Positions 1-64,000 of a DNA stretch of 64,000 nucleotides are shown here, in pieces (position 1 is the first letter of the stretch; every line of letters starts with the position of its first letter). Location: assembly GCA_029253585.1 (NCBI GenBank), contig JAQWZF010000002.1, positions 1-64,000 on the forward strand. The letters run 5' to 3'. A program made the translations under genes and the position numbers. Source of the DNA: Gammaproteobacteria bacterium. GTDB taxonomy: Bacteria; Pseudomonadota; Gammaproteobacteria; Pseudomonadales; Pseudohongiellaceae. The notes under the pieces were generated by a model. The model was not told the origin of the DNA and ran no database searches. It saw only the letters and a list, made by a program, of their open reading frames with translations.

Positions 1-50
1 CCCCTGCGGGGCGCCCTGAAAAGCGGGCGTCCAAATTGCTACGCAATTAG
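1..50. other. three consecutive hairpins abutting the broken tRNA
   Basis: On the minus strand, directly after the tRNA breakpoint, come AATTGC-GTA-GCAATT, then CGCCC-GCTTTTCA-GGGCG, then CCCC-GCA-GGGG. None has a clear T-tract. They look like the end of a palindromic or inserted element, but only 50 bases are visible. Confidence 0.4.
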
Positions 51-118
51 TGAACCCCCACGACCTTGCGACCACTAGCACCTGAAGCTAGCGTGTCTAC
101 CAATTCCACCACCTGGGC
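51..118 (-). tRNA. tRNA-Leu (CAG), 3' third missing
   Basis: Read on the minus strand from 118, the sequence gives the acceptor 5' strand GCCCAGG, a D-arm with GGTAGACAC, an anticodon arm whose loop TTCAGGT carries anticodon CAG, a class II variable arm, the 5' T-stem and the first four T-loop bases TTCA. Homology stops at 51. The 3' T-stem, the acceptor partner CCTGGGC and CCA are not present in the remaining 50 bases, which instead form three short hairpins. It lies divergently from rnr, the position a tRNA-Leu holds in pseudomonads. It could be a broken tRNA, a junction of an inserted element, or an assembly break. The first two thirds are certain; its functional state is unknown. Confidence 0.75.
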
Positions 119-332
119 ATAATCTTAGATGGGTCGGTCTTTTCGACCGGAGCGCAACTCGAGCGAGAGCCCTCTGTCCTGTCAATACTCTAAATGACTG
201 AAGTGGGAAGTGGCGGCAGTGGAAAACACAGAAGTTTTGATGTGGGGCGGTTTTGCGGTCCGCAGAACAGGTGTCCAAATCGCTCAACAAGTAGCAGCCT
301 CAAAGGCCTAGTCTAGGAAGCGTTTGCTGTCA

Positions 333-361
333 CAGACAAGTCACAGCGCAGGGTGTATAAT
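333..361 (+). promoter_or_regulatory. sigma70-type promoter of rnr
   Basis: A perfect -10 box TATAAT (356-361) sits 17 bases after CAGACA (333-338, four of six matches to TTGACA). The expected transcript start near 368 lies before the ATG at 392. It therefore rules out the upstream GTG at 353 as translation start. Nothing else is recognised between the tRNA and this promoter. Confidence 0.6.
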
Positions 362-391
362 AGCTTCTTCTTAATTACAGTACACATATTA

Positions 392-2926
392 ATGTCAAAA
401 ACCAGAAATACGAAAGATCCCTTCGCTCAGCGAGAAGCTGAAAACTACGCCAACCCCATCCCCAGCCGGGAATACATCATCCAAACCCTAGAGCAAATCG
501 GTGAGCCTATAGGCCACCCGGAACTCTGCGCGCACCTGAAGCTTAGCGACGAAGAGCCTGTCGAGGCGGTGCGCAGGCGCCTGATCGCGATGAGCCGCGA
601 TGGCCAGATTATCAGCAACCGACGTGGCCTGTTTGGGCTCGCCGCACACATGGATCTGCTGAAAGGGCGTATACAGGGCAACAAAGACGGCTACGGCTTC
701 TTTATTCCTGAGGACAGCTCCGGCGATATGTTCCTCGGCGCGCGCGAGATGGAGAAACTATTCGATGGCGACGAGGTGCTCGCTCGGCACTCTGGCTTCG
801 ATAACCGCGGCCGCCGCGAAGGCATGGTCGTCGAAATACTGAAGCGTCGTTACGAGCAGATAGTGGGTCGCTACTACCGTGAATCGGGATTTGGAATCTT
901 GGTTCCCGATAGCAAGCGGGTCGCCCATGAGATTCTAATTCCCGATCAGCAGGCCGGCAATGCGCAGGACGGTCAGTTTGTCGTCGCAGAGATAACCGAG
1001 TACCCCAGTAAGCGGCGCAAGGCGATTGCCAAGATCGTCGAAGTTCTGGGCGATAGCACCACGCCTGGGTTGGAGATCGACGTCGCCGTGCGCAGTCACG
1101 ATATTCCCCATATCTGGCCGAAAGAGGTAGAGCAAGAGACGGCGCGTTACTCCGAAGAGATCAGCGAGCAGGATCTTGCGGGCCGCGCAGACCTGCGTGA
1201 CGTGCCATTCGTTACGGTCGATGGTGAAGACGCGAAAGATTTCGATGATGCCGTGTATGCGCGTCAGGAACAGGGAGGGGGTTGGACACTGTTTGTAGCA
1301 ATCGCCGACGTCTCTCACTATGTGAAGATAGGCAGTGCCCTGGACGAAGAGGCTATTACGCGTGCAACCTCCGTCTATTTTCCTGGCCACGTGATTCCAA
1401 TGTTGCCGGAAAAATTGTCTAACGGCCTGTGTTCATTGAAGCCAAAGGTTGATCGTCTGACAATGGTCTGCGAAATGAAAATCGCCGCAGGCGGGGAGAT
1501 GACCGATTACAGTTTCTATGAGGCGGTAATTCATTCCCATGCGAGGATGACCTACAACGAAGTCTCCGACATCATCGAATTGGCAGAGACAGATGCGCAG
1601 AAGAGCATACAGAACACCTTAAGAAAGCGTCATGAGTCACTCATTGACGATTTCGAGAATCTATATTCCCTGTTTCACGCGCTTAAGGCGGTTAGGGAAA
1701 GCCGCGGCGCTATGGACTTCGATTCGACAGAGACCCGCATCGTATTCGGTGAGGATAGAAAGATTCGAGAGATCGTGCCCGTGGTGCGCAACGATGCCCA
1801 TCGCATAATCGAAGAATGCATGCTTTGTGCAAATATAGCGGCTGCAAGCCTCCTGGAGGAGTCCAAGCTGCCCGCGTTATACCGCGTTCACGAAGGCCCC
1901 AACTCAACCAAGCTCGAGAACCTGCGGCTATTTCTTAAAGAGTTGGACTTGCACCTGCCCGGCGGGGACAAGCCGGAGCCAGCGGATTATCAGTATGTGC
2001 TGAGGCAGATGGCGGGTCGCCCCGATCGAATACTGCTGCAGACGATGCTGATACGCTCGCTGATGCAGGCGGTATATCAGCCAGAAAATCTAGGCCACTT
2101 TGGCCTGGGCTTCGAGGCCTACGCGCATTTTACCTCCCCCATCCGTCGTTACCCCGACCTATTGGTACATCGTGCAATTCGTTCTCGGATTCGCGGCAAG
2201 CCCTGCGCCCATACGAAGAAGCACAGCGGTGCGGCGGACCTGGCCCGAAAGAATATCTACCCCTATGATCTGAAAGACATGATTCAGTTTGGCGAGAACT
2301 GTTCGACCGCTGAGCGTCGCGCGGATGCCGCTAGCTATAGTGTCATCGATGCGCTGAAGTGCGAGTACATGCAGGATCGTGTTGGCGATGAGTTTGTAGG
2401 TACCGTCACCTCGGTTACCAGCTTTGGATTGTTTGTCGAGTTGAACGACATCTATGTTGAAGGCTTGGTGCACATCAGCGAACTGAGTAACGACTACTAC
2501 CATTTCGATCCCGTGCATCATTGCCTGACCGGCGAGCGCAGTCAGAAAACCTATCGCCTTGGCGACAGCGTGGAAGTCAAAGTAGTCAGGGTAGATCTCG
2601 ACGATAAGAAGATCGATCTGCAAATGATCGGTATGAAACAGGCTGCCAAGCGTGCCGGCAAATCAAAGCCGTCCGATTCGAGAAAGCCTAAAGGTAAATA
2701 CGGCGAGAAGGCGAACCCGTCGAAGAATACAACGGACGGCAAGGCCTCGAAGAAGCCGAAGCACAAGAAGCGCTCGGCGAAATCTGAACCGGATATCCGA
2801 GGTGGAAGTGCTAAAGCCCCGAAAAAGAAGAAGGCGGCTGAGAAAAACAGCGCAGCGAAGGTTGCGCCTGGCAAGAAGTCCAAGTCCAGACGCGCGAAGA
2901 AGCCGAATGCCAAGCCTCGCACTTAA
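392..2926 (+). CDS. rnr: ribonuclease R
   Basis: This is a processive 3'-5' exoribonuclease of the RNase II/R family (844 residues) that degrades structured RNA and acts in rRNA quality control and trans-translation. The order is an N-terminal winged helix (about 25-85), two cold-shock domains, the RNB catalytic domain and an S1 domain (about 665-745). RNB residues D277, D283, D285 and D286 sit in DGEDAKDFDDA. The last 100 residues form a very basic Lys/Ala/Arg tail. A lysine-rich tail is usual for RNase R, but this one is long. The ATG at 392 is chosen because an upstream in-frame GTG (353) overlaps the promoter -10 box. rlmB follows after 31 bases, the classical rnr-rlmB operon. Confidence 0.97.
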   Translation: MSKTRNTKDPFAQREAENYANPIPSREYIIQTLEQIGEPIGHPELCAHLKLSDEEPVEAVRRRLIAMSRDGQIISNRRGLFGLAAHMDLLKGRIQGNKDGYGFFIPEDSSGDMFLGAREMEKLFDGDEVLARHSGFDNRGRREGMVVEILKRRYEQIVGRYYRESGFGILVPDSKRVAHEILIPDQQAGNAQDGQFVVAEITEYPSKRRKAIAKIVEVLGDSTTPGLEIDVAVRSHDIPHIWPKEVEQETARYSEEISEQDLAGRADLRDVPFVTVDGEDAKDFDDAVYARQEQGGGWTLFVAIADVSHYVKIGSALDEEAITRATSVYFPGHVIPMLPEKLSNGLCSLKPKVDRLTMVCEMKIAAGGEMTDYSFYEAVIHSHARMTYNEVSDIIELAETDAQKSIQNTLRKRHESLIDDFENLYSLFHALKAVRESRGAMDFDSTETRIVFGEDRKIREIVPVVRNDAHRIIEECMLCANIAAASLLEESKLPALYRVHEGPNSTKLENLRLFLKELDLHLPGGDKPEPADYQYVLRQMAGRPDRILLQTMLIRSLMQAVYQPENLGHFGLGFEAYAHFTSPIRRYPDLLVHRAIRSRIRGKPCAHTKKHSGAADLARKNIYPYDLKDMIQFGENCSTAERRADAASYSVIDALKCEYMQDRVGDEFVGTVTSVTSFGLFVELNDIYVEGLVHISELSNDYYHFDPVHHCLTGERSQKTYRLGDSVEVKVVRVDLDDKKIDLQMIGMKQAAKRAGKSKPSDSRKPKGKYGEKANPSKNTTDGKASKKPKHKKRSAKSEPDIRGGSAKAPKKKKAAEKNSAAKVAPGKKSKSRRAKKPNAKPRT

Positions 2927-2957
2927 CCTATCAATCTATTGAGTAGAAAAGACTGTA

Positions 2958-3719
2958 ATGAGCAGCAAGCAAGACAATCAGGAAAAGGTCATCGGCATTC
3001 ATGCTGTCTCTGAGTTGCTAAGCCAGAGCCCCGGCTTGGTGAGCCAAGTACTCATTCAGTCAGGAAGGAACGACAGGCGTATTAACGAGGTTCGCGATCT
3101 GGCGAGCGCCGCCAATATTGTTATTAGTGAGATGAGCAAGGAAGCCTTCGAGAAAGACTTCGATGGTGTGCATCAGGGCGTCGCCGCGATGGCCGAATTC
3201 GAAAACAGCGTGTTGTCGGAGAAGAGTCTCTTCGAGCTGCTGCAGGGTCTCGATCATCCCCCTCTGTTACTCGTTCTGGATGGCGTTACCGATCCGCATA
3301 ATCTAGGCGCCTGTCTGCGTAGCGCAGATGCCGCCGGTGTCGATGCGGTGATTATCCCCAAGGATAAGTCCGTTGGATTGAATGGGACCGTACGCAAGGT
3401 TGCCTGCGGAGCGGCAGAAACAGTAAATCTTGCTTCGGTGACCAATCTGGCCCGCTGTCTAGATAAACTGAAGGAGCAGGGTATCTGGCTGGTGGGTGCA
3501 GCGGATCAAGCGGAAATCTCCCTCTATGAGCAGGATCTGGATGGGCCAATAGCCTTAGTCATGGGCTCCGAGGGCAGTGGTCTGCGCCGTCTGACCAAGG
3601 AATGCTGTGATTTCCTGGTCTCAATACCCATGGCAGGCGCCCTAAGCAGTCTGAATGTGTCAGTCGCTACCGGCGTTTGCCTGTATGAGGCTAGGCGGCA
3701 GCGGATTCTTAAGGAGTAG
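2958..3719 (+). CDS. rlmB: 23S rRNA (guanosine-2251-2'-O)-methyltransferase RlmB
   Basis: This SpoU/TrmH-family 2'-O-methyltransferase (253 residues) modifies the peptidyl-transferase loop guanosine of 23S rRNA in the cytoplasm. An N-terminal substrate-binding domain (about 10-85) precedes the knotted SAM domain. Family motifs visible are LDGVTDPHNLGACLRSADAAG (motif 1 region), LVMGSEGSGLRRL (motif 2) and LSSLNVSVATG (motif 3). It lies 31 bases after rnr and is almost certainly co-transcribed with it. No strong terminator follows; only a five-base-pair hairpin without a T-run is seen near 3778. Confidence 0.96.
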   Translation: MSSKQDNQEKVIGIHAVSELLSQSPGLVSQVLIQSGRNDRRINEVRDLASAANIVISEMSKEAFEKDFDGVHQGVAAMAEFENSVLSEKSLFELLQGLDHPPLLLVLDGVTDPHNLGACLRSADAAGVDAVIIPKDKSVGLNGTVRKVACGAAETVNLASVTNLARCLDKLKEQGIWLVGAADQAEISLYEQDLDGPIALVMGSEGSGLRRLTKECCDFLVSIPMAGALSSLNVSVATGVCLYEARRQRILKE

Positions 3720-3947
3720 GCGGCGGGCAGGGGGATAGCTCTGTTTGCCAGTGCTGAGCCTTCACAGATCATACCTTAGCCCCACATTGGGCTCTCTAAA
3801 TTCCGTTAAAGCTTGCATCCCACCCCCAGTTTCCCTAGAATTCCCCCTCTTTTTTACCTGCGGGACTAGTTTCTGCAGCTACATAACTCCTTGTCTTACC
3901 ACGCACATCAGTGATCGGTGGAAGGCATTAACCCAGAAGGAGTCTCT

Positions 3948-4505
3948 ATGAGACACTATGAAGTCGTATTCTTGGTGCATCCCGACCAGTCCGAACAGGT
4001 CCCAGGGATGATCGAGCGTTATACCCAGCTGATGGCCGATAGCGGTGGCCAAATTCACCGATTGGAAGACTGGGGCAGACGCCAACTCGCCTACCCAATA
4101 AACAAGATTCACAAAGCGCACTATGTACTCCTCAACATCGAGTGCAATGGCGAGGCTTTGGAAGAACTTACTACTCTATTTCGCTTCAATGATGCGGTTC
4201 TACGTAACCTAGTCATCAAGGCCAAGGCGCCTGTTACTGAGGAATCACTGATTCTGAAAGGCGAACGCGAAGGCAAAGAGCGCAAGCAGCGTGCCGAGCA
4301 GAAGCGCAAGATGGAAGACGATGCAGCCGCCGCCTCGGCAGCAGCTAGAGCAGCAGCGGCAGAGGCCGCCGCCGCAGAAGCTGAGGCAGCACCTGGCGAA
4401 GAGGCAGCCGCTGAAGAAGCAGCACCTGCTGAAGAAGTCGCCGATACCGAAGCACCTGCTGAAGAAGCCGCCGCTGATGAGGCTGAAGAAGAGACAAAGG
4501 ACTAA
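3948..4505 (+). CDS. rpsF: 30S ribosomal protein bS6 with long acidic tail
   Basis: Small-subunit protein S6 binds S18 on the platform of the 30S subunit. Residues 1-103 are the normal S6 fold starting [14 protein letters not shown]. Residues 104-125 are a charged linker, and 126-185 are an almost pure Ala/Glu/Asp/Pro tail. At 185 residues it is well above the roughly 100-135 usual in bacteria. The ATG at 3948 follows AGAAGGAG at good spacing; an in-frame ATG at 3918 has no such site and is rejected. It heads the rpsF-rpsR-membrane protein-rplI operon. S6 of E. coli receives C-terminal glutamates from RimK; whether this encoded acidic tail plays a similar role is inference. Confidence 0.96.
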
Positions 4506-4583
4506 GCCACGGCTGGTTCAAACACTTTTCTTAAAAAGAATTTTCCTAGAAAGAATAGAGTATAGAAAGACAGGATAAATATT

Positions 4584-4814
4584 ATGGCTCGTTATTTTCG
4601 TAGACGTAAATTCTGCAAATTTACTGCAGAAGGCACAGTACAAATCGATTACAAAGATCTTGAGACTCTGAAGGCTTATGTTTCTGAGACGGGCAAGATC
4701 GTCCCAAGCAGAATCACAGGCACGAAGGCTAGATATCAGCGTCAGCTCGCTACAGCTATTAAGCGCGCTCGCTACTTGGCTCTTATCCCTTATACGGATA
4801 GTCATCAAGTTTAA
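4584..4814 (+). CDS. rpsR: 30S ribosomal protein bS18
   Basis: This is a 76-residue, basic small-subunit protein that pairs with S6 on the 30S platform. The sequence starts [13 protein letters not shown] and contains the family motif [20 protein letters not shown] followed by [13 protein letters not shown]. Length matches the family norm (about 75). The start follows CAGGA nine bases upstream. It lies between rpsF and the DUF2232-like membrane protein, as in Pseudomonas and relatives. Confidence 0.97.
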
Positions 4815-4826
4815 AAGGTTATAAGC

Positions 4827-5654
4827 ATGCGCGGCCTTGCTGAATTCGTAATGAAGGGGCGCAAGCAGGCCATCATGGCAGTGCTGCTGCTAGGTCTGAT
4901 ACCGCTGTTAAATCTTCTAAGCCCGGTACTTGTCGGCTTAGTCGTGTTGCGTAAGGGCTTTCAAGAAGCCGTGCAGGTTTTGGTTTGGGCCATTCTCCCG
5001 ATAGGGGGGTGGGCTCTGGCAGGCGATCCGGTTCCTCTTATCATGTTGTTGGGAATCACCGGGTTGGCAGGACTACTGAGATCATCAGAGTCCTGGGAAT
5101 TTACCCTGCTGGCCGCAATAGCCGTTGGCGTTTGCGTAGAGATTTATTTGCGTTTACAACCGGGAGTGTTGGATCTGATCTTTCTTCAGATGCAGCCCTA
5201 CTTCGAAGCAAACGCTATACAGGGCGAGCAGCTAGATGCGCTAAGAGCCGTAATGACCAGCTTCATGGGCGCGGTCTATATGTTTCTTTCCATAATCTTG
5301 CTGATGTTAGCTCGCTGGATGCAGGCTGCACTGTTTAACCCGGGTGGATTTCAGAAAGAATTCCATGGGCTTCGGGTAGAACAGAGAGTAGCGCTGATCC
5401 TTGTCGGCTGCATGATGCTGGCGAATTTTGAGATACTCATCCCGCAAACGTGGATGTTGTATTTGGTTTTACCGCTTATGTTTTCGGGCATTGCCTTGAT
5501 ACATGCGGTGGTGGCGGCGAAGAAGTTATCGAGCCTCTGGTTAGCTGTTCTGTATGCGCTAATCTTGTTGCCGCTAATAGCTAACCTGGTAGTGCTGCTA
5601 GCACTTCTAGACAGTTGGTACGATTTTAGAACGCGCCTTACTAAGTCGGCGTAA
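4827..5654 (+). CDS. DUF2232/YybS-like multi-spanning membrane protein
   Basis: This is a 275-residue integral membrane protein with about seven to eight hydrophobic segments. A pair at 15-60 is followed by segments at about 65-80, 90-110, 145-165, 185-205, 210-230 and 240-265. It has no catalytic motif I can recognise. A gene of this kind sits between rpsR and rplI in many gammaproteobacteria, and the spacing here (12 bases after rpsR, 57 before rplI) supports co-transcription. The role is unknown; the constant operon position suggests a link to ribosome supply or membrane state, but nothing in the sequence proves it. A second in-frame ATG at 4851 is an alternative start. Confidence 0.85.
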   Translation: MRGLAEFVMKGRKQAIMAVLLLGLIPLLNLLSPVLVGLVVLRKGFQEAVQVLVWAILPIGGWALAGDPVPLIMLLGITGLAGLLRSSESWEFTLLAAIAVGVCVEIYLRLQPGVLDLIFLQMQPYFEANAIQGEQLDALRAVMTSFMGAVYMFLSIILLMLARWMQAALFNPGGFQKEFHGLRVEQRVALILVGCMMLANFEILIPQTWMLYLVLPLMFSGIALIHAVVAAKKLSSLWLAVLYALILLPLIANLVVLLALLDSWYDFRTRLTKSA

Positions 5655-5711
5655 ATAGATTAAGACCCTGCTGGTCAGGGTCAGAAAAGAATTTGAGATG
5701 AGGAAGAACCA

Positions 5712-6272
5712 ATGAACGTTATCTTGCTTGAAAAAATGGCTAACCTAGGTGACATCGGCGATACCGCTACTGTGAAATCTGGATTTGCGCGCAATTTCTT
5801 GTTCCCTAAGGGAAAAGCGATTCCAGCGTCAAAAACTAATCTAGCTGAGTTCGAAGGCCGCAGGGCAGAGCTAATGGCTGCTCATAATTCGAATGTTGCC
5901 GCAGCGCAGAAGCGTCAGGCAGTTGTCGATGGCGCGGCGCTCAGCCTCCAGGTTAATGCCAGCGACGAAGGCAAGCTATTCGGCTCCGTTGGTACGCAGA
6001 ATATTGCCGACGCGCTAAACGAGCAGTGTGGTTCTCAGATCGTTAAGGCCGAAGTGCTTCTTCCCAACGGCGTTATTCGCGAGCTAGGAAGCTACGAAGT
6101 CGTATTGGATTTGGGCTACGAAGTGACAGCTACAATCACTCTGGCCGTGCTGGGTCTTGATGCCGCAGCAGGCGTCAGTGACGACGGCAATCTGATCGAA
6201 GAGATCATCGAAGCCGAGGCTGCAGAAGAAGCGGCTGAAGAAGCGGTCGAAGCGGATACAAAGGAAGATTAG
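5712..6272 (+). CDS. rplI: 50S ribosomal protein bL9 with acidic tail
   Basis: Large-subunit protein L9 (186 residues) has an N-terminal domain starting MNVILLEKMANLGDIGDTA, followed by a long helix and a C-terminal rRNA-binding domain ending near residue 150. The remaining 35 or so residues form an acidic Glu/Ala tail ending EADTKED, beyond the usual roughly 149-residue end of the family. GAGGAAG gives a strong ribosome site before the ATG. It is the last gene of the ribosomal operon, and a strong terminator lies 52 bases downstream. The tail resembles that of S6 in the same operon in composition. Confidence 0.96.
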   Translation: MNVILLEKMANLGDIGDTATVKSGFARNFLFPKGKAIPASKTNLAEFEGRRAELMAAHNSNVAAAQKRQAVVDGAALSLQVNASDEGKLFGSVGTQNIADALNEQCGSQIVKAEVLLPNGVIRELGSYEVVLDLGYEVTATITLAVLGLDAAAGVSDDGNLIEEIIEAEAAEEAAEEAVEADTKED

Positions 6273-6324
6273 CATCCAGTCCTCAGGGCGGCTTTCTGTC
6301 CTTGACCTTGTAATCTTCATAGAG

Positions 6325-6356
6325 CACCATCTGTTCACTCAGATGGTGTTTTTTTT
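6325..6356 (+). terminator. Rho-independent terminator after rplI
   Basis: A nine-base-pair stem CACCATCTG/CAGATGGTG with a six-base loop is followed by eight T residues. It closes the rpsF-rplI operon and separates it from dnaB. Confidence 0.88.
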
Positions 6357-6390
6357 CGCCAAATTTTCCAAGCAAAAATAGAATTTATTC

Positions 6391-7788
6391 ATGTCTTTTG
6401 ATAATTCCCAGAACCGCGAAATCAGTAATGTTGCCGCATTGAAGGTGCCCCCTCATTCGGTTGATGCGGAGCAGGCGGTATTGGGCGGTCTGATGCTGGA
6501 CAACACAGAATGGGATAATTTGGCGGATGTCCTGCTGCCTGAGGATTTCTATCGTCCCGAGCACCAAATTATCTTTCGCGTCATGTCGCAGCAGAGTGAA
6601 GCAAATAGTCCTATCGATGTCGTGACACTGGTGGAGTCTCTTAATAGCCTGAATGAGCTCGAGAGCGCAGGCGGCGTCGAGTACCTCAGCGAACTGACCG
6701 ACAACGCCAGAGGCACGGCGAATATTCACGCCTATGCCGAAATCATCCGCGAACGTGCAATCCTGCGCCGCCTTATCAGTGTCGCCAACGGTATCGCCGA
6801 CAGTGGATACAACACGGGTGGCAAGAAGGCTGCGGTCGTATTGGATGAGGCGGAGCAAGAGGTCTTTAGCATCGCAGACGAGCGCCCTCAGGATCAGGGC
6901 CCGCTTCCGATCAATCCCCTGCTGAGAAAGGCTGTGGATAGAATCGATGAGCTTGCCGGACTTGACGGGAGCCTTACTGGCCTATCAACTGGTTTTATCG
7001 ATCTCGATGAGATGACTTCCGGCTGGCAGAAATCGGATCTGGTGATCGTTGCTGGGAGGCCCTCTATGGGCAAGACGGCGTTCGCAATGAACCTGGTTGA
7101 AAACGCTGTGCTTAAATCGGACCAGCCGGTCCTTGTGTTCAGCCTGGAGATGCCGGCGCAGAGCCTGATCTTTCGTATGCTGTCCTCCATCGGCAAGATA
7201 GATCAGACAAGACTGCGATCAGGACAGCTCACCGACGAGGATTGGCCGGGCTTTAATGACGCGGTCGCGAAACTCAAGGACCGCCCCCTGTTCATCGATG
7301 ACGGTGCAGCACTAAGTCCGATGGAGATGCGAGCACGGGCACGTCGAATTGTGCGTGAGCATGGCAGCCTGGGTCTGGTGGTAGTCGACTATTTACAGCT
7401 AATGCAGATCAAAGGCTTCGGTGACAATCGCGTTGGTGAGATCTCTGAGATTTCGCGATCGCTTAAGTTGCTGGCGCGCGAGTTTGAGTGTCCTGTAATC
7501 GCCCTGTCGCAGCTCAATCGAGGCCTGGAACAACGGCCCAACAAGCGCCCGGTAATGTCAGACCTGCGTGAATCGGGAGCGATCGAGCAGGATGCGGATA
7601 TCATTTCCTTCATCTATCGAGACGAGGTCTACAACGAGGATTCCCCAGACAAGGGTATCGCAGAGGTGATCATCGGTAAGCACCGTAATGGCCCGATCGG
7701 CACGGTGAGACTGAGCTTCGTTGGTAAGTACACACGTTTCGAAAATCATGCACAACCGAGGTACGACGACAGCTACACCCATGGATAG
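6391..7788 (+). CDS. dnaB: replicative DNA helicase DnaB
   Basis: This is a hexameric 5'-3' helicase (465 residues) that unwinds the replication fork and recruits primase. The N-terminal helical domain (about 15-125), linker and RecA-like motor are all present. Walker A is GRPSMGKT near residue 225, Walker B is LVVVDYLQLM near 335, and DnaB motifs SLEMP and LSQLNRGLEQRP are intact. No intein interrupts the P-loop. alr follows after 27 bases, suggesting an operon. Two likely helicase-loading factors of DnaT and lambda-P type are encoded at 45345-47118 in the same window. Confidence 0.97.
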   Translation: MSFDNSQNREISNVAALKVPPHSVDAEQAVLGGLMLDNTEWDNLADVLLPEDFYRPEHQIIFRVMSQQSEANSPIDVVTLVESLNSLNELESAGGVEYLSELTDNARGTANIHAYAEIIRERAILRRLISVANGIADSGYNTGGKKAAVVLDEAEQEVFSIADERPQDQGPLPINPLLRKAVDRIDELAGLDGSLTGLSTGFIDLDEMTSGWQKSDLVIVAGRPSMGKTAFAMNLVENAVLKSDQPVLVFSLEMPAQSLIFRMLSSIGKIDQTRLRSGQLTDEDWPGFNDAVAKLKDRPLFIDDGAALSPMEMRARARRIVREHGSLGLVVVDYLQLMQIKGFGDNRVGEISEISRSLKLLAREFECPVIALSQLNRGLEQRPNKRPVMSDLRESGAIEQDADIISFIYRDEVYNEDSPDKGIAEVIIGKHRNGPIGTVRLSFVGKYTRFENHAQPRYDDSYTHG

Positions 7789-7815
7789 CCATACCGCCAC
7801 TGATAAGGGTCGATC

Positions 7816-8964
7816 ATGATCGATTCCTACCCAAGAGCTTGGGCCACAATAGACCTTCGTGCACTCAAGAAGAATCTCTCACAGGTAAGTGTTCACAGTC
7901 CTGAAGCGCAGATAATTCCCGTTATAAAAGCAAATGCCTACGGCCATGGAGTCGAACAAGTTGCGTTAGCGCTTAATTCCTCACACACGAAATTCGCAGC
8001 CTTCGCCGTGGCATCGCTGGAAGAAGCCATGCAGCTGCGAACCCTTGGCATCAGCACACCAATACTCCTACTCTCAGGTTTCCGCAATCGAGAGGAGATG
8101 GATCTCTGTCTCAATCATAAGATAGAGCCGGTGGTGCATTCGATGTACCAGTTTGAGGAGATACAGAAATATCTGCAGACGGAGATTCTTTCCGGCGTCG
8201 GCAGGGTCTGGGTGAAGTTCAACAGCGGCATGAATCGACTCGGGCTGAATAAAGAACAGGCCCTGCAAGTTTATGGCGATCTACACCGGCATCCTGAGGC
8301 CGAGGTAGTGCTTATGTCTCATCTTGCCAGCGCCGATGAACTCGATAATCCAGAAGCGATAGATTTCACTCAGCGTCAGATCGAGGAATTCGATGCGCTT
8401 AGACAGCAGATAGCAGAATCGACTCAGGGGCCGGTGCAGGGCAGCCTCGCTGCTTCTTCGGGTATCTTGGAGTTACCTCAGACGCATCACCAGTTCGTGC
8501 GCCCGGGTTTCATGCTCTATGGCGCGTCACCCTTCGCCAGTCGTAGCGCCGCGGAGATTGGACTGCAGCCCATCATGACGCTCAGTGCCAGAATCATCGC
8601 CATTAATGATGTCGATGCGGGTGCAACGATTGGCTACGGTGCTACCTATCGTTGTAAACAGAATACCCGCGTGGGGATTGTCTCTATCGGTTATGCCGAT
8701 GGCTATCCACGCTCGGCTAAGAATGGCACGCCGGTTGTGGTGAAGTGCAAAGGCGGCCCGAGACGCACCGGGCTTCTGGGGCGTGTGTCGATGGACATGC
8801 TAGCGATCGACCTGACGGGTATGGAGTCGGTTAAGGTAGCCGACGAAGTTGTGCTTTGGGGGCGCGATCTCCCGGCAGACGAGGTGGCTCGCTATGCAGA
8901 CACGATCTCCTACGAACTGTTCAGCAAGGTCACGAAGCGGGTAGAGTTTGTCTATACTGACTAG
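7816..8964 (+). CDS. alr: alanine racemase
   Basis: This is a PLP-dependent enzyme (382 residues) that interconverts L- and D-alanine for peptidoglycan synthesis. The PLP lysine lies in VIKANAYGHG near residue 39 at the mouth of the TIM barrel. The catalytic tyrosine motif appears as IGYGATY, followed by the C-terminal beta domain with VGIVSIGYADGYPR. Length fits the family. It starts 27 bases after dnaB, a conserved dnaB-alr pairing in gammaproteobacteria. Confidence 0.96.
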   Translation: MIDSYPRAWATIDLRALKKNLSQVSVHSPEAQIIPVIKANAYGHGVEQVALALNSSHTKFAAFAVASLEEAMQLRTLGISTPILLLSGFRNREEMDLCLNHKIEPVVHSMYQFEEIQKYLQTEILSGVGRVWVKFNSGMNRLGLNKEQALQVYGDLHRHPEAEVVLMSHLASADELDNPEAIDFTQRQIEEFDALRQQIAESTQGPVQGSLAASSGILELPQTHHQFVRPGFMLYGASPFASRSAAEIGLQPIMTLSARIIAINDVDAGATIGYGATYRCKQNTRVGIVSIGYADGYPRSAKNGTPVVVKCKGGPRRTGLLGRVSMDMLAIDLTGMESVKVADEVVLWGRDLPADEVARYADTISYELFSKVTKRVEFVYTD

Positions 8965-9035
8965 TGACTCACCGAGACTGTACCTTGATTAGATATCAAA
9001 TAGTCGCATTAAGAAGCAATAATTGAAAAACGCTT

Positions 9036-10415
9036 ATGTCAAAAAATAAAATCGCATTCGTCTGCACAGACTGCGGCACCGAGCATGGCCAGTGGCAGGG
9101 GCAATGTGCCTCCTGTAAGGCATGGAATACTCTGTCGCAGATTAATCTGGGCAATGCCGGCAGTAGCTCCCCAGTAACCAAGGCCGATTTCCGCAAGCAG
9201 GGTTATTCCGGCGAAAAATCCAATGTGCAGAATCTTTCCGATATCGATCTAGAGGCGCTTCCTCGATTTAGCAGCACTATCGACGAGATGGATCGAGTTC
9301 TGGGTGGCGGTCTCGTGCCCGGTTCCGCGATCCTGATAGGTGGCAACCCCGGCGCGGGAAAGAGTACGTTACTGCTTCAGATCATGTGTCTGTTAGCGGA
9401 CTCGGGAGAGCCGGCGCTGTATGTAACCGGCGAAGAGTCTCTACAGCAGGTAGGCATGCGCGCGAAGCGCCTGAACCTGCCCGAGAAGAATCTGAAGATG
9501 CTGGCCGAGACCAATGTCGAGGAGATCTGCAAGGCGGCACAGGAACATCGACCGCAGCTATTGGTAGTGGATTCGATTCAGGTCATGCACAGCGGCGATG
9601 TGGCATCGGCGCCTGGCAGTGTTTCTCAGGTGAGAGAATGCGCCGCCTATCTGATTCAGTATGCGAAGCAAACAAACACGGTTCTGTTTCTCGTTGGCCA
9701 TGTCACCAAGGAAGGAAACCTCGCTGGCCCGAAAGTGTTAGAGCACATGATCGATTGCTTCATCATGCTAGAGGGCGGCAACGACAGCAAATATAGAATC
9801 CTCCGTGGGCAGAAGAATCGCTTCGGTGCGGTGAACGAGTTGGGTGTGTTCGCCATGACCGAGACCGGCCTGAAAGAGGTGAAGAATCCCTCGGCGATTT
9901 TTCTCGCGCGAACCGAGGAAGATACACCTGGCTCGATAGTGATGGTGTTATGGGAAGGGACCCGGCCTCTTTTAGTTGAGATACAGGCGCTGGTCGATGG
10001 CAGTCAACTGGGCAACCCGCGCCGCGTGGCCGTCGGCCTGGAGCAGAATCGTCTGGCTATGCTGCTTGCCGTGCTACATCGCCATGGCGGGCTGTATATG
10101 GCGGATCAGGATGTCTTCGTGAACGTGGTAGGCGGCGTCAAGGTTACCGAGACCAGCGCCGACCTCGCGCTGCTGCTTGCCATCGTCTCAAGCTTTCAGG
10201 ACAAATCGCTGCCTAAAGACCTGGTCGTTTTCGGCGAGGTTGGGCTTGCCGGAGAGATTCGACCGGTGCCCGGTGGGCAGGAGCGCCTGCAAGAGGCGGC
10301 GAAACACGGCTTCACAAGAGCCATCGTACCCAAGGCGAACGCACCGAAGAATAAGATCGCCGGCCTCGAAGTGATTGGTGTCAGCAAGATCGCACAAGCC
10401 CTCGAAGCGATCTAG
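9036..10415 (+). CDS. radA: DNA repair protein RadA
   Basis: This is a RecA-related ATPase (459 residues) that drives branch migration in recombination. It opens with a four-Cys zinc ribbon CTDCG...CASC. A RecA-like core follows with Walker A GGNPGAGKST near residue 105 and the RadA-specific KNRFG motif near 250. The Lon-protease-like C-terminal domain (about 270-459) carries the GEVGLAGEIRPV stretch. It starts 71 bases after alr in the same direction and ends seven bases from a convergent MFS gene, with no terminator seen between them. Confidence 0.96.
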   Translation: MSKNKIAFVCTDCGTEHGQWQGQCASCKAWNTLSQINLGNAGSSSPVTKADFRKQGYSGEKSNVQNLSDIDLEALPRFSSTIDEMDRVLGGGLVPGSAILIGGNPGAGKSTLLLQIMCLLADSGEPALYVTGEESLQQVGMRAKRLNLPEKNLKMLAETNVEEICKAAQEHRPQLLVVDSIQVMHSGDVASAPGSVSQVRECAAYLIQYAKQTNTVLFLVGHVTKEGNLAGPKVLEHMIDCFIMLEGGNDSKYRILRGQKNRFGAVNELGVFAMTETGLKEVKNPSAIFLARTEEDTPGSIVMVLWEGTRPLLVEIQALVDGSQLGNPRRVAVGLEQNRLAMLLAVLHRHGGLYMADQDVFVNVVGGVKVTETSADLALLLAIVSSFQDKSLPKDLVVFGEVGLAGEIRPVPGGQERLQEAAKHGFTRAIVPKANAPKNKIAGLEVIGVSKIAQALEAI

Positions 10416-10421
10416 CCTGCG

Positions 10422-11777
10422 CTAGCCAGGCGCTCTATCGAAATCGGCTCTGATCGTGCGGGCAGCTAGATAGTAGTGCAGGGCGCACCAGCAATTCACC
10501 ATTACCGTAACCGACATCGCATAGCGCAGGGCATCAGTCCCGAGGCTCGGTGTCAGATAGTCGCTAACGAAGCCGGTGAGCATTGGGCCCAGCCCCAGAC
10601 CAATCAAATTCAACATGAACAATAAGATTGCCGATGCCATCGCACGCATGCGAATGCCGACAAGAAAATGTGTCGATGCGATGCAGGGTGCGAGATACCA
10701 GCCGCCGAAGAAGACAGGCAGCAGATAGGAGAACGCCGCCGTCACGCCGGTAGGCATAACCAGAAAGGTAATCAAGGCGAAGGGTATGGCCAGTACCGTG
10801 GAGATAAAGGGAATCCATACATACCAGGTCTTGTCGCCGGTCTTGTTGCTGATGCGATCTGACATCCAGCCCCCGAAGAAGGTGCCTGCCAGGCCGCCTA
10901 TGCCGGCAATCAGGCCGTAGTACCAGCCTACATCGATGATGGGCATGTCGTGTACGCGGCCGAGAAATAGCGGCATGAAATTACCCACACCGTAGGTGAC
11001 GAAGGCATGTAGCGCACAGGCAAAGGAGAGATGGCGAAAAGATTTTCTTTCCCAGAGGAAGCTCAGAACGCGCAAGAAACCGGGGGGCGCCACATCTTTT
11101 CGTGACTCGGCCATGCCTCTTGGTGGCTCTTTGATGACGAACCTGACCAGTGCGGCTAGAAAGATGCCCGGTATGGCAACCACAACAAACGCCGTGCGCC
11201 AGTCGAAGTATCTGACTAGGTAGGCACCGCCTACGGTGCCAACCAGGATTCCGCCATAGACACCCAGAGAGTAGATAGACAGGGCCGTGGCTCTCTGGTG
11301 CGCTGGAAAAATATCCGAGACGATGGAATGCGCGGGAGGCGAACCGCCGGCTTCACCCACGCCCACGCCGAAGCGAGCCATAAACAGCTGTGCAAAGTTT
11401 TGTGCGGCGCCACATACTGCCGTCATTACGCTCCATATGGTAATTGATATAGCAATAATGTTGCGACGGTTGCTGATATCTGCAAGTCGTGCAATTGGAA
11501 TACCTAGGGTTGTGTAGATCAGGGCGAAGGCCAGGCCTGATAACATGCCAAACTGACCGTCGCTGATCTGCAGGTCTTCGATAATGTACTGCGCGAGAAC
11601 ATTGATGACCTGCCTGTCTACGAAATTAGAGACATAGGCAGCGGTTAGGATCCCAAGAACCAGATAGCGGTAGTAGGGGTTCTGATAGGCCTTGGCAGCC
11701 GCCGTTAGCTGTGGTGATGCATGGGTTTCGTTGCTTGCCGTAGAGTCTGTAGAGTCATTTTCGGTGTTCGCAGTCAT
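10422..11777 (-). CDS. MFS transporter, spinster-like
   Basis: A 451-residue major facilitator with about twelve membrane segments after a polar N-terminal region of about 35 residues. The segment after TM1 carries NFVDRQVINVLAQ, and the TM2-TM3 loop has GIPIARLAD, both typical of the spinster-like MFS group that includes bacterial transporters of organic anions and lipids. A second-half loop GGWMSDRIS matches the repeated MFS loop motif. The neighbouring minus-strand gene is a secreted M20 peptidase 102 bases upstream, so import of a peptide or folate-like product is possible. The substrate cannot be read from the sequence. Confidence 0.85.
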   Translation of the reverse strand: MTANTENDSTDSTASNETHASPQLTAAAKAYQNPYYRYLVLGILTAAYVSNFVDRQVINVLAQYIIEDLQISDGQFGMLSGLAFALIYTTLGIPIARLADISNRRNIIAISITIWSVMTAVCGAAQNFAQLFMARFGVGVGEAGGSPPAHSIVSDIFPAHQRATALSIYSLGVYGGILVGTVGGAYLVRYFDWRTAFVVVAIPGIFLAALVRFVIKEPPRGMAESRKDVAPPGFLRVLSFLWERKSFRHLSFACALHAFVTYGVGNFMPLFLGRVHDMPIIDVGWYYGLIAGIGGLAGTFFGGWMSDRISNKTGDKTWYVWIPFISTVLAIPFALITFLVMPTGVTAAFSYLLPVFFGGWYLAPCIASTHFLVGIRMRAMASAILLFMLNLIGLGLGPMLTGFVSDYLTPSLGTDALRYAMSVTVMVNCWCALHYYLAARTIRADFDRAPG

Positions 11778-11879
11778 TCGCTGTCCTCAGAGTTATTATT
11801 TTTCATCAAGCAATTATTATTCTGACCTGCGTCAGTGCGCATTGATCGCCAAGTCTCTGATCTAGCTGCATAAGAACAC

Positions 11880-13172
11880 TTATTCTGCTGCCAGTCTACG
11901 GATAAGTACCGCGCTCAGTTTTGCGCGCTCGACCAGCGAGCTAACCCTGCCTTGCTCCCTGTTAGAGTGAGCGCCGGTGCCCGCGCTGCCTAGGGAATCC
12001 AGGGTAGGCAGGCCGACTGACTGCGTCAGCGAGCCATCGGTTCCCCCGCCAGAATCACCAACGCCTAGCTCCTGTCCCAGGAGGCGACCGATGGCGATGG
12101 TCTTGTTGAGTAGGTAATCCGATTCTGGCGTAGCTATCTTTGCGGGGCGATGGAGATTGGTCCAGCTCTCGGTAGTGAGTTCTCCCGAATCTACCGGATA
12201 GCTGTAGACATTGCCGAATATTTCTTCGAACTGCGCCACGGCATCAGCGCCTTGTTCCGCCTCTGGGTAACGCAGGTCGATCAGTGCCTCTGCACAGGGT
12301 GCGATAGTATTTCGCGCTTCGCCGCCGCTGATCACGCCCACGTTAACCGTGACTCCGGTCTCGTAGTCGGTAATGTTTTCTATCTGTACGATCTTGTAGG
12401 CAAGCTCTTTGATGGCCGAGCGGCCTTGCTCGTGGGCACCCCCGGCGTGGGATGCCTTACCATGTACTACGAAGCGTGCCTGACCCAGGCCCTTGCGTTC
12501 ACGAGTCAGTCGATTGTTGCCAGACGACTCATAGACCAGCCCCCAGTCATGGGTAGCGGCCTGTTCTTCCAGATATTTACGCGAAGAGAGTGAACCTATC
12601 TCCTCATCGCTATTAAGGAGCACGCTAATAGACTTGTCTTTTAGCTGACCGGCTTCGTTGAGTGCCTTAAGGGCATAGAGCATGACTACCAAGCCACCCT
12701 TCATATCGGAGACGCCGGGCCCGGACATCGTATCGCCCTCGTGGCTAAACTCCTGAAAGGGGCTGTCCGGTGGAAACACTGTGTCGAGATGGCCCATCAT
12801 CAGAAGCCGCGATCCACTGCCGCTCTTGCTTGCCAGGACATGATCAGCGACATCGATATTGTAGTCACTGCCCGGGCAGCTAGGCATCTCGATGACTTCC
12901 CCCGGCATTGTCGAGATAGAAAAACCAAGTTGTCGCAGCTCCGTGCTGAATATCGAAGCGAGCTCATCCACTCCGGTTTTGTTAAGACTGCCGGAGTTGA
13001 TGTTGGTAATACGCTCTAGCAAGTCGAGCATATTGTCTTCCTGAGAGTCCAGCCAACTTGTTAACTCGAGTTCTTCCGAATCGAGTGACGGCTCGACGGT
13101 GTCTTGTGCGTGGGCAGAGAGCGTGCAGAAGAATACGCTGATCAGCAGTAGAGAAAAATTGTTTAGTTTCAT
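11880..13172 (-). CDS. secreted M20 metallopeptidase, glutamate carboxypeptidase-like
   Basis: This is a 430-residue zinc peptidase with a Sec signal peptide (about 1-22, ending SAHAQ). Metal and catalytic motifs of the M20/CPG2 family are complete: MGHLDTVFP (His ligand and Asp), GVSDMKGG (bridging Asp), NSDEEIGS (catalytic Glu and Glu ligand) and GAHSNRE (C-terminal His). The dimerisation insert lies about 215-330. It probably removes C-terminal residues such as glutamate from peptides or folates in the periplasm. It stands just upstream of the MFS gene in the same direction, which hints at hydrolysis followed by uptake. Confidence 0.88.
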   Translation of the reverse strand: MKLNNFSLLLISVFFCTLSAHAQDTVEPSLDSEELELTSWLDSQEDNMLDLLERITNINSGSLNKTGVDELASIFSTELRQLGFSISTMPGEVIEMPSCPGSDYNIDVADHVLASKSGSGSRLLMMGHLDTVFPPDSPFQEFSHEGDTMSGPGVSDMKGGLVVMLYALKALNEAGQLKDKSISVLLNSDEEIGSLSSRKYLEEQAATHDWGLVYESSGNNRLTRERKGLGQARFVVHGKASHAGGAHEQGRSAIKELAYKIVQIENITDYETGVTVNVGVISGGEARNTIAPCAEALIDLRYPEAEQGADAVAQFEEIFGNVYSYPVDSGELTTESWTNLHRPAKIATPESDYLLNKTIAIGRLLGQELGVGDSGGGTDGSLTQSVGLPTLDSLGSAGTGAHSNREQGRVSSLVERAKLSAVLIRRLAAE

Positions 13173-13199
13173 TGCGTTTGTCTCGTCTAGATTGCCTGG

Positions 13200-13422
13200 T
13201 TATTCAGTCGTCTTAATGCCGCGTCCTTTCTCTTTCGCAGAGGGTCGCAGCACTGTGGCCTCGGTGATCGCTCGCTGCGGTTCTCTTCTCGAGAGACCGC
13301 CGCCTCGTTTTGGATAGACCTCAGTCATCACCGAGTTGTTGATTCGGAGCTCGATAATGGCGAAAAACGGTGCCCATGGCAGCGAGCAAGTAAAGTAACA
13401 CGCCTAGGCAGAACCTTGCCAT
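13200..13422 (-). pseudogene. small single-span membrane protein, frameshifted
   Basis: On the minus strand ATG at 13422 begins MARFCLGVLLYLLAAMGTVF, a clear hydrophobic segment. That frame ends after 33 codons. Removing one base from the T5 run (13363-13367 on the plus strand) joins it to a second open frame, IIELRINNSVMTEVYPKRGG onward, which ends in TAA at 13200-13202. The repaired product has about 73 residues: one membrane span and a basic tail rich in Lys and Arg. I do not recognise the family. The region is 223 bases, which is 3n+1 and agrees with one extra base. It could be a real frameshift, a sequencing error, or chance. Confidence 0.45.
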
Positions 13423-13542
13423 AATCCGTTGCCTGGCCTGCTGTGGGCTGCTAGGGGCTGAGTAGGAAGTTGATGCGGCGGCCGGAAATTATTTCGGCGA
13501 ATATCCAGAGTCGTGCCGGGCTGTTAAGAGGTTTTGAGATAC

Positions 13543-13557
13543 CCTATCCTATCCTAT
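13543..13557 (+). repeat. (CCTAT)x3 tandem repeat in a possible promoter spacer
   Basis: Three perfect CCTAT units lie between TTGAGA (13534-13539) and TATGCT (13555-13560), upstream of the ABC transporter genes. Gain or loss of a unit would change the -35/-10 spacing by five bases. The promoter itself is weak, with a 15-base spacer. Confidence 0.45.
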
Positions 13558-13602
13558 GCTTGTGTTGTAATTGGCTGTGACAGTGTTCATACTCATTCGC
13601 CC

Positions 13603-14541
13603 ATGAAAAGTGACGAAAATCCAATACTACGCATCACCGCTTTGAATAAATTTTATTCCGGCGGCTTTCAAGCGCTCAAAGATATCAATCTGCAGATCGA
13701 GAGAGGCGAGATACTCGCCTTACTCGGTCCCAATGGCGCGGGTAAGACGACATTGATCTCTGTGGTCTGCGGCATAGTAAACCCTAGCTCCGGCTCGGTG
13801 AGTGTCGACGGTTTCGACATCATCAAAGACTTTCGCAAGACTCGGTCTATCATCGGCCTGGTCCCGCAGGAACTCACAACCGATTCGTTTGAAACTGTCT
13901 TCAATACGGTCTCATTCAGTCGTGGGCTGTTCGGCAAACCGCCCAGTCCGAGTCACATCGAGAAGGTCCTGCGTTCGCTGTCTCTATGGGACAAGAAAGA
14001 CAACATGATCATGACGCTGTCCGGCGGCATGAAGCGCCGGGTGTTAATCGCCAAGGCGCTCTCACACGAACCCACGGTATTATTTCTCGATGAGCCCACC
14101 GCCGGCGTAGATGTCTCCCTTCGAAAAGACATGTGGCAGATCGTGCGCGAACTCAAAGAAGAGGGCGTTACAATAATTCTTACCACGCATTACATCGAAG
14201 AGGCGGAAGAGATCGCCGATAGGGTTGGAGTCATCAACAATGGCGAGATCATCTTGATCGAAGAAAAAGACAAGCTGATGGAGAAGCTTGGTAAGAAGCA
14301 GTTGATTCTTGACCTGCGCGATAGTCTCGCGTCGGTGCCGGATAGTATGGCCGACTACAATCTAGAGCTTAGTGAAGACGGCATGCAACTGACCTATACC
14401 TTCAATACCCAGAGGGATCGTACAGGCATCACCGCATTGATCGATGATCTCAAGTTAGCCGATATTGCATTTCGTGATCTGAATACAACGCAGAGTTCGC
14501 TGGAAGATATTTTCGTTAATCTGGTCGAGGAGTCGTCATGA
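13603..14541 (+). CDS. ABC transporter ATP-binding protein, YadG-like
   Basis: This is a 312-residue ABC ATPase for an ABC-2 type exporter. It has Walker [10 protein letters not shown] (near residue 45), signature LSGGMKRR (near 140), Walker B VLFLDEPT and the switch His in TTHYIEEAE. After about residue 225 there is a C-terminal regulatory extension typical of DrrA/YadG-type subunits. The ATG at 13603 is preferred; an in-frame TTG at 13534 would add 23 residues without resemblance to the family. The stop overlaps the start of the permease (ATGA), so the two are translationally coupled. The substrate is unknown. Confidence 0.9.
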
Positions 14542-15299
14542 ATATTTATGGCATTATGGCGATCTACAAATTTGAGATGGCGCGCACCAGACGCACTCTG
14601 GTGCAGAGTATCGTGGCACCAGTAATTACAACGTCCCTTTATTTTATCGTCTTCGGTGCCGCCATCGGGTCGCGCATCGATCAGGTTGACGGCATTAGCT
14701 ATGGTGCTTTCATCGTGCCAGGTCTGATTATGCTAAACCTGCTGACCAATAGTATCTCGAATGCATCCTTTGGAATCTACTTTCCAAAGTTTGTCGGCAC
14801 CGTCTACGAGATGCTGTCCGCCCCAGTGTCTACCCTCGAAGTAATATTAGGCTATGTGGGTGCAGCCGCCTCTAAGGCTGTCATACTCGGAATAATCATT
14901 CTGATTACAGCGGGTTTCTTTATCGACCTACAGATAGCTCACCCGGTAATGATGATGGTGTTCATTCTGCTTACCGCACTGTCGTTTAGCCTGTTTGGGT
15001 TTATCCTGGGTATCTGGGCAGATAACTTTGAGAAGTTGTCGGTAGTGCCTACGCTGCTCGTCACGCCGTTGGTGTTTCTGGGTGGCAGTTTCTATTCCAC
15101 CGACATGCTGCCGGAACCCTGGCAGACGGTCTCCCATTTTAATCCGGTGTTGTATTTGGTAAGTGGCTTGCGCTGGAGTTTCTATGAGATCTCTGAGGTT
15201 AGCGTGATGCTGTCTCTGGCGAGCATTCTTATCTTTATGTTTTCCTGCCTGGCAGTGGTCTACTATCTATTCAAGACCGGCTATAAATTGCGCAGTTAG
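14538..15299 (+). CDS. ABC-2 type permease, YadH-like
   Basis: This is a 253-residue inner-membrane permease with six predicted spans, starting after the amphipathic stretch [18 protein letters not shown]. The conserved ABC-2 segment [17 protein letters not shown] near residue 180 precedes [13 protein letters not shown]. It overlaps the ATPase gene by four bases and forms an exporter with it, similar in architecture to E. coli YadGH. The substrate cannot be told. Its last 33 bases also lie under the tail of a MORN-repeat remnant on the opposite strand. Confidence 0.9.
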
Positions 15300-15596
15300 T
15301 TGAGGCGCTGGCCGCCACGAAATTCCATCGCCTGCGTATTGCCCCTGGCCACTAATCTGATCGTTCTGGAAGCCGCCTGTAAAGCGGTTACCGTTCACAA
15401 AGTAGAAAGTGCCCTGGCCGTTCATCTGGTCATTCTGCCATTGCCTCTCATAGCGCTCACCATTGGCCCATTCTTTCTCGCCGCGGCCATGCTGCTTACC
15501 ATCGCGCCACTGCCCCGTATAAGTATTGCCGTTGGTCCAATCGAAAGTGCCCTGACCGTGGCGGTTGTCATTACTAAACTGGCCTTCGTACTGCCA
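15267..15596 (-). pseudogene. MORN-repeat protein fragment
   Basis: The minus frame running down from 15596 encodes tandem MORN repeats of the form Y-x-G-x-(F/W)-x-(N/D)-x-x-x-x-G-x-G: YEGQFSNDNRHGQGTF, YTGQWRDGKQHGRGEKEW, YERQWQNDQMNGQGTF, then FTGGFQNDQISGQGQY. It begins abruptly after an in-frame TAA (15597-15599). It has no plausible start codon and runs on to TAG at 15267, antisense to the end of the ABC permease. MORN proteins are often membrane-associated and may bind lipids. This is best read as the C-terminal remnant of a degraded gene. The plus strand here is open by reflection of the repeats and is not a gene. Confidence 0.7.
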
Positions 15597-15880
15597 TTAG
15601 TGACAGGGATACCTTGCCGCTATTCCATTTGTAGTGCTTAGACGACGCAGTACTGTGCTTGGTTACAATTATATTTTCGAGAGGGAGTGCAGTGGAAACC
15701 GATGCCGGTCTCATCTTGGTAGATACAGCTGCCGGGTTGGGAGGCGAAAGCGTCCTCTAAGAGATGTCTATCTGCAATCGTGAGAGTATGCTGTCAATGG
15801 CACTCTGTCGGATTGGAGGTCGATGATTTTTAGCGGCGCTAGTTGCTTTAGATAGGCTTAGGCTGGAGTTGAAATCGCAA

Positions 15881-16558
15881 ATGATCAACATGGATTTTTC
15901 AAAGAGAGTTGTTGTAGATGGCAACACCCAGAATAGGGTGGCCAGCCCCAAGCCAGGTGTATGGCGCAAGCCGTTGGCTCGAGAAGACGCCGAGCGTGGA
16001 CATGCAACCAGCTTGGTGCGCTATGACCCTGGCGCGAAGTTTTCATCCCATGGCCATCCGTTAGGCGAAGAAATACTGGTGCTATCTGGCACCTTCTCCG
16101 ATGAGAGTGGTGACTATGGTGCCGGCACCTATTTCAGAAACCCGGAGGGCTTTACTCACTCTCCCTTCAGCGAGCAAGGCTGCGAGATACTCGTTAAGCT
16201 GCATCAGTTTTCAGCAAACGATGATAGCCACGTCTGCATCGATTTTAAAACCGCTGATTGGTCGCCGGGGCAGGGAAACCTTAAGGTGTTGCCACTACAC
16301 CAGTTTGAATCATAATCTGTCGCGCTCGTGTATTGGCCAAAGGGTGAAAAGTTTCACCGACATGTGCATCCGGGTGGTGAGGAAATCTATGTTATCAGTG
16401 GTGAGTTCATCGATGAGCATGGACGCTATCCTGCCGCTACCTGGATACGCAGCTCGCATATGAGTATGCTCACACCTTATGTCGAAGAAGAGACGCTATT
16501 CTGGGTGAAGGTTGGGCACCTGCCTGTGCAGGAACCAGGGACAGGCGAACCGAAATGA
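15881..16558 (+). pseudogene. double-cupin (ChrR C-terminal-like) protein, split by TAA
   Basis: One continuous frame of 226 codons is interrupted only by TAA at 16313-16315. The first half has cupin motifs YDPGAKFSSHGHPLGEEILV and a GTYFRNPEG turn. The second half repeats the fold with YWPKGEKFHRHVHPGGEEIY. Both keep the His-x-His...Glu metal pattern. The layout matches the duplicated cupin region of ChrR-type proteins, but the N-terminal zinc anti-sigma domain is absent and no sigma factor gene is adjacent. CAA to TAA (Gln) would explain the stop by one transition. ATG at 15881 is chosen; a TTG at 15869 is an alternative. The halves might still be made separately. Confidence 0.75.
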
Positions 16559-16613
16559 TCTGACGGGGAAGCAGGCTCTCTGGCCGGCCGTGGTATTTGC
16601 AGTAGGACGCCAA

Positions 16614-16928
16614 CTACTGCTTGAACCAGAACTCAATCTCACAGGTATCTTCACGAAATTCGGCGCTGTGTTCTTTCTCGGCGGGAACGTGGTACCACTG
16701 TCCGGTGGGAATGGTCACTGTTTGTCCATCCATGGTAAGCAATAGTTCCCACTTGGTTATCACGCCGACGTTGTCGGTGTCGTGACGGTGAGGTTCGATA
16801 ATGGTGCCGGCGGGGTAGGTGGCGAATAGCACATCACAATTGTGAGCCTGCAATTTTCTCGCATCAAACTGGCCACTGAATTTGGGTAGATCGCAGATCT
16901 GCTCGGGATAGTAGTTGGACAGCGCCAT
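16614..16928 (-). CDS. small single-domain cupin
   Basis: This 104-residue cytoplasmic protein forms one cupin barrel. Motif 1 is PAGTIIEPHRHDTDNVGVI, with two His as likely metal ligands, and motif 2 is PTGQWYHVPAEKEHSAEF. The ATG at 16928 follows CGGAGAA at good spacing; the longer open frame upstream lacks a ribosome site. Convergent with the double-cupin pseudogene, 55 bases away. The function is unknown; such proteins may bind small ligands or isomerise sugars. Confidence 0.8.
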   Translation of the reverse strand: MALSNYYPEQICDLPKFSGQFDARKLQAHNCDVLFATYPAGTIIEPHRHDTDNVGVITKWELLLTMDGQTVTIPTGQWYHVPAEKEHSAEFREDTCEIEFWFKQ

Positions 16929-17231
16929 TGGGATTCTCCGTAGCTTAGAAGTTAAGTGTGCCTGAGAAGTGACGGTACTCCGAGGCAGTTGGGATAAATA
17001 TAGCAGCTTTAAGGAAGTAAAGTAGCGCATCAATATAGACAGCCGCACTGTTAAAAACGGAGCTGCAGGAAAGTTGAAGAAGAGTTAAGATCAGCGCCAT
17101 AGCCTTGACTTTAGAGGGCTGTGAGTCAGATCGGAGGGTGTTTTGCTTAGTCGAAATGGTAATAATATGTGCCATGGCGTTCAATACCCTAATCCAATGT
17201 TGTACTCTTAGTGCGTTAACATAGATAATTT

Positions 17232-17258
17232 TTGACGTGGCTGTTGTCGCTCTATTTT
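17232..17258 (+). promoter_or_regulatory. possible promoter of the amine-oxidase cluster
   Basis: TTGACG (17232-17237) and TATTTT (17253-17258) are 15 bases apart, shorter than ideal. They are the best candidate in the 401-base gap 16929-17329, which otherwise shows no gene or strong hairpin. An antisense 79-codon open stretch there has no ribosome site and no family resemblance. Confidence 0.3.
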
Positions 17259-17329
17259 AACCCCGTTGAGGTCTGCTATGCAGGCTGGTTGGGTAAAGCT
17301 CGAAATCGATTTAATCTCCGGAGGTAGGC

Positions 17330-18898
17330 GTGTCTAAACAAGTTACACGTAGAGAGTTTCTAAATTTATTGAGTGCCGCTGGCGGAACCGCCGCAGCACT
17401 GAAGGCGGGTTCTGCACTGGGCCTGCTTCCGCACACGGCACAGGCCGCTAGTATGGATCTGTTGGCAGCCAATGCAGCCAGCCGCAAAGTGGCGATTTTG
17501 GGAGCGGGCATCTCGGGTCTGACCGTTGCCTACGAGTTAAGCAAGGTGGGCTATGAATGCACTATCCTAGAATCTTCATATCGACCCGGTGGCAGAATAT
17601 TTACCGTTCGCCATGGTGACCTGATAGATGAGATCGGTAATCGACACTACTGTGAGTTCGACGATGAGCCCCATATGTATTTCAACGCAGGCGCCGCGCG
17701 AATTCCGAGTACGCACCGAAACTTGCTCGCCTACTGTAAAGAACTCAACATCGATCTAGAGATCTTCATTAACGAGAACAAGACTTCTTATGTGCAGGAT
17801 CCTGCGCTGCTCGGTGGAAAGCCTATCCGCAACATCGACTATACAACCCACTCGCGCGGCTTTCTCGCGGAGTTATTGGCAAAGTCCCTCGATGCTGGCG
17901 AGATGGATCAGCCGTTCACCGATCAGGAGGCCGAAACTCTGATGGGCATGGTGCGCTCCTTCGGTAGCCTGGACGAAGATAACCTCTATAAGGGAAGCTT
18001 TCGTGCTGGTTATGCCGCCGGTGGATTTCTCGAGCACGGCGTGCAGAAAGACATCATCGCCTTTCGTGATCTGTTGCAGACGCAGATGGGCCGGCAACTG
18101 CTGAGCGCGAACGAAGGCGATACAGGCCCGATTCTACTTCAGGCCGCAGGTGGCATGGACAAGATAACCGAGGGCTTTACCAAGCATGTGGGTCATCAGA
18201 TTCGATACCGCTCCATGGTAAATTCTGTCGAAGTGAAAGAGGATGGTGTTGATATCTCCTACGATCAGGATGGTTCGCGGCATCTGTTACAGGCCGATTT
18301 CTGCTTCAACTGCATACCTAGCCATCTGATGACCGGTATTACCAATAATTTCCCAATCCAGTACGTGGATGCTCTTAAATATATTCGTCGCGGCAATGCC
18401 TACAAGGCAGCCTTCCAGGCGAAGGAGCGTTTTTGGGAGAAGGACGATATCTACGGCGGCATAAGCTGGATGAACAATCCAAGCAACCAGATCTGGTACC
18501 CGAGCTCCGGCATACATAAAGAGAAGGGCATACTGCTCGCCGCTTACGATTTCGGTGACGGTTCATTCCACACTTCCATGACCCATGAAGAGCGTATCGA
18601 GGCGCATCTGAGCGATGGCGAGAAGATTCACCCGAATTACCGTAATCAGGTCGAGAAGCCAATTACGGTTGCATGGCATCGTATGAATCACATGCTCGGC
18701 TGCTCTGCGCGCTGGCAACGTGATCGCAGTGGTTGGACCCACGAGGAAGAAGAGTTGTATCACGCCCTCCAGCAACCGGTGAACGGCCGGCACTACATGA
18801 TAGGAGATCAAGTCAGCATGCACTCAGCCTGGCAGGAGAGTGCGGTCATGTCGGCGCAGTGGGCGATGACAGATATGGACAGGCGTCTTCGGGCTTAG
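17330..18898 (+). CDS. Tat-exported flavin amine oxidase / dehydrogenase
   Basis: This 522-residue FAD enzyme belongs to the monoamine/L-amino-acid oxidase superfamily. It starts with a twin-arginine signal (RREFLNLL at 7-14, cleavage near HTAQAA), so it is folded before export to the periplasm. The dinucleotide motif GAGISGLTVAYEL and the following RPGGRI bind FAD. The C-terminal flavin motif appears as GDQVSMHSAWQESAVMSAQW. GTG at 17330 follows GGAGGT. A cytochrome c4 gene comes 82 bases later, so electrons may go to cytochrome c rather than O2, as known for the related nicotine enzyme NicA2 and its partner CycN. The substrate is unknown. Confidence 0.88.
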   Translation: MSKQVTRREFLNLLSAAGGTAAALKAGSALGLLPHTAQAASMDLLAANAASRKVAILGAGISGLTVAYELSKVGYECTILESSYRPGGRIFTVRHGDLIDEIGNRHYCEFDDEPHMYFNAGAARIPSTHRNLLAYCKELNIDLEIFINENKTSYVQDPALLGGKPIRNIDYTTHSRGFLAELLAKSLDAGEMDQPFTDQEAETLMGMVRSFGSLDEDNLYKGSFRAGYAAGGFLEHGVQKDIIAFRDLLQTQMGRQLLSANEGDTGPILLQAAGGMDKITEGFTKHVGHQIRYRSMVNSVEVKEDGVDISYDQDGSRHLLQADFCFNCIPSHLMTGITNNFPIQYVDALKYIRRGNAYKAAFQAKERFWEKDDIYGGISWMNNPSNQIWYPSSGIHKEKGILLAAYDFGDGSFHTSMTHEERIEAHLSDGEKIHPNYRNQVEKPITVAWHRMNHMLGCSARWQRDRSGWTHEEEELYHALQQPVNGRHYMIGDQVSMHSAWQESAVMSAQWAMTDMDRRLRA

Positions 18899-18980
18899 GT
18901 TCTAAGATTCGCTTGTTTGCCTAGCGTCTGGGTGCTATTTATTCAGGGGCTTTTCGCCCTTAAGTTGGAGAAGTAAGAGT

Positions 18981-19604
18981 ATGTTGAAGACCTTTTTGTT
19001 AGCTTGTAGCCTCTGCGTGATGTGTGTGGGAGGAGTTAACGCGGCAGAAACAGAGCGAGAGCCTTTCGATGATCGTTACTGCACAACCTGTCATGGCGCG
19101 GATGGCCGAGGCAACGAGGGCGTGCATGCTCCCAGACTTGCTGGTATGGAGCCTTGGTACCTGAGGCGACAGTTGGAGAATTTTCGCGCCGATATGCGTG
19201 GTGTGCATCCGCAAGACATAGAGGGCATAGCGATGCGCCCGATGGCGACTAAGCTCAGCGATGAGTCGATAGACGACATTATCGAATGGGTGGGCAGCTG
19301 GGAGTATGTGCCTGCAGAAGCGACAATAGAGGGCGGCGACCCGGCCCGCGGTCGTGGTCTGTATGGTGGCTGTGCGGTGTGTCATGGAGACAGTGCCCAG
19401 GGGAACGAAAGCCTTGGTGCGCCGGCCCTAGCCGGCCAGAATGACTGGTACCTGGTCACCCAATTAAAGAATTTCTTGGCAGGTTATCGGGGTGCTCACC
19501 CCGGTGATACTTACGGAGCGCAGATGCGCACCATGGTAACTACCCTGCGCAATGAGGCTGGCGTTCTCAATGTTGTGAGTTACATCAACACGCTTTCCCG
19601 TTAG
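18981..19604 (+). CDS. di-haem cytochrome c4-type protein
   Basis: This is a 207-residue periplasmic electron carrier with a Sec signal (about 1-22). Two c-type haem motifs, CTTCH (C34, C37, H38) and CAVCH (C131, C134, H135), each sit in a cytochrome c domain with the repeat LAGxxxWYLxxQLxNFxxxxRGxHP. The distal Met is probably in MRPMATKL and its partner MRTMVTTL. This duplicated architecture is typical of cytochrome c4. GGAGAAG precedes the start. Placed right behind the flavoenzyme, it is the natural candidate for its electron acceptor. Confidence 0.9.
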   Translation: MLKTFLLACSLCVMCVGGVNAAETEREPFDDRYCTTCHGADGRGNEGVHAPRLAGMEPWYLRRQLENFRADMRGVHPQDIEGIAMRPMATKLSDESIDDIIEWVGSWEYVPAEATIEGGDPARGRGLYGGCAVCHGDSAQGNESLGAPALAGQNDWYLVTQLKNFLAGYRGAHPGDTYGAQMRTMVTTLRNEAGVLNVVSYINTLSR

Positions 19605-19637
19605 ACTAGGTCAAAACGACCATCAGGAGCCGACAAC

Positions 19638-21026
19638 ATGCCCATTTTAGCGATAGTAAATCTGGTTTTCTTTGCTGCTCTGCTGAGCCTGCTCTATCAA
19701 TTTTCGAAGAACAGTGCGTTCACTCTTTCCCGCCGCGTATTGATGGGTCTGATTGGCGGTATTGTCTTCGGCATGTATTTGCAGGGCGCCTTTGGTGGAA
19801 ATCCCGAGGTTATGGGAGCCACTCTGGAGTGGACCAATGTGGTTGCGAACAGTTATGTCGCCCTGCTGCGCATGATGATCATGCCGCTTATTCTCATTAC
19901 CATGATTGCCGCCGTTCTAAAAGTCGAAGAAATTAAGTCCTTAGGGCAGATTGGTGGCACGGTAGTGGGCACACTGATCGTTACTACCGTAATCGCAGCA
20001 CTGGTCGGCATCACGATAGCGCTGCTATTTGGACTCAACGCGGGCGATCTTGCCGGCGGTGAGGTAGAGATGGCTAGAGCCGAGGTACTGCAAGCCCGCC
20101 AGGGTAGCGTCGCCGACCTTAGTCTGGCCGAATTACTAGTCAGTTTTGTACCCTCTAATATATTTTCGGATCTTGCCGGTCAGCGCAGCATGTCGATAAT
20201 TGGTGTGGTTGTCTTCGGTCTAATCTTTGGTGTGGCCGCCCTGTTGGTTGCGGAAGACAACGCCGAGCAGGGTAAGAGCATCCGCGGTGGAGTGGACACA
20301 TTGCAGGCCATTATCATGCGTCTGGTTAAGTTGGTTATGGCATTAACGCCCTATGGCGTTCTTGCCTTAATGACCAGAGTGATCGCCACATCGGATGGAG
20401 AGGCGATCAGAAATCTAATCAGCTTCGTTGTTGCATCCTATATTGCCATCGCCATCATGTTTGCCATACACGCAGCTATCATTATTGGTTTGGGTGCCAA
20501 TATTAAAACCTATTTTCAGAAAGTCTGGCCGGTGCTTACCTTTGCATTCGTCACTCGCAGCTCTGCAGCAACCATTCCAATGACGATTCGCGCGCAGATC
20601 GAAGAGCTCAAAGTGCCCGCGCCCATCGCCAATATAGCCGCATCCTTTGGTGCAACCATTGGTCAGAACGGCTGCGCGGGAATCTACCCGGCTATGCTGG
20701 CCGTGATGGTAGCGCCGACCATGGGTGTCGATATCGATTTGAATTTCATTGTTAGCCTGTTGGTAATCATCGCGATCGGCTCTTTCGGCATCGCCGGCGT
20801 TGGCGGCGGGGCAACCAATGCAGCCTTAGTTGTTCTACCGGCAATGGGATTTCCAGTTACGATTGCGGCGCTGCTGATTTCTATCGAGCCGTTGATCGAC
20901 ATGGCGCGTACTGCATTGAATGTGAATGGCGCCATCACAACTGGAATGATCACCACAAGGCTTCTGGGCGATAAGACGGCTGCGAAAGAGGCGACCATGC
21001 CCGATGCGCAATTAACAGAATCATAA
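19638..21026 (+). CDS. tcyP: DAACS symporter, L-cystine transporter TcyP-like
   Basis: This 462-residue dicarboxylate/amino acid:cation symporter closely follows E. coli TcyP in length and motifs. Examples are LMTRVIA after the TPYGV segment, WPVLTFAFVTRSSAATIP (the serine-rich re-entrant loop region), ASFGATIGQNGCAGIYPAMLAVMVAP and IEPLIDMARTALNVNG. Eight spans plus two re-entrant hairpins are expected in the inner membrane. AGGAG precedes the start. It lies 33 bases after the cytochrome gene and 39 before the exported RidA, so the group looks co-transcribed. The likely substrate is cystine or a related amino acid or acid made in the periplasm. Confidence 0.85.
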   Translation: MPILAIVNLVFFAALLSLLYQFSKNSAFTLSRRVLMGLIGGIVFGMYLQGAFGGNPEVMGATLEWTNVVANSYVALLRMMIMPLILITMIAAVLKVEEIKSLGQIGGTVVGTLIVTTVIAALVGITIALLFGLNAGDLAGGEVEMARAEVLQARQGSVADLSLAELLVSFVPSNIFSDLAGQRSMSIIGVVVFGLIFGVAALLVAEDNAEQGKSIRGGVDTLQAIIMRLVKLVMALTPYGVLALMTRVIATSDGEAIRNLISFVVASYIAIAIMFAIHAAIIIGLGANIKTYFQKVWPVLTFAFVTRSSAATIPMTIRAQIEELKVPAPIANIAASFGATIGQNGCAGIYPAMLAVMVAPTMGVDIDLNFIVSLLVIIAIGSFGIAGVGGGATNAALVVLPAMGFPVTIAALLISIEPLIDMARTALNVNGAITTGMITTRLLGDKTAAKEATMPDAQLTES

Positions 21027-21065
21027 TTTATTTTTAGTTGTAACTGAACAGGGGAACACTACATC

Positions 21066-21554
21066 ATGATCAAACTTAAGAAGCCATTCACCGCAATTTC
21101 TATCGCCGCGTCATTAGCGCTCGTTATGGGCGTTGCCGCGGTCTCAAACGCGGCAGAAATTGTGCGAACCGGGGAAGGCAGAAACTTCTATAACAATATT
21201 ATGATTCCAGTCGGTGCCGAGACGCTCTACTTGAGTGGCTCCGGCGCGAGCCAGCAAGCCGATGGCACTTGGGGCGACATGGAGCAGCAGACTATCGATA
21301 CCTTCAGTCGTTTTCAGGAGACCCTCGAATCGCAAGGCTGGTCACTGGAAGACATCGTACAGGTTCGTGCCTTCGCCGTATCCGGTCCCGATGGCGAGCT
21401 AGACTTCGCCGGCTTCAATAGCGGTTACCAACAATTCTTTGGCAGTGATAAGAACCCCATGAAGCCGGTTCGTTCCTTCGTACAGATCGCAGGCCTGGTC
21501 GTCGATGGCTGGCTCATCGAGATCGAGATTCGTGCGGCGAGAATGCCCGACTAA
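21066..21554 (+). CDS. RidA-family protein with signal peptide
   Basis: This 162-residue protein of the YjgF/RidA family has a Sec signal (about 1-30, ending VSNAAE), whereas most RidA proteins are cytosolic. RidA hydrolyses reactive enamines/imines made by PLP or flavin enzymes. The family arginine (in PVRSFVQIAGL, near residue 139) and the following Glu in LIEIEIRAA are present, so the catalytic site looks intact. It follows the symporter by 39 bases and is followed by a strong terminator. Export matches a role in clearing imines made by the Tat-exported amine oxidase upstream. Confidence 0.85.
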   Translation: MIKLKKPFTAISIAASLALVMGVAAVSNAAEIVRTGEGRNFYNNIMIPVGAETLYLSGSGASQQADGTWGDMEQQTIDTFSRFQETLESQGWSLEDIVQVRAFAVSGPDGELDFAGFNSGYQQFFGSDKNPMKPVRSFVQIAGLVVDGWLIEIEIRAARMPD

Positions 21555-21583
21555 AAAAGTACTTGGCAGTTCATAGGTTCTGG

Positions 21584-21624
21584 AAGGCCGGTACGATGTG
21601 AAAACATCGTACCGGCCTTTTTTA
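21584..21624 (+). terminator. Rho-independent terminator after the RidA gene
   Basis: A perfect 16-base-pair stem (21584-21599 with 21604-21619) closed by a GAAA tetraloop is followed by a T-run. It ends the 17330-21554 transcription unit, so the amidase and propeller genes downstream need their own promoter or read-through. Confidence 0.93.
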
Positions 21625-21753
21625 TGATCGGAGAATCGTACTGTTATCCAGAGTGGCATTCCAAGTAGATCGATTTGACGGTGGTCTTCGGTCTGTCGTT
21701 CACTTACACTTTCTCCACCACTATCGTTAACCTTCATTACAAGGCTGTGCATC

Positions 21754-23628
21754 ATGACCAGCATTTGTGGTTTACTAGTCATTCTATTGCTGTGTGCTTC
21801 CTCGAGCATCACTGCGCAGACGCAGTTCGATGTGTTTGAGGCTAGCGTCGATGAGATTCGCAGCGCCTTAGAGCAAGGACGGGCTAGTTCTGTGCAGCTG
21901 GTCCAGCAGTACCTGGATCGCATACGGGCCTATGACAGGCAGGGCCCCGGGCTCAACAGCATCGTGCGCCTCAATACCGATGCGCTGGACATTGCGCGGG
22001 CACTGGATGAGGAGAGGCGGCGAACCGGTTCCCGCGGCCCTCTGCACGGTGTGCCGATAGTGGTAAAAGACAACTACAATACCGATGATATGCCGACGAC
22101 GGGAGGCTCGGTTGCCCTGGCAAATTTTGTGCCTAGCGAAAATGCGGCGCAGATCGACAAGCTAATTCAGGCGGGTGCCATCATCCTGGCGAAGACCAAC
22201 TTGCACGAGTATGCCTATGGTATTACCAGCATTGGCTCTCTGCTTGGGCAGACTCGCAACCCTTACGACCCCAGGCGTGTGCCCGGTGGTTCCAGCGGCG
22301 GAACTGGCGCCGCGGTAGCCGCGAGTTTTGCTGCAGCCGGTTTCGGCTCCGACACCTGCGGCTCAATTCGCATTCCCTCGGCATTCAACAATCTTATTGG
22401 GCTGCGTCCCAGCAAGGGGCTTTCCAGTATCTATGGAATTCTTCCGCTCTCACATACTCAGGATGTAGCAGGCCCTCTGGCGCGTAGCGCAGAAGACCTG
22501 GCTATTATTCTCGATGTGGTTATCGGCTATGACTCTCGCGATGAGTCAACTGCGATTGTGCAGGGGGCTTCTCTTCCGAGATTTGTTGAGCGACTTGGTT
22601 CGGCCGATTTGGCCGGGCTGCGCATCGGCAGGCTGCAAGAATATTTCGGGGGTACCGACGCCAACTTGCGTAGATCTCTGGAAGACGCACTGGATTGGTA
22701 CGAGCAGCAGGGCGCCGAGATAGTCGATGTAGAGATAGCGGATATGGCAGATCTGATTCGACGCTCCGGATTGATCGGTCATGAATTCAAACCAGATATC
22801 GATCAATACCTGGCGCGGTTTTCTGGCGATGAGAATCTGGATCTGGATCTGAGTCTGGATAGTATCGTGAGCCAGGGGCTGTATCACGAGGCGGTGGATG
22901 CGGTGCTTAGCCGGTCGAATGAATCGGAGTTAGATGAGCAAGCCTACCAGCTCGCGATCGCCGCCAGAGCGCAGCTGCGCAAGGCGATAGAGACGCTGAT
23001 TGCCGAGCTTGCTTTGGATGCGATCGCCTACCCGACTATTAAGCGCACACAGGTGTTTACCGGTGAGGCACAGGTCGGCAGCAATTGCAGCCTGAGCGCC
23101 AACTCGGGTCTGCCGGCGCTGTCCATGCCCGTCGGCTTTACTGGCAACGGCTTGCCAGTGGGTCTGGAGCTTCTGGGCGGCTTTCTACAGGACGCCGAAC
23201 TTCTTGCCATGGCGTATGCCTATGAACAGGCTTTAACGCCAAGGCGTGCGCCTTCCACAACGCCTCCTCTGGAATCTGGCCTGGCACCCCGAGTGCAGAC
23301 CTTCAGTCTTCGCTTCGAGCGCTCTTCTATACAACTCTGGGCAGAATTCGAATTCGATGTACTAACGAACCTGTTTCATTTCGATATACGTAAAGAGCCG
23401 GGCAGCAGTGGGGTTGTTCACGCTGTCACTCTGGTTATCGATCGCGATGAAGATGGGGATGCCCAAGACCCCATTGTCTTAAACCTACTCCCCCCGAATA
23501 CCAATGCCGCACAGGGAGACCATTTTATGTCCGCCCAGTTCAGAGATGCGGTAGTCGATAGGCGGGTGTATCTTAAGGTTTTTGCCGACTCATTTCCTCG
23601 CACAGGAGTCGCGCAACTGCTAGAGTAG
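21754..23628 (+). CDS. secreted amidase-signature enzyme
   Basis: This 624-residue amidase has a Sec signal (about 1-22, ending SSITAQ). The Ser-cisSer-Lys triad of the amidase signature family is visible: Lys105 in VVKDNYNT, cis-Ser near 180 in GGSSGGTGAAVAA, and nucleophile Ser204 in GSDTCGSIRIPS, where Cys202 replaces the more usual Gly. After the catalytic core (about 30-500) comes an extra C-terminal region of about 120 residues with beta-strand character and an acidic DRDEDGDAQDP stretch that I cannot assign. It probably hydrolyses amides in the periplasm and may feed the neighbouring amine-oxidising genes. Confidence 0.88.
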   Translation: MTSICGLLVILLLCASSSITAQTQFDVFEASVDEIRSALEQGRASSVQLVQQYLDRIRAYDRQGPGLNSIVRLNTDALDIARALDEERRRTGSRGPLHGVPIVVKDNYNTDDMPTTGGSVALANFVPSENAAQIDKLIQAGAIILAKTNLHEYAYGITSIGSLLGQTRNPYDPRRVPGGSSGGTGAAVAASFAAAGFGSDTCGSIRIPSAFNNLIGLRPSKGLSSIYGILPLSHTQDVAGPLARSAEDLAIILDVVIGYDSRDESTAIVQGASLPRFVERLGSADLAGLRIGRLQEYFGGTDANLRRSLEDALDWYEQQGAEIVDVEIADMADLIRRSGLIGHEFKPDIDQYLARFSGDENLDLDLSLDSIVSQGLYHEAVDAVLSRSNESELDEQAYQLAIAARAQLRKAIETLIAELALDAIAYPTIKRTQVFTGEAQVGSNCSLSANSGLPALSMPVGFTGNGLPVGLELLGGFLQDAELLAMAYAYEQALTPRRAPSTTPPLESGLAPRVQTFSLRFERSSIQLWAEFEFDVLTNLFHFDIRKEPGSSGVVHAVTLVIDRDEDGDAQDPIVLNLLPPNTNAAQGDHFMSAQFRDAVVDRRVYLKVFADSFPRTGVAQLLE

Positions 23629-23676
23629 ATATAAATAAGCCTTACCGTTCTGAGAACTAAACCAAGAGGTATTACG

Positions 23677-25083
23677 ATGAAGCCCAGCATCAGACTACGA
23701 GTGATTACTTATCTATTTGCCTTGAGTGCATCCGCCTTATCCGGGCTGTTACTGGCTCAGGCTCCCGAGCTCGATTTTGATTTCTTCAAGAATGAAGTTC
23801 AACCCATCTTCCTCGCTAAACGCGAAGGTAATGTGCGCTGTATACAGTGCCATACCCGTAGCAGCAACTTTAGGCTGCAAGGGCTTGAAGAGCATCAAAT
23901 GTTCTGGACCGATGAACAATCGCGCATGAATTTCGAGTCGGCGAGTCAGTTTGTGCTTGCGGGCGAAGATCCTCTGCGAAGTCGTTTCATGACCCATCCG
24001 CTTGCTGCTGACGTGGGCGGTGACCCCTTTCATGGTGGCGGCAAGCACTTCCATAGCCAGTTCGACCCCGAGTGGAGGATTATGGCGGATTGGGTTGCCG
24101 GTGCAAAAGTCAGACGCACGCCATCAAGCGTAGCGGTGCGCATTATTCAAACCAATGCCGCTGGAGATGATTCGACGGTAATCGACCCCGAGTCGAATAA
24201 AGTTGTTGGCACCATATCGGATACAGCTATTCCACATGGCGTGGTCGGAGCGCCGGATGGTTCTCAGATCTATATCACCAATGAGTCCATGCACAGCCTG
24301 GATATCGTAGATGCCAGAACCCTGCGTGTTAAAAGACGCATTCCTCTCAGTGGCAGGCCGAATAATGTCGCGGTAACTGGCGACGGCAGTAAGGTCTATG
24401 TGGCGATCATGGAAATGCCAGGCTCGGTTGATATCATCGACGTGGCCAGTATGACGAATGTAAAGACGCTACCAGTGAATGGTGCCATTCACAATGTCTA
24501 TGTGACGCCCGATAGTCGTTATGCCGTTGCCGGATCGATACAGACGAGAACCATCAACGTCATCGATACCCGAACAGATGAATTAGCATGGGAGCTTGAG
24601 ATGAGCTCGGGAATTCGCCCCATGACGTTCGATACCAAGGCCGATGGCTCAACCAGGAGTATATTCGTACAGCTCTCCGGTTTTCACGGTTTTGCCGTCG
24701 TCGACTTCGACAAGAGAGAAGAGGTAACTCGGATCGAACATCCAGCGGTGCCGGGGGAAGAGGCGCATCTGGATGGTCTGCAGGGAGCACCTGCCCATGG
24801 TCTGGCGGTTTCGCCGGATGGCAAGATGCTCTGGTCGACAAGCAAGGTGTACAGCCATGTCTATATTCATTCTCTGCCTGATTTGCAAGAGATAGGACGT
24901 GTTTTTGTAGGGCAGCATCCTGAGTGGATCACTTTTACGCCCGACGGTAAGCGTGCCTACATCGGTGCGGCCGGAGACAACGTCACCTATGCCGTAGACG
25001 CGATAAAGATGGAAACCATCGCGAAGATTCCTGTTGGACAGGTGCCTAAGCGTATTGCCATGGTGCGCATGGCGCTGGATTGA
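23677..25083 (+). CDS. YVTN-type beta-propeller with N-terminal c-haem domain
   Basis: A 468-residue exported protein: signal segment about 1-28 ending LLAQA, then a cytochrome-like domain with one CIQCH haem site (near residue 53) and a His-rich FHGGGKHFHSQ. About seven propeller blades follow from residue 150, with repeated VTPDGSKVYV-like units such as TGDGSKVYVA, TPDSRYAVA, SPDGKMLWST and TPDGKRAYIG. Such proteins often work in periplasmic oxidation of amines or alcohols. No catalytic residues can be named. It starts 48 bases after the amidase with AAGAGGT, so the two are probably co-expressed. Confidence 0.85.
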   Translation: MKPSIRLRVITYLFALSASALSGLLLAQAPELDFDFFKNEVQPIFLAKREGNVRCIQCHTRSSNFRLQGLEEHQMFWTDEQSRMNFESASQFVLAGEDPLRSRFMTHPLAADVGGDPFHGGGKHFHSQFDPEWRIMADWVAGAKVRRTPSSVAVRIIQTNAAGDDSTVIDPESNKVVGTISDTAIPHGVVGAPDGSQIYITNESMHSLDIVDARTLRVKRRIPLSGRPNNVAVTGDGSKVYVAIMEMPGSVDIIDVASMTNVKTLPVNGAIHNVYVTPDSRYAVAGSIQTRTINVIDTRTDELAWELEMSSGIRPMTFDTKADGSTRSIFVQLSGFHGFAVVDFDKREEVTRIEHPAVPGEEAHLDGLQGAPAHGLAVSPDGKMLWSTSKVYSHVYIHSLPDLQEIGRVFVGQHPEWITFTPDGKRAYIGAAGDNVTYAVDAIKMETIAKIPVGQVPKRIAMVRMALD

Positions 25084-25100
25084 AACCGAGCTAGATCGAG

Positions 25101-26516
25101 TTAGGGCAATACCAACGAGATGGCGATGTTGTAGTCGCCCGTCTCATCCGGAGCGAAACTTGTTACGCCCAGCCAATAGGTGCCGGGCGGCAGGGTGGTT
25201 TCTATAACGGAGTTGGTGCCGCTGCCGTTGTCGTCGTTCTGCAGGGAAAGACTTCCCAGAGATTGATCTGAATTCACTGCTACGAGTAATAGACTGGTAT
25301 CGAATGCCGAGGAGCTGAGGTCGATCCTCACCTTGGAACTAACCACGGTTTCTATCTGTACCAGGTCAAGAAACTTCTCGTTGAATTTAAAATCCGCTAA
25401 TCCGAGGCTGCCGCTTATACTCGGATTCGGATTTGCCAGCACATCTACTCCATATATCGAAGTGTATGACTCGAATGAAGAAGAGGGATTGTTGGTGTTC
25501 GATATTATTGAAACATCGTAGTTGCCCGTCGCATTGCCGCTAGTGCTACTGACCCCAAGCCAATAGGTTCCGGCCTGAATGCTTTCATTGATTCTTGCGT
25601 TGTTGCCGCTACCCGAATTGTCATCCGTGAAAGTGGAGCCAGCTACCGCGGCCTTTGTCGCGGAGACTCTGGCCAGATACAAGAAGGGGTCGAAGGCCTG
25701 TGACTTTAACTGAATATCGACAGTAGAGTCATTCTCGAAGGTATATTGATACAGGTCGAGAGAACCGCTATCCAGCTGATTGTCACCACCGCTAAGTGAG
25801 CCGCTTAGGTTGCGGCTGTTGTTCTGCCCGGATAGTTTAGAGTTCTCAGGGGCGACTAGACTGACCCCATAGATGTTCGCGACCGTCGCCTGCACCGCTT
25901 CACCGCCACCGCAGATAGAGGCTATCCCCGCGATGTCATCAGCCTGTAGGGTGTTCGTGTCGGATACAAAGGCCCGCATCATTGCGTCGCTGGCCGTCGA
26001 ATGTTTCAGGCCTAAGGGATGACCCAGCTCGTGTAATGCAACGTGTTCGAATTCAAAGGTGCCGTCTAGTCGTCGCGGTCCGCTGTAGATATCCCACTTC
26101 TCCGCGCTGTTGAACACGATATCCGCATCGGTGATTGAGAAGCCTCCCGTACATTGCTGATTTAGTTATCTACCCGCAGTCAGCGTTACCGCCAGGGTGT
26201 TTTCCTGGAACTCGGTGCCACACACGTCTGCCCCGAAGTCGATACCCGTCGCGCCGTCAACGAATTGGCCGGCGCCGCGATCGATACAGGGATCTAGATA
26301 GTCGTTAACGGCAATAAATTCGAAGTTGCTACCCTCGCTCCATGCGTTCATCGCGCGAATAAAGGCGGCGTTCCTGGTGCCGCCGGTGGGAGAGCTGCCG
26401 CTAATGCCTACGTGAAAGACCGCCCGTGAGCTTTCCCAGAAATTCCCCGACGTCTCGAAGGCATTGCTGGAATGAAGGGGAAGTAGAAATACGAAAAGCA
26501 AGGAGACAACTCTCAA
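25101..26516 (-). pseudogene. matrixin-type metalloprotease with PPC domains, split by TAA
   Basis: A single minus-strand frame of 472 codons is broken only by TAA at 26166-26168. Before it come a signal peptide (about 1-19) and the start of the protease fold. After it, the frame continues to the zinc site HELGHPLGLKH and Met-turn DAMMRA of the matrixin/metzincin family. Two pre-peptidase C-terminal (PPC) domains follow (about 265-365 and 375-471), each with D(D/N)xGSGxNxxI and GTYWLGV. As written, the product stops before the catalytic site. CAA to TAA is a one-step explanation. The start is TTG at 26516. It follows the hypothetical gene 26528-27265 in one operon. Confidence 0.78.
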
Positions 26517-26527
26517 GGCTGAAACTT

Positions 26528-27265
26528 CTAGTTCTCTATTAGATCGGTGATGCGCGACTTGAATTCCTCTACAGTCAGCGCACGCTGAATCATGATTGGA
26601 CTGGACTCGGTCATGACGCCGGCAGCTATATCACTGTTACCCTCGACTACCGACAGCGGCCTCTTGATGCTGCGCGGTATGGATGAGACCGGCTCTACAT
26701 CGGTAACCGGCTGATTCCCTGCGGTTCGCATTCGACGTATGCCATCCTCTTCTACGATAATGAAGTGTCCCTGAGACCAGCCGATCAGGGGATTGATAAG
26801 ATCCCGAGACATGGATTCGACGAAATAGATTCCCTGCTCCGCTATCTCGGGAATGCGCATGCCGCTGACCTGCACTATCTGCCCGTTAAAAGCGCCGCCC
26901 ATGAATTTCAGTTCTACACTGTCTCCCGAGTAGTCGCCCTTGATGATGTCGTCGATTCGGAAGGTGACATAGGTGCTGATAATCCCGCTACTAGTCTCTT
27001 GCCGGGTCTCGCTATTGATTACCTCTCCCTCGAATACGAATTCGGCATCGGCGGCAACCTTGTCGATATCCATGGCGAGAATCGTGGTCGCATACGCAGT
27101 GTTCGCGGCTATAGCAGCGAATAGGCACAGAAGACATGTAGCCGCTGCTATGACCTGTTTCGTGTGGATTGCAAAAGAGGCTGAAAGAAAACCTGTAAGA
27201 AGCGTTGCCGTGCTATTTCTATCGGAGATCTCAATAGAGAGAGTCGGATCGGTCGCGTAGTTCAT
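26528..27265 (-). CDS. exported protein of unknown function
   Basis: This product has 245 residues from the ATG at 27265, which is chosen because CAGGA lies nine bases upstream. A hydrophobic export segment lies unusually deep, at about 36-58 (ending NTAYA), after a polar leader, so the true start may be later. The mature part begins TTILAMDIDKVAADAEFVFEGEV, a pattern seen in secreted proteins of unknown function beside matrixins, and has VTFRIDDIIKGDYSGDSVELKF with beta-sandwich character. It ends 11 bases before the matrixin start. Co-secretion with the protease, perhaps as inhibitor or partner, is inference. Confidence 0.65.
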   Translation of the reverse strand: MNYATDPTLSIEISDRNSTATLLTGFLSASFAIHTKQVIAAATCLLCLFAAIAANTAYATTILAMDIDKVAADAEFVFEGEVINSETRQETSSGIISTYVTFRIDDIIKGDYSGDSVELKFMGGAFNGQIVQVSGMRIPEIAEQGIYFVESMSRDLINPLIGWSQGHFIIVEEDGIRRMRTAGNQPVTDVEPVSSIPRSIKRPLSVVEGNSDIAAGVMTESSPIMIQRALTVEEFKSRITDLIEN

Positions 27266-27424
27266 AGTCGGCATTCCTGGTGAGGTCCTTTTGGAGTGGC
27301 TAAGACTACATGCACATGACACGAGAATTATAATGCAGCAACATAGTCAAGGACAGGCCAAGGCTCTAGTTAATTCCCTGCTCTCTCGCAATCCTTGAAG
27401 CCTGTCGCAGAAAGCAGAAATCGA

Positions 27425-27562
27425 CCCCTATTCGCCTACGGGCCTGGAGGTTTATTCACTTTACTCTATCAATAACGCATTAGATCACTTTTTGCTGACA
27501 GGGAGGGAAACTTCCGCCTACAGAGGCGCTAAAATAGGGGCTTAGAAGGTCGTAAATAGGGG
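27425..27562. repeat. three copies of AATAGGGG upstream of the SulP gene
   Basis: CCCCTATT at 27425-27432 is the inverse of AATAGGGG. Two direct copies of AAATAGGGG lie at 27532-27540 and 27554-27562, exactly 22 bases (about two helical turns) apart. They stand in the 372-base gap 27266-27637 between divergent genes, which holds nothing else I can name. This may be an operator. Confidence 0.4.
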
Positions 27563-27637
27563 TTCACGCTGGCATCGCGAGCTGGCGGGTAGTATCCTCA
27601 GGTCTTAGTTCTGTTAACAAAACAATAAGACTCTACG

Positions 27638-29815
27638 ATGCAGTCCAGCTATATCGCCAATATTATCTCTGGCGGTCTAATTGCCTTAGTCAACATCTCG
27701 GTGGCCGTGTCGGTTGCGGCGTTGCTATTCGCGCAGACTGATCAGCGTCTTATGGTGCCGGGGATCGCTATATTGCTAATCGGTACCCTGGTGACAGGGC
27801 TGGGCGGCACTCGATTTAGTGGTTACAAGGCCGTTGTCTGATCGCTGCGCAATGGCTTGATACCGGCGTTCGCGGTAATCGTTAGCAGCATCTACGTTAG
27901 CTTTGGTTCCGAGTATTCGATCGGGGCGGAAGCCACGATTATTGTCGCTATAATGGCGACGACGACGTTTGCCGGCTTGTTCCTGCTTCTGCTTGGCCGC
28001 TTAAAGCTGGGTAACCTGATGCGTTATATCCCCTATCCGGTAACGGGTGGTTTCTTCGCCGGTATCGGCTACATCTTCATACAGGGTGGCCTAACCGTAG
28101 CCAGCGGTCGCGACGCTGACCTTGGCTCGATTGCCGACCCTCAATTTATCCAACTCGTTACGCCGGCAGTCGTGCTGGCTCTCTGTCTAATCATCGGAAA
28201 GGTGTCTAGAGACAACCGGCTTTCCGTGCCCGGCATTCTGTTGCTCTCGGTACTATTGTACTATGGAGTATTGGCGATAGCAGGCATCAGCCGAGATGAG
28301 GCTGCCGCCAACGGACTGCTGCCGGTCACTGATACCGCTGGAACCCTCGGTCCGATTTTTCATTTCGAATATCTACAAGAAGTTAAATGGCTGGCTATCT
28401 GGGAGCAACTCGGCGGTATCGTCGTTGTTGCATTGCTTTGTTCCATAATGCTGCTGCTCGATGTTTCCGGCATCGAGCTAATCGCCAAGAAAGATTTAAA
28501 TCCAGATCATGAATTAGAGGTCATGGGCTACACCAATGTCGTGAATGGAATGCTAGGCGGTTTTCCTGGCGTACATGACGCATCGGATACGGCGCTGGCA
28601 GATCGCCTGGGCGGCAAAGACAGGCTGATGGTTATCGTTAATGCGATTCTCGTTGCAGCAGCAATTCTGGCGGGCACCGAGTTCATGGAGTTGGTGCCGA
28701 CATTCCTCTTGGGGGGATTGCTGATCTATGTTGGTTTGGAATTTCTGATCGATTGGCTCTGGAAGGCGCGTGAAGAACTGCCTCTTTCCGATTATGTAGT
28801 AGTCATTCTGATCCTCATCGTAATTATCTTCTCTGATATCCTGCAGGGCGTCACCTTTGGTTTCTTCGTGGCCATTATTTTGTTTGTGGTGAACTATTCG
28901 CAGCTAAGCGTTATCAAGATCGAGACTAACGGCAGCGATCATGCAAGTAATGTCGATCGCGACCTGGAAACGCGGGAGCTACTCAACAAAGAAGGGCATC
29001 GTGTGTTGATCATGGTGCTGCAAGGATTTATCTTCTTCGGCACTGCAGATAAGTTGATCAGCGCCATACGCAACCGCATTATGGAAGTGGAGTATAGTAA
29101 GTTTGATTTTCTCGTCCTCGATTTTCATCACGTGAGTCAATTGGATACATCGGCGATCGTAACCTTCTCGAAGCTTGCGCAACTCAGTGATCGTGTTGGC
29201 TTTCACATCATAATTAGTAGCGCAGATCAGAAGTCCATAAAGCAATTGGTTAAGCACGACTTCTTCACCTTCGGTGAGCAGCGCCTGGAGCGACACTACA
29301 AGGAGCAGTTGGATACGGCGGTAGACCGGTTCGAGAGACGCATACTTCGAGATTTGAATCTGAATGCAGAAGAGCAGAATCTTGAATTGCACGACGTGCT
29401 CGGTCGCATCGCCCATGAAGAAGCCGACGTCAAACTGCTATCTGATTTCTTCGTCATCGAAAAGAGAAGGACAAGTGAGTACCTGTTCAATGAGGGTGAC
29501 AGAGGCGAGAGCCTCTACTTTGTTGGCTCGGGTACCGTCGTAGTTGTGCTTAAGGTGCAAGACCAGGCAGAGCGTATACTACGTAAATACAAGGCAGGGG
29601 CTATTCTCGGAGAGATGGCTATCTATACCGGTGAGAACCGAACCGCTTCTGTGCGCATCGAGGACGATGCGGTTCTGTTTAGGTTGGACAAGGATAAGCT
29701 GGAGGAAATGTCACGCAGATTTCCAGCGTCTACAGCTGCGCTGCATACCTACATCGTTAAGGTCTTATCTGAAAGGTTGGGCAGAGCGAATAGAAATCTG
29801 AGTCGCTATATCTAG
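27638..29815 (+). pseudogene. SulP anion transporter with STAS and cyclic-nucleotide-binding domains, split by TGA
   Basis: One frame of 726 codons is cut by TGA at 27839-27841, after the first two membrane spans. Beyond it, the frame continues through the remaining SulP core (YPVTGGFFAGIGY and the NVVNGMLGGFPGVHDASDTA region). A STAS domain follows at about 450-560, then a cNMP-binding domain at about 605-720 with GAILGEMAIYTGENRTASV. The family moves sulfate, bicarbonate or dicarboxylates. TGG to TGA or CGA to TGA would each explain the stop. Internal initiation at TTG 27857 would give a protein lacking the first spans. The STAS-CNB fusion suggests control by a cyclic nucleotide. Confidence 0.78.
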
Positions 29816-29821
29816 CGAGCC

Positions 29822-30214
29822 TTACTCGACCGGGCGCAATACTACCGGCACCATCTCACTACCTTGAAACCAGCTGGCATCGATGCGCAGCAATTTTTCG
29901 CCTGCCTCATCGAAACGCAGGGTCCCGGTAAATTCAACGTTTAGCCTGCGAATAATGACGGTGAGGGAGAGCCCCCTGAGGCTCACTCTGTCTGCCGGCA
30001 TTCCATAGATTCCCAAGCCATCGCTAATCATCGAGGCGGAATAATCGCCATCTGCCATAGTGATGTTGAAGATTAAGCCTAGATCATCTTCGCCTATAAC
30101 CAGTGGTCCACCCCAGGAGCCGACCAGGGGAGTCGCGCTTATATCCTGTGCCGAAGCGGAAGGAAGAAAAATCAGTAGTGCCAATAGGGCTGCGCTGCTT
30201 AATGTGTATTTCAT
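29822..30214 (-). CDS. small secreted protein of unknown function
   Basis: This 130-residue protein has a Sec signal peptide (MKYTLSSAALLALLIFLPSASAQ). The mature part contains LVGSWGGPLVI and alternating hydrophobic stretches ending FDEAGEKLLRIDASWFQG, which suggest a small beta-barrel or lipocalin-like fold. I do not recognise the family precisely. Start ATG 30214 places the signal at the N-terminus; an upstream frame extension adds 12 residues and is less likely. It lies 48 bases downstream of the RlmK-like gene on the same strand. Confidence 0.6.
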   Translation of the reverse strand: MKYTLSSAALLALLIFLPSASAQDISATPLVGSWGGPLVIGEDDLGLIFNITMADGDYSASMISDGLGIYGMPADRVSLRGLSLTVIIRRLNVEFTGTLRFDEAGEKLLRIDASWFQGSEMVPVVLRPVE

Positions 30215-30262
30215 AGGCCGGATGTTAAGCCGCGCACTGTTCCAGCGCAAGCCGATAGGGCG

Positions 30263-31234
30263 TTATGAATGCCGGATGAGCCATGTTTGGTGAATCTTCT
30301 TCTGCCGTTGGAAATCTTTGCCGAGGCTGGCTGTCGTGTAATCTTGTACCTTATATTTTCTGAGCACCTCAGCGTCCAGCTTGAAGCTGAGCTTGTTGGT
30401 CGAGAATATGAGCAGGCCGTCTCGGTCAAGTTTTTTCATGGCCTTGCGAATCAGTGAAAGATGATCTCTCTGGATGTCTAGCACGTTGCTGGTGCTCTTG
30501 GAGTTAGAGAACGTCGGTGGGTCCAGAAAGATAAGATCGAATTTCTCGTACTTGGAATCCAGGTATTCGATGCAGTCGGCTTTCTTCAGGCGGTGACTCT
30601 TGCCTCCCATCTTATTGAGTAGGTAGTTTTTTCTAGCCCAGTCAAGGTAGGTGTTCGAGAGATCGATACTGAGCGTCGAGGACGCGCCGCCTAGCGCGGC
30701 TTGTACGCTGGCAGTTGCGGTGTAGCAGAAGAGATTGAGGAAGCGTTTTCCCGAGGCATTCTCTCGAATGAATTGACGAATCGGGCGATGATCCAGGAAT
30801 AAGCCCGTATCCAGGTAGTCTTCCAGATTTATCCAGAAGCTGGCGGGCCCCTCATTAACAGTAAAGAATGAGTGGGTCTGGTCTTGCGCTTCATATTGTT
30901 GCTTCCCGCGTTGGCGCTCTCTGGATTTGAGCACGATGTGTTCAGGCTCAATGCCCAGAACTTCCTGCACCGCAGCGATGGCCTGTTCACGCCGCGCCGC
31001 AACCTTCGTCTCATCGATGGAGGCAGGCGCCTGATATTCCGCCATCTGCACCCGTTTGCCGTAAATATCGATGGCAAAGGCATATTCAGGCAGGTCTCGA
31101 TCATACAGCCGATAGCACTCGATATTCTGCTGTCGTGCCCATTTTCCCAGTACGCGCAGGTTCTTGCGCAGGCGATTGCATAGCATCGTGGCAGCTTCGT
31201 TCGCTGCGGGATCTGTTTCTGTTTCTGAGTTCAT
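30263..31234 (-). CDS. stand-alone RlmK-type 23S rRNA (guanine-N7) methyltransferase
   Basis: The 323-residue product aligns by eye with the C-terminal half of E. coli RlmKL: NRLRKNLRVLGKWARQQNIECYRLYD near the start, then YLDTGLFLDHR and the SAM motif NLFCYTATASVQAALGGA. After these come a catalytic-type LDPPTFSNSK and VLDIQRDH. The RlmK half makes m7G2069 in 23S rRNA. The N-terminal RlmL half (THUMP plus the m2G2445 methylase) is absent from this locus. ATG 31234 is chosen; an in-frame GTG at 31321 adds 29 residues without family likeness. RlmL could be encoded elsewhere. Confidence 0.82.
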   Translation of the reverse strand: MNSETETDPAANEAATMLCNRLRKNLRVLGKWARQQNIECYRLYDRDLPEYAFAIDIYGKRVQMAEYQAPASIDETKVAARREQAIAAVQEVLGIEPEHIVLKSRERQRGKQQYEAQDQTHSFFTVNEGPASFWINLEDYLDTGLFLDHRPIRQFIRENASGKRFLNLFCYTATASVQAALGGASSTLSIDLSNTYLDWARKNYLLNKMGGKSHRLKKADCIEYLDSKYEKFDLIFLDPPTFSNSKSTSNVLDIQRDHLSLIRKAMKKLDRDGLLIFSTNKLSFKLDAEVLRKYKVQDYTTASLGKDFQRQKKIHQTWLIRHS

Positions 31235-31359
31235 GGCGAGATTGGAATGACCGTTGGTTGCGCTGGATATAGCCTTGATTGTTTGCCTTAACAGCTTGGC
31301 GTGGCAGAACGTAAGGCTCACATGATACGCGAGATAACCAGATACAGAGAATAAAATTT

Positions 31360-32181
31360 ATGGGACAAGAAGAATTAGAACAGATGACCTAGGTTTACAA
31401 CATGCTTGTAACCTATCTGGTCAATTATAGCTTCCAAATATTCGGCGCGGTGGTAGCGCTGATTTTAGGCGTTTTCGTCGGTAGACGACTAAGCAATCTG
31501 GTGCTTGCCCTGTGTGCAAAAAAATCACTGGAGATAACCCTTAGCCGATTCTTTGCCAGCTCTGCACGCATCGCAATAATCTCCTTCTCGGTGCTGATCG
31601 CTTTGCCGAAGCTGGGGATACAGGTTACGCCTTTCTTGGCGGCAGTTGGCGCTCTAGGCTTGGGAGCAGGCTTAGCCGTTCAGGGTCTTCTGTCAAACTA
31701 TGGAGCGGGGCTCAGCATCATCTTTACCCGTACCTTCGTGGTTGGCGACACGGTTCGCATTAAGGGGGTGTTCGGAGTGGTTAAGGAGGTTCATCTGGCC
31801 TTTACCCTACTTACCAATGAAGACGAGGAACTTATCATCATCCCTAACAAGCATATAGTGGGGGAGATTCTGCATAATTCCCATACAGATACCATTCTTG
31901 AGCTGTCTGTTGGTGTTGTCTATGACAGCGATACCGATGCCGCGATGAAGGCAATAGAGGCGAGGCTCGCCAACGTCGATGGGCTGAGTCAGCAGCGGAG
32001 CATTCAGATCGGCATTGAGGAATTTGGTGACAGCGCGATCAGTATCGCTGTGCGTGGCTGGGTGAAAACCCAAGATTTTCATCAGATTCGGTTTGCTGCG
32101 AATCAGGCGATCAAAGATGCGCTGACCGAAGCTAATATTTCGATTCCCTTTCCACAGCGCAAAGTGCGTATGCTGTCCTAG
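31360..32181 (+). pseudogene. MscS-family mechanosensitive channel, stop at codon 11
   Basis: ATG at 31360 begins MGQEELEQMT, then TAG at 31390-31392. The same frame continues VYNMLVTYLVNYSFQIFG, with three membrane spans and the pore-lining GLGAGLAVQGLLSNYGAG helix. The beta domain follows with FVVGDTVRIKGVFGVVKEV and then the C-terminal alpha/beta region. CAG to TAG (Gln) explains the stop. Starting at ATG 31402 would give 259 residues that lose only 14, so the channel might still be made. The family opens at high membrane tension to release solutes. It is called a pseudogene with that reservation. Confidence 0.7.
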
Positions 32182-32214
32182 CCTTAAGGATTTTGCTTTA
32201 GATTTTTTTGATTA

Positions 32215-34519
32215 CTAGTTTTTTACCATCATCAAGTTTATGAGGCCGGGTAGTTTTTCAGTGTCATAGGGTTTCGAGATGCAGGTTATATGGTCTGATT
32301 CATCAATTTGTCTTTTAGGCTTTGCTGAGTGTAGCCAGTCGCTAATAGAATAGGTGTCGCCGGCTTCTCTTGTAGAACGCGTTTGGCCATGTCGATTCCA
32401 TTCATCCCGCCGGGCATCATTATGTCTGAGAATACCAAGTCGATGTTTGGGTTTTTGTTGAAACGCTCCAGCCCGGAGTTGCCATCGTTTGCCACAATAA
32501 CGGTGAAGCCTGCTTCCAACAGCAGTTGCGTCGCGACGTCCCTGACGCCGGAATCATCTTCTACCAATAGCACAGCCCCACTGTAGTGAACGTCGCCCTT
32601 GCTTCCCGCAAGTCTAGTTTGATGTGCCGGCGAATGCTCAATGGCCACTGGCAGATACAGAGTGAAGCTTGTCCACTCACCTTGCCGGCTCTTTACCGAA
32701 ATATTACCGCCGGATTGTTGCAGGAAACCAAACGCGGTGCTGAGACCGAAACCCGAACCCTCGCCCATCGCCTTTGTAGTAAAAAAAGGGTCGAAAACCT
32801 TGCCCAAAAAATATCCGCGGGGATGCCCATGCCATTGTCGCTAACAGTGATCTCGATATAGTCGCGCTCGATATTGCTCATCGACATGCCATTTTCAGAC
32901 TCATGCAACCTGACGCGGCGTGGAGCTATCGTTAGCTCTCCGCCGCTGGGCATCGCATCTTTCGCATTGACGCAGAGGTTAACAATGACGTTCTCAAACT
33001 ATGTCTTGTCGATCTTTGCCGAAGTGGCGTCTTTGTTCAGATTTAAAACCAGATCCACGTCCTCGCCTATAATGCCGCGAACAAACGACTTCATGTCGCC
33101 AAGAATCGAATTGATGTCTTCTGCTTTGCTTAGCAGCGCCTGTTCTCGTGAGAAGCTCAACAGTCTCTTGTTTAAGTCTGCGCCGTTCTTTGCCGCTTTA
33201 ACTAGTTTGTCTATTATTTCAGTTTCGTCTACTCGTTCATCGTCCGCCAGGCGACGTTTCAAGAATTGCAGGTTTCCCATGATCACGGTGAGTAGATTAT
33301 TAAAATCGTGTGCCACGCCGCCAGTAATGCGACCGATAACCTCCATCTTCTGCAATTGCTGGAGTTTCGATTCCATCTCTAGCTGGTTAGTCATATCGAT
33401 GAAACTGACTACGGCCCCGATGAGCTTGCTATCCTCGATGATAGGCCTGCAGGAAAATTGCACCGGTATAATCAGTTCGTCTTTGCCGCAGAAAACACCC
33501 GTCGCACTCTGCACGGACTGACCCTGAAGCAGGCAGAGATTTATTGACTTGCGCGTTGTGGCTTCTCTGCCAGCTTGTGTGCTGGTTCGGCAGATGATGC
33601 TGAGTGCGTTCTCACCAATAATTTCGGACTCTCGCAATTTTAATAGCTGCAAGGCCATCGCATTTACGAAGCTAATATTGCCTACACTGTTAATACCAAA
33701 AATACCTTCGCCTACCGCATCGAGTAGTAATAATTTTTCCTTGGCGGCCATCGCTAACTTGTTGTCTGTTGCCTGTTTCTCGAGCAGCAAGGCTTCTTCG
33801 TGTTTGATACGTGTAATCAGTTCTTCCTCGCGCAGCTTGAGCGTTTCTTCATCTGCGCTAAGCTTCTTGTCTAGCTCACTATTGCGAAGCCGCAGGCGAA
33901 TAGTTCGATTTAAATCTCTGCCGATTCGCATTGCCATGAAATAACAGAAAGCGAGAACGACAATTAACGCTCCGGCAATTTGCAGGTCTTGCGTAGACCC
34001 CTTGTAGAGTGAGAAGGCAACGTGCAGTCCAACCGCAGGTATGGCAAAGCTCAAGAATAGCTTACGGTTTACAGACAGAACGACGGTCGCGTTTGCCAGC
34101 ATCAGACAGAACCAGATGAGAGTCGTTCCCTTCGGTGCAACCACTAATTCTTCGACGCTGACCGGGGCGAGGACTCAGGTAGAACCCCAGATAAAACCTG
34201 AGGCTACTACCATCGCGAGTAGGAAGCGTTCTCTATAGATGCTGTTTTCGGTCGTCGAGGCGATGGAGATCTAGGAGCGACCGAGTAGGTAAAAGAAGCC
34301 GCTGCTAAGCAGAAGCACGGCAATCCATATATAGGTGCCAAGATAGATCTGTTCGGCGAAGAGCAGAGCGAATAGGACGAGCATGGTGCCAGAGGCTGCA
34401 TTTACACCTAGGATCAGCCGTACTTGTCGAAACACAGAGTCGATCTGTTCGCGATGGACCGCTTCGCCCTGGGGGTCGGGATCGACAGGCGTTCTTGAGT
34501 GCTCCAGTATGCTAGTCAT
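32215..34519 (-). pseudogene. hybrid sensor histidine kinase, five lesions
   Basis: The minus strand encodes in order two or more membrane segments, a coiled coil, a PAS domain (GEGIFGINSVGNISFVNAMA), a HisKA H-box (GGVAHDFNNLLTVIMGNL), an HATPase and a receiver (VLLVEDDSGVRDVA, DLVFSDIMMPG, ISKPYD). The reading frame is broken five times. TAG at 34271-34273 and TGA at 34175-34177 lie in the sensor part, and TAG at 32999-33001 lies where the family has Gln before FENVIVNLCVNAKDAM. There is a two-base gain near the A6 run at 32806-32811, and a one-base loss near 32310 before the KPY end. The total length (3n+1) agrees with these shifts. No partner response regulator is adjacent. Confidence 0.85.
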
Positions 34520-34709
34520 AACATCGCTCTCCTACGAATTTGAAAATCGTTGAATAAAGCGCAGCAGTGGTGGGGCTGTGGTGGTTTTAGGCGTTCAACG
34601 CCACTCCCCAGCACTCTAGAATATCACTATAGAGCGGGGGTGAAAGTAGGATTCGGGGCGACAAGGTATTTGTTGTATTGGTCAGAGAGGCTACCCGATG
34701 TGCTACAGA

Positions 34710-34742
34710 TCCCAACTGCCAGCGCAGATGCTGTAGTTGGGA
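34710..34742. terminator. hairpin downstream of the 34774-35802 hydrolase
   Basis: TCCCAACT pairs with AGTTGGGA, with an inner CAGC/GCTG stem and a small bulge. It lies about 32 bases past the hydrolase stop in the direction of transcription but has no T-tract. A terminator or mRNA-stabilising hairpin is possible. Confidence 0.35.
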
Positions 34743-34773
34743 CCTAATAACTTGGGCTGGGCTCAGTGACTGA

Positions 34774-35802
34774 CTATTTCCAGTCGCTTGCTGCCTCGTT
34801 CGGATCTGACCTCAAAAAGCGAATCAGGTCGGTATGGAACAGATCGGGTATCTCGATCTGTGGCGCATGGCCCACATCCGGGTAGAGCAATATGGCTGAG
34901 TTCTGTAACTCGTTTGCCACATTGTGTGCCAGTGTCGGAAAATCATCGACCAATCCATCTTCTTTGCCGCCTATAACAAGTGCCTTGGTCTCGATATGCT
35001 GCCAATCATAGACAACCGGGTCATCGTATAGCATCTGGCCCTGCAGTCTGCGTACCTGCGCCAGACGTGGCCATTCGCCACTCTTAGTCTGTCCAAATTG
35101 GCGACGGACGAATTCCAGATGCTCTGGTGGCCATCGCAGCGGAAAGTAGCGTTGATGGCCGCGCAGTATCGATTGGTAGGTAGTAGTGCCACCGCCGGCA
35201 AAAGGGTCGCTCCAGGGTCGGCTCTGGCGCTGATCGGTAAGACCAATCTGGTTTACCATAACAACGTGGGTTGTTATATCTGGGTACATCATGGCGAAGC
35301 GACTTACTGTCATCCCACCCATTGAGTGCCCAACGATCGCAACTTCATCGACCTCTAGTTCGTCCAATAGCGCCTTCATATTGGCCGCGACAAAGTTGAA
35401 GCTGTAGGGAAGAATAGGCTTGGTTGATTTGCCAAAGCCTATTCTGTCTACGGCTAGCACGCGAAAGCCTGAGGCAGCCAGGGCTTTGATCGTCGGCGTA
35501 TAGGCCTCGGAGTAGAAATTCATACCATGCTGAATTAGGACAGTCTGGCCGTTAGCACGCCCGCTAGGAGGCACGTCCATATACGCCATGCGGATATCTT
35601 GCTGGAAACGATTAAGCTCCAGAAAGTGCACCGGATAGGGATAAGGTATTTCTTCGAAGTTAGCGGAAACGGCACCCCAATGCGCCGGTGGCTCGGCCGG
35701 AGCCACTTCAGGCCATTCGCTTTGGGCCATGACTATGGTCGATGTAAGACCAAGCAGGAGTGCACTAATGCTTAGGACTACTCGTTGTTTTAAATAGGAC
35801 AT
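34774..35802 (-). CDS. secreted alpha/beta hydrolase
   Basis: A 342-residue alpha/beta-fold hydrolase with a Sec signal (about 1-26, ending STIVMAQ). The nucleophile elbow is VGHSMGGM (Ser near 160), the oxyanion region is LIQHGMNFYSEAY, the acid lies in the GGKEDGLVDDF turn, and the catalytic His in YPDVGHAPQIE. The order is that of esterases and haloperoxidase-like hydrolases. The substrate is unknown. It is one of several exported hydrolases in the window (compare 36798-37727 and 63074-63973). Confidence 0.85.
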   Translation of the reverse strand: MSYLKQRVVLSISALLLGLTSTIVMAQSEWPEVAPAEPPAHWGAVSANFEEIPYPYPVHFLELNRFQQDIRMAYMDVPPSGRANGQTVLIQHGMNFYSEAYTPTIKALAASGFRVLAVDRIGFGKSTKPILPYSFNFVAANMKALLDELEVDEVAIVGHSMGGMTVSRFAMMYPDITTHVVMVNQIGLTDQRQSRPWSDPFAGGGTTTYQSILRGHQRYFPLRWPPEHLEFVRRQFGQTKSGEWPRLAQVRRLQGQMLYDDPVVYDWQHIETKALVIGGKEDGLVDDFPTLAHNVANELQNSAILLYPDVGHAPQIEIPDLFHTDLIRFLRSDPNEAASDWK

Positions 35803-36022
35803 ATGCAGCTTACCTAGGTTATTGAATTGATTATTTTTGTGTGCTGATTATGGTCGAGCGACAGAGTATTCCAGATTGTGGCGATGTTTCAAAGTAGTTC
35901 TTTGTTGCCGGGCGATAATTTTAGTGCTTAAGCCATGAGGGGTGGCTGCTGCAGGGGTGTGAGGAAGGCTCGCTAGCCTGCCGATCACCGAACTGGAACC
36001 GGCAGGCACAGTGGCTGTATAG

Positions 36023-36586
36023 CTAGTCTTGCTTGATGCAGCGGGTGTCGCCGTTCTGCATATTCGCAATAGTCTCGCGATCGATAGGAAGAGGTGCACA
36101 GCCATGGCCGGTTCCGCAAATCAGGTGCCATTCGGGTGGGGCAAGCATGTGACAGCCGAAGCAGTTGCCACCGAAGCGGTTTACGATTTCGGTAGTTCCA
36201 CGTACGACAATCTCCGAACCTTCCTCGGAAACGGTGAGCTCAAAAAATTCCCAGTCGTTGGTGGTCGCGTTTCAGCCTTCCTGATGCTTGATTATTACCT
36301 CTGTGGGTATCAATGAGACCAGCGATCCGGCTGGATATTCTCCGCCGGTTTCAGAATTCGCTATAGCAACAGTTGCCTCGATTTTGCCCAGCATATTGTC
36401 GACGAAGAACGCTTCGGTCGATGATCTGGTCATCTCGGTGAGGCACTTAAACAAGGCTTCGGTTACATCTAGCTGCTTGTCAGGATCTGGTAAATTGTTC
36501 TGCGAACTGCTTTTACTTATGGCAGTTAGCGAAAGGCAGAGTAATAGAGCCATCTTGATGAGTTTTTGTGACCCGAGGAATTTCAT
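36023..36586 (-). pseudogene. secreted mono-haem cytochrome (P460-like layout), split by TGA
   Basis: ATG at 36586 begins a signal peptide MKFLGSQKLIKMALLLCLSL. The frame runs 104 codons to TGA at 36272-36274, then continues unbroken for 82 codons to TAG at 36023. The second part holds EWEFF-like NDWEFFELTVS, the haem motif CFGCH, and a further pair of cysteines before CIKQD. Frames upstream and downstream of the stop clearly belong to one protein. TGG to TGA (Trp) would explain the stop. As written, the product ends before the haem site and would be inactive. The fold resembles cytochrome P460-type proteins but this is not certain. Confidence 0.78.
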
Positions 36587-36797
36587 GTATTTCTCATGAT
36601 TGAGAGCTAGTGCTGATTCGATCTGCATGGTATTGGGTCTGGATTGACCTTGCAAAAGGAAAGGCTGTTGCTCGCTATTAATAGTGACTATCTCAGGAGC
36701 AGCTTTGCCGCAGACAAAATCTGTATGGACTAAACGGATTGCTAGGCATATTCTTGTTTGAAAAAAAGCGAGTACCAAATTCTCCGGGAGAATCTCT

Positions 36798-37727
36798 TTG
36801 TCAAAGCTAACTCTTATGTCCTTCGTCTTGACGATGCTGATTGCGGTTCAGGCCAATTCGCAGATAGATGCCGACGAACTTTACGACCTTGTTGAACATC
36901 ACTATGCCGAAAATGGCGGAGTTAGTATCCATTATGTGAGCCTGGGTGAAGGTCCCTTGCTGATCTTCATCCATGGCTTTCCCAATCAGTGGTATGACTG
37001 GCGCCATCAGATGGCAGCGTTAGCGGATGACTATAGAGTCGTTGCGATCTCTCTTAGGGGCTATAACCGCAGTGACAAGCCCCGGGGTGTGGAGAATTAT
37101 GAGTTGCCTCATCTGACCGGCGACGTAGTGGCGGTGATGGATGACGTGCATGTTCAAAGCGCCACCATCGTCGGTCATGACTGGGGCGGTATAATTGCCT
37201 GGTCCTTTGCCGAGGCCTATCCGCAGAAGACCGAGAATTTAGTGATCTTCAATCGTCCGCATCCGCGTTCTCGCAAACGCGAGATGGCGCTCAACAACGA
37301 GCAGAAGGAGCGCAGTGCCTATATAGCTAGATTCACCAACAGTGATGGGGATCTGGGAGGCATGGATGCGGAGCGCCGTGCACGGAGTCATCAGGGCACT
37401 GTGTGGTATGAGCGTTATCTCGCCGCGTATCAGCGATCAGACTATGAAGCGATGCTGAACTACTACCGCGCCTATTACCCCAAGCCGCCATGGATGGTCG
37501 ATGAGTCGCCTATCGTGCCTATACAGGTTCCAGTGTTGGAATTTCATGGCTTGGAGGATGGCGCCTATGTAAATGAATCACTGAATGACACTTGGGAATC
37601 CATGGGTCGCGATTTCACTCTGGTTACGCTGCCGGGAATAGGGCATAACTCACAGAATACAGGTGACATTCAGTTCGTCACTAGCATGTTGCGATCGTGG
37701 TTGGAGATGCAGAGGAGCAGGCCCTAA
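36798..37727 (+). CDS. exported alpha/beta hydrolase, epoxide-hydrolase-like
   Basis: A 309-residue hydrolase with a signal peptide (about 1-21, ending VQANSQ). HGFPNQWYDWR is the oxyanion motif, and the nucleophile elbow GHDWGG has Asp as nucleophile, as in epoxide hydrolases and haloalkane dehalogenases rather than Ser esterases. The cap domain lies about 150-230, the acid near ENLVIFNRP or HGLEDGAY, and the catalytic His in PGIGHNSQN. TTG at 36798 follows GGGAG. It ends 27 bases from the convergent ppc gene. Confidence 0.85.
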   Translation: MSKLTLMSFVLTMLIAVQANSQIDADELYDLVEHHYAENGGVSIHYVSLGEGPLLIFIHGFPNQWYDWRHQMAALADDYRVVAISLRGYNRSDKPRGVENYELPHLTGDVVAVMDDVHVQSATIVGHDWGGIIAWSFAEAYPQKTENLVIFNRPHPRSRKREMALNNEQKERSAYIARFTNSDGDLGGMDAERRARSHQGTVWYERYLAAYQRSDYEAMLNYYRAYYPKPPWMVDESPIVPIQVPVLEFHGLEDGAYVNESLNDTWESMGRDFTLVTLPGIGHNSQNTGDIQFVTSMLRSWLEMQRSRP

Positions 37728-37753
37728 CAAAAGCAGGTCTTTTGTCGGCCTGC

Positions 37754-40324
37754 CTAGGCGGAATTTCTCGAGGCATTAATATTGCCGTAGAGAGAGCGCA
37801 CTACCATCTTCTCATAGTCTTCTATTAGCGGGTCATCCTCATTCTCGCCCCTTAGTTCGTGTATCTTCATTAACGCGAACTGCTGGGTGACGAGAAGAGG
37901 GAGGACTATTCGCTCTCGCAGTTCGATACTGAGCCTCGCCCTATCATTGTCCTGCAAAAGATAATCCTGCCCGGCTACTTTTAACACCATTTCATGGGTG
38001 AGCTCGTGTTCCGCGAAGATCATTTTCCAGAAGTCGCCAAAGCGAGGGTCTTCTTTCATATAGCGAGTTAAATGAAAATTAGTCTTGGCAAGGTTTTGCA
38101 TACCATTGGCGATCAGAGCGCGGAAGAACCCGGAATCTTTGTAGAGTTGGATGCACTTGTCTAGATTGCCGGCTTTCTCCTGGTCTTGAAGTGCGGTACC
38201 CAGGCCATAGTAGCCAGGGACATTCTGTTTGAGTTGTGCCCAGGCCCCAACGAAGGGTATCGCACGGAGGTCTTCAAATTTTAGTTCGCTACTGTCTCCT
38301 CGCTTGGCGGGCCGGCTGCCGATATTTGTCATGTTGTAGTAGTGCAGCGTGCTCATCTCTTCCAGGTAAGGTAGAAACAACTCATGTTGCTTTAACGACT
38401 CGTATTTTTTCAGACTCATTGTGGCGAGTGATTCGATCAGGGCGCTCTGCTCCTCGTTGAGTTCTCGCTCGGATCTATCGTAAAGATTGTTTTTCAGGCC
38501 AGCCGCAAGCAGAAGACTCAAGTTGTGCTGTGCCGCGGGCTTTACTCCATAGTTGGAGCTGATGGTCTGACCCTGTACTGTCATCTGAATCTGATTGCTT
38601 TCAATCTTCTTGCCGAGTGCCGCATAGAACAGGTAGGCATTGCCTCCACCCCGCGCCGTAGGTCCGCCGCGTCCATCGAAGAAGATGACCTCGATTCCCG
38701 CCTCTCGGGAGACGGCGGTTAGATCTTCCTTCGCACGGTAGATGGCCCAGTTAGCCATCAGATAGCCACCATCTTTGGTTCCGTCGGAGAAGCCCAGCAT
38801 AACAGTCTGTCGGTTACCGCGATTTGCGAGGTGTTGTCTATACGTTGGGTTGGCGTAGATGCTGCGCATTGATTCGCCAGAGCTGCGCAGGTCATCTATA
38901 GATTCGAACAAGGGCACGATATCAACGCTAAGTTCCTTGTCGCGCCAACCACACAGCTGAAATAGCGCATATACCCGCGCTATATCAATTGCTCCATGGC
39001 AGTTACTGATTATGTAACGATGACAACCCAGTTCACCGTTAGCTTTTTGAATATCATCGATAACGGAGAACGAGCTCAGGGTATCGTGCACGATAGCCTC
39101 ATCGAAGGAATCGAGGTCGGGGCTTCCGCAGATGTGTAGCAGCTTGTCTACCTGTTGAGCCTCGTCCAATTCGCTGATGTTGCCAATAAGGGATGGGTCT
39201 TTCTCAAAAATGGCATCGAACGCGCTACTAATTACGTGGCCGTCCTGTCGAATATCGAGGCTTGCGAAATAGAAACCAAACAGCTGTACCTTGCGTCTGA
39301 ACGAACTTAGTTTCTCTATGAATAGGCCCTGGTTCTGCTCTACTAGAATCGTTTCGATTTCATCGAGCTTGGCTATCAGTGATTCTGCGTCCAGACTGTA
39401 GTGTGGTTTGCTCTCGGACATCTCGTCGTGCAGCTGTTTCTCTATCTCGTCGAGTATTTCATAGCTTCCCTGAAAGGTGAGGCGCCGTTTGAGTTCGCGA
39501 ACATCGCGGTGGTAACAACCCGCGATGCTATAGCGTAGCTTCGCAGCCACTCGACGCGTTATGTCGACGTTAACGAAGGGATTGCCATCGCGGTCTCCAC
39601 CGGGCCAGAACCCGATGGTCATGAGTTTCTGATCCTCTAGCACGGCACGTTCGTATTGACCGGCAAACTTATCCACTATCTGCCCCATCACGGGGTAGAA
39701 GATGTTGCCTAGATACCAGCTAAGCAGTATAGCCTCGTCATAGGGTGAGGGCTTCTTCTTGCGCGAGAACGGCGTATTACCCAGCTGCTGCAGCAGATTC
39801 CTAACCTCAGAGATATCATTGCGAGCAATGGCGCGGGTCAGATCATTGATAATAGAGAGGACGGTGCCAGGATAAAACTGTGTGGGATGTGCGGTTAGGG
39901 TGACGCGTATGCCAAACTTTCTAAGGACCGCGGAAAATTTTTCACCCATGTCTTCCGCTTCGACCTTCTCAACAACGCTCTGCAGAATCTTTAATTTATC
40001 GACCTGGTGCATCTTCTTATAGGCCGCGTCTTCTAATGCATCTACCAGCACCACCTGTCGTTCCACATATTGGATCACTCTAAACAGGAAATTGTTTTTC
40101 TCTTGAGCACTAAAATGGGGTTTGTGAAGCTCGAAGAATTCTTCGACGATGGCGTCCGGGTTCTTGCCATCGATGAGTCCCTGTTGGCAGGCGGCATCCA
40201 ATAGCGGCAATAGAAGCCCTGTCTTTTCGATGGCATCTAGAGGTAGAGTCAGAAACAGGCCGTTGTAAAGTTGGTAATTCAGGCCAATCAGTTCTTCGAA
40301 TTTATTTGAGAGTGAGTCGCTCAT
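37754..40324 (-). CDS. ppc: phosphoenolpyruvate carboxylase, atypical clade
   Basis: This 856-residue enzyme adds bicarbonate to PEP to make oxaloacetate, refilling the TCA cycle. Catalytic motifs are present: TAHPTQ (His near 147), GFWPGGDRDGNPFV and LGFSDGTKDGGY. In place of the usual FHGRGG(S/T)VGRGGGP, the glycine loop reads FFDGRGGPTARGGGNAY. The C-terminus is NINASRNSA rather than the MNTG-type end. These two features recall the PEPC of Bacteroidetes more than that of Pseudomonas or E. coli. Transfer or an ancient divergent paralogue is inferred. The gene stands alone and is intact. Confidence 0.93.
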   Translation of the reverse strand: MSDSLSNKFEELIGLNYQLYNGLFLTLPLDAIEKTGLLLPLLDAACQQGLIDGKNPDAIVEEFFELHKPHFSAQEKNNFLFRVIQYVERQVVLVDALEDAAYKKMHQVDKLKILQSVVEKVEAEDMGEKFSAVLRKFGIRVTLTAHPTQFYPGTVLSIINDLTRAIARNDISEVRNLLQQLGNTPFSRKKKPSPYDEAILLSWYLGNIFYPVMGQIVDKFAGQYERAVLEDQKLMTIGFWPGGDRDGNPFVNVDITRRVAAKLRYSIAGCYHRDVRELKRRLTFQGSYEILDEIEKQLHDEMSESKPHYSLDAESLIAKLDEIETILVEQNQGLFIEKLSSFRRKVQLFGFYFASLDIRQDGHVISSAFDAIFEKDPSLIGNISELDEAQQVDKLLHICGSPDLDSFDEAIVHDTLSSFSVIDDIQKANGELGCHRYIISNCHGAIDIARVYALFQLCGWRDKELSVDIVPLFESIDDLRSSGESMRSIYANPTYRQHLANRGNRQTVMLGFSDGTKDGGYLMANWAIYRAKEDLTAVSREAGIEVIFFDGRGGPTARGGGNAYLFYAALGKKIESNQIQMTVQGQTISSNYGVKPAAQHNLSLLLAAGLKNNLYDRSERELNEEQSALIESLATMSLKKYESLKQHELFLPYLEEMSTLHYYNMTNIGSRPAKRGDSSELKFEDLRAIPFVGAWAQLKQNVPGYYGLGTALQDQEKAGNLDKCIQLYKDSGFFRALIANGMQNLAKTNFHLTRYMKEDPRFGDFWKMIFAEHELTHEMVLKVAGQDYLLQDNDRARLSIELRERIVLPLLVTQQFALMKIHELRGENEDDPLIEDYEKMVVRSLYGNINASRNSA

Positions 40325-40383
40325 CTTGATCCATGTTGCGATTAATCGTCGTCGGTATTTCCATTCGCAATTGTACCCGATAT

Positions 40384-40405
40384 GGCCAGCTCTTGTGGGC
40401 TGGCC
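40384..40405. terminator. hairpin between the SGNH gene and ppc
   Basis: A seven-base-pair stem GGCCAGC/GCTGGCC with an eight-base loop lies 47 bases past the SGNH hydrolase stop, in the leader of ppc. It has no T-tract on either strand, so termination is possible but unproven. Confidence 0.4.
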
Positions 40406-40451
40406 CCGTTTGGATCAAGGCAATTAATGCAAAGACTGCGACGACTGCTTT

Positions 40452-41717
40452 CTATTCAAATAGGTCGATTGCGACCATGTCAGCCATCGCCTTGTAGCCT
40501 GCATCATTTGGGTGCAGATTGTCTTCGGTAAACTCGGGAAGAATTCGGCTAGGCTGGGTAGGGTCTTGCACGGCTTTTTCGAAATCGATAACGCCGTCGA
40601 ATTCGCCGCCGTCGCGGATAAAGGCATTGATTTGTTGTCTTACATTTTCACCTGCCGCCGTGAAGTAGGCTGCACCTTCATAGGGGGTGAGAGTGGCTGC
40701 TATGATTTTTATTCCCGCCGCGTGAGCACGAGCGATCACCTGTCTATAGCCTGCAATGACTTCGGCTGAGGATATGAGATCGCCGCTAGGAGACATGCCT
40801 ATGTCATTTATGCCTTCCATCAATACCATATGCGTCACGTTGCTTAACGCGAGCACGTCGCGCTCGAAACGAGCCTGTAAGTTTTGTCCGAATCGCGCGT
40901 TTCCTTCTGTGGTGACTCTGTTGCCGCTAATGCCCGCGTTAATCACGGCAAATTTTTTCGCAGCGCTATCGGCGAAGAGCCTTCTTGAAAAATGATTTGG
41001 CCAGCGCTGATTCGCACTAGCGGTAGATCCCCAACCATCTGTGATGGAATCTCCAACCATGGCGATTGCCGAAACCGAATCCGGGCTGATGACATCAATA
41101 GCAGTTAACAGTGGCCAGGCCGGCGTCTCACTGGCATTGCTTAGGTTTGTGGACTGAGTCTGATTACCGCCTGCCGACAGGTAATTGATCTGATTCGATA
41201 GGGCGTGGGCGGTAAGAAAGCCATTGTTCGCGGGAAGGTAGAGGCTGACGCTTAAGTTGCTCATCTGCGGCACGGGGTAGTTGATGGCGTCGCTAATGAC
41301 TACAGCGCCCTTGGGTATTGTTACCCAAGCTTGGCCAGAGAAACTGAGCGCCACGCTGCTGCCTGCGCGAATTGAGCTGCCTTCCGATTGCAGGGCGATA
41401 GAGGCGGCGCCTACGGTGATCGGTCCGTTGCCGTGAGTATTGCTCAGACGGATTCGCACACTGTCACCGCCAACGCTGCTATGGCTTATTAATCGAATCG
41501 TCTGATCCCGTGCTGGGTCTTGCGGATCATCCTGGCCAGGCAGCGTGCTGGGTGAAGCGGTCCAGGTAGTCACCCAGCGCGGATCACTCTGCTCCTGAGC
41601 ATGGGATAACGGTCCGGCGATCGAAAGCGTTACAAGTAACAAGGCGGCGATAGCCGAGCGCCAGCTTAGAGATTTTCCGGCGATTGTTAGCGCGTCAAAA
41701 CATTGTGAAATTTTCAT
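40452..41717 (-). CDS. exported SGNH/GDSL-family esterase
   Basis: This 421-residue protein has an export signal at about 15-40 (ending SHAQEQ). An N-terminal beta domain (about 45-195) precedes the SGNH hydrolase core. Block I has the catalytic Ser in AMVGDSITDGWG (near 223), block II the Gly in NAGISGNR, block III the Asn in LMEGINDIG, and block V the Asp-His pair in ENLHPNDAGY. The layout fits carbohydrate esterases or rhamnogalacturonan acetylesterase-like proteins that act outside the cytoplasm. Confidence 0.87.
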   Translation of the reverse strand: MKISQCFDALTIAGKSLSWRSAIAALLLVTLSIAGPLSHAQEQSDPRWVTTWTASPSTLPGQDDPQDPARDQTIRLISHSSVGGDSVRIRLSNTHGNGPITVGAASIALQSEGSSIRAGSSVALSFSGQAWVTIPKGAVVISDAINYPVPQMSNLSVSLYLPANNGFLTAHALSNQINYLSAGGNQTQSTNLSNASETPAWPLLTAIDVISPDSVSAIAMVGDSITDGWGSTASANQRWPNHFSRRLFADSAAKKFAVINAGISGNRVTTEGNARFGQNLQARFERDVLALSNVTHMVLMEGINDIGMSPSGDLISSAEVIAGYRQVIARAHAAGIKIIAATLTPYEGAAYFTAAGENVRQQINAFIRDGGEFDGVIDFEKAVQDPTQPSRILPEFTEDNLHPNDAGYKAMADMVAIDLFE

Positions 41718-41915
41718 TATCTATTCCTGCTTACATTGGGCTGTGACAGATTGATTCGTTCTGAGTAAAACATAGATTTATAAAGATGAGAAACGCAATT
41801 CATGAGTTGCTAGAGAATACCGCGCCTGCTATAAATTCCCATTATCCCGTTCTCAGGCCATGCTTACACGGCTCGACTGGAATGGATGGATCGCTGACAA
41901 AAACAGAGGAGCGTT

Positions 41916-42581
41916 ATGGAGTTATTACCTGCTATAGAAATGGAATCGCCCAGTACGGTGGCGGTGAACGCTTCGATCATTTGGTTGCATGGTCTCGGTG
42001 CCGATGGCAACGATTTTGCACCCTTGGTGCCGCAACTGCCGTTACCAGAAAGTTTCGGTATTCGCTTTATTTTTCCCCATGCGCCATCGATCCCGGTATC
42101 AATCAACAACGGCTATGTTATGCCCGCCTGGTATGACATCAAGGAAATGGACATAGATAGACACGTCGACGAGGAGCAGCTGCTGCAATCGGCTGCCTGG
42201 GTACACGCTCTTATCGATAGAGAGCTTGAGCGCGGCATAGATAGCCGCCGCATCATTGTTGCCGGGTTCTCTCAGGGAGGGGCTGTCTCCTTCGAGGCCG
42301 CACTGACCTATGCAAAACCACTGGCCGGCATAATGGCGCTTTCTACCTATTTCGCTACTGCCGAGAGTGTCGAGGTTAGCCCCGTGCAGAAAGATATCCC
42401 CATCATAATCTGCCACGGCACTATGGACCCGGTAGTGGCGGAGTCGCTAGGCCAGAAGAGCATGGCTACTTTGCAGAGTCTGGGTTTTGCGCCCGAATAC
42501 CATAGCTACCCCATGGTACACTCGCTGTGCCCACAGCAGGTGGGGGATATTGCCGGCTGGATAACCCGCGTTCTTGGTTAA
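41916..42581 (+). CDS. carboxylesterase / lysophospholipase-like hydrolase
   Basis: This is a 221-residue cytoplasmic alpha/beta hydrolase of the phospholipase/carboxylesterase family (EstB or acyl-protein thioesterase type). It has the N-terminal oxyanion motif WLHGLGADGNDF, then PHAPSIPV and MPAWYDI, the nucleophile elbow GFSQGG (Ser near 121), the acid in CHGTMDPVV and the catalytic His in YPMVHSLC. Length equals the family norm, and there is no signal peptide. It is divergent from the SGNH esterase; the 198-base gap between them carries both promoters. Confidence 0.9.
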   Translation: MELLPAIEMESPSTVAVNASIIWLHGLGADGNDFAPLVPQLPLPESFGIRFIFPHAPSIPVSINNGYVMPAWYDIKEMDIDRHVDEEQLLQSAAWVHALIDRELERGIDSRRIIVAGFSQGGAVSFEAALTYAKPLAGIMALSTYFATAESVEVSPVQKDIPIIICHGTMDPVVAESLGQKSMATLQSLGFAPEYHSYPMVHSLCPQQVGDIAGWITRVLG

Positions 42582-42773
42582 AACGGAAAGAGGTGGTCGT
42601 AGGAGGTGACTTGCCGCCCGCAGCAGCGGGGACATTTCCTGCTCACGGGCCCTCGGCCCTGACTGTTCGCTGGAAAAATCCCCATTACTACGGACTAATT
42701 TCTCAAGTAGGCCGAACGAAGTAGGGCGTATTTGAATGTCTGAGTCTGGTAGCTAATTTGTTTAACTTGCAGG

Positions 42774-42804
42774 TTGACCTTAGAGTTAACTATAAGCTTA
42801 TACT
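42774..42804 (+). promoter_or_regulatory. MerR-type promoter with 19-base spacer and operator dyad
   Basis: TTGACC (42774-42779) and TATACT (42799-42804) are separated by 19 bases, the hallmark of MerR-activated promoters. Between them is the near-perfect dyad CTTAGAGTTAACTATAAG (42779-42796), centred on GTTAAC. It lies 46 bases before the MerR gene, so the regulator and permease form an autoregulated operon. Confidence 0.85.
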
Positions 42805-42849
42805 TGCAGGCAATTTCAAGTAATTAGCTGAGCTAGTGGATTCGAGTAC

Positions 42850-43230
42850 ATGTTGAAAATCAGTGAATTGTCAGAACAAACGGGGCTTTCAGCCCACACG
42901 CTGGGCTACTACGAGAAGCACGGGCTGATCAATGCCAGTAATCGAAGCGAGGCGGGCTATCGCTTCTATACGGATTCCGATGTGCGCCGTGTGGAATTCG
43001 TTAAGACTGCGCGCAATACCGGCTTCTCGCTGGAGGATATCGGCCAGCTACTCTCCATTCGCGTAGACAAACTCAGCCACAGCTGTCAGGAAGTGACCGA
43101 CATAACCAGAAAGAAGCTGGACGAGGTGAATGCAAAGCTGCTTGAACTGCAGTCGATGCAGCAGACTCTGCAGCTGCTACTAGATAAAAAGAATGCGGAG
43201 AGGACTGAACAGGGAGGTGCAGCGAAATGA
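42850..43230 (+). CDS. MerR-family metal-responsive regulator, ZntR-like
   Basis: This is a 126-residue activator with an N-terminal winged helix (LKISELSEQTGLSAHTLGYYEKHGLI), the second wing (RSEAGYRFYTDSDVRRVEFV) and a dimerisation coiled coil (about 80-112). The metal-site cysteine at the start of that helix is kept (SHSCQEVTDI), as in ZntR. The C-terminal Cys/His metal loop of ZntR is absent, and the protein ends KNAERTEQGGAAK. Metal choice is therefore uncertain. It overlaps the permease gene by four bases. A MerR promoter lies just upstream. Confidence 0.88.
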   Translation: MLKISELSEQTGLSAHTLGYYEKHGLINASNRSEAGYRFYTDSDVRRVEFVKTARNTGFSLEDIGQLLSIRVDKLSHSCQEVTDITRKKLDEVNAKLLELQSMQQTLQLLLDKKNAERTEQGGAAK

Positions 43231-44276
43231 ATCTATTGAGCATATTCTGGAGCCTGGTAATCGAGAGTGCGCCGTGGCTGCTCATTGGTTATTTGCTAGC
43301 CGGTATTATTAAGCAGGTCATACCCAGTGAGTGGGTGCACAAGCAGATGGCAGAGCCCGGCTTCGTTTCTATCGTAAAGGGAGCGTTCATTGGGGCGCCA
43401 CTTCCGCTGTGCTCCTGCGGCGTTATTCCAACGGCGCTTGCAGTGCGCAAGGCCGGGGCATCAAAAGGTGCCACCTCTTCCTTTTTAGTGGCAACGCCAG
43501 AAACAGGTGTAGATTCCATCTCATTTTCGTTCGCAGTTCTAGGTCCCGTCTTCGCGTTAGCGCGACCTATTGCGGCTCTTAGCAGTGCCATAGTGGCCGG
43601 ATTATTGGTGAATAGCTTCGACCCAGAAGAGGAGGCAATTGAGCCGGTCAAGGCTGAAAGCAGTTGCTGCCACAGTGAAGAGCAGAAAGAGAGTGCGCGA
43701 GAACCTGGGCTAGGTGAGAAGATGATCAGCGCCGTGCAGTACGGTTATGGCCGAATGATCTCCGACACGGCGAAATGGTTGCTGATAGGTCTGGTGGCCG
43801 CGACTCTTATAACGGCGGCAGTGCCGCAGTCATTCTTTCTGCAGTGGGGCGACGGCCTGCTCGCGATGATCGTCATGGTGCTTGTGGGCCTGCCCATGTA
43901 TATCTGCGCTACGGCATCGACACCGGTTGCTGCGGGCTTGCTCTTCGCTGGGGTTTCTCCAGGTGCTGCGCTGGTGTTCATGTTGACCGGACCCGCTACC
44001 AACATCGCCACCATGGGAGTGATCAGGGAGCAGCTAGGCACGCGCTCGTTAATTGCCTATATGGTCGGCGTCATTGTTAGCGCGATCGTCAGTGGCCTCA
44101 CCCTGAATCAACTCTATGGGCTCTACGGCTGGCCGCTCCAGCTTTCTCTGATGGAGCATGGCGCGAGTTATCCGCTATGGAGACAATTAGCTGCGGTCTT
44201 ATTGTGCGCATTGCTCGCGCGAGTTTGGTTACAGCCGTTGTTCGAGCGCAGGGCGGAGCTGCTTGAATCTACCTAG
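43227..44276 (+). CDS. SO_0444-type Cu/Zn efflux permease
   Basis: This 349-residue inner-membrane permease of the ArsP/DUF318 superfamily has two halves of about four spans each. The first half has APLPLCSCGVIPTALAVRKAGASKGAT, with the CSCG metal motif, and ATPETGVDS. The second has LPMYICATASTPVAAGLL, with a Cys, and GPATNIAT. The cytoplasmic linker (about 135-165) holds SSCCHSEE, a probable metal-binding loop. It is translationally coupled to the MerR regulator, the arrangement seen for the Shewanella SO_0444 exporter. It overlaps the convergent kinase gene by eight bases. Confidence 0.88.
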   Translation: MNLLSIFWSLVIESAPWLLIGYLLAGIIKQVIPSEWVHKQMAEPGFVSIVKGAFIGAPLPLCSCGVIPTALAVRKAGASKGATSSFLVATPETGVDSISFSFAVLGPVFALARPIAALSSAIVAGLLVNSFDPEEEAIEPVKAESSCCHSEEQKESAREPGLGEKMISAVQYGYGRMISDTAKWLLIGLVAATLITAAVPQSFFLQWGDGLLAMIVMVLVGLPMYICATASTPVAAGLLFAGVSPGAALVFMLTGPATNIATMGVIREQLGTRSLIAYMVGVIVSAIVSGLTLNQLYGLYGWPLQLSLMEHGASYPLWRQLAAVLLCALLARVWLQPLFERRAELLEST

Positions 44277-45168
44277 TAGATGAGGCGTGGATGCGATGCT
44301 GCGCATCGAGTAAGAACAGGTGATCGGCGCTCTGGGGCAGGGTGGCCAGGCAGTGCCGGCTTAGGCGTTCGAAGTGTTGTATGAAGCGTTCGATGGACTG
44401 CTGGTCCATGAGGCCAGCGGCATCTGCATCGGCCCGGGAGCGCAGCTTCTCTTCCTGTAGGCAGCGCCACTGAAGAACCTGTTCGAACCCCGGTGCCTGC
44501 AACATGATTAGCATGTCCAGCTGTGCGAAGAGCGCCTGATAATCGGCGGCTAACTGACTGTTCACGTATGCACGCCAGCGACCGTCGCTGTCCTCATCCG
44601 CCTCCAGCGCATTAATTGGCTGTGCAAGCGCAGCCTCTTCCTGGGGTCTGACGCCGACAAACCAGCCTTCGAGAATGACGACATCGATAGGGCCCTTGAT
44701 CTGTACGCAGGCTTCAGCGGGCAGGCAGTCGTCGATAGCTTTATCGAATCGGGGGAGTCTGACTTCATCCGCCTCCTTTGCTGCGGCGAGTTGCTGCAAT
44801 ACTTGTAGGGCAAGGCCGACATCGTGCGTGCCGGGTACACCGCGAGAGCGTAGCAGCGGGTGGATAGTGTCTGCCAGCTGCCGACGCTTCGCCTTGGAGT
44901 AATAGAAGTCATCGATTGATAGCTTGGCCACGGAATAGTGTTTCTGTCGTAGCAGAGAATTCAGTAGTTCGGCGAGCGTGGATTTGCCTGTGCCCTGGGC
45001 GCCGTTGATGCCGACGATGAAGGGGCGTCGTTCTTTCTCTTGAATCGCGCTGTCGATTTTCTCCTCAATTCCCTGCAGAAGCGGTAAGAAATATTGCCGC
45101 GCGTCAGTGGCATAGGTCTGGGGGAGATGCTCCCGCTGGATAAACTCGTCAATAAGCTGTTGATACAT
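44269..45168 (-). CDS. P-loop kinase, D-glycerate 3-kinase-like
   Basis: This 299-residue cytoplasmic kinase of the uridine kinase/phosphoribulokinase-like fold has Walker A GINGAQGTGKST near residue 55. SIDDFYYSKAKR serves as the Walker B/substrate region, followed by HPLLRSRGVPGTHD and PRFDKAIDDC. VVILEGWFVGVRP and LQWRCLQEEKLR are typical of plant-type D-glycerate 3-kinase and its bacterial relatives, so phosphorylation of glycerate is the best guess. Intact, facing the permease with an eight-base overlap of their 3' ends. Confidence 0.8.
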   Translation of the reverse strand: MYQQLIDEFIQREHLPQTYATDARQYFLPLLQGIEEKIDSAIQEKERRPFIVGINGAQGTGKSTLAELLNSLLRQKHYSVAKLSIDDFYYSKAKRRQLADTIHPLLRSRGVPGTHDVGLALQVLQQLAAAKEADEVRLPRFDKAIDDCLPAEACVQIKGPIDVVILEGWFVGVRPQEEAALAQPINALEADEDSDGRWRAYVNSQLAADYQALFAQLDMLIMLQAPGFEQVLQWRCLQEEKLRSRADADAAGLMDQQSIERFIQHFERLSRHCLATLPQSADHLFLLDAQHRIHASSTR

Positions 45169-45230
45169 TGTGTATAGATTATCAGTTAAGAATCGCCATG
45201 GCGAAAATTGATTCTGTTCACACTGTTCGG

Positions 45231-45258
45231 TGTGTTAGCAAAACATCCTGTGTTAGCA
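45231..45258. repeat. direct repeat TGTGTTAGCA x2, 18-base period
   Basis: TGTGTTAGCA occurs at 45231-45240 and 45249-45258 in the divergent gap between the kinase and the DnaT-like gene. The inverted repeat CACAC/GTGTG lies just before it, and a GGTGCC/GGCACC dyad lies near 45315. It is a likely regulator site, but I recognise no specific factor. Confidence 0.45.
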
Positions 45259-45344
45259 TCTAGGAGATATTCCAATTCTATTTTGGACGGATAGCCCAAT
45301 AGCTTTTCGTCTGGTGCCTGGCACCACTATCGATTCTACCCTAA

Positions 45345-46493
45345 ATGAAATCTTCACTACTGCCAGAGAGACCACTGCTTATTTCGCCGACCTTGGCCGC
45401 GACCATAGGTTTGGAAGAGGCGGTTATGTTGCAGGTTCTCGCCGAGTTAATCCACAGCAAGGAAAAGCGTGAGCGCGCATCGAATCCGTCTTTGGAGTGG
45501 GCGGCACTCGATGAGGGCGATCTGCAGGAAGCGTTTCCCTTCTGGGCGCCGGTAGACATACATCGTGTGCAGAGCAGCTTGTTGAACCTCGGCCTGATAG
45601 CCGTCGATACCAGCGCTAGCTTCTACGCCGTGGTCGACCCTGGCGATACTACTGAAGATAACCGGGTCACCCGTTTGCAGAGTGTGTCCAGTCAGGAGTC
45701 AGCGCAGCCGCGCGAAGCGACAGCTATGCCAAGCAGCGGCAGCGCCTCGTTGATCGCGCCGAATTGGCAGCCAAGTCTGGACTGGATAAAGAAGTGCAAG
45801 CAGCACAGTATCCCAGATGAATTTGTTCATGCTCTGGTTCCTGAATTCGTGAGCTACTGGCGAGATCGAGGTCAGGCACGCTTTTCCTGGGGTAATGCAT
45901 TCTACAAGCATGTCCTGAAAGAGTGGCGCAATGAGCAGACCCGCAAGGGAGCCTTCGAGTTGGCGACAGAAATGTCGGCTCAATGGCGGCCCAGCGAGGA
46001 TGCGGTAGGTATATTGGAAATTTCCGGCATCAATAGCAGTTTTATAGAAGATGCCATACCCGAGTTCGTGCTCTACTGGCGCGAGCGTGGCATGGTGAAT
46101 GGCGCGTGGAACACGAAGTTCATCGAGCACATACGCAGGCAATGGGCCAAGTTCTCGGCATCGTTTGGCTACGATGATACGCCGAAGGCGATCTCGGCAA
46201 ATTGGCAGCCCAGCAGTGACTGTTTCGACATTCTGCAGCTTGCGGAAATCGATGAAGACTATGCGAGAAGTAAGATTCCCGAGTTTGTCATGTATTGGAA
46301 AGATAGCCAACAGGTGAAGTCATCTTGGAATACGGTGTTTCTTCAGTTCATTAAGCAAGGTTGGGCGCGACAGCTGAAACAAAGTGAAGGCGCGGATATA
46401 GGTTATGCAGAAAATCAATCCCTTGTTGGATCAAACCAGCAACGAGTTAAAGAAAGGTTCCAGCGCATCGCTGACCGAAGTTGGGCAGAGTAG
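45345..46493 (+). CDS. DnaT-like primosomal protein with three ssDNA-binding repeats
   Basis: This 382-residue protein has an N-terminal winged-helix-like part (about 10-95) and a Ser-rich linker. Three copies of the DnaT C-terminal domain follow at about 140-194, 214-267 and 287-340. Each reads (N/Q)W(Q/R)PS-D ... IPEFV-YW-(D/E)R ... W-T-F--(H/F)I---W with a period of about 74. E. coli DnaT has one copy. DnaT acts in replication restart, linking PriA/PriB to helicase loading. The next gene, a lambda-P-like loader, overlaps its last 89 bases in another frame, so the two work together in all likelihood. ATG 45345 gives the full domain. Confidence 0.82.
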   Translation: MKSSLLPERPLLISPTLAATIGLEEAVMLQVLAELIHSKEKRERASNPSLEWAALDEGDLQEAFPFWAPVDIHRVQSSLLNLGLIAVDTSASFYAVVDPGDTTEDNRVTRLQSVSSQESAQPREATAMPSSGSASLIAPNWQPSLDWIKKCKQHSIPDEFVHALVPEFVSYWRDRGQARFSWGNAFYKHVLKEWRNEQTRKGAFELATEMSAQWRPSEDAVGILEISGINSSFIEDAIPEFVLYWRERGMVNGAWNTKFIEHIRRQWAKFSASFGYDDTPKAISANWQPSSDCFDILQLAEIDEDYARSKIPEFVMYWKDSQQVKSSWNTVFLQFIKQGWARQLKQSEGADIGYAENQSLVGSNQQRVKERFQRIADRSWAE

Positions 46494-47118
46494 ACACGCC
46501 CCTGAGGACTCTGAGGGTGTGGCGGAATCCACTGGCGACTTTAACGAAGGCGTCATGCTCGATCGTGTGGACGCGATAAATCAGATCTTCGCAGAATTCG
46601 AGTTTGCCTATCACAACCAATATCACAAAGCCTTCAACAGCGAAGAGAGCCAGATAATTGCCAAGAAGTATTGGTTGGCGAGCCTGGAGAATTATTCACC
46701 GCTGCAGATTGTGCACGCGGCAAAGCGAGTGATTCGATCGCAGGATTACCTGCCCTCAATCGCCGCTCTGGTGAAGGCCTGTGATCAGGGTCTGGACCTT
46801 TTCGGCCTGCCATCGCCGCGGCAGGCCTATATGGAAGCCTGTTCCGCGCCCTCGCCGAAGCGCGACTTCACCTGGAGTCACGAGGCAGTCTATCTGGCGG
46901 GTCAGGCGGCAGGGTGGTTCCAGCTCGCCAGCGAACCTGAATCAAAGTCCCTGCCGTTATTCGAATACCACTATGAATTGCTATGCAGGCGTGTGATAAA
47001 CGGGGAGGCCTTAGTGGCAAATGCGTCGACGCCTCTTGCCGACAAGTTGCCGCGTCCGCTAGGCAAGAGCGAGGCGAAGGCACGACTGGCTAAGCTAAAA
47101 GAAGAGCTGGGTCTCTAA
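46405..47118 (+). CDS. replication protein P-like helicase loader
   Basis: This 237-residue protein resembles the phage lambda P family. The core runs from MLDRVDAINQIFAEFEFAYHNQYHKAF (about 50) through EESQIIAKKYWLASLENYSP and IVHAAKRVIRSQDYLPSIAALVKACD to ARQAYMEAC-like RQAYMEACSAP and a Lys-rich end. Lambda P binds DnaB and loads it at an origin; here the partner would be the chromosomal DnaB of this window. The start at 46405 overlaps the DnaT-like gene by 89 bases; ATG 46555 is an alternative that still covers the core. No other phage genes are nearby, so this looks domesticated. Confidence 0.78.
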   Translation: MQKINPLLDQTSNELKKGSSASLTEVGQSRHAPEDSEGVAESTGDFNEGVMLDRVDAINQIFAEFEFAYHNQYHKAFNSEESQIIAKKYWLASLENYSPLQIVHAAKRVIRSQDYLPSIAALVKACDQGLDLFGLPSPRQAYMEACSAPSPKRDFTWSHEAVYLAGQAAGWFQLASEPESKSLPLFEYHYELLCRRVINGEALVANASTPLADKLPRPLGKSEAKARLAKLKEELGL

Positions 47119-47191
47119 ATTCTCACTGTAAACCCTAAGCTCCAACACTCATCTGAAACCCTCACCTCTCGGCGAGGCTTCTTGCGGGCCG

Positions 47192-48862
47192 CTAGCTGTT
47201 AAGTTTCTTGTATTTTACGCGAGTCGGTTCATTGGACTCGCCGGTACGTTTTTTACGTTCCACTTCGTAGTCCGTGTAGTTCCCCTCGTGCCAAATCACT
47301 TCGCTGTCGCCCTCGAAGGCCAGGATATGTGTGCAGATGCGGTCCAGAAACCAGCGATCGTGGGAGACGACGATCACGCAGCCAGGGTAGGCAAGAAGGC
47401 CCTCTTCCAGGGCGCGCAGTGTTTCTACGTCCAAATCGTTGGTCGGTTCGTCTAATAGCAGAACATTGCCGCCGCGTTTCAACAGCTTGGCCATATGCAG
47501 TCGATTGCGTTCACCGCCTGACAGGTCTTTTACAAACTTCTGCTGATCGCCGCCCTTGAAGTTGAAGCGACCGGCATAGGCTCTTGACGAGATTTCGTAC
47601 CTGCCGATCTGCAGCTGCTCCCGCTCCTCAGATATTTCTTGCCAGACGGTATTCTCGCCATTCAGTTCGTCACGGCTCTGATCGACATAGGCCAGATCAA
47701 CGGTCTCGCCTAATTCGATGCTGCCACTATCGGGCTGTTCTGCGCCTACTAACATGCGCAAGAAAGTCGTCTTACCCGCGCCGTTGCCGCCGATGATGCC
47801 GACGATGCTTCCCTTGGGCACCGAGAAGCTCAGATTCTCGATCAGGCTCTTGTCATCGAAGCCCTTACAAAGATTGCGTACTTCGATGACCTTGTCTCCC
47901 AGACGATTGCCGGGCGGTATATACAGCTCAGACGTTTCGTTACGCTTCTGAAAATCCTGCGAGTTAAGCTCCTCGAAGCGCGCAATACGCGCCTTGCTCT
48001 TGGACTGCCTGCCCTTGGGGTTAGCACGCACCCATTCCAATTCGGACTTGATAGTGCGCTCGTGGGCGGCCTCTTGCTTGGCCTCGGTTTGCAGTCGTTT
48101 CTCTTTTGTCTCAAGCCAGTTGCTGTAGTTGCCCTCATAGGGAATGCCGTGACCACGGTCTAATTCGAGAATCCAGCCTGCCGCATTATCGAGGAAGTAG
48201 CGATCGTGAGTGATGGCGACTACGGTTCCGTTGTAGTCCTGCAGGAAGCGTTCTAGCCAGCCTACGCTCTCGGCGTCGAGATGGTTGGTGGGTTCATCTA
48301 ACAGCAGCATATCGGGTTTTGAGAGCAAGAGGCGGCACAGTGCCACGCGGCGCCGCTCTCCGCCCGATAGTTTTCTCACATCCGCCTCCCAGGGCGGCAG
48401 GCGCAGGGCGTCTGCGGCGCGCTCGAGAATCCGCTCTATGTCCCAGCCATCGCAAGTGTCGATCTTGGTCTGTAGCTCGCCTTGCTTCTCTAGCAGGGCG
48501 GTCATCTCATCATCGCTCATGGGTTCGGCGAATTTGTCGCTTATGGCATTGAATTCTTCCACTAGAGAGATGATTTCTTTCACCCCCTGCTGCACATTGC
48601 CACGAACATCGGCAGTCTCATCCAGCTCGGGCTCCTGTGGCAGGTAGCCAATATTGATGTATGACTGAGCGCGGGCCTCGCCGTTAAACTCCTTGTCCAC
48701 GCCGGCCATGATGCGCAGCAGTGTCGATTTACCGGAACCATTTAGGCCCAGCACGCCGATCTTCGCTCCGGGGAAGAAGGAAAGAGAGATGTCCTTTAGG
48801 ATTTCTCGCTTGGGTGGGACGATCTTGCCGACCTGGTGCATGGTGTATACAAATTGTGTCAT
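47192..48862 (-). CDS. ettA: energy-dependent translational throttle protein EttA
   Basis: This 556-residue ABC-F ATPase binds the ribosomal E site and gates the start of translation according to ATP level. There are two ABC cassettes: Walker A GLNGSGKST (near 40) with signature LSGGERRR, and Walker A GGNGAGKTT (near 358) with LSGGERNR. Both Walker B blocks read LLLDEPTN(H/D)LD. The linker about 245-320 is the P-site tRNA-interaction motif (WVRANPKGRQSKSKARIARFEEL). No membrane segments. Sequence and length match E. coli EttA. Confidence 0.96.
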   Translation of the reverse strand: MTQFVYTMHQVGKIVPPKREILKDISLSFFPGAKIGVLGLNGSGKSTLLRIMAGVDKEFNGEARAQSYINIGYLPQEPELDETADVRGNVQQGVKEIISLVEEFNAISDKFAEPMSDDEMTALLEKQGELQTKIDTCDGWDIERILERAADALRLPPWEADVRKLSGGERRRVALCRLLLSKPDMLLLDEPTNHLDAESVGWLERFLQDYNGTVVAITHDRYFLDNAAGWILELDRGHGIPYEGNYSNWLETKEKRLQTEAKQEAAHERTIKSELEWVRANPKGRQSKSKARIARFEELNSQDFQKRNETSELYIPPGNRLGDKVIEVRNLCKGFDDKSLIENLSFSVPKGSIVGIIGGNGAGKTTFLRMLVGAEQPDSGSIELGETVDLAYVDQSRDELNGENTVWQEISEEREQLQIGRYEISSRAYAGRFNFKGGDQQKFVKDLSGGERNRLHMAKLLKRGGNVLLLDEPTNDLDVETLRALEEGLLAYPGCVIVVSHDRWFLDRICTHILAFEGDSEVIWHEGNYTDYEVERKKRTGESNEPTRVKYKKLNS

Positions 48863-49154
48863 TGAGCTTGTCCTGATATTTATGTATGTACTGTCTACGG
48901 AGCTGAATCCGTCGCTGCCGAGGCTGTCACTGTGCTGCTCCTATGCTGCCCCTATACTGGGCTATTATGGCACAGGGGCAGGGCACTATGTGCCCAAAAA
49001 GCACGTCAGAATTCCAAGAATATTAATGCCCATCGAAAGCTCATCATGTAGAATAGCGCATTCAAAAATCCCGATGTCGCAAAGACAAACGGGACACAAA
49101 CCCAGACCGAATCAAGAGACCCTTGTAACCCTATTTTAGCCTTTGGAGCAGCAG

Positions 49155-50411
49155 ATGTTTAAGAGCGATACCCGTCTTTCAGAATTTGACCCAGAAATTA
49201 GCGCGGCCATAGAAGCTGAGAGTACTCGCCAAGAAGAACACATCGAGCTGATCGCCTCAGAGAACCACGCGAGTCCTCTGATCATGGAGGCGCAGGGTTC
49301 GGTATTAACCAACAAATATGCCGAGGGCTATCCTGGCAAGCGTTACTACGGTGGTTGCGAGCATGTCGATGTAGTAGAAAATCTGGCTATCGCTAGGGTG
49401 AAGGAGCTTTACGGGGCGGATTACGCAAACGTGCAGCCGCACTCTGGTTCGCAGGCAAATGCGGCGGTCTATATGGCGCTACTTAAGCCTGGTGAAACCG
49501 TACTAGGCATGAGTCTGGCAGACGGAGGCCATCTTACTCATGGTGCCAGCGTAAGTTTCTCGGGTCGGATCTATAATGCAGTGCAGTATGGTCTCAATAG
49601 CGAAACGGGTGAGATCGACTACGAGCAGGTCAATGCGCTTACCCAGGAACACAAGCCGAAGATGATCATGGCCGGTTTTTCTGCTTACTCGCGCGTTGTC
49701 GACTGGCAGAAGTTCCGAGATATCGCCGATAGCGTCGGCGCCTACTTCGTAGTCGACATGGCTCACGTTTCCGGATTAATTGCGGCCGGCGTGTATCCGA
49801 GTCCGGTCAACATCGCCGATGTCACTACATCTACCACCCACAAAACCTTGCGCGGACCACGGGGTGGAATCATTTTGGCCAGAGCGAATCCGGAGCTAGA
49901 GAAGAAACTCAATTTCGCGGTATTCCCCGAGAGTCAGGGCGGCCCATTGATGCATGTTATTGCAGCGAAGGCGGTGTGCTTTAAAGAGGCGATGAGCGAA
50001 GACTTCAAAGTGTATCAGCAGCAGGTAGTCGCTAACGCCAGAACTATGGCGAAGGGTTTTATCGATAGAGGCTTCGATGTGGTGTCCGGTGGCACTGATG
50101 ATCATCTCTTCCTTCTCAGTCTGGTTAAGCAGGATATTACCGGTAAAGACGCCGATGCCGCTTTGGGTAGAGCAAATATCACCGTGAACAAGAACGCCGT
50201 TCCAAACGATCCGAAGCCGCCATTCGTTACGAGTGGCCTGCGACTGGGCTCGCCGGCAATCACCACGCGAGGCTTCGGCGAAGCAGAGGTGGCCAGTCTA
50301 ACCGCATGGATGTGTGATATTCTCGACGATATAGAGAATGAAGCGGTAATTGCCGAGGTGAAGCAAAAGGTAGTTGATCTGTGCGCACGCTTTCCCGTCT
50401 ACCAACGGTAG
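49155..50411 (+). CDS. glyA: serine hydroxymethyltransferase
   Basis: This PLP enzyme (418 residues) converts serine and tetrahydrofolate to glycine and methylene-THF. The PLP lysine lies in [15 protein letters not shown] (near 226), and other family blocks are [19 protein letters not shown] and [14 protein letters not shown] 49155 is chosen because GGAG lies six bases upstream; a TTG at 49143 is less likely. The 292-base leader (48863-49154) holds a TAGAAT box near 49052 but no glycine-riboswitch core that I can see. The gene heads the glyA-nrdR-rib cluster, typical of gammaproteobacteria. Confidence 0.96.
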
Positions 50412-50494
50412 CGACGAGTAATACCCGGTTCCATAGTGGAGTCGGTCGAATAGAATAGTAGATTATTATAATATTAATGGAATGAGTGGTTTTT

Positions 50495-50956
50495 ATGCAT
50501 TGTCCTTTTTGCGGCGCGATTGATACCAAGGTTATAGATTCCCGATTGGTTACCGAGGGCAATCACGTCCGACGTAGGCGTGAATGCATCACCTGCGAAG
50601 AAAGATTTACCACTTATGAGTCCGCTGAATTGGTAATGCCGAGAATTATTAAGCAAGGTGGTATTCGCGAGCCGTTTAACGAAGACAAATTGATGGCGGG
50701 ATTAACGAAGGCGTTAGAGAAGCGTCCAGTTAGTATCGAGAAGGTCGAGGAAGCTATCACGCGTATAAAGGCAAGCCTGCGCGCTACCGGAGAGCGTGAA
50801 ATACAATCCCGTGATGTGGGCGAACAGGTGATGAAAGAGCTGCGTAACCTGGATGAGGTGGCCTTCGTCAGATTTGCTTCGGTATACCGTAGCTTCAAAG
50901 ATCTCAATGAATTCCGTGCGGAAATCGATCGCCTCTCCCAAGACAACACTAAATAA
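50495..50956 (+). CDS. nrdR: transcriptional repressor NrdR
   Basis: This 153-residue ATP/dATP-sensing repressor controls ribonucleotide reductase genes. The N-terminal zinc ribbon has CPFC (3-6) and CITCEERF (31-38). An ATP-cone follows from about 49, with [20 protein letters not shown] and [27 protein letters not shown] 50495 starts MHCPFCG, the exact family start; an upstream ATG at 50486 would add three residues. A TATAAT box at 50467-50472 sits about 23 bases before the start, with no good -35. It lies between glyA and ribD, a conserved order. Confidence 0.96.
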
Positions 50957-51058
50957 GTTCAGTATATTAACCGTTCCCTAAACCGATAATACTGCGCTGC
51001 TGCTAGTAGCCGTCTTTATTCTTAGAACATATTGCTTTGCCACTGAGCTATCTCGCTA

Positions 51059-52225
51059 ATGAAAGCCATGAAAAAAATCCGCAACGATGAGCTAGAGCAA
51101 GCGATTCTTGACTGGCCAGTCTATATGCAGAGAGCAATAGATTTGGCTGGCAATTCTATCAACACCTCGCCAAATCCCAGGGTGGGTTGTGTTCTGGTTT
51201 CGGATTCAAAAATCGTGGGTGAAGGTTGGCATATTGCAGCCGGTGAAGCACATGCCGAGGTAATGGCATTAGTGCAGGCTGGAGCGCGTGCAAAGTCGTC
51301 TGTTGCTTTTGTGAGTCTTGAGCCCTGTTCGCACATAGGTCGCACCGGTCCCTGCAGTGATGCATTGATCGAAGCTGATGTCGCCATCGTGGTGATCGCA
51401 AGCATAGATCCTAATCCTGCTGTCGCAGGAAAAGGCGTTGATAAACTACTCGCTGCAGGTATAGAAGTGGTTCAGTTGATTGATTTTGACCTGGCTGCCC
51501 GCGGTCTCAATCCTGGCTATTTTAAGAGAAGAGAAGAAGGTCGCCCTTATGTGCGATGCAAGCTGGCAATGAGCCTGGATGGTCGCACAGCTCTAGCGAA
51601 TGGTAAGAGCAAGTGGATAAGTGGTCCGCAATCGCGCCGCGATGTACAACGTCTGCGTGCCGCAAGCAGCGCCGTGCTAACCGGTATAGAAACAGTGTTA
51701 GCTGACGATCCATCTCTAAATGTTCGCCTGGAAGAATTAAAGCTGGATCCGGAAGAGTTAGCTCTCAATCAGCTAGCGCTCTCTCGGCAGCCATTGCGAG
51801 TGATTCTTGATAGTAAGTTCCGAACTCCGGAAACCGCAAAGATTCTAGAAGCCCCGGGTGAGGTCAAGATCTTCGGGATCGAGGCGCTGGATTCGGCCAA
51901 AACCCCTACAGCAAATGTGGAATACAGGCAGTTCGAGGCGAGAGGGAAGAGAGTAAATCTACATTCTATGCTAGAATCTCTGGCCTCTGATTTCGCCTGC
52001 ACCGAGGTGCTAGTAGAGGCCGGCGCCACACTTAGTACGGCATTCATTGAAGCAGGCTTGGTCGATGAACTTATTCTCTACATTGCGCCGAAGTTGTTAG
52101 GTAGCGATGCAAGGTCTTTGCTCAACATCACGGGCATACAGTCTATGTCGGATTGTTTAAATTTTGAGATTACCGACCTGCGGCAGATCGACAGCGATAT
52201 TTGCGTCACCTTGAAGCCGGTTTAA
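51059..52225 (+). CDS. ribD: riboflavin deaminase/reductase RibD
   Basis: This bifunctional enzyme (388 residues) performs steps two and three of riboflavin synthesis. The N-terminal deaminase domain (about 20-165) has zinc motifs HAEV (in GEAHAEVMAL) and PCSHIGRTGPCSD. The C-terminal reductase (about 165-388) has RPYVRCKLAMSLDGRTA and the NADPH-site VLVEAGATLSTAFIE. Start 51059 is kept; the core would fit from ATG 51125 too. There is no FMN riboswitch in the 102 bases upstream. ribE follows after 51 bases. Confidence 0.94.
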   Translation: MKAMKKIRNDELEQAILDWPVYMQRAIDLAGNSINTSPNPRVGCVLVSDSKIVGEGWHIAAGEAHAEVMALVQAGARAKSSVAFVSLEPCSHIGRTGPCSDALIEADVAIVVIASIDPNPAVAGKGVDKLLAAGIEVVQLIDFDLAARGLNPGYFKRREEGRPYVRCKLAMSLDGRTALANGKSKWISGPQSRRDVQRLRAASSAVLTGIETVLADDPSLNVRLEELKLDPEELALNQLALSRQPLRVILDSKFRTPETAKILEAPGEVKIFGIEALDSAKTPTANVEYRQFEARGKRVNLHSMLESLASDFACTEVLVEAGATLSTAFIEAGLVDELILYIAPKLLGSDARSLLNITGIQSMSDCLNFEITDLRQIDSDICVTLKPV

Positions 52226-52276
52226 TCTAAGTTGATAGATAATACATAGTAGTTTTACGATAGCGAATTTAAAAAA

Positions 52277-52924
52277 ATGTTTACTGGAATTATCGAAGCG
52301 ATTGGCTCAGTAGCCAAGTTACAACAGTTAGGTTCAGACTGGCGTCTTACGATCGATAGTGGAAAGCTGGATCTTGGTGATGTGGGTCTGGGCGATAGCA
52401 TCTCTGTAAATGGCTGCTGTCTCACCGTCGTAGAGTTGCGTGGTGCTTCGTTCAGTGCAGATGTATCGAATGAATCAATGCGCTGCACGGCACTGGGCGA
52501 TTTCAACGCCGGCAGTGGTGTTAACTTGGAAAAAGCGATGCTGGCGAATGGGCGTCTTGGGGGCCACATCGTTAGCGGTCACGTGGACGGGGTAGGTCAG
52601 CTGTTGGAGTCGTCGGCAGATGGCAACAGTGTGCGCTTGGTCTATGAGGCTCCCGAAGAGCTGGCCAAGTATATCGCGGCGAAGGGATCAATCTGTATCG
52701 ATGGTACAAGCCTTACGGTGAATGAAGTAAGCGGATCAAAGTTTACTGTCAATGTCATTCCGCACACGCAGATAGAAACGATAATTGGCGACTATAAGGC
52801 AGGCCAGCGCGTTAACCTGGAGGTCGATCTCGTAGCACGCTATCTAGAGCGACTGCTGACGGGAAGTAGCCCAGACGATAAAGTAGTGGATAAAGAATTT
52901 TTGGCAAAGCATGGCTTTGATTAA
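52277..52924 (+). CDS. ribE: riboflavin synthase alpha subunit
   Basis: This enzyme (215 residues) dismutates two dimethyl-ribityllumazine molecules to riboflavin. Two lumazine-binding repeats occupy about 1-97 and 98-200. The first starts MFTGIIEAIGSV, with SVNGCCLTVVEL; the second has GHIVSGHVDGVG, with GTSLTVNEVSGSKF. Length fits the family. Named ribC in E. coli; the symbol ribE is used elsewhere. It lies between ribD and the DHBP synthase gene, with short gaps. Confidence 0.95.
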   Translation: MFTGIIEAIGSVAKLQQLGSDWRLTIDSGKLDLGDVGLGDSISVNGCCLTVVELRGASFSADVSNESMRCTALGDFNAGSGVNLEKAMLANGRLGGHIVSGHVDGVGQLLESSADGNSVRLVYEAPEELAKYIAAKGSICIDGTSLTVNEVSGSKFTVNVIPHTQIETIIGDYKAGQRVNLEVDLVARYLERLLTGSSPDDKVVDKEFLAKHGFD

Positions 52925-52960
52925 GTGAGTTAAAAGAGTAGCAAAGAGTTTGAATAAACT

Positions 52961-54073
52961 ATGAAGTTGAATTCGATAGAAGAGATCGTTGACGATATTC
53001 GCCAGGGCAAGATGGTGATATTGATGGACGATGAAGATAGAGAGAACGAGGGCGATCTAATTATCGCCGCCGAGCGTGTGCGTACCGAAGATATAAACTT
53101 CATGGCAACCAATGCACGCGGACTGATCTGCCTAACTCTCACCCATGAGCGCTGCAAACATCTGAAGTTGCCACTCATGGTGAATGAAAACAATACACCC
53201 TATAACACCAATTTTACCGTCTCAATTGAAGCGGCGACTGGGGTTACTACCGGTATCTCGGCGGCAGATCGGGCGCGCACTATTCAAGTGGCGGTTGGGC
53301 GCGAGAGCGCTGCCGATGACATTGTACAACCTGGGCATATTTTCCCCATCATGGCACAACCCGGCGGCGTCCTACGCAGAGCCGGTCATACCGAGGCGGG
53401 CTGCGACCTCGCGCGTCTGGCAGGCTACTCGCCGGCGGCCGCAATCGTCGAGATTATGAATGAAGACGGATCGATGGCTAGACGCCCCGATCTGGAGAAG
53501 TTTGCTGAAAAGCACAAGATCAAGATTGGCACTATTGTTGATCTGATTCACTACCGAATAGCCAACGAGCACACGGTTACCAAAATCTCTAGCGCCAAGA
53601 TGGAAACCAAGTTCGGTGAGTTCGACGTCCATACCTACAAGGATTCCATCAGTGGCAGTCTGCATCTTGCCTTCACCCAAGGTGAAATTACAGCCGATAA
53701 GCCTCTGATGGTACGGGTGCACATTCCAAATACGGTCCGTGATATCTGCGAGGTCTATAACTCCAGTCGCACCAGTTGGTCGTTCGGCGATGCCCTGAAG
53801 AAAATTGCCGAGGAAGGCAATGGGGTGGCTGTGTTATTGTCAGGTGAAGACTATGGTCAGAGTATGGAGCAGAATATAGCGAATATACTGACCGATGGCT
53901 CCGAGGCGAATCAGACGAATCGGGGTGGCAGCGATCTGACCATAGGTACCGGCTCGCAGATTCTCAGAGATTTGGGAGTTGGCCAAATGCGGCTATTGAG
54001 TTTTCCGGCTAAATTCAATGCTATTTCAGGCTTCGATCTGGAAGTGGTTGAGTTTGTCGCGTTCGAGAAATAG
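52961..54073 (+). CDS. ribB: DHBP synthase with degenerate GTP cyclohydrolase II domain (RibBX type)
   Basis: A 370-residue fusion. Residues 1-205 are a complete 3,4-dihydroxy-2-butanone-4-phosphate synthase: DDEDRENEGDLI acidic loop, FMATNARGLICL and the HTEAGCDLARLAG block. Residues 210-370 have the GTP cyclohydrolase II fold but lack its Cys-x2-Gly-Asp-x8-Cys-x-Cys zinc site; the position reads VRVHIPNTVRDICEVY. Only the first reaction is therefore expected. An intact stand-alone RibA is encoded at 56787-57380. This matches the RibBX hybrids of some gammaproteobacteria. ribH is 45 bases downstream. Confidence 0.92.
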   Translation: MKLNSIEEIVDDIRQGKMVILMDDEDRENEGDLIIAAERVRTEDINFMATNARGLICLTLTHERCKHLKLPLMVNENNTPYNTNFTVSIEAATGVTTGISAADRARTIQVAVGRESAADDIVQPGHIFPIMAQPGGVLRRAGHTEAGCDLARLAGYSPAAAIVEIMNEDGSMARRPDLEKFAEKHKIKIGTIVDLIHYRIANEHTVTKISSAKMETKFGEFDVHTYKDSISGSLHLAFTQGEITADKPLMVRVHIPNTVRDICEVYNSSRTSWSFGDALKKIAEEGNGVAVLLSGEDYGQSMEQNIANILTDGSEANQTNRGGSDLTIGTGSQILRDLGVGQMRLLSFPAKFNAISGFDLEVVEFVAFEK

Positions 54074-54118
54074 CAGTCTACATTTTAAGAGTTATAGAAG
54101 AAAAAGTAGGAATATGTA

Positions 54119-54595
54119 ATGACCACTATAAAGACAATTGAAGGCAACTATAACAATGCGTCAGCCAGATATGTTATCGCTGTAGCGCGGTTTAATAGCT
54201 TTATCGTAGACCATCTGCTCGAAGGTGCGATCGATGTATTGCGCAAGCATGGCGTGATGGATAAAGACATTATGGTCATCAAGGTGCCGGGTGCATTCGA
54301 ACTGCCACTTGCGGTTCAGAAGATAGCCTCTGGCGATGACTGCGATGCTGTGATTGCTTTGGGTGCGGTAATTCGCGGTGGAACACCGCATTTTGAATAT
54401 GTAGCCGGTGAATGTGTAAAGGGGTTGAGTCAGGTGAGTCTGGCGTCTAGCAAGCCCGTCTCATTCGGCGTTCTAACCGTCGATTCGATAGAACAGGCAA
54501 TAGAGCGAGCGGGAACCAAGGCTGGAAACAAAGGTGCCGAGGCTGCAATCACTGCCATAGAGATGGTTAGCCTGTTAAGACAATTGGAGCACTAG
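54119..54595 (+). CDS. ribH: 6,7-dimethyl-8-ribityllumazine synthase
   Basis: A 158-residue enzyme that condenses the RibB and RibD products and assembles into a 60-mer or pentamers. Landmarks are [40 protein letters not shown] (catalytic His near 88) and [25 protein letters not shown], which all match the family. It is followed after three bases by nusB, so translation is probably coupled. Confidence 0.96.
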
Positions 54596-54598
54596 CTA

Positions 54599-55138
54599 GT
54601 GCCATCCAAGGCCGACCCCAAGACCGAAGCTCAGACTAAAACTAAGGCTAAGCCTAAAGCAGCAGCGAGTTCTTCGGCTCCCGCAAAAAATAGGCCTCGC
54701 GCCAAGAGTAAACTACCTCTTGCCCAGCGGCGCAAGGCCCGCACTCTGATCATGCAGGCCCTGTATCAATGGCATATTAGTCAATCCGACCCCCTGGCGA
54801 TTGAAGCGCAATTCCATGAACAGAATGGTGGCAAGATAGACTGGGAATATTTCGCGGAAGTTTTTCTGGAAATACCCAAGCAGCAAGAAATCCTGGATCA
54901 ACATATAAGTCCCTTATTAGACCGTGAGTTAAAGTCGCTAGACCCGGTCGAGCAAGCTCTGCTATACCTTGGAACGTTCGAATTGGCTAATCGAATAGAT
55001 GTCCCCTACCGAGTTGTCATCAACGAATGTGTGGAGCTGGCCAAAACCTTCGGAGCTACCGAAAGCCATAAATATATTAACGGCGTCTTGGATAAGTTGG
55101 CTGTGACTTTGCGGCCTGTAGAACAAGCTTCCAAATAG
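54599..55138 (+). CDS. nusB: transcription antitermination factor NusB, extended
   Basis: This all-helical RNA-binding protein forms the boxA complex with S10 during rRNA transcription. The core begins near residue 44 (QRRKARTLIMQALYQWHIS) and ends TFGATESHKYINGVLDKLA, in line with the roughly 140-residue family. The first 43 residues are a Lys/Ala/Pro/Thr-rich basic extension that is disordered in appearance. GTG at 54599 follows GGAG and overlaps the ribH end closely (stop at 54593-54595). The basic leader may add RNA contacts, which is inference. Confidence 0.92.
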   Translation: MPSKADPKTEAQTKTKAKPKAAASSSAPAKNRPRAKSKLPLAQRRKARTLIMQALYQWHISQSDPLAIEAQFHEQNGGKIDWEYFAEVFLEIPKQQEILDQHISPLLDRELKSLDPVEQALLYLGTFELANRIDVPYRVVINECVELAKTFGATESHKYINGVLDKLAVTLRPVEQASK

Positions 55139-55210
55139 CCAGTGCAATAAGTCGTTCAGATCGATCGCGCCCTACAGGCGGTCGCTGAGCTATCTTCGGT
55201 ATGCAACTTC

Positions 55211-56245
55211 ATGGCCAAATCCAGCAGCCAATTAGAGTTTGAGATTATTCGGCGCTATTTTGCGAATCCGAATTTGTCCTTCAAGCGCGATGGAATCGAG
55301 CTTGGGATCGGTGATGATGCCGCGCTCATCGACGTCCCTGCGAACAAGCATCTAGCCATGTCGATGGATGTGCTGATCTCCGGCATACATTTCCCCGCCG
55401 ATGCAGACCCGGCACTGATAGCCAACCGCTCTCTTGCCGTCAACCTAAGCGATCTGGCGGCGATGGCTGCACAGCCTTACTGTTTTACTCTGGGCCTCGT
55501 GCTTCCCGATAGCGATGAGACCTGGCTACAGAAGTTTAGTGAGGGGTTAGCGAGCCTCGCCAGACAATACAATTGTCCTCTGGTAGGCGGTGATACCAGT
55601 CGCGGTCCGCTGAGTATTAGCTTACAGGTTCAGGGCTTAGTCGATCGATCACAGGCGTCCCGCCGCAGTGCTGCGAATAGAGGTGACAAAATTTACGTCA
55701 GTGGCAATTTAGGCGATGGGGCTGTTGCTCTGCTCGCGCTCGGGCTAGACTCACATCTAGGCAGTAGCTTTTCATTCGGGGCACAGTCGCTCAGCGATCA
55801 AGATAGACAATACTTCAGCGATGCCTATTTCAAGCCACAGCCGCAGCTTGAACTAGCCGCAGCCGCTGGCAAATTATTCTCCAGCTGCATAGATATCTCC
55901 GATGGTTTGCAGGGCGACTTGGGGCATATTCTCGCAGCCAGCTCATTGGCCGCTACTATAAACATAGATGCCTTACCGTATTCGATGCCTTGCCAACGTT
56001 GCATGGATACTGAGAACCGAATAGTGGCCGCGTTGTTTGGTGGTGATGACTATCAGTTATGTTTCACCGTCCCCGAGGGAGACTGTGCCGAATTGGAGAG
56101 ACTGGCCAGAGATATCGGCGTGAAAGTAAGCTGTATCGGTGAAATCGTCAGCGGAGAAGGAGTCGCCTATCTTGACACTGATGGAGCGCCAGTTGATTTT
56201 TCGGCGCGAGCCTATCAGCATTTCGCATCGGTGCAGTCAGCCTGA
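55211..56245 (+). CDS. thiL: thiamine-monophosphate kinase
   Basis: This 344-residue ATP-dependent enzyme makes thiamine diphosphate in the last step of the pathway. ThiL motifs are IGDDAALIDV, SMDVLISGIHFP, NLSDLAAMAAQP, LVGGDTSRGPLSIS, CIDISDGLQGDL and FGGDDYQL. Length is near the usual 320-330. It follows nusB by 72 bases and precedes pgpA by 40, the conserved nusB-thiL-pgpA order. No TPP riboswitch is seen in the leader. Confidence 0.95.
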   Translation: MAKSSSQLEFEIIRRYFANPNLSFKRDGIELGIGDDAALIDVPANKHLAMSMDVLISGIHFPADADPALIANRSLAVNLSDLAAMAAQPYCFTLGLVLPDSDETWLQKFSEGLASLARQYNCPLVGGDTSRGPLSISLQVQGLVDRSQASRRSAANRGDKIYVSGNLGDGAVALLALGLDSHLGSSFSFGAQSLSDQDRQYFSDAYFKPQPQLELAAAAGKLFSSCIDISDGLQGDLGHILAASSLAATINIDALPYSMPCQRCMDTENRIVAALFGGDDYQLCFTVPEGDCAELERLARDIGVKVSCIGEIVSGEGVAYLDTDGAPVDFSARAYQHFASVQSA

Positions 56246-56285
56246 TAAGCTAACTAATAGTAAGATAACTAATCTTAAGATAACC

Positions 56286-56759
56286 ATGAACTCAAACAAG
56301 GCAATACTAAGCAACCCGATACACCTGTTAGCCTTTGGTTTCGGCTCGGGTTTGTCCCCAAGGGCTCCTGGCACAGCAGGTACTGTTGTTGCCCTGCTTA
56401 TATATCTGCTGCTACCCGCCATGTCGCCGCTAATTTATGCGGTGATGATTCTAGTGAGCTTTGTGCTGGGCGTCTGGTTATGCGGCAAAACGGCGGAAGA
56501 TCTAGGGGTTCATGATCATGGAGGCATAGTCTGGGACGAGTTTGTAGGCTATTGGATTACCATGTTTATGGCGCCAAGCGGCCTGATTTGGGCTATTTTG
56601 GGCTTCGCGTTGTTTCGTGTGCTGGATATTTTCAAGCCTTGGCCCATTAAATGGGCAGATAAAGAGCTCGCAGGGGGGCTGGGAATCATGCTTGATGATG
56701 TTTTAGCAGGTATAATGGCCGCCCTGTGTATACAGGCTCTGGCTGTGCTAATTGGCTAA
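56286..56759 (+). CDS. pgpA: phosphatidylglycerophosphatase A
   Basis: A 157-residue inner-membrane enzyme that dephosphorylates phosphatidylglycerophosphate. Motifs GFGSGLSPRAPGTAGT (near 16-31) and DHGGIVWDEFVGYW (near 76-90) carry the acidic catalytic residues. FRVLDIFKPWPIKWADK precedes the final helix. Three to four membrane spans. ATG 56286 is chosen; a longer frame starting inside thiL has no family likeness. Confidence 0.94.
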   Translation: MNSNKAILSNPIHLLAFGFGSGLSPRAPGTAGTVVALLIYLLLPAMSPLIYAVMILVSFVLGVWLCGKTAEDLGVHDHGGIVWDEFVGYWITMFMAPSGLIWAILGFALFRVLDIFKPWPIKWADKELAGGLGIMLDDVLAGIMAALCIQALAVLIG

Positions 56760-56786
56760 GGTCCTAAGAATTTAGAGGAAAGATTT

Positions 56787-57380
56787 TTGACAGTTTCATT
56801 TGTAGCATCGGCGATCTTGCCCACACAGTGGGGACAATTCACGATTCATGGCTTCGAAGACGAGATTAATGGCAAAGAGCATGTGGCTCTAGTTTTCGGC
56901 GAGCCTGATTCAGACCAACCACTTCTTTGCAGAGTTCACTCCGAATGCCTGACCGGCGACTGTATGTTCAGTCTGCGTTGTGACTGCGGGCCGCAGCTAC
57001 AGTGCGCGATGGAGAGTGTAGCGAAAGAAGGGCGTGGCATAATCCTGTACCTGCGTCAGGAAGGGCGTGGTATCGGCTTGTTAAACAAGATAAAGGCCTA
57101 TGCCCTGCAAGACACAGGAGCCGATACGGTAGAGGCTAATGTGCAGCTCGGCTTCGATCCTGACCTTCGGGAATATCAAATCTGTAAACCCATGTTCGAT
57201 CATTTCGGCATCAAGAGTCTGCGTCTGATGACCAATAATCCTGAAAAGATAGACGCAATAACCGAGATGGGTATTCAGGTGACGGAAATAGTGCCAATAC
57301 ACACCGGTGCCAATCCTCACAACGAAAACTACCTGTCGGTGAAGGTTGATAAAATGGGTCATATCAACAAGCCCACTTAA
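56787..57380 (+). CDS. ribA: GTP cyclohydrolase II
   Basis: A 197-residue zinc enzyme, the first committed step of riboflavin synthesis. The three zinc cysteines are intact in [17 protein letters not shown] (near residues 54-67), followed by [17 protein letters not shown] and [12 protein letters not shown] start at 56787 after AGAGGAAAG. It supplies the activity missing from the degenerate half of RibB at 52961-54073. It lies apart from that cluster, behind pgpA. Confidence 0.95.
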
Positions 57381-57407
57381 ATTGTAGTAATGCTGACGAG
57401 CTAGTTT

Positions 57408-58082
57408 GTGTCTTCCCCCAAAAAACAGATTACTGTAGATTTTTTGCGTCATGGAGAACCGATAGGCGGTGAAGTATTACGCGGCCGTGTCGATCACCCC
57501 TTGAGTGATTTGGGTTGGTCGCAGATGCAAAAGGCGGCAGCGCTTTGCGCCGAGTTAAAGACATCCGCAGCGACCCCTCGCTGGACCCATCTAATTTCCT
57601 CCCCGCTGCAACGTTGTCGTGTCTTCGCCGAACACCTGGCGAGCGAAACCGGAGTGCAGTTACAGATGCAAGAGCAGTGGCAGGAAATTGATTACGGCGA
57701 TTGGGATGGCATGCTGCTCTCGGATTGGCGAGACAAGGCAGCAGAGCAGTTTAGGGAATTTCGAAAAGATAGTTCGAAGTTGGTGCCGCCGAATGGCGAG
57801 GCTTTTCTTACGTTCAGAGACAGAGTATTACAGGCGTGGAGTGAGATCGCGCAGCTGCCCGATGGCAGTCATGTGTTGATCATAACCCACGGTGGTGTTC
57901 TAAGAGTTGTACTGCCTACGGTATTAGGCATGCCACTTAATCGCAGTTATCCGCTACACATTCCCTTCGCGTCTTTCAGTCGAATTTCTCTTGCCGTTTC
58001 CGCTAGTGCGGACGCAGACGATGATGAAAAGGTGGGTGCGAGTCTGGTGTTTCACAACGCCGCGGAATACGAAGGCGGTTAG
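57408..58082 (+). CDS. histidine phosphatase (CobC-like)
   Basis: A 224-residue branch-1 histidine phosphatase. The catalytic block is VDFLRHGEPIGG (His near 14), followed by GRVDHPLSDLGWSQM, a second core LISSPLQRCR, EIDYGDWDGM and the second His in IITHGGVLRVVL. Such enzymes include alpha-ribazole-phosphate phosphatase of cobalamin synthesis. The next gene pair on the opposite strand (BtuF-like and CobO) supports that reading, but other substrates are possible. GTG start. It overlaps the convergent BtuF-like gene by four bases. Confidence 0.8.
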   Translation: MSSPKKQITVDFLRHGEPIGGEVLRGRVDHPLSDLGWSQMQKAAALCAELKTSAATPRWTHLISSPLQRCRVFAEHLASETGVQLQMQEQWQEIDYGDWDGMLLSDWRDKAAEQFREFRKDSSKLVPPNGEAFLTFRDRVLQAWSEIAQLPDGSHVLIITHGGVLRVVLPTVLGMPLNRSYPLHIPFASFSRISLAVSASADADDDEKVGASLVFHNAAEYEGG

Positions 58083-59005
58083 TTAGTCTCCAACCGTGTC
58101 CTGCTAAGGTCTATCTGTTCACACATGCGCTCGGCACCAAGCAATGCGCGCGGCGTATGACGCTGCAGCAGTTCCGGGGGCACGAAGAACAGTGAGTTAG
58201 TAGCGACCGCGCTGAGTTGCTCCCATTTGAGCCAGTCGTCTAACCATTCTGGACGTTCTATGTCCATGCCGCTTGCGACGATAGCCTGTGGGTTTCTCAA
58301 TAGCACGGCTTCCGTACTCACCTTGGGGGCAACGAGCTGAATATCGGCGAAGATATTTACACCGCCGCATAGGCTAATAATGTCGTTAATCAATTCATTG
58401 CCTCCTGCACTGATCAGCGGTCTGTCCCATACCTGATAGAACGTTCTAATTGGTGACCTGTGCCTGAAATTTTCAGACAGCGCGCCAAGTTTGGCTTCGA
58501 AATCATCTATCACTCTATCTGCCGCAGTTTCGGTACCAGCTAGTACGGCGAGTCGCCGCAAATGACTGGGGATGGAGGCGAGGTTTTTGGGTTCGGCGAT
58601 ATAGACTGTTATTCCCAGCTCCCGCAGTCGATTGACCGAGGCTCTGGGGTTTCCGCTCTGCCAGGCCACGATCAGGTCGGGTCGAAGTTGCAGAATCTTC
58701 TCCATATCCAGCAGATCATGACGGCCAATTATCGGCAGCGTCTTCGCCTGCGGTGGGTAGTCACTGTAATTGATGACCCCCACCATTTTTGAGCCAGCGC
58801 CCGCGGCAAAGAGAAGTTCGGTTAGAGACGGTGCGAGGCTAATGATGCGTTCGGCAGGCCTGTCGAGTCGAACTACCGATCCCTCGTCGTCCAGAACTTC
58901 GGCGGCAAGAGAGTTCCGGCTCGGGGCCAGAAAAGTACACAGGCAAGTTAGCAGTAGTGCAGGGCGCAATAGCGGCTTGGCGATAGCGCGCGAAGAATAG
59001 TGCAT
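58079..59005 (-). CDS. btuF: periplasmic cobalamin-binding protein, BtuF-like
   Basis: This 308-residue class III substrate-binding protein has an export signal (about 1-34, ending NSLAAE). The fold is shown by RIISLAPSLTELLFAAGAG, GVINYSDYPPQAKTLPIIGRHDLLDMEKIL and LRPDLIVAWQSGNP, all BtuF-like. It delivers vitamin B12 to an ABC importer, but no BtuCD genes are in the window. Its ATG overlaps the stop of cobO by one base, so the pair is translationally coupled. Confidence 0.88.
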   Translation of the reverse strand: MHYSSRAIAKPLLRPALLLTCLCTFLAPSRNSLAAEVLDDEGSVVRLDRPAERIISLAPSLTELLFAAGAGSKMVGVINYSDYPPQAKTLPIIGRHDLLDMEKILQLRPDLIVAWQSGNPRASVNRLRELGITVYIAEPKNLASIPSHLRRLAVLAGTETAADRVIDDFEAKLGALSENFRHRSPIRTFYQVWDRPLISAGGNELINDIISLCGGVNIFADIQLVAPKVSTEAVLLRNPQAIVASGMDIERPEWLDDWLKWEQLSAVATNSLFFVPPELLQRHTPRALLGAERMCEQIDLSRTRLETN

Positions 59006-59613
59006 CAGTAGTCGATGCCCTTCTGAACTTTCACACCGTCATAGAAGGCATGCTTATTTTCGCCCAGTTCGGTCACGGTGTCGGCTAGCTCGATAAGCTC
59101 TTTTGACGCGCTGCGCCCGGTGACTATCACGTGCTGAGCGGCAGGCCTTCCCTCCAGGGCGGACAACACCATCTCCTTATCCAGATAGCCGTAGGTGAGC
59201 ATATAGGTTAACTCGTCGAGAATAACTACATCGAACTCCGGGTTGTTCAACATCGCTGCGGCGTGCTTCCAAGTCTCCTCGGCAGCAGCGATATCCTTGT
59301 CTCGATCCTGAGTCTCCCAGGTAAACCCTGTGTTCATTACATGGAATTCAACCAGGGGATTATCGGCGAACAGCATCTGCTCGCCACAGTCCCATTGGCC
59401 CTTAATGAATTGGATGACGCCGCAACGAAGACCATGACCCACACTCCTTGCCAGCATGCCGAAGGCCGAGGTACTCTTACCTTTGCCATTTCCGGTGAGA
59501 ACAACCATCAAGCCCTTGTCGATCGTTGCCTCGGCGATGCGTCCATCTATATATTCTTTCTTTCGTTGCATCGCCTTCTTATGGCGTATGGCTCTTTCCT
59601 CGGATGTAGACAC
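59005..59613 (-). CDS. cobO: corrinoid adenosyltransferase
   Basis: A 202-residue ATP:co(I)rrinoid adenosyltransferase (CobA/BtuR/CobO family). The P-loop is GNGKGKST (near 42), then FIKGQWDCGE and ILDELTYML, with GRSASKELIELADTVTE near the end. It makes adenosylcobalamin from salvaged or new corrinoids in the cytoplasm. It stands first in a two-gene unit with btuF; no cobalamin riboswitch is seen in the 92-base leader. Confidence 0.93.
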   Translation of the reverse strand: MSTSEERAIRHKKAMQRKKEYIDGRIAEATIDKGLMVVLTGNGKGKSTSAFGMLARSVGHGLRCGVIQFIKGQWDCGEQMLFADNPLVEFHVMNTGFTWETQDRDKDIAAAEETWKHAAAMLNNPEFDVVILDELTYMLTYGYLDKEMVLSALEGRPAAQHVIVTGRSASKELIELADTVTELGENKHAFYDGVKVQKGIDY

Positions 59614-59705
59614 ATTGTGCTCCGGTATTAGTTTGGGTGGAGAAGCTTCTTAGAATCGTGCAGGTTTTGCCCGGTTCTCAGAAAACTATTTTCGTTCGGA
59701 AGCCT

Positions 59706-61649
59706 CTAAAATGCTTCCGAGCAAATCTTGCAGTCTTTCAGTTTCTTCTTGATCGCCGAAGCAATACTTGTCGCATCCAGGCCGGCGTCTGCTAGCATTT
59801 TTGGCACCTTGCCATGATCCAGGAATGTATCGGGCAGCCCTAAATTCAGAACCGGTATTTGATAGTTAGAGGCGAGCAAGAACTCGTTGACGGCAGATCC
59901 TGCGCCGCCCATTACAGTGTTCTCTTCGATGGTTACTATCAACTGGTGCTTCGCTGCCATATCGCCAATGATTTCTTCGTCCAGCGGCTTAACGAAACGC
60001 ATATCGATTACCGTCGAATTGAGATTCTCCGCGACTTTCAGTGCAGGAGTTACCATGCTGCCGAAGGCGAGAATAGCGACTGACTTGCCGCTGCGACACA
60101 CAACAGCCTTGCCTATTGTTACCGGTTCCAGTCCAGTCTTGATTTCCTGACCCGGTCCCTTGCCTCGAGGATAGCGTATCGCCGATGGGCCAGTATGATG
60201 GTAGCCGGTGGAGAGTAACTTATAAGTTTCATCTTCGTTGCTAGGTGTCATTACCAACATATTTGGTATGCAGCGCAGATAACTGAGATCGAAGCTACCG
60301 GCGTGGGTAGGCCCATCCTCACCGACCAGCCCAGCTCTATCGATAGCAAACATGACGTTGAGATTCTGCAGGGCAACATCATGAATCAATTGATCGTAGC
60401 CCCGCTGCAGGAAGGTCGAATAGATGGCAACGATGGGCTTCAATCCATCACAGGCCATGCCGGCTGCAAAGGTGACAGCGTGCTGTTCGGCAATCGCCAC
60501 ATCGTGGAAGCGCTCTGGAAATTCCGTAGCAAACTTGCGCATGCCAGAGCCTTCGCCCATGGCGGGTGTGATACCTACGACGAGTTCATCTAGTTGTGCA
60601 ACATCGCAAAGCCAATCGCCGAAGACTTCCGAATAGCTCGGGGAGGATGAGGCTTTCGCTGCTACCTCGACGGTATCCTCTGCTGCTTCTTCTGTAGGTT
60701 CATTCTTCGCGCGGGCGCCAGCATCGATCTTGCTTAAGGCATGCATGCCGAAGGGATCGTTCTCAGACTCAAGATAGCCCTTACCTTTTTGGGTAACGAT
60801 ATGCAGTAGCTGCGGACCGCGCAGCGTGTTGATGTTAGTTAGAATCTCGACAAGGCCGTTCGTATCATGGCCATTTACAAGACCTATATAATTGAAGCCT
60901 ATTTCCTCGAATAGCGTGCCGGGTGACACCATCCCCTTCATGTATTCTTCTGCTCGATGCGCTGCCCGTAATGCCGGCGGAATCTTTGAGAGAACGCGCT
61001 TACTGCCGGTACGAATAAAATTGTAGGGTTTGCTCGCCCACATGCGAGCGAAGTAACTCGAGAGGCCGCCTACGTTGTTGGAGATAGACATATTATTATC
61101 GTTGAGAATCACGAGAATATTGTCATCGAGATGGCCGGCATGGTTTAGCGCCTCGAATGCCATGCCTGCCGTCATCGCGCCATCACCGATTACCGCAATA
61201 TTGTGCCGCTGCTTGTCTTGCAAGCGTGCCGCTACCATCAGGCCTAATGCAGCACTGATCGATGTGCTGGAGTGACCTACGCCGAAGGTGTCGAATTCAC
61301 TCTCGGCCCGATTCGGAAAGGCAGCTAGGCCGCCGGCCTGGCGCATGGTCAACATCTGGTCTCTGCGGCCGGTTAGTATCTTGTGAGGGTAGGCTTGGTG
61401 ACCAACATCCCAGACCAGCTTGTCATTAGGTGTGTCGAATACATAGTGCAGGGCAATGGTCAGCTCGACAACGCCCAGGCCTGCGCCAAAATGTCCGCCG
61501 GTCTGGCCCACGGAGTAAAGAAGATAGGCGCGCAGTTCATCCGCCAACTGAGCCAATTGATCCAGCTCCAGAAGTTTCAGATCGGTAGAATTGTCTACCT
61601 TGTCCAGCAACGGCGTGTCGGGCCTGGACAAGGGTATTTCGTTAAGCAT
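59706..61649 (-). CDS. dxs: 1-deoxy-D-xylulose-5-phosphate synthase
   Basis: This thiamine-diphosphate enzyme (647 residues) joins pyruvate and glyceraldehyde-3-phosphate, the first step of the MEP isoprenoid pathway. The ThDP motif [31 protein letters not shown]-type region runs about 155-185. It also has [19 protein letters not shown] and the transketolase pyrimidine domain with [13 protein letters not shown] and [16 protein letters not shown]. The C-terminal domain ends about 620. An Ala/Glu-rich stretch near 320-335 is a mild insertion. ispA and xseB lie upstream in the same direction. Confidence 0.96.
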
Positions 61650-61756
61650 AGCGGTATATCAACTCCAGATGCCCCCATGCTAACTAAAAGTAGCCTTGGG
61701 AGGCAAAAACGGGCGTAAGTTAAAGTACTGTCACCTAATTTTCAATTATACCCAAT

Positions 61757-62659
61757 TCAGTGCAATCTGCTCACCACGTAGGCGGCAAGTTCTCTTAGTG
61801 GGTCTGCGCTGGCGGGAAACCCCTCTAGAGCAGCGATTGCCTTGTGTGACAGAGAGGCAGCCAGCTCCTTGGCCTGCTCTATGCCAAGCAAGGATACATA
61901 GGTGGGTTTGTTCTTGTTACTGTCCGAGCCCTGTGGCTTGCCTAGCTGCGAAGTGTCGCTGGTAACGTCCAGAATGTCGTCCTGCACCTGGAATGCCAGC
62001 CCGATATTGTCTGCATAGTCAGCTAGCGCGTTCATCTGCGACTCACTGGCGGAACCGGCGCTCATGCCGCCAAGTAACACGGCACATCGAATCAGGGCCC
62101 CGGTCTTAAGCTTATGCATCTGTTCTAGCTGCTCGAGAGTCAGTTTCTCGCCAACGGCTTCAAAGTCCAGACTCTGGCCTCCAACCATGCCAGTGGCACC
62201 AGCGGCCTGACTGAGTAGATGGACCATCGCCAGGCTATGCGCTGCCTCGAGGGGCTCACTGTCCGAACTAAGCAGCGCGAAGGCCAGAGACTGCAAGGCA
62301 TCGCCGACCAGGATTGCCGTAGCCTCATCGTAGGCTTTATGCACTGCGGGCTTGCCGCGGCGCAAATCATCGTCATCCATGGCGGGCAGGTCATCATGAA
62401 CCAGTGAGTAGCTGTGAATTAGCTCGACGGCGGCGGCCGCATTGTCGGCTGCTGCCAGCTCTCCACCCACGGCGAGCGCGCTGCCATAGGCGAGTACGGG
62501 GCGAATACGCTTGCCGCCACCGAGACAGGCATACTGCATCGCTTGTTGTAGCGTGTGGCTGATAATTTCGGCATCGAGCTTCTCGGCAAGGCGCTGATCA
62601 ACCCGCTGCTGACACCGCGTAAGAAACTCATCCAGCATCTTGGTATTCGATGAAGTCAT
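61757..62659 (-). CDS. ispA: farnesyl diphosphate synthase
   Basis: A 300-residue short-chain trans-prenyltransferase. The first Asp-rich motif is LVHDDLPAMDDDDLRRG (near 86-102), the second is LAFQVQDDILDVTSD (near 228-242), and the chain-length region fits FPP synthase. Substrates are IPP and DMAPP/GPP made downstream of Dxs. It lies nine bases after xseB, and dxs follows after 107 bases: the standard xseB-ispA-dxs order. Confidence 0.95.
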   Translation of the reverse strand: MTSSNTKMLDEFLTRCQQRVDQRLAEKLDAEIISHTLQQAMQYACLGGGKRIRPVLAYGSALAVGGELAAADNAAAAVELIHSYSLVHDDLPAMDDDDLRRGKPAVHKAYDEATAILVGDALQSLAFALLSSDSEPLEAAHSLAMVHLLSQAAGATGMVGGQSLDFEAVGEKLTLEQLEQMHKLKTGALIRCAVLLGGMSAGSASESQMNALADYADNIGLAFQVQDDILDVTSDTSQLGKPQGSDSNKNKPTYVSLLGIEQAKELAASLSHKAIAALEGFPASADPLRELAAYVVSRLH

Positions 62660-62668
62660 TTGGGGCGG

Positions 62669-62911
62669 CTATTCTTCCACATCGTCTAGATCGATCTCTT
62701 CGGTGTCGCCATTCTCATTCAGCAAAAGCTGTACTTTCTGTTCGGCATTCTTGAGGGCGCTCTGGCATTCTCGAGTTAGCTTGATGCCTTTCTCGAAGGC
62801 CTGCAGGGATTCTTCCAGAGTAAGCTCGCCGTCTTCCATGGAAGACACCAGTTCTTCCAGATTCTCCAGGGCTTGCTCAAAATCGAATGTTGCTTGCTTC
62901 TTCTTTGTCAT
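62669..62911 (-). CDS. xseB: exodeoxyribonuclease VII small subunit
   Basis: An 80-residue helical protein that partners XseA in single-strand DNA degradation. It starts [36 protein letters not shown], the family signature, and ends in an acidic [10 protein letters not shown]. The ATG at 62911 gives exactly the usual length; a longer frame from 62959 has no ribosome site. First gene of the xseB-ispA-dxs unit. Confidence 0.95.
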
Positions 62912-63073
62912 GATCTTGTTCCGGTATCCAGATAGTTGGGGAGTATACGCCAAGTCCATCGGATTTCATGCCAAAACGGGGCGATAAAGTGATATTGCGG
63001 CGGGTTGATCATTGCCTGGGTTTCTGCTGCAATAGCATGCCTTTTGGTACCGTGGCGGTGCAGGAGAGCTAAG

Positions 63074-63973
63074 TTGTCGTTTCGGCCTACACTACAAAGA
63101 AGCAGTCGACTCCTGAGTCCGGTTCAGGTTGCGCTGATCTGGGTTCTCGCCTGTATTAGCCCCCAATCACTACTTTCTCAACAGAATATCGTCTCATCCT
63201 CCTTCGTTTCGACAAGCAACCTGAAGGTTCAATCGCTGGGCAGTATTGACTATGTCGAGATCGACAGACCTGATGTTTTGGGAAAGGCGAAGCAGCTTAT
63301 TATTTTTGTGCATGGGACACCTGGCTCTTATTCTGCATTCAGGAGCTATTTGGATGACCCAGTTATGCAGGAAAAATTTCACATGATCTCTGTTACGCGC
63401 CCGGGTTGGAGGCGCGACGACGATGCGAAGATACCGTCCCTGGACGAGCAGGCCGCGGCCTTGCGACCACTCCTCGATTTGGATCGTTCCGGAAGGGGCG
63501 CGCTGCTCATGGGGCATTCCTATGGTGGGCCGGTGATAGCACGGACAGCGATGAACTATTCCGACCTGGTTGCCGGGCTGATATTTGTCGCGACCACGGG
63601 CGATCCGCAGCTAAGTGGTCCACGTTGGTACAATCGATTCGCGGTCGTCTTGCCGCGTTTCGTGCTCGGGGCAAGTCTGAAGGGAGCAAATGCGGAAATA
63701 ATGCCGCTGCGACCGCAGCTCGAGGCAATGAGGCCACTGTGGAAGGATCTGACGATGCCGGTACTAATCGTTCAGGGAGACAAGGATCGTTTGGTACATC
63801 CGGATAATGTGTTATTCATGCGCAGGATGTTGGTAAACTCCGATGTTCGTTATTTGCATCGCGAGGGCCTCGGTCATTTCGTGCTCTGGGACGAGGCTGA
63901 ACTGATACGCGACAACCTTATAGGTTGGTTCTCCGCAGACAGCGCAGGTGCAGTGGGAGCTTCAGCGCAGTAA
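63074..63973 (+). CDS. exported alpha/beta hydrolase
   Basis: A 299-residue hydrolase starting at TTG 63074, chosen because AGGAG lies seven bases upstream. An earlier in-frame start at 63005 would add 23 residues. The N-terminal hydrophobic segment (about 15-35) is a signal peptide or anchor. HGTPGSYSAF is the oxyanion motif and GHSYGGPV the nucleophile elbow (Ser near 148); the acid is in VQGDKDRLVHP and the His in EGLGHFVLW. Probably an esterase of the periplasm or outer surface. It is divergent from xseB. Confidence 0.83.
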   Translation: MSFRPTLQRSSRLLSPVQVALIWVLACISPQSLLSQQNIVSSSFVSTSNLKVQSLGSIDYVEIDRPDVLGKAKQLIIFVHGTPGSYSAFRSYLDDPVMQEKFHMISVTRPGWRRDDDAKIPSLDEQAAALRPLLDLDRSGRGALLMGHSYGGPVIARTAMNYSDLVAGLIFVATTGDPQLSGPRWYNRFAVVLPRFVLGASLKGANAEIMPLRPQLEAMRPLWKDLTMPVLIVQGDKDRLVHPDNVLFMRRMLVNSDVRYLHREGLGHFVLWDEAELIRDNLIGWFSADSAGAVGASAQ

Positions 63974-64000
63974 ATGATACGCGTAAGTATTTGACCCCTA

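Follow-up and report, generated by a model that had tools for sequence, protein, structure and literature searches.

In a 64,000-nucleotide stretch of a gammaproteobacterial genome (the window), five genes each keep a frame that is full-length apart from one in-frame stop codon, and we read the broken genes as true pseudogenes, or nearly so, in a lineage where purifying selection has apparently weakened, a reading to which we give a probability of roughly 0.8. As far as sequence comparison can tell, they would be ordinary pseudogenes in accessory DNA. What makes them modestly interesting is that two of them, a SulP transporter and an MscS-type channel, have been lost repeatedly in related genomes. 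A literature search on pseudogenes in Pseudohongiellaceae found no matching paper.

Genomes compared

The window makes up the beginning (1-64000) of contig 14, which is 197 kb long and belongs to a 3.35-Mb genome of 42 contigs that is 94% complete (G000). Its sister genome, the uncultured Pseudomonadales isolate PACB-20200414-m62 (G058), is collinear with the window and 93-95% identical in two aligned stretches; the next nearest genome, G020, shows about 90-94% identity. Because its contig numbers and positions match those of G066 (locus L041), we treat the two as one assembly. Among the titles of kin records are uncultured Pseudomonadales, Gammaproteobacteria, SAR86 cluster and Pseudohongiella sp. 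The coordinates of the interrupted genes and of the intact genes between SulP and MscS are collected in Table 1. We take the methyltransferase among the latter to be rlmI-like, and the open first piece of the cytochrome-like gene gave no Pfam match.

Table 1. Interrupted genes in the window, and the intact genes lying between SulP and MscS
Feature	Position	Strand	State	Basis
Double-cupin gene (Cupin_7 in G058 copy)	15869..16555	+	TAA at 16313-16315, between the two halves	Pfam of G058 copy
Matrixin (Peptidase_M10) gene	25104..26516	-	TAA at 26166-26168	Pfam of G058 copy
SulP transporter with STAS and cyclic-nucleotide-binding domains	27638..29812	+	TGA at 27839-27841	Pfam of G058 copy
Small gene between SulP and MscS	29825..30250	-	Intact; no stop or frameshift flagged in kin survey	
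SAM-dependent methyltransferase between SulP and MscS	30266..31321	-	Intact; 0/11 kin broken	Pfam
MscS-type mechanosensitive channel	31360..32178	+	TAG at codon 11 (31390-31392)	Pfam of G058 copy
Hybrid histidine kinase pseudogene (PAS, HisKA, HATPase, receiver)	32286..34530	-	About five lesions	Pfam of pieces
Cytochrome-like gene	36026..36655	-	TGA at 36272-36274	CxxCH motif, seen by eye

Density of interrupted genes

All five stops listed in the initial annotation were confirmed, with sense codons at these positions in kin. The five lesions it reported for the hybrid kinase were likewise recovered, as three in-frame stops and two frame changes relative to the open 772-codon frame of G060; the kinase is missing at the G058 locus, and the G020 copy lacks about 200 bases internally and runs to the contig end. 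A small membrane protein said to carry one extra T could not be located when the window was compared with G058, the single extra T's at 18954 and 27535 both lying outside tested genes.

The window could be tested against 55 G058 genes of 100 aa or more; stop-carrying genes made up 5 of the 19 at 13.2-36.9 kb and none of the 36 in the rest of the window. Two frame-change rows were recorded besides the stops. One, at 18922, reflects differing start sites; the other belongs to the RNase-R-like gene at 353-2923, where the window frame is full length (Pfam) and the G058 frame short. Across 20 paired control stretches, flagged genes numbered 24/278 in G000 and 17/283 in G058, counts that include frameshifts and start-site differences; by the analyst's reading, six of the 24 flagged G000 genes have a stop without a frameshift and four have both. 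The dense run of single-stop genes described in the initial annotation therefore exceeds chance, both within the window (hypergeometric 0.003) and against the stop-only control genes (5/19 vs 6/278; Fisher 2e-4), with p-values that flatter the interval because it was picked once the stops had already been seen.

Residues at the stop positions

No kin row compared shares any of the stops, which among these kin are private to the window genome, and the sister copies in G058 are open. Several of the kin rows are repeats of one genome. The cupin stop aligns with Glu in 15/15 rows, the matrixin stop with Cys in 14/14 and the SulP stop with Cys in 27/27 (about 20 genomes), while the 21 rows at the MscS stop represent 18 distinct genomes with 11 Glu, 4 Asp, 2 Ala and 1 Gln. 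At the cytochrome-like stop, G058 has Trp (two rows, single genome) and G020 the same base. With these residues, a plain transition would account for only one of the five stops, and four of the six base differences implied relative to G058 are transversions; together these results remove the proposal that Gln-to-stop and Trp-to-stop transitions explain nearly all the lesions. In its overall derived spectrum the window lineage (66% transitions and 37% C>T plus G>A in 1995 changes) is close to its sister (69% and 37% in 1059 changes). Single-stop genes thus need comparison with kin before they are put down to recoding or to a mutation spectrum: the ancestral codons guessed from the window alone were wrong in four of five cases.

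The same residues bear on decoding. TAA falls on Glu and Cys, and TGA on Cys and Trp, a pattern that matches no recoding rule; a reassigned stop codon, with one codon standing for one residue, was rejected, in agreement with the earlier view that a changed code is unlikely. Read-through of the stops, by leakiness or a suppressor tRNA so that the proteins are still made, would suit single stops in frames that otherwise remain open, but the kin residue varies from stop to stop, even within one stop codon. A suppressor anticodon was found in none of the 31 readable tRNA hits among 34 (two of the others lie at contig ends without an ARAGORN call, and one, C32:282, was left out), the sole stop-reading tRNA being tRNA-Sec, which was found separately. 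Against decay stands the dN/dS to G058, which is low on either side of the stop in SulP and matrixin and past the MscS stop; the cupin gene has 0.50 before the stop and 0.09 after, and the cytochrome-like gene 0.57 before and 0.14 after. Given the varied kin residues, the tRNA search and the changes at invariant sites in four broken genes described below, we regard leaky or regulated read-through as very improbable.

One stop called for separate treatment: the TGA of SulP aligns with Cys in all 27 kin rows, and the genome has selA, selB and tRNA-Sec, so a Cys-to-TGA change encoding selenocysteine had to be tested. The bSECIS model, as set out in the relevant passages of PMC13188914, has an apical loop of 3-9 bases with a G in the first two places and an upper stem of 4-16 pairs. 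Past the TGA of SulP, however, the fold scores no better than those of shuffled sequences (z -0.55 and -0.46). At minimum energy it has an 8-base apical loop, no G in the first two places and a single closing pair, and contains no SECIS hairpin of the kind those passages describe; if the lone closing pair is opened, the loop would begin with G but would be 12 bases long. TGA stands at this site in 0/27 kin rows, an invariant Pro two residues downstream is altered, and SulP is broken in seven other genomes. We therefore rejected SulP as a selenoprotein on its fold, the kin without TGA and the local erosion, and hold this explanation, which is in any case inapplicable to the TAA and TAG genes, to be extremely improbable.

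Selection on broken and intact genes

Were the proteins still produced, changes would be expected to stay away from residues common to all kin. We compared derived changes at invariant columns in a broken set (cupin, matrixin, SulP and MscS, pooled, with the cytochrome-like gene outside the test) and in an intact set of eight genes of the region. In the window lineage, 35 derived changes were counted in the eight intact genes, and 3 of them fall at invariant columns, against 14.4 expected (p 4e-5), whereas in the four broken genes 16 of 59 do so, against 19.8 expected (p 0.34). For the same four genes, G058 has 4 of 29 against 9.5 expected (p 0.03). Counted by residue and excluding the stops, 16 of 561 otherwise-invariant residues are changed in the four broken genes and 3 of 1102 in the eight intact ones. 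In the window, two further intact genes with five rows each, abhyd and g36798, are changed at 5/297 and 6/266 invariant columns (0 and 1 in G058). Set directly against each other within the window lineage, broken and intact genes differ at p 0.035, which makes the evidence good and not overwhelming; the contrast would weaken if abhyd and g36798, both left out of the intact totals, were included.

The contributions of the broken genes differ. Matrixin has five non-stop changes at otherwise invariant residues and MscS just two; SulP alone, with 6 of 22 changes at invariant sites where about 9.5 would be expected, cannot be called clearly neutral. It is for the four genes pooled that constraint was found to be lost after inactivation, and it is these invariant-residue changes that support the loss of selection named among the choices in the initial annotation.

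On nonsynonymous and synonymous counts the difference between broken and intact genes of the window lineage reaches only p 0.038, and the intact genes of this lineage themselves have raised ratios over G058 (p 0.0007). Along the window, derived ratios are 0.26 in the left flank, 0.32 in the region and 0.45 in the right flank, compared with 0.10, 0.23 and 0.19 in G058, the left-flank figure being blurred by the near-identity of G058 and G020 there.

These patterns also bear on whether the five stops arose through faulty assembly or base calling, the genome being probably metagenome-assembled. The relatives are titled as MAGs, the assembly is in many contigs, and nonsynonymous counts are raised elsewhere too, as in the 856-aa gene at 37757-40324 (16 vs 1). 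Random errors, however, would not avoid invariant residues, as changes in the intact genes do, and other assemblies also carry SulP, MscS and cytochrome-like genes with breaks at different positions. The pattern of amino-acid changes thus disfavours sequence damage or error, which we judge quite unlikely. The lesions could instead have been imported with recombinant tracts from another lineage, an account compatible with decay: identity along the window forms a mosaic, and the cupin gene's divergence from G058 rises abruptly close to the stop (dS 0.04 before, 0.65 after). A clear edge at the stop is seen in the cupin gene only, though, and no donor appeared among the nine loci compared, the cupin tract being nearest to G020 and G058 (86%), so that import seems unlikely.

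Recurrent loss of SulP and MscS

SulP is broken at differing sites in seven further genomes (G020, G035, G003, G009, G014, G077 and G023, the last with an internal deletion). MscS is broken, again at differing sites, in six (G020, G035, G009, G002, G003 and G067), a tally in which G003 is placed by judgement, its C-terminus being out of register, and G067 is a remnant. In a first survey of kin, lesions were present in 5/23 SulP, 2/18 MscS and 2/3 cytochrome-like genes, and in none of 87 copies of FAO, cyt18981, DctA, RidA, amidase and rlmI together. One of 12 YVTN genes had a lesion, and matrixin was broken in 0/13 kin in this survey; a further survey found one matrixin frameshift (G035), and YVTN has one in G013. 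The gene at 26531 was flagged in 5/18 kin only through a non-aligning N-terminus, and the gene at 29825..30250 in 1/22 in one survey, where the N-terminus fails to align. Where present, the genes between SulP and MscS are without stop or frameshift in kin.

G000 and G020 share 52 testable genes, and in both genomes the broken ones are SulP, MscS and the cytochrome-like gene (with its own frameshift in G020), each through different lesions. A random overlap of this kind has probability 4.5e-5, with one start-site difference (in both) and one stop in the last codons (in G020) set aside. The cupin and matrixin genes were untestable there, as G020 contigs end at those positions.

Joint loss of SulP and MscS gave Fisher values, which treat genomes as independent, of 0.017 with G003 counted as MscS-intact and 0.0034 with it counted as broken (23 genomes), and 0.015 over 29 genomes, some of them incomplete, with absence scored as loss. 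On the tree there are four independent pairs, with 2.8 changing the same way on average, 0 opposite and a median p of 0.25; with absence as loss there are five pairs, 2.4 the same way, 0 opposite and a median p of 0.5. Recurrent loss of SulP and MscS across genomes is thus well supported, and their joint loss is suggestive and not proven on the tree. That the two genes form one module, switched off repeatedly in the genus by independent small lesions with the intervening genes untouched, is a possible but doubtful extension.

A possible route to decay

Decay under weakened selection could have proceeded as follows. The broken genes would have become dispensable, perhaps after an osmotic or ionic change of setting, and single mutations would then have stopped them one at a time; the kinase lesions are probably older, the gene being more degraded. 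Some products may survive in reduced form: MscS may persist from an internal ATG at 31402, the fourth codon past the TAG, and the cupin as a single-domain protein.

Nonsense pseudogenes under relaxed selection, and parallel gene loss after niche change, are both general concepts in bacteria. The broken genes resemble nonsense-inactivated pseudogenes in their private stops, open orthologues in kin, erosion of invariant residues and occurrence of several in one stretch; unlike those, SulP and MscS have been hit repeatedly in separate genomes with the genes between them kept. The different lesions in the same genes of several genomes likewise recall parallel loss after niche change, but for SulP and MscS the tree offers too few pairs to test joint loss. 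Passages of PMC10219603, which concern other groups, describe a mechanosensitive channel as commoner in brackish genomes, and we treat a link to salinity as a lead only. Should joint loss be borne out in further genomes, it would suggest that an anion transporter with a cyclic-nucleotide-binding domain and a mechanosensitive channel have a physiological role in common.

Other disrupted genes and repeats

In another relative with a broken SulP transporter gene (G023), the gene has shrunk to a short open frame in which the N-terminal and C-terminal ends are fused. A further, distant MscS-family gene in the genome of the window carries one TGA, and a gene of similar score in the sister genome, G058, is without it. 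Judged by eye, repeats on the minus strand upstream of the double-cupin gene may be MORN-like; the plus-strand frame over the same interval had no Pfam match.

Coordinates of the features described
Feature	Sequence	Positions	Strand
Near-identity of G058 and G020	window	2251-8250	
Possible MORN repeats	window	15300-15640	-
Cupin gene, second half	window	16300-16556	
856-aa gene	window	37757-40324	
SulP remnant	G023, locus L137	9973-10437	
Further MscS-family gene	G000 (genome of the window), C32	97317-98081	

Divergence between relatives

Nonsynonymous/synonymous counts are higher in the window lineage across the whole window, other genes included, as in the 856-aa gene. For the cupin gene, dS to G058 is 0.04 in the first half versus 0.65 in the second, and this divergence edge lies close to the premature stop. 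Near the start of the window, G058 and the next nearest relative, G020, differ from each other by 0-2.4% per 250 bases (mostly <1%), while the window is approximately 2-21% different from each; because the two are nearly identical here and the window is distinct from both, the pattern reads as a sign of recent recombination between the G058 and G020 lineages.
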